In this document: positions 1 to 64,000 of the stretch, one piece after another
Layout of the letters: each line of letters begins with the position of its first letter
How positions within the stretch are numbered: position 1 is the stretch's first letter
Source of the DNA: Odiellus spinosus
Taxonomy: Eukaryota; Arthropoda; Arachnida; Opiliones; Phalangiidae
Direction: 5' to 3'
Assembly: GCA_963920705.1 (NCBI GenBank)
Contig: OY987225.1
Location: 15,877,492 to 15,941,491 of the forward strand
DNA: 64,000 nucleotides
The notes under the pieces: generated by a model
What the model was told of the DNA's origin: nothing
Seen by the model: only the letters and a program-made list of their open reading frames with translations
Database searches by the model: none
Made by a program: the position numbers and the translations under genes

Positions 1-1920
1 AGCGCGTTTCGTTTTAAAGTCGCTCATTACCACCTCACGTACATCACTTTCACGAAGTACAGGGAAGTCTTGAAATTCACTATCCTCAATTCGTTGCCAT
101 TTAGACGGTTTGCGAAGCAGATTATCGCGCTCGACTACTTCCTTAAGAGGATTTTCTTTCGTAGAGACTGCCAGCATTTTTTCGACGGAGTCTTCCCAGG
201 AACCTTTAAGATGTAACTCCGGGTGGTAGGCGTTCAACAGCGCAGCAGCAATTTGAAGAAGTTCTGGAACTAATGGTAACATATGCACAGGTATACGGTT
301 TTGAAAAAAACTATTCACCGTCTGCAAATGCCCATTCCTAACTTCAACCGGCCACCTGAGGTACGTTACTTGTCGGGAACGATTAACTTCTTGCGTGTTT
401 ACTTGCTTCTCGCCTTTAGACAAGAACGAAGGCATTTGTAAATCCACACCCAGTTCAGTCAGTACGCTGTTGGAGTCTCGAAAACCGCGGTCTGCCAGTA
501 CAACGTCACCAACTTGAAAGAAAGACTGGAGTTCTTCTCACTTTTTGATAGAATGGATTAAAATGCGCGCGTCGTTATTGCGGCCATTAGCAAAGTAGGG
601 TCCGATTATATCTATTATGTAACCCGTAGTTGTTACCATTAACATTGGCTAGAGGGTATGCTGGCCTTTGTGCACACAGAAGGATTTGTGAAGAACGGTA
701 TAGTCCTTGGATCTTCCAACCTTGATATAGGTGCCATCTACAATGGTAATAAGACAATTAGGCTTGTTGTTAGCAAAGAGTTTTACTGCTGCTCCAGATT
801 GATGGTTTGTTATCAGATTGTCACGTGATAAGTGTTGCAGGCCAAAATTATGTGGCACGAAATGCTCCGATAAAGCCATAATAACCGCTTTTACCGTGTT
901 TGATACCGATCTTTCAGTTAAATGAAATAAAGTTGATAACACCTTATTGGAGATACCCAATCGTAATTTCACCAATAATACTGCTAGAGCTGTCTTCGAC
1001 GAACAGCATCTGATGGTACGAATAATGTCCTCAATAGTCGAATGCAACTCTAGGAACTCGTGCAGGGACAATGAAGTTAATACTTTACAGTCTTCATCAC
1101 TTTGTATGAAGTTGTCAAAGCTCGGCGTCCGTAGGTCGTTAACACATTTCCTGAGGTCCTGTAATAGTTGCTCAATGTCCGTGGCAGTCATAATGGTTGA
1201 TCTAGCGGAAACCTGAATTCCAGCAATTATTTCGGTGGGAAGCTCTCCGTTAGCGAGATGCGTGGAGCACATTCTGTTGTCCCGATGAATAAATATGGCT
1301 CTTTCCACAAATATACTTGTTCTCACTTCGGCTTTTACCCTGGTTCGTGTACTAACACCGCAAATGAAGCAAGTCTTTGGCAGGGGCCGAACACAACTGT
1401 GCTTTATGGCAATAGTGTTTGATGACGTACGCTTTCGTGGTAATTGCGACGTTGATGGCTGAGGTATTGGTGACGGTGATGGATTAGATACTGTGGACTT
1501 TGTTGGTTCAGGTACTGTGGACGTTGATGGCTCAGGTACTGTGGACGTTGATGGCTCAGGTACTGTTGACGTTGATGGATTAGATACTTGCGTCATTTGT
1601 CTTCGTTTTTGTGGTGAAGACGATGACGTTGAAGAGCCATGATCACTACTGAAGGACGATTCGCTAGCATTTAAGAACGTTTGAAACTTTCGTGACAGAC
1701 CCGAGCACTTTAAACAAATCTTCGTTGTTTTGCTATTAATTACAAGTGGTAATAACCCTTTACTAAAACGAAGAAAGCCAGCCTTTACGTGAGTGCCTAT
1801 ACCTCTACTTGTACTATTGGTAACTTTCCGATTGCACGCGTAACATGTATTTGGAGCCATCTCCAAATTCCAAGTGACTCTCACATTGATGTTATTGATA
1901 AGGAAAGTTCTTAAGATCAT
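1..1920 (-). pseudogene. DDE (DDE_Tnp_4/Harbinger- or ISL2EU-like) transposase pseudogene, C-terminus off window
   Basis: Reading leftwards from 1920 the frame stays open to an amber codon at 649-651, continues in the same frame to an opal codon at 538-540, then is open to the window edge. The likely start is the internal Met at MAPNTC, not the first Met. Visible parts in order: a CxxC...CxxC zinc-ligand-like N-terminus; a Ser/Thr/Pro-rich linker with PEPSTSTV repeats; a second cysteine cluster (CFICG...CSTHL); a helix-turn-helix-like stretch (LTERSVSNTVKAVIMAL); then the catalytic domain with first Asp in IVDGTYIKV, second Asp in VVLADRGF and Glu in RWPVEVRNG. A complete DDE triad is therefore recognisable, but two stops break it. 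DDE transposases of this class cut and paste DNA elements between terminal inverted repeats. The family is inferred from motif order; the exact superfamily is uncertain. The right-hand inverted copy shares the amber stop but not the opal one. Confidence 0.75.
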
Positions 1921-1973
1921 GGTTCAAACCAGATATTACAATTTTTTTAATGTTTATAAAAACAGGTTTAATT

Positions 1974-2067
1974 ATTTTTCGCCAACCTGGCTGGCAAAAA
2001 ATATTAAAGACGTCTTTAATATTTTTCGCCAACCTGGCTGGCAAAAAATATTAAAGACGTCTTTATC
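1974..2067. repeat. Two 47-bp tandem units, each with two palindromes
   Basis: Two near-identical 47-bp units start at 1974 and 2021. Each holds the perfect palindrome ATTAAAGACGTCTTTAAT (truncated at the end of unit 2) and a hairpin whose arms AATATTTTT-C-GCCA and TGGC-A-AAAAATATT flank ACCTGGC. They sit immediately before the inverted transposase copy. They could be a terminal or subterminal repeat of the transposon, or the fold-back junction; the sequence alone does not decide. Confidence 0.75.
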
Positions 2068-2609
2068 AACTTTATTTCTTTTAACTGAAAGATCGGTATC
2101 AAACACGGTAAAAGCGGTTATTATGGCTTTATCGGAGCATTTCGTGCCACATAATTTTGGCCTGCAACACTTATCACGTGACAATCTGATAACAAACCAT
2201 CAATCTGGAGCAGCAGTAAAACTCTTTGCTAACAACAAGCTTAATTGTCTTATTACCATTGTAGATGGCACCTATATCAAGGTTGGAAGATCCAAGGACT
2301 ATACCGTTCTTCACAAATCCTTCTGTGTGCACAAAGGCCAGCATATCCTCTAGCCAATGTTAATGGTAACAACTACGGGTTACATAATAGATATAATCGG
2401 ACCCTACTTTGCTAATGGCCGCAATAACGACGCGCGCATTTTAAACCATTCTATCAAAAAGAGAGAAGAACTCCAGTCTTTCTTTCAAGTTGGTGACGTT
2501 GTACTGGCAGACCGCGGTTTTCGAGACTCCAACAGCGTACTGACTGAACTGGGTGTGGATTTACAAATGCCTTCGTTCTTGTCTAAAGGCGAGAAGCAAG
2601 TAAACACGC
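2063..2609 (+). pseudogene. Inverted partial copy of the DDE transposase
   Basis: This stretch is the reverse complement, with few differences, of 393-939. It runs from the helix-turn-helix-like region through IVDGTYIKV and LADRGF to the KGEKQVNT stretch, and stops before the catalytic Glu. It shares the in-frame amber stop (2351-2353), but has an Arg codon where the left copy has an opal stop. The order of events is readable: amber first, then inverted duplication, then the opal mutation in the left copy. It cannot encode a working enzyme. Past 2609 the similarity ends abruptly. Confidence 0.8.
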
Positions 2610-3050
2610 CTACTGCATGAATGCTTGACAAGTGGAACACTTCTACAGGCGTTTTCGAGGATTTCGAGGAATAGTAGACCAAAAATATACGAATTTCATT
2701 TTGCCGCCAGCACTATACCCGTGGCAGTTACAAAATAATTCTTTCCTAATATTTTCCTAACATAATTATGAATCTAAAATAATAACCGTTCAAGATTTTC
2801 GTGTGGGGGAAGGCTTTCATATCCGGCACGGAAGTCATAGATTCTTCCTATTCTTTACATTATGGAAGAAACCTTCCATTCGTTGTAATTCCCAAAATTT
2901 ACAGTTGTGAGCTCGAATTTTAGCTTTAAATTATCCCCCAACTACCCTATTTTAATAATATAATACGAATTTATCATAAAAGAGACGAAAATTTTTAACA
3001 TTACGTGGACCCAGACTCTTATGGGGAGTTGCTGTTGTTCATTTCCCAAA
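2610..3050. other. No recognisable feature
   Basis: AT-rich sequence following the end of the inverted transposase arm. I see no coding frame with recognisable motifs, no RNA gene and no repeat shared with the rest of the window. Confidence 0.5.
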
Positions 3051-3051
3051 A

Positions 3052-3225
3052 ATGTAATGAAATGTGACCTTTTAATACCAGCTTGAGTTGGCAACACGCG
3101 CTTAGCTGTTTTCCATATATCATTTAGTCCAAAAAGCAAAGGTATAACGGGTAGTATAGGCTTAGTCTTGCTGCAAACTTGGGGTGGATTGAAGAATCTA
3201 AATAAAAGTGCGTTTACACGGGTAT
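3052..3225. repeat. Dispersed ~145-170 bp module, copy 1
   Basis: Contains TAATACCAGCTTGAGTTGGC, then a GCAAAGGTATAACGGG stretch and CTTGGGGTGGATTGAAGAATC. The same module recurs at 3562-3733 and, more diverged, inside the three HINE-like elements at 16331-16468, 24584-24720 and 53281-53410. This links the 3-5 kb region to that element family. It shows no convincing tRNA, 7SL or 5S similarity. Confidence 0.75.
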
Positions 3226-3561
3226 CCCACCGTCCACTGAATTCGAATTAATACAGACAAAGGTACTTTGACAAAATTTGATAAGACTTCTTTCGGTACG
3301 AGAGTTTCTCTAGTTAAACACAGATTTAAATAATGAAATATTGATAAATTATATGAAGTAATAGAGAGTAAGGTGCCTGAATTGGTTACAAAAGGGTGAA
3401 ATCATAAGCTTAGCCTATTTTTATTAATTGCTTCAAAATGATAAACAAAAATTTTATTTCTTAAACAGTAGAATGATAAGGAATATCCATTGAATTCGAG
3501 CTAATAGAGAGAAAGTATAGTTTATTGTTTACGAGTGCTTCTCTTAGTTAAACAAAGATTT
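3226..3561. other. Spacer with a weak internal repeat
   Basis: AT-rich. Segments around 3236-3345 and 3490-3565 resemble each other (a GAATTCGA start, then a TCTCTAGTTAAACA-like part), so the neighbouring dispersed module was probably duplicated together with flanking DNA. Nothing else recognised. Confidence 0.4.
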
Positions 3562-3733
3562 AATGAAATGTGACCGTTTAATACCAGCTTGAGTTGGCAA
3601 CACGCGCTAAGCTGTTTTCCATATATCATTTAGTCCAAAAAGCAAAGGTATAACGGGCAGTATAGGCTAAGGCTTGCTGCAAACTTGGGGTGGATTGAAG
3701 AATCTAAATAAAGGTACGTTTACACGGGCATCC
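3562..3733. repeat. Dispersed ~145-170 bp module, copy 2
   Basis: Near-identical to 3052-3225, offset about 510 bp, including the terminal GTTTACACGGG. Tandem duplication within an old element is the simplest explanation. Confidence 0.75.
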
Positions 3734-3959
3734 AAGATAGAAACGACATAAGATTTAAAGCTGAGGCGGATTGATACAAAATGTTAAACCTCCTAAGAAA
3801 AATTATAGTCGTGAAAACTCCCCTTGGACAGAAGTACAGTAGGTTTCCCGTGTTTAAAAAAACATCAGTTTTGAATAAAAAATGATGTTGGAAAAAAATA
3901 GGCTTCAGATTTCTCCACTATAAAACCAAGAAACATTTCCGATTATTTTCATAATCAAA
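3734..3959. other. No recognisable feature
   Basis: AT-rich stretch between the dispersed module and the family-2 element. A TATAAAA string lies at about 3920, upstream of the family-2 reading frame, but there is no clear initiator. Confidence 0.35.
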
Positions 3960-3995
3960 AGAAGCCGTGTAGAGTGAACTTCGTTAGCAGACCAG

Positions 3996-4046
3996 GAGAC
4001 GAGACGAGACAAGACAAGACGAGACAAGACAAGACGAGACCAGACG
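3996..4046. repeat. GAGAC/AAGAC pentanucleotide microsatellite
   Basis: Imperfect runs of GACGA and GACAA just upstream of the family-2 reading frame. The homologous position in the second copy (43603-43908) has expanded to about 300 bp of GGAGA. Confidence 0.85.
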
Positions 4047-4091
4047 AAAGAGAGCTATAGTGACTTAAGTGAGAAAATCAACCAGCGCAGA

Positions 4092-4521
4092 ATGTCATCA
4101 CCATTTGAAGTCAACAGAGCAGCGACACGGCTTTCATTTATCACCAGAAAGAGACGGCCTGGCTACGAAGAATTGAAACATGCAAGCAGTGAGTGTTTTC
4201 GGACTCGACATATGAGATTCTTACAGTCAGTAAAAGCTCAACAGTTCTTCATACGGCCTCGTTATTCTAAACATAAAAGGAGCTATTCAAGTATAAATAT
4301 TAACGGTATGGAAATTAGTCTATTTCAGTATTCAAGATATTTTTTTATCATAGGAGTGGAAGCTAACGTCTTGTCAGCCGGTTTGGAAAATAACCTTTCG
4401 ACCAGCTCAATCCTTTGATTCTTCCAATGACTGGGATCACTTGCATGATGAAAATATCAGTAATGGTCCACTATTAGCACGTCAAAACAAGAATTTTAGA
4501 CGAAATCTGTACCGGAAGTAA
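4092..4521 (+). CDS. Possible two-exon small gene inside family-2 element, unknown function
   Basis: An ATG at 4092 opens a 108-codon frame ending at 4418. A better model may be spliced: a pyrimidine-rich TTTTTTATCATAG acceptor ends at 4353, and from 4354 a 55-codon frame (starting EWKLTSCQPVWK, ending RRNLYRK) runs to a TAA at 4519-4521. The donor is unclear; a GTAAAAG near 4231 is one candidate. In the second copy (about 43977-44384) the first exon has an in-frame TAG and the second a 1-bp deletion, so that copy is dead. Substitutions between copies in the second exon are mostly non-synonymous, giving no sign of purifying selection. I do not recognise the protein. It may be non-coding. Confidence 0.2.
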
Positions 4522-4774
4522 TTGCCGATCATCTACCGAAAATGGGTTGTAAATGAAACATTCAGTCTACAATATTTCTTGGTTTGTCTAAGAGGAACTT
4601 GCTTCAAAATCTTCGTCGTTTTAATTCCTTGTCTTCATTGCCATCCCAGACTAAATCCTTCGTCTTTATCAAATCAGTGGATTATCTCAAAGATAATCAC
4701 ACAGTACAACCCCTGCTCTAATGATAATTTATATTATAAGAACATGTATTTTACATATTTATTTAGAAATTAAA

Positions 4775-4906
4775 TTTCATTTGGTGTGTCAATTATGAAA
4801 TCTACGCCATGCCGCATATAATTATGGGTAACGCAGTACATTTCATTTGGTGTGTATATTAAAGAGTCTACGACCTGCCGCATATAATTATGGGTAACGC
4901 ATGACA
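4775..4906. repeat. 66-bp direct repeat pair
   Basis: Two units starting TTTCATTTGGTGTGT and containing GCCGCATATAATTATGGGTA. The same pair recurs at about 44638-44770 in the second family-2 copy, so it belongs to the element. Confidence 0.8.
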
Positions 4907-5109
4907 TTCTTTTGCATTCTCTGTATCCTAGAGGTTAAGGGAAAATACTTATACTCCGTAAAGTAGAGAATAATGATTAAATGCACGCTGTTTCCTCTAC
5001 TCATCCAATACTCTACATTTCTTTTCATCTTTTATTTTAGGTAGGGTTAGGTTAGGTTAGATTACCTTAACGGCGGGGGCGGGGAGGTTATATTTTGGAT
5101 TAAGGTATG

Positions 5110-5126
5110 GCCTCCGTGGCGCAATT

Positions 5127-5165
<39 letters not shown>

Positions 5166-5182
5166 GAGCCCACCCGGGGGCG
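5110..5182 (+). tRNA. tRNA-Asn: tRNA-Asn(GTT), first unit of array A
   Basis: Acceptor GCCTCCG pairs with CGGGGGC, discriminator G. The anticodon stem TTCGG/CCGAA encloses CTGTTAA. The D loop is AATTGTTA, so one of the two conserved D-loop guanines is lost, which may weaken the D-loop/T-loop contact. No intron. It starts the array 14 bp after the truncated family-2 element. Confidence 0.75.
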
Positions 5183-5845
5183 GCCGGCCATATTTTCTTT
5201 TCAAATTCTTTGAAATTTTCCAACAGGATAATTTAAGGTGCAAAGTTAAGATGTGCACAATGGTTAGCGCGTTCGGCTGTTTACCAAAAGGTTGGTGGTT
5301 CGAGCCCACCCGGGGGCGCCTGGCGATATCTTCTTTTCAAATTCATTGAAATTTTCCTTCAGGATAATTTAAGGCGCAGTACTTAAACATGAGCTCCGTG
5401 GCGCAATGGTTAGCGCATTCGGCTGTTAACCGAAAGGTTGGTGGTTCGAGCCCACCCGGGGGCGCCTACCAATATTTTGATCAAATTAATTGAAATTTTC
5501 CTTCAGGATAATTTAAGGCGCAGAATTAAGATATGGCCTCCATCAGGATAATTTAAGGCGCAAAATTAACATATGGCCTCCGTGGCGCAATGGTTAGAGC
5601 GTTCGGCTGATAACCGAAAAGTTTGTGGTTCAGGGCGCCTACCAATATTTTCATCAAATTAATTGAATTTTTCCATCAGGATAATTTAAGGCGCACAATT
5701 AAGATATGGCCTCCGTGGCGCAATGGTTAGCGCGTTCGGCTGATAAACGAAAGGTTGGTTGTTCGAGCCCACCAAGGGGCGCCTACCAATATTTTCATCA
5801 AATTAATTGAATTTTTCCATCAGGATAATTTAAGGCGCACAATTA

Positions 5846-5868
5846 AGATATGGACTCCGTGACGCAAT

Positions 5869-5908
<40 letters not shown>

Positions 5909-6424
5909 GAGCCCACCGGGGGTGCTAGGCAATTTTTTCTAATTCATTGAAATTTTACATCAGGATAATTTAAGGCGCAGGATTAAGATGTGGCCTCCGT
6001 GGCGCTATGGTTAGCGCGTTCGGCTGTTAAACGAGAGGTTGGTGGTTCGAGCCCACCCGGGGGCGTCTGGCAATTTTTTCTTTTCTAATTCATTGATATT
6101 TTCCACCAGGATAATTTAAGGTGCAAAATTAAGATATGGCCTCCGTGGCGCAATGGTTAGAGCGTTAGGCTGTTAACCGAAAAGTTTGTGGTTCGGGGCG
6201 CCTACCAATATTTTCATCAAATTAATTGAAATTTTCCATCAGGATAATTTAAGGCGCACAAGTAAGCCATGGCCTCCGTGGCGCAATGGTTAGCGCGTTC
6301 GGCTGTTAAACGAAAGGTTGGTGGTTCGAGCCCACCCGGGGGCGTCTGGCAATTTTTTCTTTTCTAATTCATTGATATTTTCCACCAGGATAATTTAAGG
6401 TGCAAAATTAAGCTATGCACAATA

Positions 6425-6463
<39 letters not shown>

Positions 6464-6569
6464 GAGCCCACCCGGGGGCGTCTGGCAATTTTTTCTTTTC
6501 TAATTCATTGAAATTTTCCATCAGGATAATTTAAGGCGCACAATTAAGATATGGACTCCGTGACGCAAT

Positions 6570-6609
<40 letters not shown>

Positions 6610-7125
6610 GAGCCCACCGGGGGTGCTAGGCAATTTTTTCTAATTCATTGAAATTTTACATCAGGATAATTTAAGGCGCAGGATTAAGATGTGGCCTCCG
6701 TGGCGCTATGGTTAGCGCGTTCGGCTGTTAAACGAGAGGTTGGTGGTTCGAGCCCACCCGGGGGCGTCTGGCAATTTTTTCTTTTCTAATTCATTGATAT
6801 TTTCCACCAGGATAATTTAAGGTGCAAAATTAAGATATGGCCTCCGTGGCGCAATGGTTAGAGCGTTAGGCTGTTAACCGAAAAGTTTGTGGTTCGGGGC
6901 GCCTACCAATATTTTCATCAAATTAATTGAAATTTTCCATCAGGATAATTTAAGGCGCACAAGTAAGCCATGGCCTCCGTGGCGCAATGGTTAGCGCGTT
7001 CGGCTGTTAAACGAAAGGTTGGTGGTTCGAGCCCACCCGGGGGCGTCTGGCAATTTTTTCTTTTCTAATTCATTGATATTTTCCACCAGGATAATTTAAG
7101 GTGCAAAATTAAGCTATGCACAATA

Positions 7126-7164
<39 letters not shown>

Positions 7165-7246
7165 GAGCCCACCCGGGGGCGTCTGGCAATTTTTTCTTTT
7201 CTAATTCATTGAAATTTTCCATCAGGATAATTTAAGGTGCAGCATT
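5846..7246 (+). repeat. Tandem ~701-bp duplication inside array A
   Basis: The five-unit block beginning with the GACTCCGTGACGC unit at about 5850 is repeated almost base for base from about 6551. The matched breaks include the CCACCGGGGGTGCTAGG unit, the CACAATAG unit and the AGAGCGTTAGG unit. Boundaries are approximate. Confidence 0.85.
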
Positions 7247-7254
7247 AAGTTATG

Positions 7255-7327
7255 GCCTCCGTGGCGCAATGGTTAGCGCATTCGGCTGTTAACCGAAAGG
7301 TTGGTGGTTCGAGCCCACCCGGGGGCG
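7255..7327 (+). tRNA. tRNA-Asn: tRNA-Asn(GTT), A26 variant
   Basis: All four stems pair. Position 26 between the D and anticodon stems is A instead of G (GCGCATTCGG), the base found at 26 in many other tRNAs. An AATATTTT run follows within 15 nt. Confidence 0.8.
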
Positions 7328-8729
7328 CCTACCAATATTTTGATCAAATTAATTGAAATTTTCCTTCAGGATAATTTAAGGCGCAGAATTAAGATATGGC
7401 CTCCATCAGGATAATTTAAGGCGCAAAATTAACATATGGCCTCCGTGGCCCAATGGTTAGAGCGTTCGGCTGATAACCGAAAAGTTTGTGGTTCAGGGCG
7501 CCTACCAATATTTTCATCAAATTAATTGAAATTTTCCATCAGGATAATTTAAGGTGCACAATTAAGATATGGCCTCCGTGGCGCAATGGTTAGCGCGTTC
7601 GGCTGATAAAGGAAAGGTTGGTTGTTCGAGCCCACCCAGGGGCGCATACCAATATTTTCATCAAATTAATTGAGTTTTTCCATCAGGATGATTTAAGGCG
7701 CACAATTAAGATATGGACTCCGTGACGCAATGGTTACAGCGTTCGGCTGTTTACCGAAAAGTTTGTGGTTCGGGGCGCCTACCAATATTTTCATCAAATT
7801 AATTGAAATTTTCCATCAGGATAATTTAAGGCGCACAATTAAGATATGGCCTCCGTGTCGCAATGGTTAGCGCGTTCGGCTGTTAAACGAAAAGTTGGTG
7901 GTTCGAGCCCACCCGGGGGCGCCTACCAATATTTTCATCAAATTAATTGAAATTTTCCATCAGGATAATTTAAGGCGCACAATTAAGATATGGACTCCGT
8001 GACGCAATGGTTAGAGCGTTCGGCTGTTAACCGAAAAGTTTGTGGTTCGAGCACACCCGGGGGCGCCTACCAATATTTTCATCAAATTCATTGAAATTTT
8101 CCTTCAGGATAATTTGAGGCGCAGTACTTAAACATGGCCTCCGTGGCGCAATGGTAAGCGCATTCGGCTGTTAACCGAAAGGTTGGTGGTTCGAGCCCAC
8201 CCGGGGGCGCCTACCAATATTTTGATCAAATTAATTGAAATTTTCCTTCAGGATAATTTAAGGCGCAGAATTAAGATATGGCCTCCATCAGGATAATTTA
8301 AGGCGCAAAATTAACATATGGCCTCCGTGGCGCAATGGTTAGCGCGTTCGGCTGATAACCGAAAAGTTTGTGGTTCGGGCCCCTACCAATATTTTCATCA
8401 AATTAATTGAAATTTTCCATCAGGATAATTTAAGGCGCACAATTAAGATATGGCCTCCGTGGCGCAATGGTTAGCGCGTTTGGCTGATAAACGAAAGGTT
8501 GGTTGTTCGAGCCCACCCAGGGGCGCCTACCAATATTTTCATCAAATTAATTGAATTTTTCCATCAGGATAATTTAAGGCGCACAATTAAGATATGGACT
8601 CCGTGACGCAATGGTTAGAGCGTTCGGCTGTTTACCGAAAAGTTTGTGGTTCGGGGCGCCTACCAATATTTTCATCAAATTAATTGAAATTTTCCATCAG
8701 GATAATTTAAGGCGCACAATTAACATGTG

Positions 8730-8802
8730 GCCTCCGTGGCGCAATGGTTAGCGCGTTCGGCTGTTAACCGAAAAGTTGGTGGTTCGAGCCCACCCGGGGG
8801 CG
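8730..8802 (+). tRNA. tRNA-Asn: tRNA-Asn(GTT), AAGTT variable loop
   Basis: Fully paired cloverleaf. The variable loop is AAGTT rather than AGGTT. Recurs at 12194 and 39146. Confidence 0.8.
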
Positions 8803-9178
8803 CCTATCAATATTTTCATCAAATTCATTGAAATTTTCCTTCAGGATAATTTGAGGCGCATTACTTAAACATGGCCTCTGTGGCGCAATGGTTAGCGCAT
8901 AACATTCGGCTGTTAATCGAAAGGTTGGTGGTTCGAGCCCACCCGGGGGCGCCTTCCAATATTTTGATCAAATTAATTGAAATTTTCCTTCAGGATAATT
9001 TAAGGCGCAGAATTAAGATATGGCCTCCATCAAGATAATTTTAGGCGCCTCCGTGGCGCAATGGTTAGCGCGTTCGGGTGATAACCGAAAAGTTTGTGGT
9101 TCGGGCCCCTACCAATATTTTCATCAAATTAATTGAAATTTTCCATCAGGATAATTTAAGGCGCACAATTAAGATATG

Positions 9179-9251
9179 GCCTCCGTGGCGCAATGGTTAG
9201 CGCGTTCGGCTGGTAAACGAAAGGTTGGTTGTTCGAGCCCACCCAGGGGCG
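9179..9251 (+). pseudogene. tRNA-Asn-derived unit with GGT (Thr-type) anticodon
   Basis: Anticodon loop CTGGTAA gives GGT. Pair 31-39 is G-A, the T stem has one mismatch (GGTTG) and the acceptor has a C-A, so it is probably a pseudogene. The duplicate at 12643-12715 carries the same anticodon. Confidence 0.6.
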
Positions 9252-9879
9252 CCTACCAATATTTTCATCAAATTAATTGAATTTTTCCATCAGGATAATT
9301 TAAGGCGCACGATTAAGATATGGACTCCGTGACGCAATGGTTAGAGCGTTCGGCTGTTAACCGAAAAGTTTGTGGTTCGGGGCGCCTACCAATATTTTCA
9401 TCAAATTAATTGAAATTTTCCATCAGGATAATTTAAGGCGCACAATTAAGAAATGGCCTCCGTGGCGCAATGGTTAGCGCGTTCGGCTGTTAACCGAGAA
9501 GTTGGTGGTTCGAGCCCACCCGGGGGCGCCTACCAATATTTTCATAAAATTAATTGAAATAATTTAAGGCGCAAAATTAACATATGGCCTCCGTGGCGCA
9601 ATGGTTAGAGCGTTCGGCTGATAACCGAAAAGTTTGTGGTTCGGGGCGCCTACCAATATTTTCATCAAATTAATTGAAATTTTCCATCAGGATAATTTAA
9701 GGCGCACAATTAAGATATGGCCTCCGTGGCGCAATGGTTAGCGCGTTCGGCTGATAAACGAAAGGTTGGTTGTTCGAGCCCACCAAGGGGCGCCTACCAA
9801 TATTTTCATCAAATTAATTGAATTTTTCCATCAGGATAATTTAAGGCGCACAATTAATATATGGACTCCGTGACGCAAT

Positions 9880-9919
<40 letters not shown>

Positions 9920-10583
9920 GAGCCCACCGGGGGTGCTAGGCAATTTTTTCTAATTCATTGAAATTTTCCATCAGGATAATTTAAGGCGCAGGATTAAGAT
10001 ATGGACACCGTGACGCAATGGTTAGCGCGTTCGGCTGTTAAACGAGAGGTTGGTGGTTCGAGCCCACCCGGGGGCGCCTATCAATATTTTCATCAAATTA
10101 ATTGAAATTTTCCATCAGGATAATTTAAGGCGCGCAATTAAGATATGGCCTCCGTGGCGCAATGGTTAGAGCGTTCGGCTGTTAACCGAAAAGTTTGTGG
10201 TTCGGGGCGCCTACCAATATTTTCATCAAATTAATTGAAATTTTCCATCAGGATAATTTAAGGCGCAAAACTAAGATATGGCCTCCGTGGCGCAATGGTT
10301 AGCGCGTTCGGCTGTTAAACAAAAGGTTGGTGGTTCGAGCCCACCCGGGGCGCCTACCAATATTTTCATCAAATTAATTGAAATTTTCCATCAGGATAAT
10401 TTAAGGCGCACAATTAAGATATGGCCTCCGTGGCGCAATGGTTAGCGCGTTCGGCTGATAAACGAAAGGTTGGTTGTTCGAGCCCACCAAGGGGCGCCTA
10501 CCAATATTTTCATCAAATTAATTGAATTTTTCCATCAGGATAATTTAAGGCGCACAATTAATATATGGACTCCGTGACGCAAT

Positions 10584-10623
<40 letters not shown>

Positions 10624-11272
10624 GAGCCCACCGGGGGTGCTAGGCAATTTTTTCTAATTCATTGAAATTTTCCATCAGGATAATTTAAGGCGCAGGATTA
10701 AGATATGGACACCGTGACGCAATGGTTAGCGCGTTCGGCTGTTAAACGAGAGGTTGGTGGTTCGAGCCCACCCGGGGGCGCCTATCAATATTTTCATCAA
10801 ATTAATTGAAATTTTCCATCAGGATAATTTAAGGCGCGCAATTAACATATGGCCTCCGTGGCGCAATGGTTAGAGCGTTCGGCTGTTAACCGAAAAGTTT
10901 GTGGTTCGGGGCGCCTACCAATATTTTCATCAAATTAATTGAAATTTTCCATCAGGATAATTTAAGGCGCAAAACTAAGATATGGCCTCCGTGGCGCAAT
11001 GGTTAGCGCGTTCGGCTGTTAAACAAAAGGTTGGTGGTTCGAGCCCACCCGGGGCGCCTACCAAAATTCTCATCAAATTAATTGAATTTTTCCATCAGGA
11101 TAATTTAAGGCGCACAATTAAGATATGGACTCCGTAACGCAATGGTTAGCGCGTTCGGCTGTTAAACGAAAGATTGGTGGTTCGAGCCCACCGGGGGCGC
11201 TAGGCAATTTTTTCTTTTCTAATTTATTGAAATTTTCCATCAGGATAATTTAAGGCGCAGGATTAAGATATG

Positions 11273-11288
11273 GCCTCCGTGGCGCAAT

Positions 11289-11328
<40 letters not shown>

Positions 11329-11345
11329 GAGCCCACCCGGGGGCG
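11273..11345 (+). tRNA. tRNA-Asn: tRNA-Asn(GTT), canonical
   Basis: Consensus unit: every stem pairs (acceptor U4-G69 wobble), loop CTGTTAA, variable loop AGGTT, T loop TTCGAGC, discriminator G, no intron. D loop AATGGTTA has 8 nt. The downstream T-run is AATATTTTG. Confidence 0.88.
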
Positions 11346-12193
11346 CCTACCAATATTTTGATCAAATTAATTGAAATTTTCCTTCAGGATAATTTAAGGC
11401 GCAGAATTAAGATATGGCCTCCATCAGGATAATTTAAGGCGCAAAATTAACATATGGCCTCCGTGGCGCAATGGTTAGCGCGTTCGGCTGTTAACCGAAA
11501 AGTTTGTGGTTCGAGCACACCCGGGGGCGCCTACCAATATTTTCATCAAATTCATTGAAATTTTCCTTCAGGATAATTTGAGGCGCAGTACTTAAACATG
11601 GCCTCCGTGGCGCAATGGTAAGCGCATTCGGCTGTTAACCGAAAGGTTGGTGGTTCGAGCCCACCCGGGGGCGCCTACCAATATTTTGATCAAATTAATT
11701 GAAATTTTCCTTCAGGATAATTTAAGGCGCAGAATTAAGATATGGCCTCCATCAGGATAATTTAAGGCGCAAAATTAACATATGGCCTCCGTGGCGCAAT
11801 GGTTAGCGCGTTCGGCTGATAACCGAAAAGTTTGTGGTTCGGGCCCCTACCAATATTTTCATCAAATTAATTGAAATTTTCCATCAGGATAATTTAAGGC
11901 GCACAATTAAGATATGGCCTCCGTGGCGCAATGGTTAGCGCGTTTGGCTGATAAACGAAAGGTTGGTTGTTCGAGCCCACCCAGGGGCGCCTACCAATAT
12001 TTTCATCAAATTAATTGAATTTTTCCATCAGGATAATTTAAGGCGCACAATTAAGATATGGACTCCGTGACGCAATGGTTAGAGCGTTCGGCTGTTTACC
12101 GAAAAGTTTGTGGTTCGGGGCGCCTACCAATATTTTCATCAAATTAATTGAAATTTTCCATCAGGATAATTTAAGGCGCACAATTAACATATG

Positions 12194-12266
12194 GCCTCCG
12201 TGGCGCAATGGTTAGCGCGTTCGGCTGTTAACCGAAAAGTTGGTGGTTCGAGCCCACCCGGGGGCG
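12194..12266 (+). tRNA. tRNA-Asn: tRNA-Asn(GTT), AAGTT variable loop
   Basis: Duplicate of the unit at 8730 (offset 3464), still fully paired. Confidence 0.8.
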
Positions 12267-12642
12267 CCTATCAATATTTTCATCAAATTCATTGAAATTT
12301 TCCTTCAGGATAATTTGAGGCGCATTACTTAAACATGGCCTCTGTGGCGCAATGGTTAGCGCATAACATTCGGCTGTTAATCGAAAGGTTGGTGGTTCGA
12401 GCCCACCCGGGGGCGCCTTCCAATATTTTGATCAAATTAATTGAAATTTTCCTTCAGGATAATTTAAGGCGCAGAATTAAGATATGGCCTCCATCAAGAT
12501 AATTTTAGGCGCCTCCGTGGCGCAATGGTTAGCGCGTTCGGGTGATAACCGAAAAGTTTGAGGTTCGGGCCCCTACCAATATTTTCATCAAATTAATTGA
12601 AATTTTCCATCAGGATAATTTAAGGCGCACAATTAAGATATG

Positions 12643-12715
12643 GCCTCCGTGGCGCAATGGTTAGCGCGTTCGGCTGGTAAACGAAAGGTTGGTTGTTCGA
12701 GCCCACCCAGGGGCG
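12643..12715 (+). pseudogene. tRNA-Asn-derived unit with GGT anticodon, duplicate
   Basis: Identical defects to 9179-9251; present only because of the 3464-bp duplication. Confidence 0.6.
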
Positions 12716-13343
12716 CCTACCAATATTTTCATCAAATTAATTGAATTTTTCCATCAGGATAATTTAAGGCGCACGATTAAGATATGGACTCCGTGACGCA
12801 ATGGTTAGAGCGTTCGGCTGTTAACCGAAAAGTTTGTGGTTCGGGGCGCCTACCAATATTTTCATCAAATTAATTGAAATTTTCCATCAGGATAATTTAA
12901 GGCGCACAATTAAGAAATGGCCTCCGTGGCGCAATGGTTAGCGCGTTCGGCTGTTAACCGAGAAGTTGGTGGTTCGAGCCCACCCGGGGGCGCCTACCAA
13001 TATTTTCATCAAATTAATTGAAATAATTTAAGGCGCAAAATTAACATATGGCCTCCGTGGCGCAATGGTTAGAGCGTTCGGCTGATAACCGAAAAGTTTG
13101 TGGTTCGGGGCGCCTACCAATATTTTCATCAAATTAATTGAAATTTTCCATCAGGATAATTTAAGGCGCACAATTAAGCTATGGCCTCCGTGGCGCAATG
13201 GTTAGCGCGTTCGGCTGATAAACGAAAGGTTGGTTGTTCGAGCCCACCAAGGGGCGCCTACCAATATTTTCATCAAATTAATTGAATTTTTCCATCAGGA
13301 TAATTTAAGGCGCACAATTAATATATGGACTCCGTGACGCAAT

Positions 13344-13383
<40 letters not shown>

Positions 13384-14032
13384 GAGCCCACCGGGGGTGC
13401 TAGGCAATTTTTTCTAATTCATTGAAATTTTCCATCAGGATAATTTAAGGCGCAGGATTAAGATATGGACACCGTGACGCAATGGTTAGCGCGTTCGGCT
13501 GTTAAACGAGAGGTTGGTGGTTCGAGCCCACCCGGGGGCGCCTATCAATATTTTCATCAAATTAATTGAAATTTTCCATCAGGATAATTTAAGGCGCGCA
13601 ATTAAGATATGGCCTCCGTGGCGCAATGGTTAGAGCGTTCGGCTGTTAACCGAAAAGTTTGTGGTTCGGGGCGCCTACCAATATTTTCATCAAATTAATT
13701 GAAATTTTCCATCAGGATAATTTAAGGCGCAAAACTAAGATATGGCCTCCGTGGCGCAATGGTTAGCGCGTTCGGCTGTTAAACAAAAGGTTGGTGGTTC
13801 GAGCCCACCCGGGGCGCCTACCAAAATTCTCATCAAATTAATTGAATTTTTCCATCAGGATAATTTAAGGCGCACAATTAAGATATGGACTCCGTAACGC
13901 AATGGTTAGCGCGTTCGGTTGTTAAACGAAAGATTGGTGGTTCGAGCCCACCGGGGGCGCTAGGCAATTTTTTCTTTTCTAATTTATTGAAATTTTCCAT
14001 CAGGATAATTTAAGGCGCAGGATTAAGATATG

Positions 14033-14048
14033 GCCTCCGTGGCGCAAT

Positions 14049-14088
<40 letters not shown>

Positions 14089-14105
14089 GAGCCCACCCGG
14101 GGGCG
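14033..14105 (+). tRNA. tRNA-Asn: tRNA-Asn(GTT), canonical
   Basis: Matches the consensus at every position. Duplicate at 22295. Confidence 0.88.
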
Positions 14106-14348
14106 CCTAGCAATATTTTGATCAAATTAATTGAAATTTTCCTTCAGGATAATTTAAGGCGCAGAATTAAGATATGGCCTACATCAGGATAATTTGAGGC
14201 GCAAAATTAACATATGGCTTCCGTGGCGCAATGGTTAGCGCGATTGGCTGTTAACGAAAAGTTTGTGGTTCGGGGCGCCTACCAATATTTTCATCAAATT
14301 AAATGAAATTTTCCATCAGGATAATTTAAGTCGCACAATTAAGATATT

Positions 14349-14421
14349 GCCTCCGTGGCGCAATGGTTTGTGCGTTCGGCTGCTAACCGAAATGTTGTTG
14401 GTTCGAGCCCACCCGGGGGCA
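14349..14421 (+). pseudogene. tRNA-Asn body with GCT (Ser-type) anticodon
   Basis: Loop CTGCTAA gives GCT. The acceptor pairs fully and the anticodon stem is intact. The T stem GTTGG has one T-C mismatch, the D loop ends in T, and the discriminator is A. It lacks the long variable arm that seryl-tRNA synthetase uses. Copies at 22611 and 41435. Confidence 0.6.
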
Positions 14422-14567
14422 ATTGGCAATATCTTCCTTTCAAATTCATTGAAATTATCCACCAGAATAATTTAAGGCGCAAAATTAACACGTGCCTGGC
14501 GATAGTTTCTTTTCAAATTCTTTGAAATTTTCCCTCAGGATAATTTAAGGCGCTGTATTTTGATATG

Positions 14568-14640
14568 GCCTCCGTGGCGCAATGGTTAGCGTGTTCGGCT
14601 GATAACCGAAAGGTTGGTGGTTCGAGCCCGCCCGGGGGCG
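14568..14640 (+). tRNA. tRNA-Asn body with GAT (Ile-type) anticodon, all stems paired
   Basis: The only consequential change from tRNA-Asn is G-T-T to G-A-T in loop CTGATAA. D stem GCGC/GCGT and T stem GGTGG/CCGCC pair with one wobble each; acceptor, A box and B box are intact and an AATATTTTC run follows. GAU would read AUC/AUU. Eukaryotic cytosolic Ile decoding normally uses AAU, so this anticodon is unusual. It may be silent. Copies at 22830 and 41654. Confidence 0.65.
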
Positions 14641-15275
14641 CCTACAAATATTTTCATCAAATTAATTGAAATTTTCCATCTGGATAATTTAAGGCGCACA
14701 TTTAAGATATGGCCTCCGTGGCGCAATGGTTAGCGCGTTCGGCTGTTAACCGAAATGTTGGGGGTTCGAGCCCACCGGGAGTGCTAGGCAATTTTTTCTA
14801 ATTCATTGAAATTTTACATCATGATAATTTAAGGCGCAGGATTAAGATGTGGCCTCCGTGGCGCTATGGTTAGCGCGTTCGGCTGTTAAACGAGAGGTTG
14901 GTGGTTCGAGCCCACCCGGGGGCGTCTGGCAATTTTTTCTTTTCTAATTCATTGATATTTTCCACCAGGATAATTTAAGGTGCAAAATTAAGATATGGCC
15001 TCCGTGGCGCAATGGTTAGAGCGTTCGGCTGTTAACCGAAAAGTTTGTGGTTCGGGGCGCCTACCAATATTTTCATCAAATTAATTGAAATTTTCCATCA
15101 GGATAATTTAAGGCGCACAATTAAGATATGGACTCCGTGACGCAATGGTTAGCGCGTTCGGCTGTTAAACGAAAGGTTGGTAGTTCGAGCCCACCGGGGG
15201 CGCTAGGCAATTTTTTCTTTTCTAATTTATTGAAATTTTCCATCAGGATAATTTAAGGCGCAGCATTAAGATATG

Positions 15276-15291
15276 GCCTCCGTGGCGCAAT

Positions 15292-15331
<40 letters not shown>

Positions 15332-15348
15332 GAGCCCACCCGGGGGCG
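15276..15348 (+). tRNA. tRNA-Asn: tRNA-Asn(GTT), canonical
   Basis: Consensus unit followed by the stronger terminator-type spacer (CAATTTTTTCTTTT, six Ts). The duplicate at 23538 has lost T-stem pairing. Confidence 0.87.
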
Positions 15349-15428
15349 TCTGGCAATTTTTTCTTTTCTAATTCATTGATATTTTCCACCAGGATAATTT
15401 AAGGTGCAAAATTAAGCTATGCAAAATA

Positions 15429-15467
<39 letters not shown>

Positions 15468-15497
15468 GAGCCCACCCGGGGGCGTCTGGCAATTTTT

Positions 15498-15531
15498 ACC
15501 TCCCCGACTGAACTTTAGTTCAGGGGGAGGT
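15498..15531. repeat. 5'-terminal palindrome of HINE-like element
   Basis: ACCTCCCC...CTGAACTTTAGTTCAG...GGGGAGGT folds into a near-perfect hairpin of about 15 bp per arm. Counterparts at 23760 (one base changed) and 52461. Confidence 0.85.
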
Positions 15532-15550
15532 TTTACACTGGTCGTGTCTG

Positions 15551-15607
15551 TCTGTGTGTGTGTGTGTATGTGTGTGTGTGTGTGTGTGTATGTGTGTGTG
15601 TGTGTGT
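15551..15607. repeat. (TG)n microsatellite
   Basis: TG run interrupted by TATG, 20 bp after the 5' palindrome. The second element copy carries a shorter allele (23811-23861), accounting for most of the 8-bp length difference. Confidence 0.9.
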
Positions 15608-15678
15608 CCCTTCCTGTGTAACCGGATATCACGTGACCTAGCTCGTGGAGCAAAAATCTTGGGTAACAAGACGTAATC

Positions 15679-16059
15679 ATGCCGTCATATCGTTCAATTC
15701 CGTTCAACGGGAATTCCTATAATCAGGCTGCCACATTAATGAGCTTCAAGTGTCGTGCAATATTATGCAACCGGACGTCTCCCATTGCATATTATCGCCT
15801 TCCACCATCAGCATCATGGTTGAACCTCGATGCTGGACAGTTGAAGGCGATTATAGCCAATGGGACGTCTCCCACTGTTATAATCACCTCCGACCATCCT
15901 CACGCGCCAAGGTCCAACCTCCAGTTTCCGATCTCAGCGGGCCATACTAGCGAGGCGTCCCTCACTAATATGGTCCACATCAACCTTCCACTCTCCAAAC
16001 ATCGCCCCCCAAGGGTAAATTGGCCGACAGTGGCACCCAGGGTTACGAGAAACGTCTGA
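15679..16059 (+). CDS. Open frame in HINE-like element (126 codons), unknown
   Basis: Starts MPSYRSIPFNGNSYN and ends at a TGA. An identical frame lies at 23933-24313. In the more diverged element at 52622 the first ~80 codons keep frame, with a 3-bp in-frame deletion and several silent changes, before a 2-bp deletion shifts it. No family recognised. The stretch also forms an imperfect palindrome at about 15839-15882 (GGCGATTATA...TATAATCACC), which could itself explain the conservation. Probably not a real protein. Confidence 0.15.
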   Translation: MPSYRSIPFNGNSYNQAATLMSFKCRAILCNRTSPIAYYRLPPSASWLNLDAGQLKAIIANGTSPTVIITSDHPHAPRSNLQFPISAGHTSEASLTNMVHINLPLSKHRPPRVNWPTVAPRVTRNV

Positions 16060-16330
16060 GCATTTATCAGGTGAGAACTTCACAAGATTTTATCACAATC
16101 GGTTACTATATAATGCTAGTCGAACCCCTTATATAACCCTTTTTGGAAGTGTAGTATCATTTGGCGTGATATCTTTTAGTAAATTTAAACGTAATAATTA
16201 TTTAAGGTATAATTAAAAATATTCAAATTGTTTCACTTAATCTAATTAAAAATGTAGCTGAAAATTAAATTTGAAATTGGAAATAGTTTAGAAGATATTT
16301 AAGAAATTGTCTAAGAATTTTGAGAAATTT

Positions 16331-16468
16331 GACTGTTTAATACCAGCTAGAGTTGGCAGGACGCGCTAAGCTATTTTCCATACATCATTTATTCAAAAAA
16401 GCAAAGGTATCACTGGCCGTATATGCTTAGGCTTGCTGCAAACTCGGGGTGGATTGAAGAATCTTAAT
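16331..16468. repeat. Dispersed ~140-bp module inside HINE-like element
   Basis: Diverged relative of 3052-3225; shares GAGTTGGCA...ACGCGCTAAGCT and CTGCAAACTCGGGGTGGATT. Confidence 0.75.
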
Positions 16469-16592
16469 AACAATTCTACGCCAATTTCTATAAACTTGTT
16501 TTTTATCTATTTTAATTGATTGATTTAATTTTTTAGCTTAGCCTCAGTTATTAAAATGTGTAGGTGTTTTTTTTTTTATTTTGTTTATCGCA

Positions 16593-16626
16593 TATATAAA
16601 AGCGTGAAATACTATTTCGGCCGTCA
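16593..16626 (+). promoter_or_regulatory. Putative Pol II core promoter (TATA + initiator)
   Basis: TATATAAA at 16593-16600 and GTCAGA with its A at 16626, a 33-bp separation. Same arrangement in the other two elements, including the diverged copy where surrounding sequence differs. Inferred only; the downstream transcript has no clear frame here. Confidence 0.4.
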
Positions 16627-17159
16627 GAGAAAAAGCTGGGATCGAAGAGCTGGTTACCTTTTCGCTCGCCGTACCAATTCACTAGTGTGATGGTAATTCG
16701 ACAGCGGCTCTTAGCTGCTTCGACTGGCGTTTCTCTCCGTGGAGTGATACCTCCTTTACCTCGGTGTCGAGGAGAGCTAATACACGTGTGTTTGGGCTTC
16801 GTACTTGTACATAACCTTAAGGCCTGCGTAAAAGCCTCATATAATGTAAGGTCTTATGGGTGATTTGCACTTGACTTTTGGAGCGAATGTACCCGTATAT
16901 CTAACTTAAACTTCTCCATTACCTACTTTGATTTCCGTGACTGGAATGTGCTTTAAACCCAATCTTTAATAATTCGCCATTGAATAACAAACCAACTATT
17001 ACCACGTAGGATAGGGGACATGATAATTGAGGTCTACATGTTGAATAACCTGCCACAAACTTGTTAATGCTTACTGTCGTTTATTTTCGGTGACGTTTTA
17101 GCTAGTGTGTAGTCACGTAAAATAACGTTTGTTTCACAACTTGTGTTGTACACTAAAGC

Positions 17160-17290
17160 CATGTATAGGTTCAATTTGATATAACATTTTGCCTTTTCAC
17201 GTTACTTGGTCTACAAATACTCTACAACCGTCAAAATTCTGATATGGTTTTAAAAGAAGAACCTTGACCTTGTGTATTTAATCTCATATC
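17160..17290. repeat. Internal ~120-bp repeat of HINE-like element, unit 1
   Basis: Contains CGTTACTTGGTCTACAAATA and GGTTTTAAAAGAAGAACCTT. Repeated at 17783-17905 with about 15-20% difference, and once in the third element at 53735-53840. Intervening DNA 16630-18140 is otherwise AT-rich with nothing recognised. Confidence 0.75.
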
Positions 17291-17782
17291 GAGATTAAAT
17301 GTTTTTCGCATCTAATTTTAATTGGTTTATCAATATGTTATTTGTATAGATATTTTTTAAGATTTTATATTTTTTAGATTAAAATAAATTTATTATTCAG
17401 GAAGATTTTGTAGAATCTAGTTCTCAGGATTACCGGTGTTGAAAATTTATTTTGCTAATGTTATCTTGATGTCTGTGTTTTCTGCCCGCTATTTGGTAGT
17501 GGTAAGATTAATATTTTTCATTTTAATTAATTGACTTATTTGGCGTTTATTTGATAATTTGCTTTACTTAAATTGTTCGTGTAAGGGCTATTTTACATAT
17601 TACCAAAGATTGCTAATTTCAGTTGTCTTAATTCTGATTTTTTTTGTTTTAATACTGAATTATGGACCGGATTATTTATCTTGAAATCTATGTGGTTATA
17701 TCTTATTTATTTTCCTTTTTTTCTCTAGTTAGGTTTGGTTTTAAGTAGAGAATTATTTAGGGTTTTGTTGGTATACTGAAGA

Positions 17783-17905
17783 AATGCATATAGGTTCAAT
17801 GTGATATAATATTTTGCCTATTGGCGTTACTTGGTCTGCAAATACTCTAGAGCCTTCAAAATTATTATATGGTTTTAAAAGAAGAACCTTGACCTTGCTT
17901 ATTTT
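17783..17905. repeat. Internal ~120-bp repeat of HINE-like element, unit 2
   Basis: Second unit of the repeat described at 17160; includes GGTTCAATGTGATATAAT. Confidence 0.75.
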
Positions 17906-18286
17906 ACTCGATACGCATTTATATTAAAATTAATTCATTATTCAGCAAATTTTTTTTCCGACTCTGGTTCTCAAAATTTTATTTTGAATTAAGTTTGATT
18001 CTTTTGCATTCAAATTTATCTTGATAAGAAGTATATTTTTGATCTGAATTATTGGTTTAATATATTTAGTGTTTAATTGAGATATTATTTCTTTTTGCTT
18101 TCAATCTTCGTCTTCCACAAATGCCATAAATTTTAATATTTTAGGTAAGGTTAGGTTAGTTAACATCACGTGGTTGTCGGGGAGGTATTATTTTGGTTTC
18201 CCAACTTGTTTCTTTTCTAATTCATTGAAATTTTCCATCAGGATAATTTAAGGTGCAGGATTAAGTTATGGCCTCCGTGGCGCAAT

Positions 18287-18326
<40 letters not shown>

Positions 18327-18959
18327 GAGCCCAGCCGTTGGCGGCTGGACATATTTTCTTTTCAAATTCTTTGAAATTTTCCAACAGGATAATTTAAGGT
18401 GCACAATGGTTAGCGCGTTCGGCTGTTACCAAAAGGTTGGTAGTTCAAGCCCACCCGGGGGCGCCTGGCGATATCTTCTTTTCAAATTAATTGAAATTTT
18501 CCTTCAGGATAATTTGAGGCGCAGTACTTAAATATGGCCTCCGTGGCGCAATGGTTACAGCGTTCGGCTGTTTACCGAAAAGTTTGTGGTTCGGGGCGCC
18601 TACCAATATTTTCATCAAATTAATTGAAATTTTCCATCAGGATAATTTAAGGCGCACAAGTAAGCCATGGCCTCCGTGGCGCGATGGTTAGCGCGTTCGG
18701 CTGTTAAACGAAAGGTTGGTGGTTCGAGCCCACCCGGGGGCGCCAACCAAAATTTTCATCAAATTAATTGAATTTTTCCATCAGGATAATTTAAGGCGCA
18801 CAATTAAGATATGGACTCCGTGACGCAATGGTTAGCGCGTTCGGCTGTTAAACGAAAGGTTGGTGGTTCGAGCCCATCCGGGGGCGTCTGGCAATTTTTT
18901 CTTTTCTAATTCATTGATATTTTCCATCAGGATAATTTAAGGCGCAGGATTAAGATATG

Positions 18960-18984
18960 GCCTTCGTGGCGCAATGGTTAGCGT

Positions 18985-19015
<31 letters not shown>

Positions 19016-19032
19016 GAGCCCACCCGGGGGCG
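18960..19032 (+). tRNA. tRNA-Asn: tRNA-Asn(GTT), T5/T25 variant
   Basis: GCCTTCG acceptor and GCGT D-stem strand each make an extra wobble pair; otherwise fully paired. Confidence 0.75.
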
Positions 19033-19112
19033 TCTGGCAATTTTTTCTTTTCTAATTCATTGATATTTTCCACCAGGATAATTTAAGGTGCAAAATTAAG
19101 CTATGCACAATA

Positions 19113-19144
<32 letters not shown>

Positions 19145-19241
19145 ATGGTTCGAGCCCACCCGGGGGCGTCTGGCAATTTTTTCTTTTCTAATTCATTGAA
19201 ATTTTCCATCAGGATAATTTAAGGCGCAGTATTAAGATATG

Positions 19242-19257
19242 GCCTCCGTGGCGCAAT

Positions 19258-19297
<40 letters not shown>

Positions 19298-19314
19298 GAG
19301 CCCACCCGGGGGCG
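19242..19314 (+). tRNA. tRNA-Asn: tRNA-Asn(GTT), canonical
   Basis: Consensus at all positions, with a six-T spacer run after it. Confidence 0.88.
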
Positions 19315-19394
19315 TCTGGCAATTTTTTCTTTTCTAATTCATTGATATTTTCCACCAGGATAATTTAAGGTGCAAAATTAAGCTATGCACAATA

Positions 19395-19433
<39 letters not shown>

Positions 19434-19523
19434 GAGCCCACCCGGGGGCGTCTGGCAATTTTTTCTTTTCTAATTCATTGAAATTTTCCATCAGGATAAT
19501 TTAAGGTGCAGGATTAAGTTATG

Positions 19524-19596
19524 GCCTCCGTGGCGCAATGGTTAGCGCATTCGGCTGTTAACCGAAAGGTTGGTGGTTCGAGCCCACCCGGGGGCG
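19524..19596 (+). tRNA. tRNA-Asn: tRNA-Asn(GTT), A26 variant
   Basis: Fully paired; same A26 change as 7255 and 38277. The following spacer lost two bases (GGGGGCGCCACC). Confidence 0.78.
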
Positions 19597-21605
19597 CCAC
19601 CAATATTTTGATCAAATTAATTGAAATTTTCCTACAGGATAATTTAAGGCGCAGAATTAAGATATAGCCTCCATCAGGATAATTTAAGGCGCAAAATTAA
19701 CATATGGCCTCCGTGGCGCAATGGTTAGCGCGTTCGGCTGATAACCGAAAAGTTTGTGGTTCGGGCCCCTACCAATATCTTCATCAAATTAATTGAAATT
19801 TTCCATCAGGATAATTTAAGAAGCACAATTAAGATATGGCCTCCGTGGCGCAATGGTTAGCGCGTTCGGCTGATAAACGAAAGGTTGGTTGTTCGAGCCC
19901 ACCCAGGGGCGCCTACCAATATTTTCATCAAATTAATTGAGTTTTTCCATCAGGATAATTTAAGGCGCACAATTAAGATATGGACTCCGTGACGCAATGG
20001 TTACAGCGTTCGGCTGTTTACCGAAAAGTTTGTGGTTCGGGGCGCCTACCAATATTTTCATCAAATTAATTGAAATTTTCCATCAGGATAATTTAAGGCG
20101 CACAATTAAGATATGGCCTCCGTGTCGCAATGGTTAGCGCGTTCGGCTGTTAACCGAAAAGTTGGTGGTTCGAGCCCACCCGGGGGCGCCTACCAATATT
20201 TTCATCAAATTAATTGAAATTTTCCATCAGGATAATTTAAGGCGCACAATTAAGATATGGACTCCGTGACGCAATGGTTAGAGCGTTCGGCTGTTAACCG
20301 AAAAGTTTGTGGTTCGAGCACACCCGGGGGCGCATACCAATATTTTCATCAAATTCATTGAAATTTTCCTTCAGGATAATTTGAGGCGCAGTTCTTAAAC
20401 ATGGCCTCCGTGGCGCAATGGTTAGCGCAGTCGGCTGTTAACCGAAAGGTTGGTGGTTCGAGCCCACCCGGGGGCGGCTACAAATATTTTGATCAAATTA
20501 ATTGAAATTTTCCTTCAGGATAATTTAAGGCGCAGAATTAAGATATGGCCTCCATCAGGATAATTTAAGGCGCAAAATTAACATATGGCCTCCGTGGCGC
20601 AATGGTTAGCGCGTTCGGCTGATAACCGAAAAGTTTGTGGTTCGGGCCCCTACCAATATTTTCATCAAATTAATTGAAATTTTCCATCAGGATAATTTAA
20701 GGCGCACAATTAAGATATGGCCTCCGTGGCGCAATGGTTAGCGCGTTTGGCTGATAAACGAAAGGTTGGTTGTTCGAGCCCACCCAGGGGCGCCTACCAA
20801 TATTTTCATCAAATTAATTGAATTTTTCCATCAGGATAATTTAAGGCGCACAATTAAGATATGGACTCCGTGACGCAATGGTTAGAGCGTTCGGCTGTTT
20901 ACCGAAAAGTTTGTGGTTCGGGGCGCCTACCAATATTTTCATCAAATTAATTGAAATTTTCCATCAGGATAATTTAAGGCGCACAATTAACATATGGCCT
21001 CCGTGGCGCAATGGTTAGCGCGATCGGCTGTTAACCGAAAAGTTGGTGGTTCGAGCCCACCCGGGGGCGCCTATCAATATTTTCATCAAATTCATTGAAA
21101 TTTTCCTTCAGGATAATTTGAGGCGCATTACTTAAACATGGCCTCTGTGGCGCAATGGTTAGCGCATAACATTCGGCTGTTAATCGAAAGGTTGGTGGTT
21201 CGAGCCCACCCGGGGGCGCCTTCCAATATTTTGATCAAATTAATTGAAATTTTTCTTCAGGATAATTTAAGGCGCAGAATTAAGATATGGCCTCCATCAA
21301 GATAATTTTAGGCGCCTCCGTGGCGCAATGGTTAGCGCGTTCGGGTGATAACCGAAAAGTTTGTGGTTCGGGCCCCTACCAATATTTTCATCAAATTAAT
21401 TGAAATTTTCCATCAGGATAATTTAAGGCGCACAATTAAGATATGGCCTCCGTGGCGCAATGGTTAGCGCGTTCGGCTGATAAACGAAAGGTTGGTTGTT
21501 CGAGCCCACCAAGGGGCGCCTACCAATATTTTCATCAAATTAATTGAATTTTTCCATCAGGATAATTTAAGGCGCACAATTAATATATGGACTCCGTGAC
21601 GCAAT

Positions 21606-21645
<40 letters not shown>

Positions 21646-22294
21646 GAGCCCACCGGGGGTGCTAGGCAATTTTTTCTAATTCATTGAAATTTTCCATCAG
21701 GATAATTTAAGCCGCAGGATTAAGATATGGACACCGTGACGCAATGGTTAGCGCGTTCGGCTGTTAAACGAGAGGTTGGTGGTTCGAGCCCACCCGGGGG
21801 CGCCTATCAATATTTTCATCAAATTAATTGAAATTTTCCATCAGGATAATTTAAGGCGCGCAATTAAGATATGGCCTCCGTGGCGCAATGGTTAGAGCGT
21901 TCGGCTGTTAACCGAAAAGTTTGTGGTTCGGGGCGCCTACCAATATTTTCATCAAATTAATTGAAATTTTCCATCAGGATAATTTAAGGCGCAAAACTAA
22001 GATATGGCCTCCGTGGCGCAATGGTTAGCGCGTTCGGCTGTTAAACAAAAGGTTGGTGGTTCGAGCCCACCCGGGGCGCCTACCAAAATTCTCATCAAAT
22101 TAATTGAATTTTTCCATCAGGATAATTTAAGGCGCACAAATAAGATATGGACTCCGTAACGCAATGGTTAGCGCGTTCGGCTGTTAAACGAAAGATTGGT
22201 GGTTCGAGCCCACCGGGGGCGCTAGGCAATTTTTTCTTTTCTAATTTATTGAAATTTTCCATCAGGATAATTTAAGGCGCAGGATTAAGATATG

Positions 22295-22310
22295 GCCTCC
22301 GTGGCGCAAT

Positions 22311-22350
<40 letters not shown>

Positions 22351-22367
22351 GAGCCCACCCGGGGGCG
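22295..22367 (+). tRNA. tRNA-Asn: tRNA-Asn(GTT), canonical
   Basis: Copy of 14033-14105 at offset 8262, unchanged. Confidence 0.88.
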
Positions 22368-22610
22368 CCTAGCAATATTTTGATCAAATTAATTGAAATT
22401 TTCCTTCAGGATAATTTAAGGCGCAGAATTAAGATATGGCCTACATCAGGATAATTTGAGGCGCAAAATTAACATATGGCTTCCGTGGCGCAATGGTTAG
22501 CGCGATTGGCTGTTAACGAAAAGTTTGTGGTTCGGGGCGCCTACCAATATTTTCATCAAATTAAATGAAATTTTCCATCAGGATAATTTAAGTCGCACAA
22601 TTAAGATATT

Positions 22611-22683
22611 GCCTCCGTGGCGCAATGGTTTGCGCGTTCGGCTGCTAACCGAAATGTTGTTGGTTCGAGCCCACCCGGGGGCA
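22611..22683 (+). pseudogene. tRNA-Asn body with GCT anticodon, duplicate
   Basis: Differs from 14349-14421 by one base (D stem GCGC restored), so the duplicated copies have begun to diverge or the other copy mutated. Confidence 0.6.
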
Positions 22684-22829
22684 ATTGGCAATATCTTCCT
22701 TTCAAATTCATTGAAATTATCCACCAGAATAATTTAAGGCGCAAAATTAACACGTGCCTGGCGATAGTTTCTTTTCAAATTCTTTGAAATTTTCCCTCAG
22801 GATAATTTAAGGCGCTGTATTTTGATATG

Positions 22830-22902
22830 GCCTCCGTGGCGCAATGGTTAGCGTGTTCGGCTGATAACCGAAAGGTTGGTGGTTCGAGCCCGCCCGGGGG
22901 CG
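22830..22902 (+). tRNA. tRNA-Asn body with GAT anticodon, duplicate
   Basis: Identical to 14568-14640; the cloverleaf remains paired after duplication. Confidence 0.65.
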
Positions 22903-23553
22903 CCTACAAATATTTTCATTAAATTAATTGAAATTTTCCATCTGGATAATTTAAGGCGCACATTTAAGATATGGCCTCCGTGGCGCAATGGTTAGCGCGT
23001 TCGGCTGTTAACCGAAATGTTGGGGGTTCGAGCCCACCGGGAGTGCTAGGCAATTTTTTCTAATTCATTGAAATTTTACATCAGGATAATTTAAGGCGCA
23101 GGATTAAGATGTGGCCTCCGTGGCGCTATGGTTAGCGCGTTCGGCTGTTAAACGAGAGGTTGGTGGTTCGAGCCCACCCGGGGGCGTCTGGCAATTTTTT
23201 CTTTTCTAATTCATTGATATTTTCCACCAGGATAATTTAAGGTGCAAAATTAAGATATGGCCTCCGTGGCGCAATGGTTAGAGCGTTCGGCTGTTAACCG
23301 AAAAGTTTGTGGTTCGGGGCGCCTACCAATATTTTCATCAAATTAATTGAAATTTTCCATCAGGATAATTTAAGGCGCACAATTAAGATATGGACTCCGT
23401 GACGCAATGGTTAGCGCGTTCGGCTGTTAAACGAAAGGTTGGTAGTTCGAGCCCACCGGGGGCGCTAGGCAATTTTTTCTTTTCTAATTTATTGAAATTT
23501 TCCATCAGGATAATTTAAGGCGCAGCATTAAGATATGGCCTCCGTGGCGCAAT

Positions 23554-23593
<40 letters not shown>

Positions 23594-23690
23594 GAGCCTA
23601 CGCGGGGGCGTGTGGCAATTTTTTCTTTTCTAATTCATTGATATTTTCCACCAGGATAATTTAAGGTGCAAAATTAAGCTATGCAAAATA

Positions 23691-23729
<39 letters not shown>

Positions 23730-23759
23730 GAGCCCACCCGGGGGCGTCTGGCAATTTTT

Positions 23760-26462
23760 ACCTCCCCGACTGAACTTTAGTTTAGGGGGAGGTTTTACAC
23801 TGGTCGTGTCTGTCTGTGTGTGTGTGTGTATGTGTGTGTGTATGTGTGTGTGTGTGTGTGTCCCTTCCTGTGTAACCGGATATCACGTGACCTAGCTCGT
23901 GGAGCAAAAATCTTGGGTAACAAGACGTAATCATGCCGTCATATCGTTCAATTCCGTTCAACGGGAATTCCTATAATCAGGCTGCCACATTAATGAGCTT
24001 CAAGTGTCGTGCAATATTATGCAACCGGACGTCTCCCATTGCATATTATCGCCTTCCACCATCAGCATCATGGTTGAACCTCGATGCTGGACAGTTGAAG
24101 GCGATTATAGCCAATGGGACGTCTCCCACTGTTATAATCACCTCCGACCATCCTCACGCGCCAAGGTCCAACCTCCAGTTTCCGATCTCAGCGGGCCATA
24201 CTAGCGAGGCGTCCCTCACTAATATGGTCCACATCAACCTTCCACTCTCCAAACATCGCCCCCCAAGGGTAAATTGGCCGACAGTGGCACCCAGGGTTAC
24301 GAGAAACGTCTGAGCATTTATCAGGTGAGAACTTCACAAGATTTTATCACAATCGGTTACTATATAATGCTAGTCGAACCCCTTATATAACCCTTTTTGG
24401 AAGTGTAGTATCATTTGGCGTGATATCTTTTAGTAAATTTAAACGTAATAATTATTTAAGGTATACTTAAAAATATTCAAATTGTTTCACTTAATCTAAT
24501 TAAAAATGTAGCTGAAAATTAAATTTGAAATTGGAAATAGTTTAGAAGATATTTAAGAAATTGTCTAAGAATTTTGAGAAATTTGACTGTTTAATACCAG
24601 CTAGAGTTGGCAGGACGCGCTAAGCTATTTTCCATACATCATTTATTCAAAAAAGCAAAGGTATCACTGGCCGTATATGCTTAGGCTTGCTGCAAACTCG
24701 GGGTGGATTGAAGAATCTTAATAACAATTCTACGCCAATTTCTATAAACTTGTTTTTTATCTATTTTAATTGATTGATTTAATTTTTTAGCTTAGCCTCA
24801 GTTATTAAAATGTGTAGGTGTTTTTTTTTTTATTTTGTTTATCGCATATATAAAAGCGTGAAATACTATTTCGGCCGTCAGAGAAAAAGCTGGGATCGAA
24901 GAGCTGGTTACCTTTTCGCTCGCCGTACCAATTCACTAGTGTGATGGTAATTCGACAGCGGCTCTTAGCTGCTTCGACTGGCGTTTCTCTCCGTGGAGTG
25001 ATACCTCCTTTACCTCGGTGTCGAGGAGAGCTAATACACGTGTGTTTGGGCTTCGTACTTGCACATAACCTTAAGGCCTGCGCAAAAGCCTCATATAATG
25101 TAAGGTCTTATGGGTGATTTGCACTTGACTTTTGGAGCGAATGTACCCGTATATCTAACTTAAACTTCTCCATTACCTACTTTGATTTCCGTGACTGGAA
25201 TGTGCTTTAAACCCAATCTTTAATAATTCGCCATTGAATAACAAACCAACTATTACCACGTAGGATAGGAGACATGATAATTGAGGTCTACATGTTGAAT
25301 AACCTGCCACAAACTTGTTAATGCTTACTGTCGTTTATTTTCGGTGACGTTTTAGCTAGTGTGTAGTCACGTAAAATAACGTTTGTTTCACAACTTGTGT
25401 TGTACACTAAAGCCATGTATAGGTTCAATTTGATATAACATTTTGCCTTTTCACGTTACTTGGTCTACAAATACTCTACAACCGTCAAAATTCTGATATG
25501 GTTTTAAAAGAAGAACCTTGACCTTGTGTATTTAATCTCATATCGAGATTAAATGTTTTTCGCATCTAATTTTAATTGGTTTATCAATATGTTATTTGTA
25601 TAGATATTTTTTAAGATTTTATATTTTTTAGATTAAAATAAATTTATTATTCAGGAAGATTTTGTAGAATCTAGTTCTCAGGATTACCGGTGTTGAAAAT
25701 TTATTTTGCTAATGTTATCTTGATGTCTGTGTTTTCTGCCCGCTATTTGGTAGTGGTAAGATTAATATTTTTCATTTTAATTAATTGACTTATTTGGCGT
25801 TTATTTGATAATTTGCTTTACTTAAATTGTTCGTGTAAGGGCTATTTTACATATTACCAAAGATTGCTAATTTCAGTTGTCTTAATTCTGATTTTTTTTG
25901 TTTTAATACTGAATTATGGACTGGATTATTTATCTTGAAATCTATGTGGTTATATCTTATTTATTTTCCTTTTTTTCTCTAGTTAGGTTTGGTTTTAAGT
26001 AGAGAATTATTTAGGGTTTTGTTGGTATACTGAAGAAATGCATATAGGTTCAATGTGATATAATATTTTGCCTATTGGCGTTACTTGGTCTGCAAATACT
26101 CTAGAGCCTTCAAAATTATTATATGGTTTTAAAAGAAGAACCTTGACCTTGCTTATTTTACTCGATACGCATTTATATTAAAATTAATTCATTATTCAGC
26201 AAATTTTTTTTCCGACTCTGGTTCTCAAAATTTTATTTTGAATTAAGTTTGATTCTTTTGCATTCAAATTTATCTTGATAAGAAGTATATTTTTGATCTG
26301 AATTATTGGTTTAATATATTTAGTGTTTAATTGAGATATTATTTCTTTTTGCTTTCAATCTTCGTCTTCCACAAATGCCATAAATTTTAATATTTTAGGT
26401 AAGGTTAGGTTAGTTAACATCACGTGGTTGTCGGGGAGGTATTATTTTGGTTTCCCAACTTG
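23760..26462 (+). mobile_element. Helentron/HINE-like element, copy 2
   Basis: Near-identical to 15498-18208: few substitutions, one in the 5' palindrome (TTTAGG for TTCAGG), and a shorter TG run. The same flanking T-run junctions show it arose by the 8.25-kb segmental duplication. Component positions: palindrome 23760-23793, TG run 23811-23861, open frame 23933-24313, dispersed module 24584-24720, internal repeats near 25415-25540 and 26037-26160. Confidence 0.6.
24847..24880 (+). promoter_or_regulatory. Putative Pol II core promoter, element copy 2
   Basis: TATATAAA at 24847-24854 and GTCAGA with its A at 24880, unchanged from copy 1. Confidence 0.4.
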
Positions 26463-26540
26463 TTTCTTTTCTAATTCATTGAAATTTTCCATCAGGATAA
26501 TTTAAGGTGCAGGATTAAGTTATGGCCTCCGTGGCGCAAT

Positions 26541-26580
<40 letters not shown>

Positions 26581-27213
26581 GAGCCCAGCCGTTGGCGGCT
26601 GGCCATATTTTCTTTTCAAATTCTTTGAAATTTTCCAACAGGATAATTTAAGGTGCACAATGGTTAGCGCGTTCGGCTGTTACCAAAAGGTTGGTAGTTC
26701 GAGCCCACCCGGGGGCGCCTGGCGATATCTTCTTTTCAAATTAATTGAAATTTTCCTTCAGGATAATTTGAGGCGCAGTACTTAAATATGGCCTCCGTGG
26801 GGCAATGGTTACAGCGTTCGGCTGTTTACCGAAAAGTTTGTGGTTCGGGGCGCCTACCAATATTTTCATCAAATTTATTGAAATTTTCCATCAGGATAAT
26901 TTAAGGCGCACAAGTAAGCCATGGCCTCCGTGGCGCGATGGTTAGCGCGTTCGGCTGTTAAACGAAAGGTTGGTGGTTCGAGCCCACCCGGGGGCGCCAA
27001 CCAAAATTTTCATCAAATTAATTGAATTTTTCCATCAGGATAATTTAAGGCGCACAATTAAGATATGGACTCCGTGACGCAATGGTTAGCGCGTTCGGCT
27101 GTTAAACGAAAGGTTGGTGGTTCGAGCCCATCCGGGGGCGTCTGGCAATTTTTTCTTTTCTAATTCATTGATATTTTCCATCAGGATAATTTAAGGCGCA
27201 GGATTAAGATATG

Positions 27214-27238
27214 GCCTCCGTGGCGCAATGGTTAGCGT

Positions 27239-27269
<31 letters not shown>

Positions 27270-27286
27270 GAGCCCACCCGGGGGCG
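27214..27286 (+). tRNA. tRNA-Asn: tRNA-Asn(GTT), T25 variant
   Basis: Fully paired with a G10-T25 wobble. Homologue of 18960, which additionally has T5. Confidence 0.8.
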
Positions 27287-27366
27287 TCTGGCAATTTTTT
27301 CTTTTCTAATTCATTGATATTTTCCACCAGGATAATTTAAGGTGCAAAATTAAGCTATGCACAATA

Positions 27367-27398
<32 letters not shown>

Positions 27399-27495
27399 AT
27401 GGTTCGAGCCCACCCGGGGGCGTCTGGCAATTTTTTCTTTTCTAATTCATTGAAATTTTCCATCAGGATAATTTAAGGCGCAGTATTAAGATATG

Positions 27496-27511
27496 GCCTC
27501 CGTGGCGCAAT

Positions 27512-27551
<40 letters not shown>

Positions 27552-27568
27552 GAGCCCACCCGGGGGCG
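27496..27568 (+). tRNA. tRNA-Asn: tRNA-Asn(GTT), canonical
   Basis: Consensus unit; duplicate of 19242-19314 at offset 8254. Confidence 0.88.
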
Positions 27569-27957
27569 TCTGGCAATTTTTTCTTTTCTAATTCATTGAT
27601 ATTTTCCACCAGGATAATTTAAGGTGCAAAATTAAGCTATGCACAATAGTTAGCGCGTTCGGCTGTTAACCGAGAGGTTGGTGGTTCGAGCCCACCCGGG
27701 GGCGTCTGGCAATTTTTCCTTTTCTAATTCATTGAAATTTTCCATCAGGATAATTTAAGGTGCAGGATTAAGTTATGGCCTCCGTGGCGCAATGGTTAAC
27801 GCATTCGGCTGTTAACCGAAAGGTTGGTGGTTCGAGCCCACCCGGGGGCGCCACCAATATTTTGATCAAATTAATTGAAAATTTCCTACAGGATAATTTA
27901 AGGCGCAGAATTAAGATATGGCCTCCATCAGGATAATTTAAGGCGCAAAATTAACAT

Positions 27958-30900
27958 ATGGCCTCCGTGGCGCAATGGTTAGCGCGTTCGGCTGATAACC
28001 GAAAAGTTTGTGGTTCGGGCCCCTACCAATATTTTCATCAAATTAATTGAAATTTTCCATCAGGATAATTTAAGGCGCACAATTAAGATATGGTCTCCGT
28101 GACGCAATGGTTAGCGCGTTCGGCTGATAAACGAAAGGTTGGTTGTTCGAGCCCACCCAGGGGCGCCTACCAATATTTTCATCAAATTAATTGAGTTTTT
28201 CCATCAGGATAATTTAAGGCGCACAATTAAGATATGGACTCCGTGACGCAATGGTTACAGCGTTCGGCTATTTACCGAAAAGTTTGTGGTTCGGGGCGCC
28301 TACCAATATTTTCATCAAATTAATTGAAATTTTCCATCAGGATAATTTAAGGCGCACAATTAAGATATGGCCTCCGTGTCGCAATGGTTAGCGCGTTCGG
28401 CTGTTAACCGAAAAGTTGGTGGTTCGAGCCCACCCGGGGGCGCCTACCAATATTTTCATCAAATTAATTGAAATTTTCCATCAGGATAATTTAAGGCGCA
28501 CAATTAAGATATGGACTCCGTGACGCAATGGTTAGAGCGTTCGGCTGTTAACCGAAAAGTTTGTGGTTCGAGCACACCCGGGGGCGCCTACCAATATTTT
28601 CATCAAATTCATTGAAATTTTCCTTCAGGATAATTTGAGGCGCAGTACTTAAACATGGCCTCCGTGGCGCAATGGTTAGCGCGTTCGGCTGATAACCGAA
28701 AAGTTTGTGGTTCGGGCCCCTACCAATATTTTCATCAAATTAATTGAAATTTTCCATCAGGATAATTTAAGGCGCACAATTAAGATATGGTCTCCGTGAC
28801 GCAATGGTTAGCGCGTTCGGCTGATAAACGAAAGGTTGGTTGTTCGAGCCCACCCAGGGGCGCCTACCAATATTTTCATCAAATTAATTGAGTTTTTCCA
28901 TCAGGATAATTTAAGGCGCACAATTAAGATATGGACTCCGTGACGCAATGGTTACAGCGTTCGGCTATTTACCGAAAAGTTTGTGGTTCGGGGCGCCTAC
29001 CAATATTTTCATCAAATTAATTGAAATTTTCCATCAGGATAATTTAAGGCGCACAATTAAGATATGGCCTCCGTGTCGCAATGGTTAGCGCGTTCGGCTG
29101 TTAACCGAAAAGTTGGTGGTTCGAGCCCACCCGGGGGCGCCTACCAATATTTTCATCAAATTAATTGAAATTTTCCATCAGGATAATTTAAGGCGCACAA
29201 TTAAGATATGGACTCCGTGACGCAATGGTTAGAGCGTTCGGCTGTTAACCGAAAAGTTTGTGGTTCGAGCACACCCGGGGGCGCCTACCAATATTTTCTT
29301 CAAATTCATTGAAATTTTCCTTCAGGATAATTTGAGGCGCAGTACTTAAACATGGCCTCCGTGGCGCAATGGTTAGCGCGTTCGGCTGATAACCGAAAAG
29401 TTTGTGGTTCGGGCCCCTACCAATATTTTCATCAAATTAATTGAAATTTTCCTTCAGGATAATTTGAGGCGCAGTACTTAAACATGGCCTCCGTGGCGCA
29501 ATGGTTAGCGCGTTCGGCTGATAACCGAAAAGTTTGTGGTTCGGGCCCCTACCAATATTTTCATCAAATTAATTGAAATTTTCCATCAGGATAATTTAAG
29601 GCGCACAATTAAGATATGGTCTCCGTGACGCAATGGTTAGCGCGTTCGGCTGATAAACGAAAGGTTGGTTGTTCGAGCCCACCCAGGGGCGCCTACCAAT
29701 ATTTTCATCAAATTAATTGAGTTTTTCCATCAGGATAATTTAAGGCGCACAATTAAGATATGGACTCCGTGACGCAATGGTTACAGCGTTCGGCTATTTA
29801 CCGAAAAGTTTGTGGTTCGGGGCGCCTACCAATATTTTCATCAAATTAATTGAAATTTTCCATCAGGATAATTTAAGGCGCACAATTAAGATATGGCCTC
29901 CGTGTCGCAATGGTTAGCGCGTTCGGCTGTTAACCGAAAAGTTGGTGGTTCGAGCCCACCCGGGGGCGCCTACCAATATTTTCATCAAATTAATTGAAAT
30001 TTTCCATCAGGATAATTTAAGGCGCACAATTAAGATATGGACTCCGTGACGCAATGGTTAGAGCGTTCGGCTGTTAACCGAAAAGTTTGTGGTTCGAGCA
30101 CACCCGGGGGCGCCTACCAATATTTTCATCAAATTCATTGAAATTTTCCTTCAGGATACTTTGAGGCGCAGTACTTAAACATGGCCTCCGTGGCGCAATG
30201 GTTAGCGCGTTCGGCTGATAACCGAAAAGTTTGTGGTTCGGGCCCCTACCAATATTTTCATCAAATTAATTGAAATTTTCCATCAGGATAATTTAAGGCG
30301 CACAATTAAGATATGGTCTCCGTGACGCAATGGTTAGCGCGTTCGGCTGATAAACGAAAGGTTGGTTGTTCGAGCCCACCCAGGGGCGCCTACCAATATT
30401 TTCATCAAATTAATTGAGTTTTTCCATCAGGATAATTTAAGGCGCACAATTAAGATATGGACTCCATGACGCAATGGTTACAGCGTTCGGCTATTTACCG
30501 AAAAGTTTGTGGTTCGGGGCGCCTACCAATATTTTCATCAAATTAATTGAAATTTTCCATCAGGATAATTTAAGGCGCACAATTAAGATATGGCCTCCGT
30601 GTCGCAATGGTTAGCGCGTTCGGCTGTTAACCGAAAAGTTGGTGGTTCGAGCCCACCCGGGGGCGCCTACCAATATTTTCATCAAATTAATTGAAATTTT
30701 CCATCAGGATAATTTAAGGCGCACAATTAAGATATGGACTCCGTGACGCAATGGTTAGAGCGTTCGGCTGTTAACCGAAAAGTTTGTGGTTCGAGCACAC
30801 CCGGGGGCGCCTACCAATATTTTCATCAAATTAATTGAAATTTTCCTTCAGGATAATTTGAGGCGCAGTACTTAAACATGGCCTCCGTGGCGCAATGGTT

Positions 30901-33900
30901 AGCGCGTTCGGCTGATAACCGAAAAGTTTGTGGTTCGGGCGCCTACCAATATTTTCATCAAATTCATTGAAATTTTCCTTCAGGATAATTTGAGGCGCAG
31001 TACTTAAACATGGCCTCCGTGGCGCAATGGTTAGCGCGTTCGGCTGATAACCGAAAAGTTTGTGGTTCGGGCCCCTACCAATATTTTCATCAAATTAATT
31101 GAAATTTTCCATCAGGATAATTTAAGGCGCACAATTAAGATATGGTCTCCGTGACGCAATGGTTAGCGCGTTCGGCTGATAAACGAAAGGTTGGTTGTTC
31201 GAGCCCACCCAGGGGCGCCTACCAATATTTTCATAAAATTAATTGAGTTTTTCCATCAGGATAATTTAAGGCGCACAATTAAGATATGGACTCCGTGACG
31301 CAATGGTTACAGCGTTCGGCTATTTACCGAAAAGTTTGTGGTTCGGGGCGCCTACCAATATTTTCATCAAATTAATTGAAATTTTCCATCAGGATAATTT
31401 AAGGCGCACAATTAAGATATGGCCTCCGTGTCGCAATGGTTAGCGCGTTCGGCTGTTAACCGAAAAGTTGGTGGTTCGAGCCCACCCGGGGGCGCCTACC
31501 AATATTTTCATCAAATTAATTGAAATTTTCCATCAGGATAATTTAAGGCGCACAATTAAGATATGGACTCCGTGACGCAATGGTTAGAGCGTTCGGCTGT
31601 TAACCGAAAAGTTTGTGGTTCGAGCACACCCGGGGGCGCCTACCAATATTTTCATCAAATTCATTGAAATTTTCCTTCAGGATAATTTGAGGCGCAGTAC
31701 TTAAACATGGCCTCCGTGGCGCAATGGTTAGCGCGTTCGGCTGATAACCGAAAAGTTTGTGGTTCGGGCCCCTACCAATATTTTCATCAAATTAATTGAA
31801 ATTTTCCATCAGGATAATTTAAGGCGCACAATTAAGATATGGTCTCCGTGACGCAATGGTTAGCGCGTTCGGCTGATAAACGAAAGGTTGGTTGTTCGAG
31901 CCCACCCAGGGGCGCCTACCAATATTTTCATCAAATTAATTGAGTTTTTCCATCAGGATAATTTAAGGCGCACAATTAAGATATGGACTCCGTGACGCAA
32001 TGGTTACAGCGTTCGGCTATTTACCGAAAAGTTTGTGGTTCGGGGCGCCTACCAATATTTTCATCAAATTAATTGAAATTTTCCATCAGGATAATTTAAG
32101 GCGCACAATTAAGATATGGCCTCCGTGTCGCAATGGTTAGCGCGTTCGGCTGTTAACCGAAAAGTTGGTGGTTCGAGCCCACCCGGGGGCGCCTACCAAT
32201 ATTTTCATCAAATTAATTGAAATTTTCCATCAGGATAATTTAAGGCGCACAATTAAGATATGGACTCCGTGACGCAATGGTTACAGCGTTCGGCTATTTA
32301 CCGAAAAGTTTGTGGTTCGGGGCGCCTACCAATATTTTCATCAAATTAATTGAAATTTTCCATCAGGATAATTTAAGGCGCACAATTAAGATATGGCCTC
32401 CGTGTCGCAATGGTTAGCGCGTTCGGCTGTTAACCGAAAAGTTGGTGGTTCGAGCCCACCCGGGGGCGCCTACCAATATTTTCATCAAATTAATTGAAAT
32501 TTTCCATCAGGATAATTTAAGGCGCACAATTAAGATATGGACTCCGTCACGCAATGGTTAGAGCGTTCGGCTGTTAACCGAAAAGTTTGTGGTTCGAGCA
32601 CACCCGGGGGCGCCTACCAATATTTTCATCAAATTCATTGAAATTTTCCTTCAGGATAATTTGAGGCGCAGTACTTAAACATGGCCTCCGTGGCGCAATG
32701 GTTAGCGCGTTCGGCTGATAACCGAAAAGTTTGTGGTTCGGGCCCCTACCAATATTTTCATCAAATTAATTGAAATTTTCCTTCAGGATAATTTGAGGCG
32801 CAGTACTTAAACATGGCCTCCGTGGCGCAATGGTTAGCGCGTTCGGCTGATAACCGAAAAGTTTGTGGTTCGGGCCCCTACCAATATTTTCATCAAATTA
32901 ATTGAAATTTTCCATCAGGATAATTTAAGGCGCACAATTAAGATATGGCCTCCGTGTCGCAATGGTTAGCGCGTTCGGCTGTTAACCGAAAAGTTGGTGG
33001 TTCGAGCCCACCCGGGGGCGCCTACCAATATTTTCATCAAATTAATTGAAATTTTCCATCAGGATAATTTAAGGCGCACAATTAAGATATGGACTCCGTG
33101 ACGCAATGGTTAGAGCGTTCGGCTGTTAACCGAAAAGTTTGTGGTTCGAGCACACCCGGGGGCGCCTACCAATATTTTCATCAAATTCATTGAAATTTTC
33201 CTTCAGGATAATTTGAGGCGCAGTACTTAAACATGGCCTCCGTGGCGCAATGGTTAGCGCGTTCGGCTGATAACCGAAAAGTTTGTGGTTCGGGCCCCTA
33301 CCAATATTTTCATCAAATTAATTGAGTTTTTCCATCAGGATAATTTAAGGCGCACAATTAAGATATGGACTCCGTGACGCAATGGTTACAGCGTTCGGCT
33401 ATTTACCGAAAAGTTTGTGGTTCGGGGCGCCTACCAATATTTTCATCAAATTAATTGAAATTTTCCATCAGGATAATTTAAGGCGCACAATTAAGATATG
33501 GCCTCCGTGTCGCAATGGTTAGCGCGTTCGGCTGTTAACCGAAAAGTTGGTGGTTCGAGCCCACCCGGGGGCGCCTACCAATATTTTCATCAAATTAATT
33601 GAAATTTTCCATCAGGATAATTTAAGGCGCACAATTAAGATATGGACTCCGTGACGCAATGGTTAGAGCGTTCGGCTGTTAACCGAAAAGTTTGTGGTTC
33701 GAGCACACCCGGGGGCGCCTACCAATATTTTCATCAAATTCATTGAAATTTTCCTTCAGGATAATTTGAGGCGCAGTACTTAAACATGGCCTCCGTGGCG
33801 CAATGGTTAGCGCGTTCGGCTGATAACCGAAAAGTTTGTGGTTCGGGCCCCTACCAATATTTTCATCAAATTAATTGAAATTTTCCTTCAGGATAATTTG

Positions 33901-36760
33901 AGGCGCACAATTAACATATGGACTCCGTGACGCAATGGTTACAGCGTTCGGCTATTTACCGAAAAGTTTGTGGTTCGGGGCGCCTACCAATATTTTCATC
34001 AAATTAATTGAAATTTTCCATCAGGATAATTTAAGGCGCACAATTAAGATATGGACTCCGTGACGCAATGGTTACAGCGTTCGGCTATTTACCGAAAAGT
34101 TTGTGGTTCGGGGCGCCTACCAATATTTTCATCAAATTAATTGAAATTTTCCATCAGGATAATTTAAGGCGCACAATTAAGATATGGCCTCCGTGTCGCA
34201 ATGGTTAGCGCGTTCGGCTGTTAACCGAAAAGTTGGTGGTTCGAGCCCACCCGGGGGCGCCTACCAATATTTTCATCAAATTAATTGAAATTTTCCATCA
34301 GGATAATTTAAGGCGCACAATTAAGATATGGACTCCGTGACGCAATGGTTAGAGCGTTCGGCTGTTAACCGAAAAGTTTGTGGTTCGAGCACACCCGGGG
34401 GCGCCTACCAATATTTTCATCAAATTCATTGAAATTTTCCTTCAGGATAATTTGAGGCGCAGTACTTAAACATGGCCTCCGTGGCGCAATGGTTAGCGCG
34501 TTCGGCTGATAACCGAAAAGTTTGTGGTTCGGGCCCCTACCAATATTTTCATCAAATTAATTGAAATTTTCCATCAGGATAATTTAAGGCGCACAATTAA
34601 GATATGGTCTCCGTGACGCAATGGTTAGCGCGTTCGGCTGATAAACGAAAGGTTGGTTGTTCGAGCCCACCGTGGGGCGCCTACCAATATTTTCATCAAA
34701 TTAATTGAGTTTTTCCATCAGGATAATTTAAGGCGCACAATTAAGATATGGACTCCGTGACGCAATGGTTAGAGCGTTCGGCTGTTAACCGAAAAGTTTG
34801 TGGTTCGAGCACACCCGGGGGCGCCTACCAATATTTTCATCAAATTCATTGAAATTTTCCTTCAGGATAATTTGAGGCGCAGTACTTAAACATGGCCTCC
34901 GTGGCGCAATGGTTAGCGCGTTCGGCTGATAACCGAAAAGTTTGTGGTTCGGGCCCCTACCAATATTTTCATCAAATTAATTGAGTTTTTCCATCAGGAT
35001 AATTTAAGGCGCACAATTAAGATATGGACTCCGTGACGCAATGGTTACAGCGTTCGGCTATTTACCGAAAAGTTTGTGGTTCGGGGCGCCTACCAATATT
35101 TTCATCAAATTAATTGAAATTTTCCATCAGGATAATTTAAGGCGCACAATTAAGATATGGCCTCCGTGTCGCAATGGTTAGCGCGTTCGGCTGTTAACCG
35201 AAAAGTTGGTGGTTCGAGCCCACCCGGGGGCGCCTACCAATATTTTCATCAAATTAATTGAAATTTTCCATCAGGATAATTTAAGGCGCACAATTAAGAT
35301 ATGGACTCCGTGACGCAATGGTTAGAGCGTTCGGCTGTTAACCGAAAAGTTTGTGGTTCGAGCACACCCGGGGGCGCCTACCAATATTTTCATCAAATTC
35401 ATTGAAATTTTCCTTCAGGATAATTTGAGGCGCAGTACTTAAACATGGCCTCCGTGGCGCAATGGTTAGCGCGTTCGGCTGATAACCGAAAAGTTTGTGG
35501 TTCGGGCCCCTACCAATATTTTCATCAAATTAATTGAAATTTTCCTTCAGGATAATTTGAGGCGCACAATTAAGATATGGACTCCGTGACGCAATGGTTA
35601 CAGCGTTCGGCTATTTACCGAAAAGTTTGTGGTTCGGGGCGCCTACCAATATTTTCATCAAATTAATTGAAATTTTCCATCAGGATAATTTAAGGCGCAC
35701 AATTAAGATATGGACTCCGTGACGCAATGGTTACAGCGTTCGGCTATTTACCGAAAAGTTTGTGGTTCGGGGCGCCTACCAATATTTTCATCAAATTAAT
35801 TGAAATTTTCCATCAGGATAATTTAAGGCGCACAATTAAGATATGGCCTCCGTGTCGCAATGGTTAGCGCGTTCGGCTGTTAACCGAAAAGTTGGTGGTT
35901 CGAGCCCACCCGGGGGCGCCTACCAATATTTTCATCAAATTAATTGAAATTTTCCATCAGGATAATTTAAGGCGCACAATTAAGATATGGACTCCGTGAC
36001 GCAATGGTTAGAGCGTTCGGCTGTTAACCGAAAAGTTTGTGGTTCGAGCACACCCGGGGGCGCCTACCAATATTTTCATCAAATTCATTGAAATTTTCCT
36101 TCAGGATAATTTGAGGCGCAGTACTTAAACATGGCCTCCGTGGCGCAATGGTTAGCGCGTTCGGCTGATAACCGAAAAGTTTGTGGTTCGGGCCCCTACC
36201 AATAATTTCATCAAATTAATTGAAATTTTCCATCAGGATAATTTAAGGCGCACAATTAAGATATGGTCTCCGTGACGCAATGGTTAGCGCGTTCGGCTGA
36301 TAAACGAAAGGTTGGTTGTTCGAGCCCACCCAGGGGCGCCTACCAATATTTTCATCAAATTAATTGAGTTTTTCCATCAGGATAATTTAAGGCGCACAAT
36401 TAAGATATGGACTCCGTGACGCAATGGTTACAGCGTTCGGCTATTTACCGAAAAGTTTGTGGTTCGGGGCGCCTACCAATATTTTCATCAAATTAATTGA
36501 AATTTTCCATCAGGATAATTTAAGGCGCACAATTAAGATATGGCCTCCGTGTCGCAATGGTTAGCGCGTTCGGCTGTTAACCGAAAAGTTGGTGGTTCGA
36601 GCCCACCCGGGGGCGCCTACCAATATTTTCATCAAATTAATTGAAATTTTCCATCAGGATAATTTAAGGCGCACAATTAAGATATGGACTCCGTGACGCA
36701 ATGGTTAGAGCGTTCGGCTGTTAACCGAAAAGTTTGTGGTTCGAGCACACCCGGGGGCGG
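27958..36760 (+). repeat. 697-bp five-monomer higher-order repeat block
   Basis: Monomers follow the order: (1) GAT anticodon, T arm ending TTCGGGCCCC; (2) GGTCTCCGTGACGC with CTGATAAAC; (3) GACTCCGTGACGC with TTACAGCG and ATT in CTATTTA; (4) GCCTCCGTGTCGC with GTT and intact T arm; (5) GACTCCGTGACGC with AGAGCG and CGAGCACACC. Monomer 3 starts at about 28231, 28928, 29757, 30454 and onward, giving spacings of 697, with 829 where one monomer is doubled. Later units drop or double monomers. Copies are almost identical, indicating recent homogenisation. Only monomer 4 approaches a functional tRNA, with a T10-C25 mismatch. Confidence 0.92.
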
Positions 36761-37439
36761 CTACCAATATTTTGATCAAATTAATTGAAATTTTCCTTCA
36801 GGATAATTTAAGGCGCAGAATTAAGATATGGCCTCCATCAGGATAATTTAAGGCGCAAAATTAACATATGGCCTCCGTGGCGCAATGGTTAGCGCGTTCG
36901 GCTGATAACCGAAAAGTTTGTGGTTCGGGCCCCTACCAATATTTTCATCAAATTAATTGAAATTTTCCATCAGGATAATTTAAGGCGCACAATTAAGATA
37001 TGGCCTCCGTGGCGCAATAGTTAACGCGTTTGGCTGATAAACGAAAGGTTGGTTGTTCGAGCCCACCCAGGGGCGCCTACCAATATTTTCATCAAATTAA
37101 TTGAATTTTTCCATCAGGATAATTTAAGGCGCACAATTAAGATATGGACTCCGTGACGCAATGGTTAGAGCGTTCGGCTGTTTACCGAAAAGTTTGTGGT
37201 TCGGGGCGCCTACCAATATTTTCATCAAATTAATTGAAATTTTCCATCAGGATAATTTAAGGCGCACAATTAACATATGGCCTCCGTGGCGCAATGGTTA
37301 GCACGTTCGGCTGTTAACCGAAAAGTTGGTGGTTCGAGCCCACCCGGGGGCGCCTACCAATATTTTCATCAAATTTATTGAAATTTTCCATCAGGATAAT
37401 TTAAGGCGCAGTATCAAGATTTGGCCTCCGTGGCGCAAT

Positions 37440-37474
<35 letters not shown>

Positions 37475-37713
37475 TGTTCGAGCCCACCCAGGGGCGCCTA
37501 CCAATATTTTCATCAAATTAATTGAATTTTTCCATCAGGATAATTTAAGGCGCACGATTAAGATATGGACTCCGTGACGCAATGGTTAGCGCGTTCGGCT
37601 GTTAAACGAAAGGTTGGTGGTTCGAGCCCATCCGGGGGCGTCTGGCAATTTTTTCTTTTCTAATTCATTGATATTTTCCATCAGGATAATTTAAGGCGCA
37701 GGATTAAGATATG

Positions 37714-37738
37714 GCCTCCGTGGCGCAATGGTTAGCGT

Positions 37739-37769
<31 letters not shown>

Positions 37770-37786
37770 GAGCCCACCCGGGGGCG
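37714..37786 (+). tRNA. tRNA-Asn: tRNA-Asn(GTT), T25 variant
   Basis: Fully paired, homologous to 27214. Marks the paralogous older zone right of the higher-order block. Confidence 0.8.
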
Positions 37787-38013
37787 TCTGGCAATTTTTT
37801 CTTTTCTAATTCATTGATATTTTCCACCAGGATAATTTAAGGTGCAAAATTAAGCTATGCACAATAGTTAGCACGTTCGGCTGTTAACCGAAAGGTTGAT
37901 GGTTCGAGCCCACCCGGGGGCGTCTGGCAATTTTTTCTTTTCTAATTCATTGAAATTTTCCATCAGGATAATTTAAGGCGCAGTATCAAGATTTGGCCTC
38001 CGTGGCGCAATGT

Positions 38014-38051
<38 letters not shown>

Positions 38052-38148
38052 GAGCCCACCCGCGGGCGTCTGGCAATTTTTTCTTTTCTAATTCATTGAT
38101 ATTTTCCACCAGGATAATTTAAGGTGCAAAATTAAGCTATGCACAATA

Positions 38149-38187
<39 letters not shown>

Positions 38188-38276
38188 GAGCCCACCCGGG
38201 GCGTCTGGCAATTTTTTCTTTTCTAATTCATTGAAATTTTCCATCAGGATAATTTAAGGTGCAGGATTAAGTTATG

Positions 38277-38349
38277 GCCTCCGTGGCGCAATGGTTAGCG
38301 CATTCGGCTGTTAACCGAAAGGTTGGTGGTTCGAGCCCACCCGGGGGCG
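38277..38349 (+). tRNA. tRNA-Asn: tRNA-Asn(GTT), A26 variant
   Basis: Fully paired; homologue of 19524. Confidence 0.78.
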
Positions 38350-39145
38350 CCACCAATATTTTGATCAAATTAATTGAAATTTTCCTACAGGATAATTTAA
38401 GGCGCAGAATTAAGAAATGGCCTCCATCAGGATAATTTAAGGCGCAAAATTAACATATGGCCTCCGTGGCGCAATGGTTAGCGCGTTCGGCTGATAACCG
38501 AAAAGTTTGTGGTTCGGGCCGATACCAATATTTTCATCAAATTAATTGAAATTTTCCATCAGGATAATTTAAGGCGCACAATTAAGATATGGCCTCCGTG
38601 GCGCAATGGTTAGCGCGTTCGGCTGATAAACGAAAGGTTGGTTGTTCGAGCCCACCCAGGGGCGCCTACCAATATTTTCATCAAATTAATTGAGTTTTTC
38701 CATCAGGATAATTTAAGGCGCACAATTAAGATATGGACTCCGTGACGCAATGGTTACAGCGTTCGGCTGTTTACCGAAAAGTTTGTGGTTCGGGGCGCCT
38801 ACCAATATTTCCATCAAATTAATTGATATTTTCCATCAGGATAATTTAAGGCGACCAATTAAGATATGGCCTCCGTGTCGCAATGGTTAGCGCGTTCGGC
38901 TGTTAACCGAAAAGTTGGTGGTTCGAGCCCACCCGGGGGCCCCTACCAATATTTTCATCAAATTTATTGAAATTTTCCATCAGGATAATTTAAGGCGCAG
39001 AATTAAGATATGGACTCCGTGACGCAATGGTTAGAGCGTTCGGCTGTTTACCGAAAAGATTGTGGTTCGGGGCGCCTACCAATATTTTCATCAAATTAAT
39101 TGAAATTTTCCATCAGGATAATTTAAGGCGCACAATTAACATATG

Positions 39146-39218
39146 GCCTCCGTGGCGCAATGGTTAGCGCGTTCGGCTGTTAACCGAAAAGTTGGTGGTT
39201 CGAGCCCACCCGGGGGCG
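39146..39218 (+). tRNA. tRNA-Asn: tRNA-Asn(GTT), AAGTT variable loop
   Basis: Fully paired; homologue of 8730 and 12194. Confidence 0.8.
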
Positions 39219-40284
39219 CCTACTAATATTTTCATCAAATTTATTGAAATTTTCCATCAGGATAATTTAAGGCGCACAATTAAGATATGGACTCCGTGAC
39301 GCAATGGTTAGAGCGTTCGGCTGTTAACCGAAAAGTTTGTGGTTCGGGGCGCCTACCAATATTTTCATCAAATTAATTGAAATTTTCCTTCAGGATAATT
39401 TGAGGCGCATTACTTAAACATGGCCTCTGTGGCGCAATGGTTAGCGCATAACATTCGGCTGTTAATCGAAAGGTTGGTGGTTCGAACCCACCCGGGGGCG
39501 CCTACCAATATTTTGATCAAATTAATTGAAATTTTCCTTCAGGATAATTTAAGGCGCAGAATTAAGATATGGCCTCCATCAGGATAATTTAAGGCGCCTC
39601 TGTGGCGCAATGGTTAGCGCGTTTGGCTGATAACCGAAAAGTTTGTGGTTCGGGCCCCTACCAATATTTTCATCAAATTAATTGAAATTTTCCATCAGGA
39701 TAATTTAAGGCGCACAATTAAGATATGGCCTACGTGGCGCAATGGTTAGCGCGTTCGGCTGATAAACGAAAGGTGTGTTGTTCGAGCCCACCCAGGGGCG
39801 CCTACCAATATTTTCATCAAATTAATTGAATTTTTCCATCAGGATAATTTAAGGCGCACGATTAAGATATGGACTCCGTGACGCAATGGTTAGAGCGTTC
39901 GGCTGTTAACCGAAAAGTTTGTGGTTCGGGGCGCCTACCAATATTTTCATCAAATTAATTGAAATTTTCCATCAGGATAATTTAAGGCGCACAATTAAGA
40001 TATGGCCTTCGTGGCGCAATGGTTAGCGCGTTCGGCTGTTAACCGAGAAGTTGGTGGTTCGAGCCCACCCGGGGGCGCCTACCAATATTTTCATCTAACT
40101 AATTGAAATAATTTAAGGCGCAAAATTATTATATGGCCTCCGTGGCGCAATGGTTAGAGCGTTCGGCTGATAACCGAAAAGTTTGTGGTTCGGGGCGCCT
40201 ACCAATATTTTCATCAAATTAATTGAAATTTTCCATCAGGATAATTTAAGGCGCACAATTAAGATATGGCCTCCGTGACGCAAT

Positions 40285-40324
<40 letters not shown>

Positions 40325-40974
40325 GAGCCCACCGGGGGTGCTAGGCAATTTTTTCTAATTCATTGAAATTTTCCATCAGGATAATTTAAGGCGCAGGATT
40401 AAGATATGGACACCGTGACGCAATGGTTAGCGCGTTCGGCTGTTAAACGAGAGGTTGGTGGTTCGAGCCCACCCGGGGGCGCCTATCAATATTTTCATCA
40501 AATTAATTGAAATTTTCCATCAGGATAATTTAAGGCGCGCAATTAAGATATGGCATCCGTGGCGCAATGGTTAGAGCGTTCGGCTGTTAACCGAAAAGTT
40601 TGTGGTTCGGGGCGCCTACCAATATTTTCATCAAATTAATTGAAATTTTCCATCAGGATAATTTAAGGCGCAAAACTAAGATATGGCCTCCGTGGCGCAA
40701 TGGTTAGCGCGTTCGGCTGTTAAACGTAAGGTTGGTGGTTCGAGCCCACCCGGGGGAGGCTACCAAAATTCTCATCAAATTAATTGAATTTTTCCATCAG
40801 GATAATTTAAGGCGCACAATTAAGATATGGAATCCGTAACGCAATGGTTAGCGCGTTCGGCTGTTAAACGAAAGGTTGGTGGTTCGAGCCCACCGGGGGC
40901 GCTAGCCAATTTTATCTTTTCAAATTTATTGAAATTTTCCATCAGGATAATTTAAGGCGCAGGATTAAGATATG

Positions 40975-40999
40975 GCCTCTGTGGCGCAATGGTTAGCGT

Positions 41000-41030
<31 letters not shown>

Positions 41031-41047
41031 GAGCCCACCCGGGGGCG
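40975..41047 (+). tRNA. tRNA-Asn: tRNA-Asn(GTT), T6/T25 variant
   Basis: GCCTCTG acceptor (T6-G67 wobble) and T25 wobble; all stems closed. Positional homologue of 14033 and 22295. Confidence 0.75.
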
Positions 41048-41306
41048 CCTAGCAATATTTTGATCAAATTAATTGAAATTTTCCTTCAGGATAATTTAAA
41101 GCGCAGAATTAAGATATGGCCTACATCAGGATAATTTGAGGGGCAAAATTAACACATGGCTTCCGTGGCGCAATGGTTAGCGCGATTGGCTGTTAACGAA
41201 AAGTTTGTGGTTCGGGGCGCCTACCAATATTTTCATCAAATTAAATGAAATTTTCCATCAGGATAATTTAAGGCGCACAATTAAGATATGGCCTCCGTGG
41301 CGCAAT

Positions 41307-41346
<40 letters not shown>

Positions 41347-41434
41347 GAGCGCATCCAGGGGCGCCTACCAATATTTTCATCAAATTAATTGAATTTTTCC
41401 ATCAGGATAATTTAAGTCGCACAATTAAGATATT

Positions 41435-41507
41435 GCCTCCGTGGCGCAATGGTTTGCGCGTTCGGCTGCTAACCGAAATGTTGTTGGTTCGAGCCCACCC
41501 GGGGGCA
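41435..41507 (+). pseudogene. tRNA-Asn body with GCT anticodon, third copy
   Basis: As 14349 and 22611: GCT in CTGCTAA, one T-stem mismatch, discriminator A. An extra canonical-like unit (41291-41363, damaged T stem GCGCATCC) precedes it here. Confidence 0.6.
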
Positions 41508-41653
41508 GCTGGCAATATCTTCCTTTCAAATTCATTGAAATTTTCCACCAGAATAATTTAAGGCGCAAAATTAAGACGTGCCTGGCGATAGTTTCTTTTC
41601 AAATTCTTTGAAATTTTCCCTCAGGATAATTTAAGGCGCTGTATTTAGATATG

Positions 41654-41726
41654 GCCTCCGTGGCGCAATGGTTAGCGTGTTCGGCTGATAACCGAAAGGT
41701 TGGTGGTTCGAGCCCGCCCGGGGGCG
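41654..41726 (+). tRNA. tRNA-Asn body with GAT anticodon, third copy
   Basis: Same fully paired GAT unit as 14568 and 22830, although its upstream spacer differs (TTTAGATATG rather than TTTTGATATG). The cloverleaf has stayed closed in all three. Confidence 0.65.
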
Positions 41727-42096
41727 CCTACAAATATTTCCATCAAATTAATTGAAATTTTCCATCAGGATAATTTAAGGCGCACATTTAAGATATGGCC
41801 TCCGTGGCGCAATGGTTAGCGCGTTCGGCTGTTAACCGAAATGTTGGGGGTTCGAGCCCACCCGGGGGCGGCTGGCAATTTTTTCTTTTCTAATTCATTG
41901 AAATTTTCCATCAGGATAATTTAAGGCGCTGTATTAAGATATGGCCTCCGTGGCGCAATGGTTAGCGCGTTCGGCTGTTAAACGAAAGGTTGGTGGTTCG
42001 AGCCCACCCGGGGGCGTCTGGCAATTTTTTCTTTCCTAATTCATTGATATTTTCCACCAGGATAATTTAAGGTGCAAAATTAAGCTATGCACAATA

Positions 42097-42135
<39 letters not shown>

Positions 42136-42241
42136 GAGCCCACCCGGGGGCGTCTGGCAATTTTTTCTTTTCTAATTCATTGAAATTTTCCATCAGGATA
42201 ATTTAAGGTGCAGGATTAAGTTATGGCCTCCGTGGCGCAAT

Positions 42242-42281
<40 letters not shown>

Positions 42282-43602
42282 GAGCCCACCCGTTGGCGGC
42301 TGGCCATATTTTCTTTTCAAATTCTTTGAAATTTTCCAACAGGATAATTTAAGGTGCAAAGTTAAGATGTGCACAATGGTTAGCGCGTTCGGCTGTTTAC
42401 CAAAAGGTTGGTAGTTCGAGCCCACCCGGGGGCGCCTGGCGATATCTTCTTTTCAAATTCATTGAAATTTTCCTTCAGGATAATTTGAGGCGCAGTACCT
42501 AAACATGGCCTCCGTGGCGCAATGGTTAGCGCATTCGGCTGTTAACCGAAAGGTTGGTGGTTCGAGCCCACCCGAGGGCGCCTACCAATATTTTGATCAA
42601 ATTAATTGAAATTTTCCTACAGGATAGTTTAAGGCGCAGAATTAAGATATGGCCTCCATCAGGATAATTTAAGGCGCAATATTACCATATGTCCTCCGTG
42701 GCGCAATGGTTAGCGCGTTCGGCTGTTAACCGAAAAGTTGGTGGTTCGAGCCCACCCGGGGGCGCCTACCAATATTTTCATCAAATTAATTGAAATTTTC
42801 CATCAGGATAATTTAAGGCGCACAATTAAGATATGGACTCCGTGACGCAATGGTTAAAGCGTTCAGCTGTTAATCGAAAAGTTTGTGGTTCGGGGCGCCT
42901 ACCAATATTTTCATCAAATTAATTGAAATTTTCCATCAGGATAATTTAAGGCGCACAATCAAGATATGGCCTCCGTGGCGCAATGGTTAGCGCGTTCGGC
43001 TGTTAACCGAAAAGTTGGTGGTTCGAGCCCACCCGGTGGCGCCTACCAATATTTTCATCAAATTCATTGAAATTTTCCTTCAGGATAATTTGAGGCGCAG
43101 TACTTAAACATGGCCTCCGTGGCGCAATGGTTAGCGCATTCGGCTGTTAACCGAAAGGTTGGTGGTTCGAGCCCACCCGGGGCCGCCTACCAATATTTTG
43201 ATCAAATTAATTGAAATTTTCCTACAGGATAATTTAAGGCGCAGAATTAAGATATGGCCTATATCAGGATAATTTAAGGCGCAAAATTAACATTTGGCCT
43301 CCGTGGCGCAATGGTTAGCGCGTTCGGCTGATAACCGAAAAGTTTGTGGTTCGGGCCCCTACCAAAATTTTCATCAAATTAATAGAAATTTTCCATCAGG
43401 ATAATTTAAGGCGCACAATTAAGATATGGACTCCGTGACGCAATGGTTAGAGCGTTCGGCTGATAACCGAAAAGTTTGTGGTTCGGGCCCATACCAATAT
43501 TTTCATCAAATTAATTGAAATTTTCCATCAGGATAATTTAAGGCGCACAATTAAGATATGGCCTCCGTGGCGCAATGGTTAGCGCGTTCGGCTGATAAAC
43601 GA

Positions 43603-43908
43603 AGGGGAGGGGAGGGGAGGGGAGGGGAGGGGAGGGGAGGGGAGGAGAGGAGAGGAGATGAGAGGAGAGGAGAGGAGAGGAGAGGAGAGGAGAGGAGAGG
43701 AGAGGAGAGGAGAGGAGAGGAGAGGAGAGGAGAGGAGAGGAGAGGAGAGGAGAGGAGAGGAGAGGAGAGGAGAGGAGAGGAGAGGAGAGGAGAGGAGAGG
43801 AGAGGAGAGGAGAGGAGAGGAGAGGAGAGGAGAGGAGAGGAGAGGAGAGGAGAGGAGAGGAGAGGAGAGGAGAGGAGAGGAGAGGAGAGGAGAGGAGAGG
43901 AGAGGAGA
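43603..43908. repeat. (AGGGG)n to (GGAGA)n pentanucleotide microsatellite
   Basis: About 40 bp of GGGGA, then about 260 bp of nearly pure GGAGA with one GGAGATGAGA interruption, grading into GACAA/GACGA. It is the expanded counterpart of 3996-4046. The purine-only strand gives long spurious frames (GEERR/LLSSP) on both strands. Confidence 0.95.
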
Positions 43909-44978
43909 CAAGAGGAGACGAGACGAGGCCAGACCAGACGAAAGAGAGCTATAATGACTTAAGGGAGATAATCAACCATTTGAAGTCATCAGAGCAGCGA
44001 CACGGCTTCCATTTATCACAAGAAAGAGACGGCCCGGCTACGAAGAATTGAAACGTGCAAGCAGTTAGTGTTTTCGGACTCGACATATGAGATACCTACA
44101 GTCAGTAAAAGCTCGGCAGTTCTTCGTATGGCCTCGTAATTGTAAACATAAAAGAAGCTATTCTAACGGTATGGAAATTAGTCTACTTTCAGTCTTTTAA
44201 GATATTTTTTTATCATAGGAGTGGAAGCTAACGTCTTGTAACCGGTTTGGAAAATAACCTCTCAACCAGCTCAATCCTTGGATTCTTCCATTGACTGGGA
44301 TCACTTGTATGATGAGAATATCAGTAATGGTCCTCTATTAGCACGTCAAATCAAGAATTTCAGACGAAAATTGTACCGGAAGTAATTACCAATCATCTAC
44401 CGACAATGGGTTGTAAATGGAACATTCAGTCTACAATATTCCTTGGTTTGTCCAAGAGGAACTTGCTACCATATCTTCGTCGTTTTCATTCATTGTCTTC
44501 CTTGCCATCCCAGACTAAATTCTTCATCTTTATCAAATCAGTGGATTATCAAAGATAATCACACAGTGCAGCCTATACTCAAGTGTTAATTTATATTACA
44601 AGAACTTGTATTTTACATTTTTACCTATAAAATAAACATTTCAATTGGTTTGTCTATTAAGAAATCTATGCCCTGCCGCATATAATTATGGGTAACGCAG
44701 GACATTTCATTTGGTGTGTATTTTAAGAAGTCTACCACCTGCCGCGTATAATTATGGATAACGCAGGACACTCTTTTGCATTCTCTGAATCCTTGAGGTT
44801 AAGGGAAAATACATGTACTCCGTAACCTAGATGGGAAATAGAGAAGTGTGATTGAAATGCACGCTTTTTCTTGTACTACTCTACATTTCTTTTCATCTTT
44901 TATTTTAGGTGAGGTTAGGTTAGGTTATGTTACCTTAACGTCGGGGTCGGGGAGGTTATATTTTGGTTTCCCAACTTG
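43909..44978 (+). mobile_element. HINE/Helentron-related element, family 2, copy 2
   Basis: Homologous to 3960-5096 and complete at the 3' end: TTAGGTTAGGTTATGTTACC, GTCGGGGAGGTTATATTTTGG, the TTGG-TTTC-CCAA hairpin and CTTG. The reading frame seen in copy 1 is broken here (TAG in exon 1, 1-bp deletion at about 44241, missing ATG). 66-bp repeat pair at about 44638-44770. The 5' end is replaced by the microsatellite abutting array C. Confidence 0.55.
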
Positions 44979-45232
44979 TTAACGTTTATAGTGCGAACTG
45001 AATTTTTTTATCAATGATTATAAGCCGCAGGGTACATAAACTTGGGTATTATACATTAGCCCAAATGGTATATAACGGTGAGACTTTGAAATGTCTTAGA
45101 AAATGGACTCTGAGACAGACGTACAATAAATTGATTTAGTTATAAAAGTTGGCGGGAAATTTAAATTATGCTGCAGAATTTAAAGGAGTCTAGAAAGGAT
45201 ACGGATATAAGAACAAAATTGGACACACGCGC
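44979..45232. other. No recognisable feature
   Basis: AT-rich DNA after the 3' end of the family-2 element; no frame, RNA or repeat identified. Confidence 0.4.
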
Positions 45233-45343
45233 GATAGGACACAATAACGATGGGATATAATCTCGATGGGACGCAATCTCGACAGAACATAATGTCGATG
45301 CGACACAATCTTAATAGACCATAATCTTCATGTACATAATCTC
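45233..45343. repeat. Degenerate 16-bp tandem repeat, about 7 units
   Basis: Units of the form GATGGGACACAATCTC, with each unit differing at two to five positions. Degeneracy indicates age. Confidence 0.8.
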
Positions 45344-45399
45344 AAGTGGAATCTTTATCGATAGTTCACAACCTCGAATGGACATTTTGTTTCCTTGCC

Positions 45400-45530
45400 C
45401 TTCTTGTAATATTTTAGGTAAGGTTACGTTAGTTTATCACTCGAACTACGTCATCCCTCCAACTAGTTAAACACTCGCTCTAACCCATCCCTCTTATAAT
45501 ATTATAGGTTAGGTTACGTTAGTAGAGTGC
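45400..45530. repeat. Two related segments with AGGTTACGTTAG
   Basis: CTTGTAATATTTTAGGTAAGG...TTTATCACTCGAACTA at 45402-45450 and CTTATAATATTATAGGTTAGG at 45491-45525. A third relative lies at 46222-46320. They resemble the 3' subterminal part of the HINE-like elements without the GGGGAGGT end. Confidence 0.5.
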
Positions 45531-45887
45531 AACAGTCTCAGTCTGATTTAGTTGCAGTCGACGCGAAGTCCACCCCTTTAGAGTATTCGAACTTTCGGTA
45601 CTATCACGTGTTCGACATAACGAACTTTCGGACTCGTCGTCCAATTCTTACAATGGGATGTAAATACGTTTTTCAGTTGACCTATCGCCAGTAGGCCAAA
45701 TCCGTTTTTTAATGGACGTCGACGTAGTTTTTCGTGAGATAAAAGTCATTTGCGCCTATGGATAGAACACCTTCTCTCTCTGTCATTCATGCGTTCAACA
45801 TCGTGTAAAAAAAAGTCAACGTCCCTAGCCTGCTGCAGAGGTGCAAGTTCCGTGGTGACGCCTAGAATGTCCTAGCCTTCAAGGATT

Positions 45888-46013
45888 ATGATAGGCCAAG
45901 TGGAGGACAAGTACTGGAAAGATGCCTGGGGCCATCATCCAGTACATCTCTTGGACAGCAGAGTAAAGGAGGACTTCCGTTTCTTTGGGAACAGTGCGGA
46001 GGACTTAGCATAG
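45888..46013 (+). CDS. Short 41-codon open frame, possible exon remnant
   Basis: ATG at 45888 to TAG at 46011-46013. The peptide (MIGQVEDKYWKDAWGHH... ending SAEDLA) looks more protein-like in composition than surrounding sequence, with GC content above its neighbours. Upstream frame is closed by a TAG 15 nt before the ATG, so a 3' exon would need an acceptor in between. No family recognised. Confidence 0.15.
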   Translation: MIGQVEDKYWKDAWGHHPVHLLDSRVKEDFRFFGNSAEDLA

Positions 46014-47700
46014 TTTTTTGCAAATATGTTCTTTAACCCGATGTTGTTTTTACGACTTCGTTTTCTTTTTTAAGCAGGGCACTCTGAATTTATGAGAATT
46101 ATACTTGTAATAATAAAGTTTAATGTTTATTCCGGTCTCGATCGTCTCGTTAATTCTCGAGTAGGTATTTTAGTTCATGGTTAACACTTCTAGTTATCTT
46201 TAAGTTAGCAGATTAAAACAACGCTAGTAAGGTCACGTAAGGTTAGTATAATTTATCACTCGAATTAGCCAATATCCCTTTAGCTAGTAATCCCTTGGTA
46301 TCACCCTTCTCTCTTGTAATTGACGAGTTCGGAATTGAAGCGAATCTTCCAGAGCCATGGCGCGATTGAGGTATAACTTCGTTATGCGCGGATTTGTTAC
46401 GAGGTGCCGCTTTCGTCGTTCTTATTCTAAACTAAGCGTAGTGGATGAATAAATGGATGGATACAAAGAAAGAGTCATCATATTATATGAAACGGCAAAT
46501 TCGGACTTTATTTATATTTTCCTATATAACCTTTAAAATCTTTGACTCCTACCCTTTAATTCATAAATACTTTTATTTGTAAACGGCAGAGACTCCCCCC
46601 AGGACAATTACAGTCGTAGGGTGTTTCTTCTTTTAGGTCTTCCGATACGCGTATCTAGCTAGCGCGAGGTCGGAGGTTAGAGTTGTAATGGTTTTTTTTG
46701 CACATGGTCTTCCTTTTTTTATAAATCGGTTATATGTGTACTCAATTTTAAGAAAGCTTTAAATTGCCTTGACCGCGTATGCCGAAGCATGGTACCAATT
46801 ATATATTTTTCTACTTACTGGTATCCTGAGGTTGGACTGGAGACTTAAAAGCGAGAGGTCATAATTTTTAAATTGAGTTTCAATCTACGGAGTAAGAAAA
46901 AGGCTCGATCGCCATGTACAAAATAAAATCTAATCGGATGATTCGAAATCACGCGATGACGAGACGGTAGCGACCAGTATTCTGTATACATTTCAATCTT
47001 TAATTGTGCGCGTCCGTCCACCATTATTTGTGCGCGTCGTGTAACACGTCCTCACAGGAAAACGAGTGAGTTCAAAGCTATTTTAAAAGGGTACCAGTTA
47101 ATTAGGTCAAAACTATTAATCTAATAACCCATGAGGTGCACCATGGCAGATCAGAATTTATTAAGTGTTGTTAACAATTTTCATTAACCGGCAAATAAAC
47201 TGAATGGTTTCATTTTAAATCTAAGTGAAAAATGAAAATTAAACGGTATAAACCATCAAAATGAAAACAACGGCTTAAGCGATGCTAATATTCATCTAAA
47301 TCGAAAGCACTTCTGAATTAAACTGTGTGAAATGAAATTTAATAACTATAGTTTTATGCTGAGAGTATTGACGTGTTCGTTCTGCGGTGGCTCGAGGGAA
47401 TATTTTTGAATATGGCAAAAACAAGAACTTAATCAATTTACTTATAAAAAGATCGAATAACGTGCTGCGATCGAGATTAAAAATGATGTCGCGTGCACCA
47501 TAGGATCTTAAACCACAGTTATAGGGCCCCATAATTTAGAACAATAATAACCGATTATAAAGTTTGTACAATATAAAATAATCATATATTTTAAATCATT
47601 TCAATTTAAACTTGTAAATTTGCATTTTTAATTACCTACCTCTAAATAAAAAAAAATGGGTTAATTGATTTACTAGTGTTTAATTTTTCCAAAAGCAAAC
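46014..47700. other. AT-rich stretch without recognisable genes
   Basis: Holds one fragment related to 45400-45530 (46222-46320). A 78-codon frame on the - strand (47296-47532) has no recognisable motif and is probably chance. No RNA gene seen. Confidence 0.45.
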
Positions 47701-48500
47701 ACTAATTATACAAAAACGTTGTTTTGCTTCGCTCTTCAAAAAAGTGCATTTATAGGTAAGAATATCAAACCCGTGAAGGGACAGAAATTATAAATTATCG
47801 TTGAAAGAAATATGAATGTCACAGTCTAAGAAATCAGAAAGCTATAATGAAATAATTAATATGAATAAAAAAATTACATATAAATTCGGAATATCGAAAC
47901 TTTAAATTATGTAGAAGTCATTCGTAGAAATCACTCTTGGAAAGGGTAACTTAAAGCCTACTATGCGTTTAATGGTAGAATTGCGTAATACCAATTAGTT
48001 TAAGCTGTCGCTTTTGAAATGTTTAGTTCTTAGGGTGAAGAATTATAGTACCTTAAGAGGGGTTGCCGTTTGGATGCCACTCGAGATTTTGAGCATGTTT
48101 CACCACGGGGTATACACTAACAAACCTTTACTTGTGCCTTATCGTCACCTGACACCTCTGCCAAAGTTTAGTTGATTCTTACTTTTTCCCTTCTCCTAGA
48201 CTTTGGTGATATCTTATGGTGATGGTTGCAGTTTCCAGCTTGTAAAAGCAAACACTCGACTTTTTATAACCTTTACATTCTTTAACTCTACATAATTTAA
48301 AGTTTCGATAGGCCGAATTTATATGTAATTTTTTTATTCATATTAATTATTTCATTATAGCTTTCTGATTTCTTAGACTGTGACATTCATATTTCTATCA
48401 ACGATAATTTATAATTTCTGTCCCTTCACCGGTTTGATATTCTTAATTATAAATGCACTTTTTTGAAGTGCGAAGCAAAACAACGTTTTTGCATAATAAT
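47701..48500. mobile_element. Foldback/MITE-like element with ~210-bp inverted repeats
   Basis: Left arm about 47710-47913 and right arm about 48294-48492 are inverted copies, including CAAAAACGTTGTTTTGCTTC at the outer end and AATTTAAAGTTTCGATA at the inner end. The 380-bp centre has no coding frame. The right outer end lies directly against array D, so insertion or recombination at the array edge is likely. A target-site duplication is not clear. Confidence 0.75.
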
Positions 48501-48596
48501 TTAAGGCGCAAAATTAAGACATGCCTGGCGATATTTTCTTTTCAAATTCTTTGAATTTTTCCTTCAGGGTAATTTAAGGCGCAATATTTAGACATG

Positions 48597-48669
48597 GCCT
48601 CCATGGCGCGATGGTTAGCGCGTTCGGCTGCTAACCGAAAGGTTGGTGGTTCGAGCCCACCCGGGGGCG
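48597..48669 (+). pseudogene. tRNA-Asn body with GCT anticodon, array D
   Basis: Loop CTGCTAA. Acceptor GCCTCCA leaves A7-C66 unpaired; the other stems are closed and T arm and discriminator G are intact. Arisen independently of, or before, the 14349 family, whose flanks differ. Confidence 0.6.
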
Positions 48670-48780
48670 CCTACAAATATTTTCATCAAATTAATTGAAA
48701 TTTTCCATCAGGATAAATTAAGGCGCAGAATTAAGATATGGTCTCTATCAGGATAATTTAAGGCGCAAAATTAAGACATG

Positions 48781-48853
48781 GCCTCCGTGGCGCAATGGTT
48801 TGCGCGTTCGGCTATTAACCGAAAGGTTGGTGGTTCGAGCCCACCCGGGGGCG
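48781..48853 (+). tRNA. tRNA-Asn-like unit with ATT anticodon
   Basis: Loop CTATTAA gives ATT, which would still decode Asn codons, through inosine if modified. All stems pair; A21 in the D loop is T. A34 in an Asn tRNA is unusual. Confidence 0.55.
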
Positions 48854-49072
48854 GCTGGTAATATTTTCTTTTCAAATTCATTGAAATTTTGCACCAGAAT
48901 AATTTAAGGCGCACAATTACGATATGGCCTCCGTGGCGCAATGGTTAGCGCGTTCTTCTGTTAACCGAAATGTTGTTGGTTCGAGCCCACTCGGGGGCGG
49001 CTGGCAATATTTTCTTTTCAAATTCATTGAAATTTTCCTTCAGAATAATTTAAGGCGCAGTATTTAGTTATG

Positions 49073-49145
49073 GCCTCCGTGGCGCAATGGTTAGCGCGTT
49101 CGGGTGTTAACCGAAAGGTTGGTGGTTCGAGCCCACCCGGGGGCG
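49073..49145 (+). pseudogene. tRNA-Asn(GTT) with G32
   Basis: Stems are paired but the anticodon loop is GTGTTAA; a purine at 32 is rare in tRNAs. Possibly inactive. Confidence 0.5.
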
Positions 49146-49469
49146 CCTACAAATTTTTTTATCAAATTAATTGAAATTTTCCGACAGGATAATTTAAGGC
49201 GCAGAATTAAGATATGGTCTCTATCAGGATAATATAAGGCGCAAAATAAAGATATGGCTGTGCGGCTGTTAACCGAAAGGTTGGTGGTTCGAGCCTACCC
49301 GGGGGCGGCTGGCAATATTTTCTTTTCAAATTCATTGAAATTTTCCACCAGAATAATTTAAGGCGCAAAATTAAGACGTGCCAGGCGATATTTTCTTTTC
49401 AAATTCTTTGAAATTTTCCTTCAGGATAATTTAAGATGCAGTATTTAGATATAGCCTGCGTGGCGCAAT

Positions 49470-49509
<40 letters not shown>

Positions 49510-49637
49510 GAGCCCTACTATTTACATCAAATTAATTGAAATTTTAAATCAGGATAATTTAAGGCGCAGAATTAAGATATGGCCTCCATCAGGATAATTT
49601 AAGGCGCAAAATTAAGATATGGCCTCCGTGGCGCAAT

Positions 49638-49677
<40 letters not shown>

Positions 49678-49729
49678 GGGGGCGACTATCAATATTTTCA
49701 TCAAATTAATTGAAATTTTCCATCAGGAC

Positions 49730-49977
49730 AACCCACTTTGTTTACTTTAAAGGTACACAAAAAACAATGCAACGTCACTGATTTTGTGACTGAAAATTGT
49801 GACTGTACTGATCTTATTACTCGAGTGCAGAGTATTAAATATTTGGGTGTTCACTTTGATCAGCATATGAGGTGGAATTTTCACCTTGATAATATGGTTA
49901 AAACATTACGGTACTTATTATATATATCAAAAATGTCTTTGCGAACAAAGACCCAGAAGGACATGTTATGGCCTTGA
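49730..49977 (+). pseudogene. LINE reverse-transcriptase fragment, 5' piece
   Basis: The frame contains VQSIKYLGVHFDQHMRWNFH, the KYLGV...D...W..H signature that follows the catalytic region in non-LTR reverse transcriptases (jockey/CR1/RTE-like). It is 5'-truncated at the array junction and ends in unrelated sequence at about 49960, then a TGA. The continuation lies at about 51925-52445, so an insertion of about 2 kb split the gene. Confidence 0.75.
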
Positions 49978-49984
49978 ATGTCTG

Positions 49985-50110
49985 AAGTGACAGATATTTA
50001 ATTTTCTTTTAAAACATTAAATTTAAATACAATTAAATTTTCTTTTAAAACATGAAATTTAAATACAATTAGATTTTCTTTTAAAACGAAATTTAAATAT
50101 AATCACAATC
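49985..50110. repeat. AT-rich short tandem repeat
   Basis: About three units of roughly 40 bp containing ATTTTCTTTTAAAACAT and GAAATTTAAATACAATTA. Confidence 0.7.
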
Positions 50111-50204
50111 TGGCACGATTTAGAGTTTCAAATTTCAATACAACTGATTTTATTCACTCGGAAATATTTAAGAAAAACATAACAGACGATTTTCTCCCAT
50201 TTTT

Positions 50205-50990
50205 CCTTATTTTTGATGTTAATAGCTGGGGCAGCCGCACTTGATTTAGTCAAATTTCTACATTTTTACCATTGCCCTTTAAACCTAATTAAACTAAATT
50301 TTTTCATAATTTTTGATGTTAATAGCTGCGGCAGCCGCACTTGATTTAGTCAAATTTCTACATTTTTACCATTGCCCTTTAAACCCAATTAAAATTAATT
50401 TTTTCATAATTTTTGATGTTAATGGCTGGGGCAGCCGCACTTGATTTAGTCAAATTTCTACATTTTTACCATTGCCCTTTAAACCCAATTAAAATTAATT
50501 TTTTCATAATTTTTGATGTTAATAGCTGGGGCAGCCTCACTTGATTCAGTCAGATCTCTACATTTTCCCCATTGCCCTTTAAACCCAATTAAAATTAATT
50601 TTTTCATCAATTTTGATGTTAATACCTCCGACAGCCGCAGCGAAATCATTATATTTTCCCCATTGCCCTTTAAACCAAATTTAAATTAAATTTTTCATCA
50701 ATTTTGATGTTAATACCTCCGACAGCCGCAGTGAAATCTTTATATTTTCCCCATTGCCCTTTAAACCAAATTTAAATTAATTATTTCAGCAATTTTGATG
50801 TTAATACCTCCGACAGCCGCAATGAAATCTTTATATTTTCCCCATTGCCCTTTAAACCAAATTTAAATTAATTATTTCAGCAATTTTGATGTTAATACCT
50901 CCGACAGCCGCAGCGAAATCTTTATATTTTCCCCATTGCCCTTTAAACCAAATTCCAATTAATTTTTTCATTATTTTTGATGTTAATACC
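50205..50990. repeat. Minisatellite with a 100-bp to 91-bp unit switch
   Basis: TTTTGATGTTAATA recurs at 50211, 50311, 50411, 50511 and 50611 (exactly 100 bp), then at 50702, 50793, 50884 and 50975 (exactly 91 bp). The early units contain GGGGCAGCCGCACTTGATTT, the later ones CCTCCGACAGCCGCAG with 9 bp lost. All share CATTGCCCTTTAAACC. Confidence 0.92.
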
Positions 50991-51060
50991 TTCCTTATTG
51001 CCGTTCGGAATGGCAAGTCGTTCGGAATTTCACTCATTTTTAAAAAGGAGAGTACTTTTA

Positions 51061-51600
51061 AGGCGGAGAAATTGAAAATTAATGTTATTCTATGGGATTT
51101 AGATTTTTTGCAAGAGACTTACCTTTCAGATTTATTTTCTAATGCTTCCAAATATTTTACAGGCTTTATTTTAAGACTAATTTCATAATTTTATACCGAT
51201 TAGTTTGGTCACAGTCTATAAACGGCAAAAATATGAAGAAGGAGAAATTAAGTCATTAGAGTTCAATACCCATAGCCTCCAAATCAAGCGCGCGCGCTCG
51301 TGCTCGTGATTTTAAAAAGCCATATAAAACCTAAGCCTAATTTGTCAAATTAGGCTTAGGTTTTTGGCGAATCTATTTCTCCGCCTTGTTGTTCCCTCCG
51401 TTTTCATAAATAGATTGTGGGCCATCTAATTGGTGTAAAATTATGAAATTAGTCTTAAAATAAAGCTCGAATCTTAATTCATACCACACGGAAAATCCAA
51501 GTCTGAAAAATATCCGGAAGTATTAGAAAATAAATCTGAAAGGTAAGCCACTTTCAAAAAACCAAATCCCATAGAATAACATTACGATTTGGCCATGCGC
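51061..51600. mobile_element. Foldback element with central 39-nt perfect hairpin
   Basis: Left arm about 51079-51203 is the inverse of about 51425-51595 (shared TTATTCTATGGGATTT, CTTTCAGATTTATTTTCTAA, TTATTTTAAGACTAATTTCA). The right arm holds an extra ~40 bp. Exactly between them is a perfect 19-bp-arm hairpin (51326-51364). It interrupts the LINE frame together with the minisatellite. Confidence 0.75.
51326..51364. repeat. Perfect 19-bp-arm hairpin with a 1-nt loop
   Basis: Arms AAAACCTAAGCCTAATTTG and CAAATTAGGCTTAGGTTTT, separated by one T. Near-absence of spacer is rare, because such cruciform-prone sequences are unstable. It lies at the midpoint of the surrounding inverted repeat. Confidence 0.95.
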
Positions 51601-51875
51601 GAAACCAGCTAAGTACCAAAAAAAGGGTCAACTTTAGAATTAATTTTAAAATACTTAGACTTAATATTTTTAAATGAAACTTGAAAAGTTCAACATTCGA
51701 ACCTTGCTCTACCATTTAAAAGTGATTATATCTGTAACAAATAATTCCTCTTTTAGTTCTGTCAATCACTGGACTTGTCCTCGAAAGAGTCGATTTTAAT
51801 GTTATTCTATGGGAGAATGGAGCGTTTTGATTGGCTAGAGACTGAATTTTTTAGGAAATCAAAATAGCATTACAG

Positions 51876-52445
51876 ATGATGATGGGCCCAATACATAGAA
51901 CCCTACCGGGTTCTAAGAATAACTTTAGTCTTTTGAAAATTTTTTTGAACAAAAGTATTTTGAGGATCGTTTATTGCGCGTTGGTACAATCTGTACTATC
52001 TTATGGTATTACGTGTTGGGGGAACTGTACCAAGTCATTACTAAATAAAATTGGAAGGACACAAAATCGAATAGTTAGAACATGCCTAAAACAAAATTAC
52101 CACTATCTAACTAATCTCGCTAACACTGACTTTAAGGTTTTAAATATTAAGGAGCTCTTTGTGCTAAGTGTGGCGTTGGAGTATCGTAAAACAATTTTGT
52201 TTATTAATCCTATCGAATTACCCATAAATCCCCCATATACCAGATCAGTAGCGCGATGTGATTTAAAGGTACCACGCGTATTTAAAGAAATTGGTAAAGG
52301 GCACATTCAATATATTGGACCAAAACTTTTTAATATTTTGCAGTTAAACTCTACTAAAAGTAAATCAACCAGCCAATTTAAAAAAATAGTTAACTCAAGT
52401 ATTAAGAATATAGGAATCGATAACATAATGCGTCGTTTATCGTAA
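51876..52445 (+). pseudogene. LINE reverse-transcriptase C-terminal fragment
   Basis: From about residue 17 (NFSLLKIFLNKSILRIVYCA) the frame matches the thumb/C-terminal part of non-LTR reverse transcriptases: the LRIVYCALVQSVLSYGITCWG motif, then NRIVRTCL, ending at a TAA at 52443-52445. It continues the fragment at 49730 without a complete catalytic core, so it cannot be active. The first residues (MMMGPIHRTL) come from inserted DNA. The LINE 3' UTR follows and is interrupted by the HINE-like element. Confidence 0.75.
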
Positions 52446-52460
52446 TATTTTTTTGTTTTT

Positions 52461-52492
52461 ACCTCCCCGAGTGAACTAGTTCACGGGGAGGT
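52461..52492. repeat. 5'-terminal palindrome of HINE-like element 3
   Basis: 32 bp folding on TGAACTAGTTCA, with ACCTCCCCG/CGGGGAGGT arms and two extra bases on the left. Confidence 0.85.
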
Positions 52493-52621
52493 ATTACGTT
52501 CGTCGTGTCAGTCTGTGTGTGTGTCTGTGTGTGTGTTTGTGGCTTCCGGTGTACACAATTTCCGGTGTAACCGGATATCACGTGACCTTAATAATCGGAT
52601 CAAAAGTCTAGTGACGTAATC

Positions 52622-52888
52622 ATGCCTTCTTATCGTTCAATTCCGTTCAACGGGAATTCCTATAATCTGGCTGCCAAATTGAGTTTCAGGTGTCGTGCAA
52701 TATTATGCAACCGGACGTCACCCATTGCATATTATCACCTTCCACCATCCACATCATGGTCGAACCTCGATGCCGGACAGTTGAAGGCGATTATAGCCAA
52801 TGGGACGTCTCCCACTGTTATAATCACCTCCGACCATCCACACACCAAGGTCCAACCTCCAGTTTCCGATCTCAGCGGGCCATACTAG
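52622..52888 (+). CDS. Diverged copy of the MPSYRSIPFNGNSYN frame
   Basis: Same frame as 15679 for the first ~80 codons, with a 3-bp in-frame loss and a mix of silent and amino-acid changes, then shifted by a 2-bp deletion. Evidence for coding is weak. Confidence 0.15.
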   Translation: MPSYRSIPFNGNSYNLAAKLSFRCRAILCNRTSPIAYYHLPPSTSWSNLDAGQLKAIIANGTSPTVIITSDHPHTKVQPPVSDLSGPY

Positions 52889-53280
52889 CGAGGCGTCCCT
52901 CACTAATATGGTCCACGTCAACCATCCACTCTCCAAACATCGCCCCCCAAGGGTAAATTGACCGACACGTGAACACTCAATGCCAGAACCTTTGAGCTTT
53001 GATAAGGTGGGGTGTCCAACAGATCTTACCACAATCGGATACTATATAATGGCATTCGATTCGCTTTTATAGTCTCTTTGGAAGCGTAAAGTGTAAAGTT
53101 GCCTTATGCCGGGATATCTTTTGGTGAATTGAAACGTAATATTAATTTAAAATGTAATTAAAAATATTACAATTGTTTCACTTAATCTAATTTATAATTT
53201 AGTTGAAAATTAAATTTAAAATTGGAGATAGTTTAGAAGATATTTAAGAAATAGTCCAAAATTTAAAGAAAAATGAGTGT

Positions 53281-53410
53281 TATGTAACCAGCTAGAGTTG
53301 GCAGCACGCGCTAGGCTATTTTCCATATACCATTTAGTTCAAAAAGCATAGGTATAACGGTACTCTAGGCTTAGGCTTGCTGCAAACTCAGGGTGGATTG
53401 AAAATCTAAT
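53281..53410. repeat. Dispersed module in element 3
   Basis: Relative of 3052-3225 and 16331-16468; keeps GCTAGAGTTGGCAGCACGCG and CTGCAAACTCAGGGTGGATT. Confidence 0.7.
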
Positions 53411-53556
53411 ACAAGTTTTATACAAATGTCTATACTCTTGTATATAATTTTGATAGATTGATTTAATTTTTTAGCTTAGCCACCGTTGTTAAAATTGTAG
53501 GTGTTTCTTTTATCATGGGATTGAATTTTTTAATTAGTTTATCGTTTCTCGGCGCA

Positions 53557-53588
53557 TATATAAGCGCGAAATACTGATTCGGCCGTCA
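53557..53588 (+). promoter_or_regulatory. Putative Pol II core promoter, element 3
   Basis: TATATAAG at 53557-53564 and GTCATT with its A at 53588 (31 bp). It precedes the reading frame at 54450 by about 860 bp. Confidence 0.4.
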
Positions 53589-54449
53589 TTTAATTGCGTA
53601 TCTATAGACCGAGTATCACCAAAAACCGAAATTTTACGCCATAAGCCTTGTTTTAGCCTCACACGAGGAAAGATAATGTGTTTATTGTTTATTGAACAGG
53701 TTTGCTTAGGATTGTGTCAACTATTCCGAAGTCATGCATATAAAGTTTTGCTTATCGGCGTTACTTGGTTTACAAATACTCTAGTACCGTATTTCCCATA
53801 TGGTTTTATCAGAGGAACCTTGACCTTTTTTGCTTTTTAATTGATTTTAATTCTTGAAAGACTTGCTTAATCCATAATTTATTTACTTCTTGATCAAGCT
53901 AGTTTACATAAAAATTCCCTCTAAGAAATTTTGGATTCTTCGAATTCAACTTATTCTCGGTAACAAATTAATTTTTCCTTTCAATTATTTAATTGATGTA
54001 TTTAGTGTTTAATTGAGATATTCTTATTATATCTGTACCAAATATTTACTGAAGATTGCTATTTTCAATCGCTTGAATTCTAATTTTGTTTCGATTTATT
54101 ATTGAGTTTAGAATTGGAATAATTGTTGAAAAACAATGGTTATTTCCGATTCATTATTTTTTTTTTCTAAAGTTATAAATTTCTATTTTCGTAAAATATT
54201 ATTTTACGCTTTACCGATTGAATTCTGATATATTTTTTGTTACTCAGTGTACGAGTTTAATGTTTACTTTGAAGATCAAAGTAGTTACTCTCTATTTTGT
54301 TTTTGTATTCGTTAGTAATTTATTTTACTTTGTGTTAAGAGTTATTTAACACTTTCTTGAGATTGTAGTTTTGAATTCATTCAACTTCGATTTGGATTTT
54401 TATTATTGCGTTTGGGTATTATTTACTTTAAAAATTTTAATCATAAAAA

Positions 54450-55259
54450 ATGGGAGACGAAGATATTAGTAAAGAGGAATTAAGAAAGCGTAAAGCTAGA
54501 GAGAGAATGAGAGAACGCAGAGCTGATCCAGAATATCGTAGGAGAGAATGTGAAAGAAGGAAAGATTTAGCGGCCCAAAAGAAAGTCATTGTGTCCGGTA
54601 CTAAAATAACTGTTACTCCGACTGAAGTGATCTTATCACGCGCTATTGCTAGGCAAGATAATTACAAAGTACCGCCATCTACCAATGTAGTTTAAAGCAA
54701 TACTGAAGTGGTAGGAATACAGGTAATGGAGGGTTTTATAACTTCTTCAAAGGATGAAAATCAACCTTCCACCTCTAACTCAGAACCGAGGGTCAACAAT
54801 AGTGCAGTTTCGCTAGCGAAAAAAAATTCGCGCAAAGACGCAGAATATACAGAAGTAGAACGTGCTAGAAAAAGGCTAGCCATGGCTGATAAACGCCAAG
54901 AGGTAAGATATACAGAAGCAGAACGGGCTAGAAGTCAGTTGGCAATGGCTGATAAACGCCAAGATGTAGGATATACTGAAGCAGAACGTGCTAGAAATCA
55001 GTTAGCGATGGGTTTTAAACGCCAAGAGGTAGAATATACAGAAGCCGAACGTGCTAGAAATCAGTCGGCGATGGCTTTTAGACGCCAAGAGGTAGAATAT
55101 ACAGAAGCCGAACGTGCTAGAAATCAGTCGGCGAAGGCTTTTAGACGCCAAGAGGTAGAATATGCTGAAGCCGAACGTGCTAGAAATCAGGTTCGGTTAG
55201 TACTCGGGGAGGTACCATTTTGGGTTTTCCCAACTTGTTTGTTTTTTCTCTTTACGTAA
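54450..55259 (+). pseudogene. Arg/Glu-rich repeat protein fragment with one in-frame stop
   Basis: ATG at 54450 sits in a good context (AAAAAATGGG). The frame runs 81 codons to a TAA at 54693-54695 and then continues in the same frame. The first part is highly charged (RKRKARERMRERRADPEYRR). After a Ser-rich linker come five 21-residue repeats of the type YTEAERARNQLAMADKRQEV and a partial sixth. Translation then runs through the element's 3' terminus, so the true C-terminus is missing. Such charged EAERAR-type repeats are predicted coiled-coil/helical and resemble N-terminal regions of some arthropod transposon or DNA-binding repeat proteins. Captured host gene or vestige of the element's own protein: undecided. 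Confidence 0.5.
54846..55190. repeat. 63-bp coding tandem repeat, 5 full units plus a partial
   Basis: Units start at 54846 and every 63 bp to 55161, each beginning TATACAGAAG or a close variant (TATGCTGAAG in the last). Units 3-5 are most alike, suggesting local unequal exchange. Confidence 0.9.
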
Positions 55260-55429
55260 TCATATGTAAATTTAAATTTTTTGACAAGTGATTATAACCT
55301 GGTAATCTTTCTAATCTTACTACTAAAACAAATATTAATTGTTAGGATGTAAAATAAGCCGCTCACCCGAAACAAGCTAAGCTTAGTGGGTGGGCGAGAT
55401 ATGCAATGTAATTTGGAATTGTTGATATA

Positions 55430-55473
<44 letters not shown>
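55238..55473 (+). mobile_element. LINE 3' UTR and poly(A) tail
   Basis: After the HINE-like element the LINE 3' UTR resumes (TTTGTTTTTTCTCTTTACG) and ends in about 37 As at 55437-55473. The tail abuts the satellite at ATGGTTAGCGCG. The whole 49730-55473 stretch is thus a 5'-truncated retrotransposon copy placed in the tRNA satellite and later hit by other elements. Confidence 0.7.
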
Positions 55474-55507
<34 letters not shown>

Positions 55508-55606
55508 TGGGGTTAGAGCCCACCCGGTGGCGGCTGGCAATATTTTCTTTTCAAATTCATTGATATTTTCCATTAGAATAATTTTAAGGCGCAGTATTTA
55601 GACATG

Positions 55607-55679
55607 GCCTCCGTCGCGCAATTGTTAGCGCCTTCGGCTGTTAACCGAAAGGTTGGTGGTTCGAGCCCACCCGGGGGCG
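55607..55679 (+). tRNA. tRNA-Asn: tRNA-Asn(GTT), C9/C26 variant
   Basis: Stems closed; position 9 is C, D loop AATTGTTA, position 26 C. Confidence 0.65.
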
Positions 55680-55770
55680 TCTAGCAATTTTTTATTTTCT
55701 AATTCATTGAAATTTTCCATCAGGATAATTTAAGGCGCAGGATTACGATATGGCCTCCGTGGCGCAATGT

Positions 55771-55808
<38 letters not shown>

Positions 55809-56090
55809 GAGCCCATCCTGGGGCGCATGGCGATATTTTCTTTTCAAATTCATTAAAATTTTTCTTCTAGATAATTTTAGGTGCTGAGTTAAGATATGAC
55901 CTCCGTGGCGCAATGGCTGTTTACCAAAAGGCGCAAAATTAAGATATGCCGTTGTGCACAATGGTAAGCGCGTTCAGCTGTTTAGCAAAAGGTTGGTGGT
56001 TCGAGCCTACCCGGAGGCGTCTGGAGATAATTTCTTTTCAAATTCATTGAAATTTCCATCAGGATAATTTAGGCGCTGCATCAAGGTATG

Positions 56091-56106
56091 GCCTCCGTGG
56101 CGCAAT

Positions 56107-56146
<40 letters not shown>

Positions 56147-56163
56147 GAGCCCACCCGGGGGCG
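56091..56163 (+). tRNA. tRNA-Asn: tRNA-Asn(GTT), canonical
   Basis: Consensus; upstream spacer ends GCTGCATCAAGGTATG, a private variant also before 56766 and 57498. Confidence 0.88.
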
Positions 56164-56338
56164 TCTGGCAAGTTTTTCTTTTCTAATTCATTGAAATTTT
56201 CCACCAGGATAATTTAAGGCGCAAATTTAAGAGGTGGCCAATAGTTAGCGCGTTCGGCTGTTTACCAAAAGTTTGGTTGTTCGAGCCCACCCGGGGGCGC
56301 CTGGCAATATTTTCTTTAAGGCGCAGTATTTAGACATG

Positions 56339-56411
56339 GCCTCCGTGGCGCAATGGTTAGCGCCTTCGGCTGTTAACCGAAAGGTTGGTGGTTCGAGCCC
56401 ACCCGGGGGCG
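56339..56411 (+). tRNA. tRNA-Asn: tRNA-Asn(GTT), C26 variant
   Basis: All stems paired; GCGCC at the D/anticodon junction. Confidence 0.78.
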
Positions 56412-56765
56412 TCTAGCAATTTTTTATTTTCTAATTCATTGAAATTTTCCATCAGGATAATTTAAGGCGCATGATTAAGATATGGCCTCCGTGGCGCAAT
56501 GGTTAGCGCGTTAGGCTGTTAAACGAAAGGTTGGTGGTTCGAGCCCACCCGGGGGCGTCTGGCAATTTTTTCTTTTCTAATTCATTGATATTTTCCACCA
56601 GGATAATTTAAGGTGCAAAATTAAGCTATGCACAATGGTTAGCGCGTTCGGCTGTTTACCAAAAGGTTGGTGGTTCGAGCCCACCCGGGGGCGCCTGGCG
56701 ATATCTTCTTTTCAAATTCATTGAAATTTTCCTTCAGGATAATTTAGGCGCTGCATCAAGGTATG

Positions 56766-56781
56766 GCCTCCGTGGCGCAAT

Positions 56782-56821
<40 letters not shown>

Positions 56822-56838
56822 GAGCCCACCCGGGGGCG
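56766..56838 (+). tRNA. tRNA-Asn: tRNA-Asn(GTT), canonical
   Basis: Consensus at all positions. Confidence 0.88.
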
Positions 56839-57013
56839 TCTGGCAAGTTTTTCTTTTCTAATTCATTGAAATTTTCCACCAGGATAATTTAAGGCGCAAA
56901 TTTAAGAGGTGGCCAATAGTTAGCGCGTTCGGCTGTTTACCAAAAGTTTGGTTGTTCGAGCCCACCCGGGGGCGCCTGGCAATATTTTCTTTAAGGCGCA
57001 GTATTTAGACATG

Positions 57014-57086
57014 GCCTCCGTGGCGCAATTGTTAGCGCCTTCGGCTGTTAACCGAAAGGTTGGTGGTTCGAGCCCACCCGGGGGCG
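57014..57086 (+). tRNA. tRNA-Asn: tRNA-Asn(GTT), T18/C26 variant
   Basis: Stems paired; D loop AATTGTTA. Duplicate of 55607 except that position 9 is the normal G. Confidence 0.7.
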
Positions 57087-57177
57087 TCTAGCAATTTTTT
57101 ATTTTCTAATTCATTGAAATTTTCCATCAGGATAATTTAAGGCGCAGGATTACGATATGGCCTCCGTGGCGCAATGT

Positions 57178-57215
<38 letters not shown>

Positions 57216-57497
57216 GAGCCCATCCTGGGGCGCATGGCGATATTTTCTTTTCAAATTCATTAAAATTTTTCTTCTAGATAATTTTAGGTGCTGAGTTAAG
57301 ATATGACCTCCGTGGCGCAATGGCTGTTTACCAAAAGGCGCAAAATTAAGATATGCCGTTGTGCACAATGGTAAGCGCGTTCAGCTGTTTAGCAAAAGGT
57401 TGGTGGTTCGAGCCTACCCGGAGGCGTCTGGAGATAATTTCTTTTCAAATTCATTGAAATTTCCATCAGGATAATTTAGGCGCTGCATCAAGGTATG

Positions 57498-57513
57498 GCC
57501 TCCGTGGCGCAAT

Positions 57514-57553
<40 letters not shown>

Positions 57554-57570
57554 GAGCCCACCCGGGGGCG
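57498..57570 (+). tRNA. tRNA-Asn: tRNA-Asn(GTT), canonical
   Basis: Duplicate of 56091 (offset 1407), unchanged. Confidence 0.88.
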
Positions 57571-57745
57571 TCTGGCAAGTTTTTCTTTTCTAATTCATTG
57601 AAATTTTCCACCATGATAATTTAAGGCGCAAATTTAAGAGGTGGCCAATAGTTAGCGCGTTCGGCTGTTTACCAAAAGTTTGGTTGTTCGAGCCCACCCG
57701 GGGGCGCCTGGCAATATTTTCTTTAAGGCGCAGTATTTAGACATG

Positions 57746-57818
57746 GCCTCCGTGGCGCAATGGTTAGCGCCTTCGGCTGTTAACCGAAAGGTTGGTGGTT
57801 CGAGCCCACCCGGGGGCG
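57746..57818 (+). tRNA. tRNA-Asn: tRNA-Asn(GTT), C26 variant
   Basis: Duplicate of 56339 (offset 1407). Confidence 0.78.
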
Positions 57819-58173
57819 TCTAGCAATTTTTTATTTTCTAATTCATTGAAATTTTCCATCAGGATAATTTAAGGCGCATGATTAAGATATGGCCTCCGTG
57901 GCGCAATGGTTAGCGCGTTAGGCTGTTAAACGAAAGGTTGGTGGTTCGAGCCCACCCGGGGGCGTCTGGCAATTTTTTCTTTTCTAATTCATTGATATTT
58001 TCCACCAGGATAATTTAAGGTGCAAAATTAAGCTATGCACAATGGTTAGCGCGTTCGGCTGTTTACCAAAAGGTTGGTGGTTCGAGCCCACCCGGGGGCG
58101 CCTGGCGATATCTTCTTTTCAAATTCATTGAAATTTTCCTTCAGGATAATTTAAGTCGCGGTATTCAAATATG

Positions 58174-58189
58174 GCCTCCGTGGCGCAAT

Positions 58190-58229
<40 letters not shown>

Positions 58230-58246
58230 GAGCCCACCCGGGGGCG
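58174..58246 (+). tRNA. tRNA-Asn: tRNA-Asn(GTT), canonical
   Basis: Consensus; spacer after it reads CCATTATTTTAATC. Confidence 0.88.
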
Positions 58247-58454
58247 CCTACCATTATTTTAATCAAATTAATTGAAATTTTCCACCAGAATAATTTAAGG
58301 CGCAAAATTAAGATGTGCGCAATGGTTAGCGCGTTCGGCTTTTTACCAAAAGTTTGGTTGTTCGAGCCCTCCCGGGGGCGCCTGGCAATATTTTCTTTTC
58401 AAATTCATTGATATTTTCCATTAGAATAATTTTAAGGCGCAGTATTTAGACATG

Positions 58455-58527
58455 GCCTCCGTGGCGCAATTGTTAGCGCCTTCGGCTGTTAACCGAAAGG
58501 TTGGTGGTTCGAGCCCACCCGGGGGCG
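58455..58527 (+). tRNA. tRNA-Asn: tRNA-Asn(GTT), T18/C26 variant
   Basis: Stems paired, D loop AATTGTTA. Confidence 0.7.
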
Positions 58528-58600
58528 TCTAGCAATTTTTTATTTTCTAATTCATTGAAATTTTCCATCAGGATAATTTAAGGCGCAGGATTACGATATG

Positions 58601-58616
58601 GCCTCCGTGGCGCAAT

Positions 58617-58656
<40 letters not shown>

Positions 58657-58673
58657 GAGCCCACCCGGGGGCG
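58601..58673 (+). tRNA. tRNA-Asn: tRNA-Asn(GTT), canonical
   Basis: Consensus; TATTTTCTTTTC follows. Confidence 0.88.
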
Positions 58674-58882
58674 GCTGGCCATATTTTCTTTTCAAATTCA
58701 TTGAAATTTTCCATCAGGATAATTTAGGGCGCAAAATTAAGATGTGCACCATGGTTAGCGCGTTCGGCTGTTTAGTGAAAGGATGGTGGTTCGAGCCCAC
58801 CCGGGGGCGTCTGGATATAATTTATTTTCAAATTCATTGAAATTTTCCATCAGGATAATTTAAGGCGCAGGATTAAGATACA

Positions 58883-58955
58883 GCCTCCGTGGCGCAATGG
58901 TTAGCGCGTTCGGCTGTCAACCGAAAGGTTGGTGGTTCGAGCCCACCCGGGAGCA
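58883..58955 (+). pseudogene. tRNA-Asn body with GTC (Asp-type) anticodon
   Basis: Loop CTGTCAA gives GTC. D, anticodon and T stems are paired; the acceptor has one C3-A70 mismatch (CGGGAGC) and the discriminator is A. Duplicate at 62169. Confidence 0.6.
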
Positions 58956-59309
58956 GCTGGCCATATTTTCTTTTCAAATTCATTGAAATTTTCCATCAGG
59001 ATAATTTAAGGCGCAAAATTAAGATGTGCGCAATGGTTAGCGCGTTCGGCTGTTTACCAAAAGTTTGGTTGTTCGAGCCCACCCGGGGACGCATGGCAAT
59101 ATTTTCTTTTCAAATTCATTGATATTTTCCATCAGGATAATTTTAAGGCGCAAAATTAAGATATGCCCTAGTGCACAATGGTTAGCGCGTTCGGCTGTTT
59201 AGTGAAAGGATGGTGGTTCGACCCCACCCGGGGGCGTCTGGATATAATTTATTTTCAAATTCATTGAAATTTTCCATCAGGATAATTTAAGTCGCAGAAT
59301 GAAAATATG

Positions 59310-59325
59310 GCCTCCGTGGCGCAAT

Positions 59326-59365
<40 letters not shown>

Positions 59366-59382
59366 GAGCCCACCCGGGGGCG
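59310..59382 (+). tRNA. tRNA-Asn: tRNA-Asn(GTT), canonical
   Basis: Consensus; the following T-run is short (TAGTTCCTTTTC). Confidence 0.85.
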
Positions 59383-59471
59383 GCTGGCAATAGTTCCTTT
59401 TCAAATTCATAGAAATTTTGAGTCAGGATAATTTAAGGCGCAGAATTAAGCCATGGCCTCCGTGTCGCAAT

Positions 59472-59502
<31 letters not shown>

Positions 59503-59908
59503 AGGTGGTTCGAGTCCACCCGTGGGCGCCTTGCATTATTTTCTTTTCAAATTCATAGAAATTTTGCATCAGGATAATTTAAGGCGCAGAATTTAGAAAT
59601 GGACTCCCTTGCGAAAGGTTGGTGGTTCGAGCCCACCCGGGGGCGCCTACAAATATTTTCATCAAATTAATTGAAATTTTCCATCAGGATAATTTAAGGC
59701 GCAGAATTAAGATATGGCCTCCATCAGGATGATTTAAGGCGCAAAAATAAGAAATGGCCTCCGTGGCGCAATGGTTAGCGCGTTCAGCTGTTAGCCGAAA
59801 GGTTGGTGGTTCGGGGACGCCTACCAATATTTTCATCAAATTAATTGAAATTTACCATCAGGATAATTTAAGGCGCACAATTAAGATATGGCCTCCGTTG
59901 CGCACTAT

Positions 59909-59946
<38 letters not shown>

Positions 59947-60211
59947 GAGCACACCCAGGGGCGGCTGGGAATTTTTTCTTTTCAAATTCATTGAAATTTT
60001 CCACCAGGATAATTTAAGGCGCAAAGTTAATATGTGCACAATGGTTAGCGCGTTCGGCTGTTTACCAAAAGGTTGGTGGTTCGAGTACACCCGGGGCGCC
60101 AGGCAATTTTTTCTTTTCTAATTCATTGAAATTTTCCACCAGGATAATTTAATGCGCAAAATTAAGATATGGCCTCCATCAGGATAATTTAAGGCGCAAA
60201 ACCAAGATATG

Positions 60212-60284
60212 GCCTCCGTGGCGCAATGGTTAGTGCGTTCGGCTGATAACCGAAAGTTTGGTGGTTCGAGCCCACCCGGGGGCG
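60212..60284 (+). tRNA. tRNA-Asn body with GAT anticodon, array E
   Basis: CTGATAA loop, D stem with one wobble (GCGC/GTGC), variable loop AGTTT, T stem and acceptor fully paired, discriminator G, TATTTTCTTTTC after it. Its flanks and substitutions differ from the 14568 family, so a second independent GAT lineage keeps a closed cloverleaf. Confidence 0.65.
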
Positions 60285-60576
60285 GCTTGCAATATTTTCT
60301 TTTCAAATTCATTGAAATTTTCCATCAGGATAATTTTAGGCGCAAAATTAAGATGTGCACCATAGTTAGCGCGTTCGGCTGTTTAGCAAAAGGTTGGTGG
60401 TTCGAGCCCACCCGGGGGCGTCTGGCAATAATTTCTTTAAAAATTCATTGAAATTTCCATCAGGATAATTTAGGGCGCTGGATCAAGAAAGGTTGGTGGT
60501 TCGAGCCTACCAATGTTTTCATCAAATTAATTGAAATTTTCCATCAGGATAATTTAAGGCGCACAGTTAAGATATG

Positions 60577-60649
60577 GCCTCCGTGGTGCAATGGTTAGCG
60601 CGTTTGGCTGTAAACCGAAAGGTTAGTGGTTCGAGCCCACCCGGGGGCG
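60577..60649 (+). pseudogene. tRNA-Asn body with GTA (Tyr-type) anticodon
   Basis: Loop CTGTAAA gives GTA; anticodon stem TTTGG/CCGAA keeps pairing through a wobble. The T stem has A49-C65. No intron, unlike most eukaryotic tRNA-Tyr genes. Duplicate at 63863. Confidence 0.55.
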
Positions 60650-60895
60650 CCTACAAATATTTTCATCAAATTAATTGAAATTTTCCATCAGGATAATTTA
60701 AGGCGCAGATTTAAGATATGGCCTCCATCAGGATAATTTAAGGCGCACAGTTAAGATATGGCCTCCGTGGCGCAATGGTTAGCGCGTTTGGCTGTTAACA
60801 GAAAGGTTGGTGGTTTCGGGGGCGCCTACCAATATTTTCATCAAATTAATAGAAATTTTCCATCAGGATAATTTAAGGCGCAGGATTAAGATATG

Positions 60896-60911
60896 GCCTC
60901 CGTGGCGCAAT

Positions 60912-60951
<40 letters not shown>

Positions 60952-60968
60952 GAGCCCACCCGGGGGCG
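60896..60968 (+). tRNA. tRNA-Asn: tRNA-Asn(GTT), canonical
   Basis: Consensus; the next unit at 61042 is its immediate 146-bp duplicate, spacer included. Confidence 0.88.
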
Positions 60969-61041
60969 GCTGGCCATGTTTTCTTTTCAAATTCATTGAA
61001 ATTTTCCACCAGGATAATTTAAGGCGCAGGATTAAGATATG

Positions 61042-61057
61042 GCCTCCGTGGCGCAAT

Positions 61058-61097
<40 letters not shown>

Positions 61098-61114
61098 GAG
61101 CCCACCCGGGGGCG
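61042..61114 (+). tRNA. tRNA-Asn: tRNA-Asn(GTT), canonical
   Basis: Consensus; adjacent duplicate of 60896. Confidence 0.88.
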
Positions 61115-61459
61115 GCTGGCCATGTTTTCTTTTCAAATTCATTGAAATTTTCCACCAGGATAATTTAAGGCGCAAAGTTAAGATGTGCACAATGGTTAGC
61201 GCGTTCGGCTGTTTACCAAAAGGTTGGTGGTTCGAGCCCACCCGGGGGCGCCTGGCAATTTTTTCTTTTCTAATTCATTGATATTTTCCACCAGGATAAT
61301 TTAAGGTGCAAAATTAAGCTATGCACAATGGTTAGCGCGTTCGGCTGTTTACCAAAAGGTTGGTGGTTCGAGCCCACCCGGGGGCGCCTGGCGATATCTT
61401 CTTTTCAAATTCATTGAAATTTTCCTTCAGGATAATTTAAGTCGCGGTATTCAAATATG

Positions 61460-61475
61460 GCCTCCGTGGCGCAAT

Positions 61476-61515
<40 letters not shown>

Positions 61516-61532
61516 GAGCCCACCCGGGGGCG
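61460..61532 (+). tRNA. tRNA-Asn: tRNA-Asn(GTT), canonical
   Basis: Duplicate of 58174 (offset 3286). Confidence 0.88.
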
Positions 61533-61740
61533 CCTACCATTATTTTAATCAAATTAATTGAAATTTTCCACCAGAATAATTTAAGGCGCAAAATTAAGAT
61601 GTGCGCAATGGTTAGCGCGTTCGGCTTTTTACCAAAAGTTTGGTCGTTCGAGCCCTCCCGGGGGCGCCTGGCAATATTTTCTTTTCAAATTCATTGATAT
61701 TTTCCATTAGAATAATTTCAAGGCGCAGTATTTAGACATG

Positions 61741-61813
61741 GCCTCCGTGGCGCAATTGTTAGCGCCTTCGGCTGTTAACCGAAAGGTTGGTGGTTCGAGC
61801 CCACCCGGGGGCG
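61741..61813 (+). tRNA. tRNA-Asn: tRNA-Asn(GTT), T18/C26 variant
   Basis: Duplicate of 58455. Confidence 0.7.
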
Positions 61814-61886
61814 TCTAGCAATTTTTTATTTTCTAATTCATTGAAATTTTCCATCAGGATAATTTAAGGCGCAGGATTACGATATG

Positions 61887-61902
61887 GCCTCCGTGGCGCA
61901 AT

Positions 61903-61942
<40 letters not shown>

Positions 61943-61959
61943 GAGCCCACCCGGGGGCG
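61887..61959 (+). tRNA. tRNA-Asn: tRNA-Asn(GTT), canonical
   Basis: Duplicate of 58601. Confidence 0.88.
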
Positions 61960-62168
61960 GCTGGCCATATTTTCTTTTCAAATTCATTGAAATTTTCCAT
62001 CAGGATAATTTAGGGCGCAAAATTAAGATGTGCACCATGGTTAGCGCGTTCGGCTGTTTAGTGAAAGGATGGTGGTTCGAGCCCACCCGGGGGCGTCTGG
62101 ATATAATTTATTTTCAAATTCATTGAAATTTTCCATCAGGATAATTTAAGGCGCAGGATTAAGATACA

Positions 62169-62241
62169 GCCTCCGTGGCGCAATGGTTAGCGCGTTCGGC
62201 TGTCAACCGAAAGGTTGGTGGTTCGAGCCCACCCGGGAGCA
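62169..62241 (+). pseudogene. tRNA-Asn body with GTC anticodon, duplicate
   Basis: Duplicate of 58883 with the same acceptor mismatch. Confidence 0.6.
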
Positions 62242-62595
62242 GCTGGCCATATTTTCTTTTCAAATTCATTGAAATTTTCCATCAGGATAATTTAAGGCGC
62301 AAAATTAAGATGTGCGCAATGGTTAGCGCGTTCGGCTGTTTACCAAAAGTTTGGTTGTTCGAGCCCACCCGGGGACGCATGGCAATATTTTCTTTTCAAA
62401 TTCATTGATATTTTCCATCAGGATAATTTTAAGGCGCAAAATTAAGATATGCCCTAGTGCACAATGGTTAGCGCGTTCGGCTGTTTAGTGAAAGGATGGT
62501 GGTTCGACCCCACCCGGGGGCGTCTGGATATAATTTATTTTCAAATTCATTGAAATTTTCCATCAGGATAATTTAAGTCGCAGAATGAAAATATG

Positions 62596-62611
62596 GCCTC
62601 CGTGGCGCAAT

Positions 62612-62651
<40 letters not shown>

Positions 62652-62668
62652 GAGCCCACCCGGGGGCG
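62596..62668 (+). tRNA. tRNA-Asn: tRNA-Asn(GTT), canonical
   Basis: Duplicate of 59310. Confidence 0.85.
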
Positions 62669-62757
62669 GCTGGCAATAGTTCCTTTTCAAATTCATAGAA
62701 ATTTTGAGTCAGGATAATTTAAGGCGCAGAATTAAGCCATGGCCTCCGTGTCGCAAT

Positions 62758-62788
<31 letters not shown>

Positions 62789-63194
62789 AGGTGGTTCGAG
62801 TCCACCCGTGTTCGCCTTGCATTATTTTCTTTTCAAATTCATAGAAATTTTGCATCAGGATAATTTAAGGCGCAGAATTTAGAAATGGACTCCCTTGCGA
62901 AAGGTTGGTGGTTCGAGCCCACCCGGGGGCGCCTACAAATATTTTCATCAAATTAATTGAAATTTTCCATCAGGATAATTTAAGGCGCAGAATTAAGATA
63001 TGGCCTCCATCAGGATGATTTAAGGCGCAAAAATAAGAAATGGCCTCCGTGGCGCAATGGTTAGCGCGTTCAGCTGTTAGCCGAAAGGTTGGTGGTTCGG
63101 GGACGCCTACCAATATTTTCATCAAATTAATTGAAATTTTCCATCAGGATAATTTAAGGCGCACAATTAAGATATGGCCTCCGTTGCGCACTAT

Positions 63195-63232
<38 letters not shown>

Positions 63233-63497
63233 GAGCACACCCAGGGGCGGCTGGGAATTTTTTCTTTTCAAATTCATTGAAATTTTCCACCAGGATAATT
63301 TAAGGCGCAAAGTTAATATGTGCACAATGGTTAGCGCGTTCGGCTGTTTACCAAAAGGTTGGTGGTTCGAGTACACCCGGGGCGCCAGGCAATTTTTTCT
63401 TTTCTAATTCATTGAAATTTTCCACCAGGATAATTTAATGCGCAAAATTAAGATATGGCCTCCATCAGGATAATTTAAGGCGCAAAACCAAGATATG

Positions 63498-63570
63498 GCC
63501 TCCGTGGCGCAATGGTTAGTGCGTTCGGCTGATAACCGAAAGTTTGGTGGTTCGAGCCCACCCGGGGGCG
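63498..63570 (+). tRNA. tRNA-Asn body with GAT anticodon, duplicate in array E
   Basis: Duplicate of 60212; unchanged cloverleaf. Confidence 0.65.
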
Positions 63571-63862
63571 GCTTGCAATATTTTCTTTTCAAATTCATTG
63601 AAATTTTCCATCAGGATAATTTTAGGCGCAAAATTAAGATGTGCACCATAGTTAGCGCGTTCGGCTGTTTAGCAAAAGGTTGGTGGTTCGAGCCCACCCG
63701 GGGGCGTCTGGCAATAATTTCTTTAAAAATTCATTGAAATTTCCATCAGGATAATTTAGGGCGCTGGATCAAGAAAGGTTGGTGGTTCGAGCCTACCAAT
63801 GTTTTCATCAAATTAATTGAAATTTTCCATCAGGATAATTTAAGGCGCACAGTTAAGATATG

Positions 63863-63935
63863 GCCTCCGTGGTGCAATGGTTAGCGCGTTTGGCTGTAAA
63901 CCGAAAGGTTAGTGGTTCGAGCCCACCCGGGGGCG
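63863..63935 (+). pseudogene. tRNA-Asn body with GTA anticodon, duplicate
   Basis: Duplicate of 60577. Confidence 0.55.
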
Positions 63936-64000
63936 CCTACAAATATTTTCATCAAATTAATTGAAATTTTCCATCAGGATAATTTAAGGCGCAGATTTAA

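Follow-up and report, generated by a model that had tools for sequence, protein, structure and literature searches.

Tandem tRNA arrays are already known. According to Tawari et al. (PMC2652664), Entamoeba carries long head-to-tail tRNA arrays at several places, and dispersed tRNA genes coexist with them. The units of these arrays contain up to five different tRNA genes, the Pro(TGG) array being of a single isotype, and complex short tandem repeats lie between the tRNA genes of E. histolytica and E. dispar. Retrotransposons often flank the arrays, concerted evolution has been proposed, and the authors report no clear evidence of pseudogenes. The tRNA-Asn array described here resembles the Entamoeba arrays, as that paper presents them, in that tandem tRNA arrays occur at several sites with dispersed genes alongside, and in that the Pro(TGG) array is also of one isotype. 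However, each unit in the arrays that we read contains one tRNA rather than several, the consensus of the Asn spacer contains no microsatellite, most of the Asn copies are pseudogenes, and the genome is of the animal type and not that of a protist.

In maize, tRNASAT_ZM, which takes its name from a tRNA, forms a 91.95-kb array on chr4L (PMC10335936) and likewise reaches satellite scale at a single chromosomal position. Going by its description, it is set apart as a plant satellite of which one array is named, whereas several isotypes form arrays here and the Asn locus extends over 217 kb on both strands. The human tRNA repeat at 1q23.3 (Darrow and Chadwick, PMC4041453), a VNTR with 9–43 units of 7.3 kb, is also a tandem repeat with tRNA genes, and copy-number instability is described as a feature of the human locus; however, tRNA genes constitute less than 6% of the human unit, whereas half of the 144-bp Asn consensus unit is tRNA and the locus contains approximately 1,070 tRNA cores. 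Finally, tDNA clusters of fifty and more genes have been reported in Nematostella and teleost fishes, most pairs being parallel and pseudogenes being common in some species (Bermudez-Santana et al., PMC2888827). According to the same survey, the clusters of Nematostella and zebrafish are mostly isotype-heterogeneous, and drosophilids have small clusters with mostly same-isotype pairs. Unlike these clusters, the arrays considered here combine one isotype and a fixed spacer over tens or hundreds of kilobases. Among the matches listed for the openly licensed full-text literature, which leaves most subscription papers outside, we found no description of such a set of one-isotype arrays in an animal.

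Anatomy of the array in the window

The window is the whole 64-kb stretch of DNA that was analysed. Its array blocks comprise 42,441 bp of head-to-tail tRNA-Asn plus spacer units and are interrupted by insertions only. A 34-base pattern of the tRNA core (at most 8 mismatches) occurs 288 times on the forward strand and never on the reverse strand, and the spacer anchor (at most 5 mismatches) occurs 319 times on the forward strand and once on the reverse. One stray anchor match, at 46600 within an insertion, is counted in the 319. ARAGORN identified 156 tRNA-like genes, every one on the forward strand, and 214 Rfam matches reached a cut-off; among the 150 matches listed, all are tRNA and all are on the forward strand. 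TRF returned arrays with periods of 144/146 bp and multiples thereof. These results bear out the claim of the earlier note that approximately 43 kb of the window, or some 300 units, form a satellite-scale array of a single tRNA isotype on one strand, split by later insertions. Its unit length of about 139 bp was close and is corrected here to a 144-bp consensus with a sister form of 146 bp and stereotyped shorter forms of 132, 133, 136 and 140 bp.

Five array blocks, all on the forward strand, are present. The first (5107..15497) contains 11 structurally intact tRNA genes, three of them exact; the second (18211..23759) contains four intact genes, the third and longest (26473..43603) seven, and the fourth (48497..49728) one. 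The fifth (55475..64000), which runs past the end of the window, has the most, with 16 intact genes, of which 11 are exact. Position 5107 appears as the start because mobile-element sequence occupies most of the preceding stretch; it is indeed a block edge in the window, but the array itself picks up again further left, in a block ending at window position −882.

Between the first and second blocks lies a mobile-element-like insertion (T1, 15498..18210, limits set by eye), which starts with ACCTCCCCGA and carries TCGGGGAGGT close to the opposite end. The insertion at 23760..26472 (T2) is 99.45% identical to T1, and the simplest account of this identity is that T2 was carried within a tandem segmental duplication. 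The two copies of this duplication (13051..20553 and 21314..28795, both on the forward strand, offset 8,263 bp) each consist of array, insertion and array, and they are 99.07% identical over 7,503 bp, insertion included. A compound insertion at 43604..48496 consists of (AGGAG)n and two further parts, namely, a sequence shared with 3994–5098 (86%) and an element with inverted ends of 211 bp (96%). Another compound insertion, at 49729..55474, is retroelement-like by eye, ends in A40 and includes a nested sequence related to T1 and T2; its 196-aa frame has no Pfam match. Of the five flanking frames compared with Pfam, four have no match and one has matches to HTH_Tnp_4 and Cornifin, both under the cut-off.

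Mean identity between neighbouring Asn units (0.897) barely exceeds that between randomly chosen units (0.889), with 300 pairs sampled in each case. Identical monomers reappear at multi-unit periods, and further matches of 1–3 kb accompany the duplication with the 8,263-bp offset. Because this duplication includes an insertion and identical monomers recur at multi-unit periods, we consider the amplification to be block-wise. The most homogenised core of the array, 8.9 kb at 27924..36836 on the forward strand, has its best self-matches at offsets of 697, 1,526 and 5,131 bp and contains zero structurally intact tRNA genes.

The whole locus and its tRNA-Asn copies

The locus occupies C1:15,778,251-15,995,327 (window positions −99,240 to +117,836) in a genome of 443 Mb. 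Of its 217 kb, 165 kb is array, a long tandem array of a short unit with 1,306 inter-anchor units (164,791 bp). TCAGG/TTAGG runs, which would fit an arthropod, were seen close to the start of C1, a contig of chromosome size. Over the locus, 519 tRNA cores lie on the forward strand and 551 on the reverse, with 12 strand switches. The array thus flips strand beyond the window, and the description "single-orientation" in the earlier note holds for the window, not for the locus. Genome-wide, the spacer anchor (at most 2 mismatches) has 576 forward and 644 reverse matches, compared with 3 and 5 for a reversed-pattern control, and a 260-kb region around the locus yields exactly 576 and 644, between C1:15,778,397 and 15,995,345. 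All 1,220 anchor matches of the genome therefore fall in this single locus.

Structural integrity was judged by stems, boxes, anticodon and terminator in ungapped tRNA copies, which were found with at most 12 substitutions, so that some 5′-deleted units are included. In the window, 39 of 188 such copies are intact and 17 are exact; over the locus, 155 of 719 are intact, 84 are exact, and 564 fail the test. The intact copies possess an A box, a B box and a terminator. The canonical tRNA-Asn(GTT) gene, of 73 nt, is exemplified among the 17 by 11273..11345 and 61042..61114, both on the forward strand. Defective forms include 39 of the 719 copies, in which the anticodon is shifted to GAT, and units that have lost the T arm; the latter lie outside the 719 and represent 77 of 313 units in the window, one type being present as 11 exact copies. 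The mixture of intact genes and stereotyped pseudogenes, which had been proposed from the window, is thus supported. Three intact dispersed tRNA-Asn genes elsewhere in the genome have a D loop that is one base longer (74-nt type); the region of the locus contains no copy of this type and 243 + 281 copies of the 73-nt type.

Sources outside the genome were also considered. The spacer anchor has no exact match in viral contigs and one in 257 billion prokaryote bases, which is about chance level and lies in a stretch without an ARAGORN tRNA; viral and bacterial origins were rejected. In five phage records, part of the Asn unit is matched at 80–90%; four of these matches lie at annotated tRNA genes, and one is without annotation. 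The tRNA-carrying LTR elements Helenus and Ajax, as far as they are described, were set aside as a source, since no LTR anatomy was seen in the Asn unit.

Other tRNA arrays and their conservation

Separate arrays of tRNA-Ala, tRNA-Cys and tRNA-Lys, the last with two different spacers, were found and their DNA was read; there is one tRNA per unit in the stretches read. Putative clusters of Gly and Phe (93–100% probe matches among the matches listed), together with putative Glu-like arrays (C3 and C8) and Val-like clusters (C18; like the Glu-like arrays, 85–94% partial matches to tRNA probes), were identified by probe matching. With the probes used, arrays were thus obtained for Asn, Ala, Cys and Lys, and match-only clusters for Gly, Phe, Glu-like and Val-like sequences. 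The earlier note called a satellite-scale array of one isotype in an animal-like genome unusual, which understated the case: the array is one of several one-isotype tRNA arrays in this genome. The steps are mostly 140–165 bp: 144/146 for Asn, 148 and 149 for Lys, 154 for Cys, 159/160 for Ala, 151 for the Glu-like array on C3, 140 and multiples for that on C8, 155 for Phe, 141–150 between Val-like neighbours, and 164, also 193, for Gly. Among the consensus spacers of the Asn, Ala, Cys, Lys-C4 and Lys-C5 arrays, eight of ten pairs align no better than shuffles, and the Cys spacer aligns with each Lys spacer slightly above that level (11 and 10 of 300 shuffles equal it). Lone genes, of which the surrounding 2.2 kb was read, were found for Arg TCG at three places, Lys at two and Thr TGT at one, and the array habit is therefore not universal. 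U6, another Pol III gene, has five matches in the whole genome, and three of them lie within 8.1 kb on C18; mild clustering therefore also occurs beyond tRNA genes. The initial candidate numbers from the family searches (tRNA 60,283; U6 45,743) were left out of the evidence.

Conservation was expressed as the ratio of tRNA to spacer diversity, with intervals that are too narrow because the units are related. For Asn, the ratio is 0.82 (0.53–1.31) in the window, 0.62 (0.45–0.86) over the whole locus and 0.48 (0.35–0.66) for full-length units over the locus, compared with 0.26 (0.13–0.48) for Cys, 0.32 (0.20–0.52) for Lys-C4, 0.37 (0.18–0.70) for Lys-C5 and 0.43 (0.23–0.83) for Ala-C17. The tRNA of these four other main arrays is better conserved than that of the Asn window; the interval for the window overlaps with Ala and Lys-C5, and the interval for full-length Asn units with all four. 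The Ala ratio is 0.28 under other settings, and scattered Ala copies (C223 and C17 at 0.19 Mb) have a ratio of 0.64, no better than the Asn locus. A tree count in the window gave 2.7 changes per site in the tRNA vs 4.0 in the spacer, a difference that is not significant (p = 0.12), and the ratio fails to separate full from deleted Asn units (0.65 vs 0.77; 0.62 vs 0.53). Judged from these sequence comparisons, selection on the tRNA looks stronger in the four arrays than in Asn. Full-length Asn units still show signs of constraint, which suggests that the locus is not simply dead. Among the tRNA satellites of this genome, some are well kept and the Asn satellite is largely decayed.

Origin and state of the tRNA-Asn locus

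We favor, with a probability of approximately 0.72, the reading that the locus is a birth-and-death tRNA array, amplified through the exchange of several units at a time and consisting mostly of pseudogenes, and that the formation of one-isotype tRNA satellites is a recurrent feature of this genome. One tRNA-Asn(GTT) gene, its D loop 8 nt long, would have been amplified together with approximately 71 bp of flank at a single site on C1; a single founder is suggested because the region has many copies of the 73-nt D-loop type and none of the 74-nt type, which the three dispersed intact genes carry. Blocks of several units may then have undergone unequal exchange and conversion, enlarging the array to a satellite-like locus of 217 kb in which inversions and mobile-element insertions would have occurred repeatedly, and Pol III genes acting as fork barriers may have promoted this instability. 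The intact minority, which retains the cloverleaf, the anticodon, both internal boxes (A and B) and a T-run terminator, probably still feeds the tRNA-Asn pool, and the remaining copies would be pseudogenes, many of them stereotyped, that spread through the same exchange. The long arrays of other tRNA genes indicate that tRNA genes have repeatedly become satellite-like DNA here.

The array might instead be maintained to meet a demand of the animal for a very large number of tRNA-Asn genes, most copies being expressed. The earlier note had proposed a gene reservoir as one possible role, next to a chromatin barrier, a replication-fork obstacle or a centromeric satellite. The 155 intact copies, set against three confirmed dispersed genes, the constraint on full-length units over the locus and the good conservation of the four other arrays are consistent with such a dosage reservoir. 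We nevertheless consider it unlikely, because most ungapped copies fail the integrity test even before the T-arm-deleted units are added, the most homogenised core is free of intact genes, and GAT and T-arm-deleted forms have been amplified as well.

It is still less probable that the arrays are pericentromeric or boundary chromatin in which selection acts on the Pol III boxes and on a unit length near that of a nucleosome. Their steps are close together, and, among the arrays on contigs of known length, six (on C1, C3, C4, C5, C16 and C17) sit at 38–61% along the contig; however, this central position was noticed after the fact, Ala groups lie at 15% of C12 and at 0.19 and 3.82 of the 13.7 Mb of C17, and the conserved part of the better arrays is the tRNA, not the spacer. 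An extended form of this reading, in which the whole tRNA set has turned into chromosome-specific one-isotype satellites with near-nucleosome units that double as such chromatin, the Asn array having already been handed to a structural role, strikes us as a long shot; if it were true, translation genes and chromosome architecture would evolve as one system.

Although such repeats are hard to assemble, a repeat wrongly multiplied by the assembly is very improbable, since the 1,040 units of at least 100 bp comprise 752 different sequences, and given duplicated blocks that differ by approximately 1% and an insertion inside them that differs by 0.5%, and insertions and strand flips that serve as landmarks on a contig of 35.4 Mb. 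A tRNA-derived SINE that clusters here by chance, as its tRNA head and internal Pol III boxes might suggest and as the earlier note had named for its own refutation, is scarcely credible: the genome-wide search placed every anchor in one locus, all but 6 of the 315 exact matches to the tRNA core fall within it (the three outside matches that were located are solitary genes whose flanks are unrelated), and the unit consensus has no A-tail and no visible target-site duplication, because each unit runs directly into the next.

Tandem tRNA arrays have been described previously, but this genome has several separate one-isotype arrays with similar unit lengths and with spacers that are unrelated where compared. 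Such a set amounts to an experiment replicated by nature, in which the formation of gene arrays and their persistence as functional genes or decay into satellite can be compared. One species thus allows three questions to be tested: do Pol III genes acting as fork barriers give rise to satellites, does the number of array copies determine the size of the tRNA pool, and do tRNA arrays that have decayed take on a role in structural chromatin?

The tRNA-Asn array and its locus

All 156 tRNA-like genes called by ARAGORN in the window lie on the plus strand, and the majority are Asn(GTT). At or above the Rfam cut-off there are 214 matches, with tRNA accounting for 150 of 150 among the matches listed, and TRF reports tandem arrays with periods of 144 and 146 and their multiples. 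A scan for the anchor, which is the spacer core of the unit, found 319 plus-strand sites (one a stray within an insertion) and 1 minus-strand site at ≤5 mismatches, and a scan for a short tRNA-Asn core found 288 and 0, respectively. The array blocks sum to 42,441 bp. Cutting from anchor to anchor produced 313 units, and the 269 units of 100–160 bp, among which 160 sequences are distinct, have a consensus of 144 bp that comprises a complete 73-nt tRNA-Asn(GTT) and a 71-bp spacer. An ungapped tRNA copy (≤12 changes) is present in 183 of the 313 units, and in another 77 the 5′ part is retained and the T arm lost. The remaining units comprise 13 without the 5′ part, 34 short pieces and 6 of other kinds. 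Across the window we count 188 ungapped copies, including some 5′-deleted units read into the spacer. All 21 stem pairs are present in 46 of these copies, the A box in 98, the B box in 169 and a T-run at ≤40 nt in 186; 39 copies, with 13 distinct sequences, pass every structural test including the GTT anticodon, and the window holds 17 exact consensus copies. Shifted anticodons also occur among the 188 (e.g., at 5709): GAT in 26, GCT in 4, GGT, GTC and GTA in 2 each, and ATT in 1.

A 424-residue open frame on the minus strand (649–1923) matches HTH_Tnp_4 weakly (E = 1.8e-5, under the cut-off) and lies in a mobile element in which 393–939 recurs as an inverted 547-bp copy at 2063–2609. AGGAG is repeated 65 times at 43603–43927, beginning within a tRNA unit. 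The compound insertion at 49729–55474 carries a 91-bp minisatellite of 8.3 copies (50200–50991) and a 63-bp coding-type tandem repeat (54831–55191) that reads RQEVEYTEAERARNQ and variants. Elsewhere, TCAGG/TTAGG runs occur in both orientations near the start of contig C1, and C17 starts with a tandem repeat of ~20 bp.

The window, which occupies C1:15,877,492–15,941,491, is a slice of a larger locus on C1 (35.4 Mb), one of 286 contigs in a genome of 443 Mb. At ≤2 mismatches the anchor has 576 plus-strand and 644 minus-strand matches genome-wide, whereas a reversed-pattern control gave 3 and 5; the 260 kb around the window gives identical totals, and every match falls within C1:15,778,397–15,995,345. 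At ≤5 mismatches, this Asn locus resolves into 24 blocks of at least two anchors (C1:15,778,251–15,995,327), and strand switches number 12. It contains 519 plus-strand and 551 minus-strand tRNA cores and 84 exact canonical tRNA copies, and 155 of 719 ungapped copies pass the intactness test. The inter-anchor units sum to 164,791 bp, and 752 of the 1,040 units of at least 100 bp are distinct. The right-hand portion of the locus also carries, beside many strand flips, an inverted duplication of 2,079 bp (99.6%; C1:15,951,736–15,953,813 and 15,981,254–15,983,332).

Probable founder and growth of the array

Genome-wide, a 29-base tRNA-Asn core has 315 matches (129 plus, 186 minus), of which 309 (127 and 182) are in the 260-kb region and 6 are elsewhere. 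Three of these six are intact lone genes, two on C11 and one on C12, with unrelated flanks and a D loop one base longer (74-nt gene). Because the region contains none of this 74-nt type and 524 copies of the 73-nt type, the array is most simply derived from one short-D-loop gene.

Within the window, 13051–20553 matches 21314–28795 over 7,503 bp at 99.07% identity (offset 8,263 bp), and nested self-matches extend across 27924–36836, with best offsets of 697, 1,526 and 5,131 bp (92.4–93.0%). These long self-matches show amplification by blocks of many units. Both copies of the 8.26-kb duplication hold an insertion (15495–18235 and 23757–26489, 99.45% identical), and therefore the insertion is, most simply, the older event and the duplication the younger. 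Across the whole locus, neighbouring units resemble each other scarcely more than random pairs do (mean identity 0.897 compared with 0.889; 300 sampled pairs each), which is expected if copying moves blocks of several units and not one unit at a time. Homogenisation in the window is strongest at approximately 27.9–36.8 kb, and this part contains no structurally intact tRNA gene; in the list of intact genes, the one at 27496 is followed by the one at 37714. We infer that the array grew by unequal exchange or conversion.

Other one-isotype arrays and their spacers

A tRNA family search of the genome, with 63 candidates scored, pointed to clusters away from the Asn locus. Four arrays were read directly in the DNA. 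The tRNA-Ala array on C17, which runs from 8,319,826 and reaches 8,338,950 or beyond, has 121 start sites, with 118 of 120 spacings at 157–161 bp, and 119 of its 120 ARAGORN genes are Ala(CGC/TGC), one being called Leu. On C16, all 38 genes in 6 kb are Cys(GCA) in a 154-bp unit. Of the 48 genes in a 7-kb stretch of C4, 47 are Lys(TTT) and one is called Thr (148-bp unit); all 20 genes in 3 kb of C5 are likewise Lys(TTT) (149-bp unit), and the spacer there is unlike that of C4. More Ala-type spacers were found by pattern only on C17 at 3.82 Mb, C33 and C47. Thirteen further places that were read comprise six Lys array stretches or Ala groups, one Cys pair and six with a single gene within 2.2 kb: Lys (two), Arg(TCG) (three) and Thr(TGT) (one).

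Probing with tRNA sequences gave putative Glu-like, Gly, Phe and Val-like clusters, in which many neighbouring matches are 140–193 bp apart, with steps computed from the listed match coordinates. Glu-like clusters lie on C3 at 13.94 Mb (7 matches, 151-bp steps) and on C8 at 13.20–13.26 Mb (41 matches in 58 kb, with steps of 140 bp and its multiples). Gly has 189 matches on C2 at 32.79–32.83 Mb over at least 33 kb, with steps of 164 and 193 among the matches listed; Phe has 287, mainly on C274 among the matches listed, with a step of 155. Of 54 Val-like matches, 49 are on C18 (5.6–6.3 Mb), where they are scattered across 0.65 Mb, and a spacing of 141–150 holds between close neighbours only. For comparison, U6, which is also a Pol III gene, has 5 matches in the genome, and 3 of these lie in an 8.1-kb stretch of C18. 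Six arrays (C1, C3, C4, C5, C16 and C17) lie at 38–61% along their contigs, a pattern spotted post hoc, and could be pericentromeric; Ala groups on C12 and at other C17 sites are not central.

Pairwise alignment of the Asn, Ala, Cys, Lys-C4 and Lys-C5 spacer consensuses scored no better than shuffles for 8 of 10 pairs. The Cys spacer slightly exceeded shuffles against each Lys spacer (these scores were reached by 11 and 10 of 300 shuffles), and the likeness is unconvincing because ten tests were made. Since the two Lys spacers align no better than shuffles, Lys was seemingly arrayed twice. ACGT stands directly 5′ of the tRNA in the Ala and Cys consensuses and one base before it in Lys-C4; it may be an upstream element for Pol III or have arisen by chance. 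What is most puzzling is that unit lengths are similar although the spacers are unrelated; either nucleosome spacing or the length of the piece that was duplicated first could account for this.

According to published accounts, almost all Entamoeba tRNA genes are in arrays of up to five genes per unit, with one array solely of Pro(TGG), intergenic short tandem repeats in two species and no clear sign of pseudogenes (PMC2652664). Maize has a tRNA satellite of 91.95 kb (PMC10335936), and human 1q23.3 has a tDNA repeat of 9–43 units of 7.3 kb (PMC4041453). Nematostella and teleosts have tRNA gene clusters with fifty or more members, those of Nematostella and zebrafish being described as mostly heterogeneous, and drosophilids have small clusters with mostly same-isotype pairs (PMC2888827). 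The present case belongs with these systems in kind, and its form is new.

Selection and the proposed fate of the arrays

We compared tRNA with spacer diversity among distinct units, with column bootstrap intervals that overlap for several sets and are too narrow because related units are not independent. The ratio is 0.82 [0.53–1.31] for Asn in the window, 0.62 [0.45–0.86] for the Asn locus, 0.48 [0.35–0.66] for full-length Asn units, 0.43 [0.23–0.83] for Ala-C17 (0.28 with slightly different unit finding), 0.26 [0.13–0.48] for Cys, 0.32 [0.20–0.52] for Lys-C4 and 0.37 [0.18–0.70] for Lys-C5. Alternative unit finding gave 0.64 for a scattered Ala set, and 0.72 and 0.49 for plus- and minus-strand Asn units. 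Cys and Lys-C4 are clearly constrained, Asn in the window is indistinguishable from neutral, and the whole Asn locus is in between. Two weak tests in the window gave 2.7 changes per site for tRNA versus 4.0 for spacer (p = 0.12) and no difference in ratio between full and deleted units.

The most economical account is a family of one-isotype arrays that would arise repeatedly, each from a single gene. Selection on the tRNA would keep an array in order while it is useful, and an array no longer useful would drift into satellite. On this account, the Asn locus is far along the route to satellite, yet 155 structurally intact genes persist in it.
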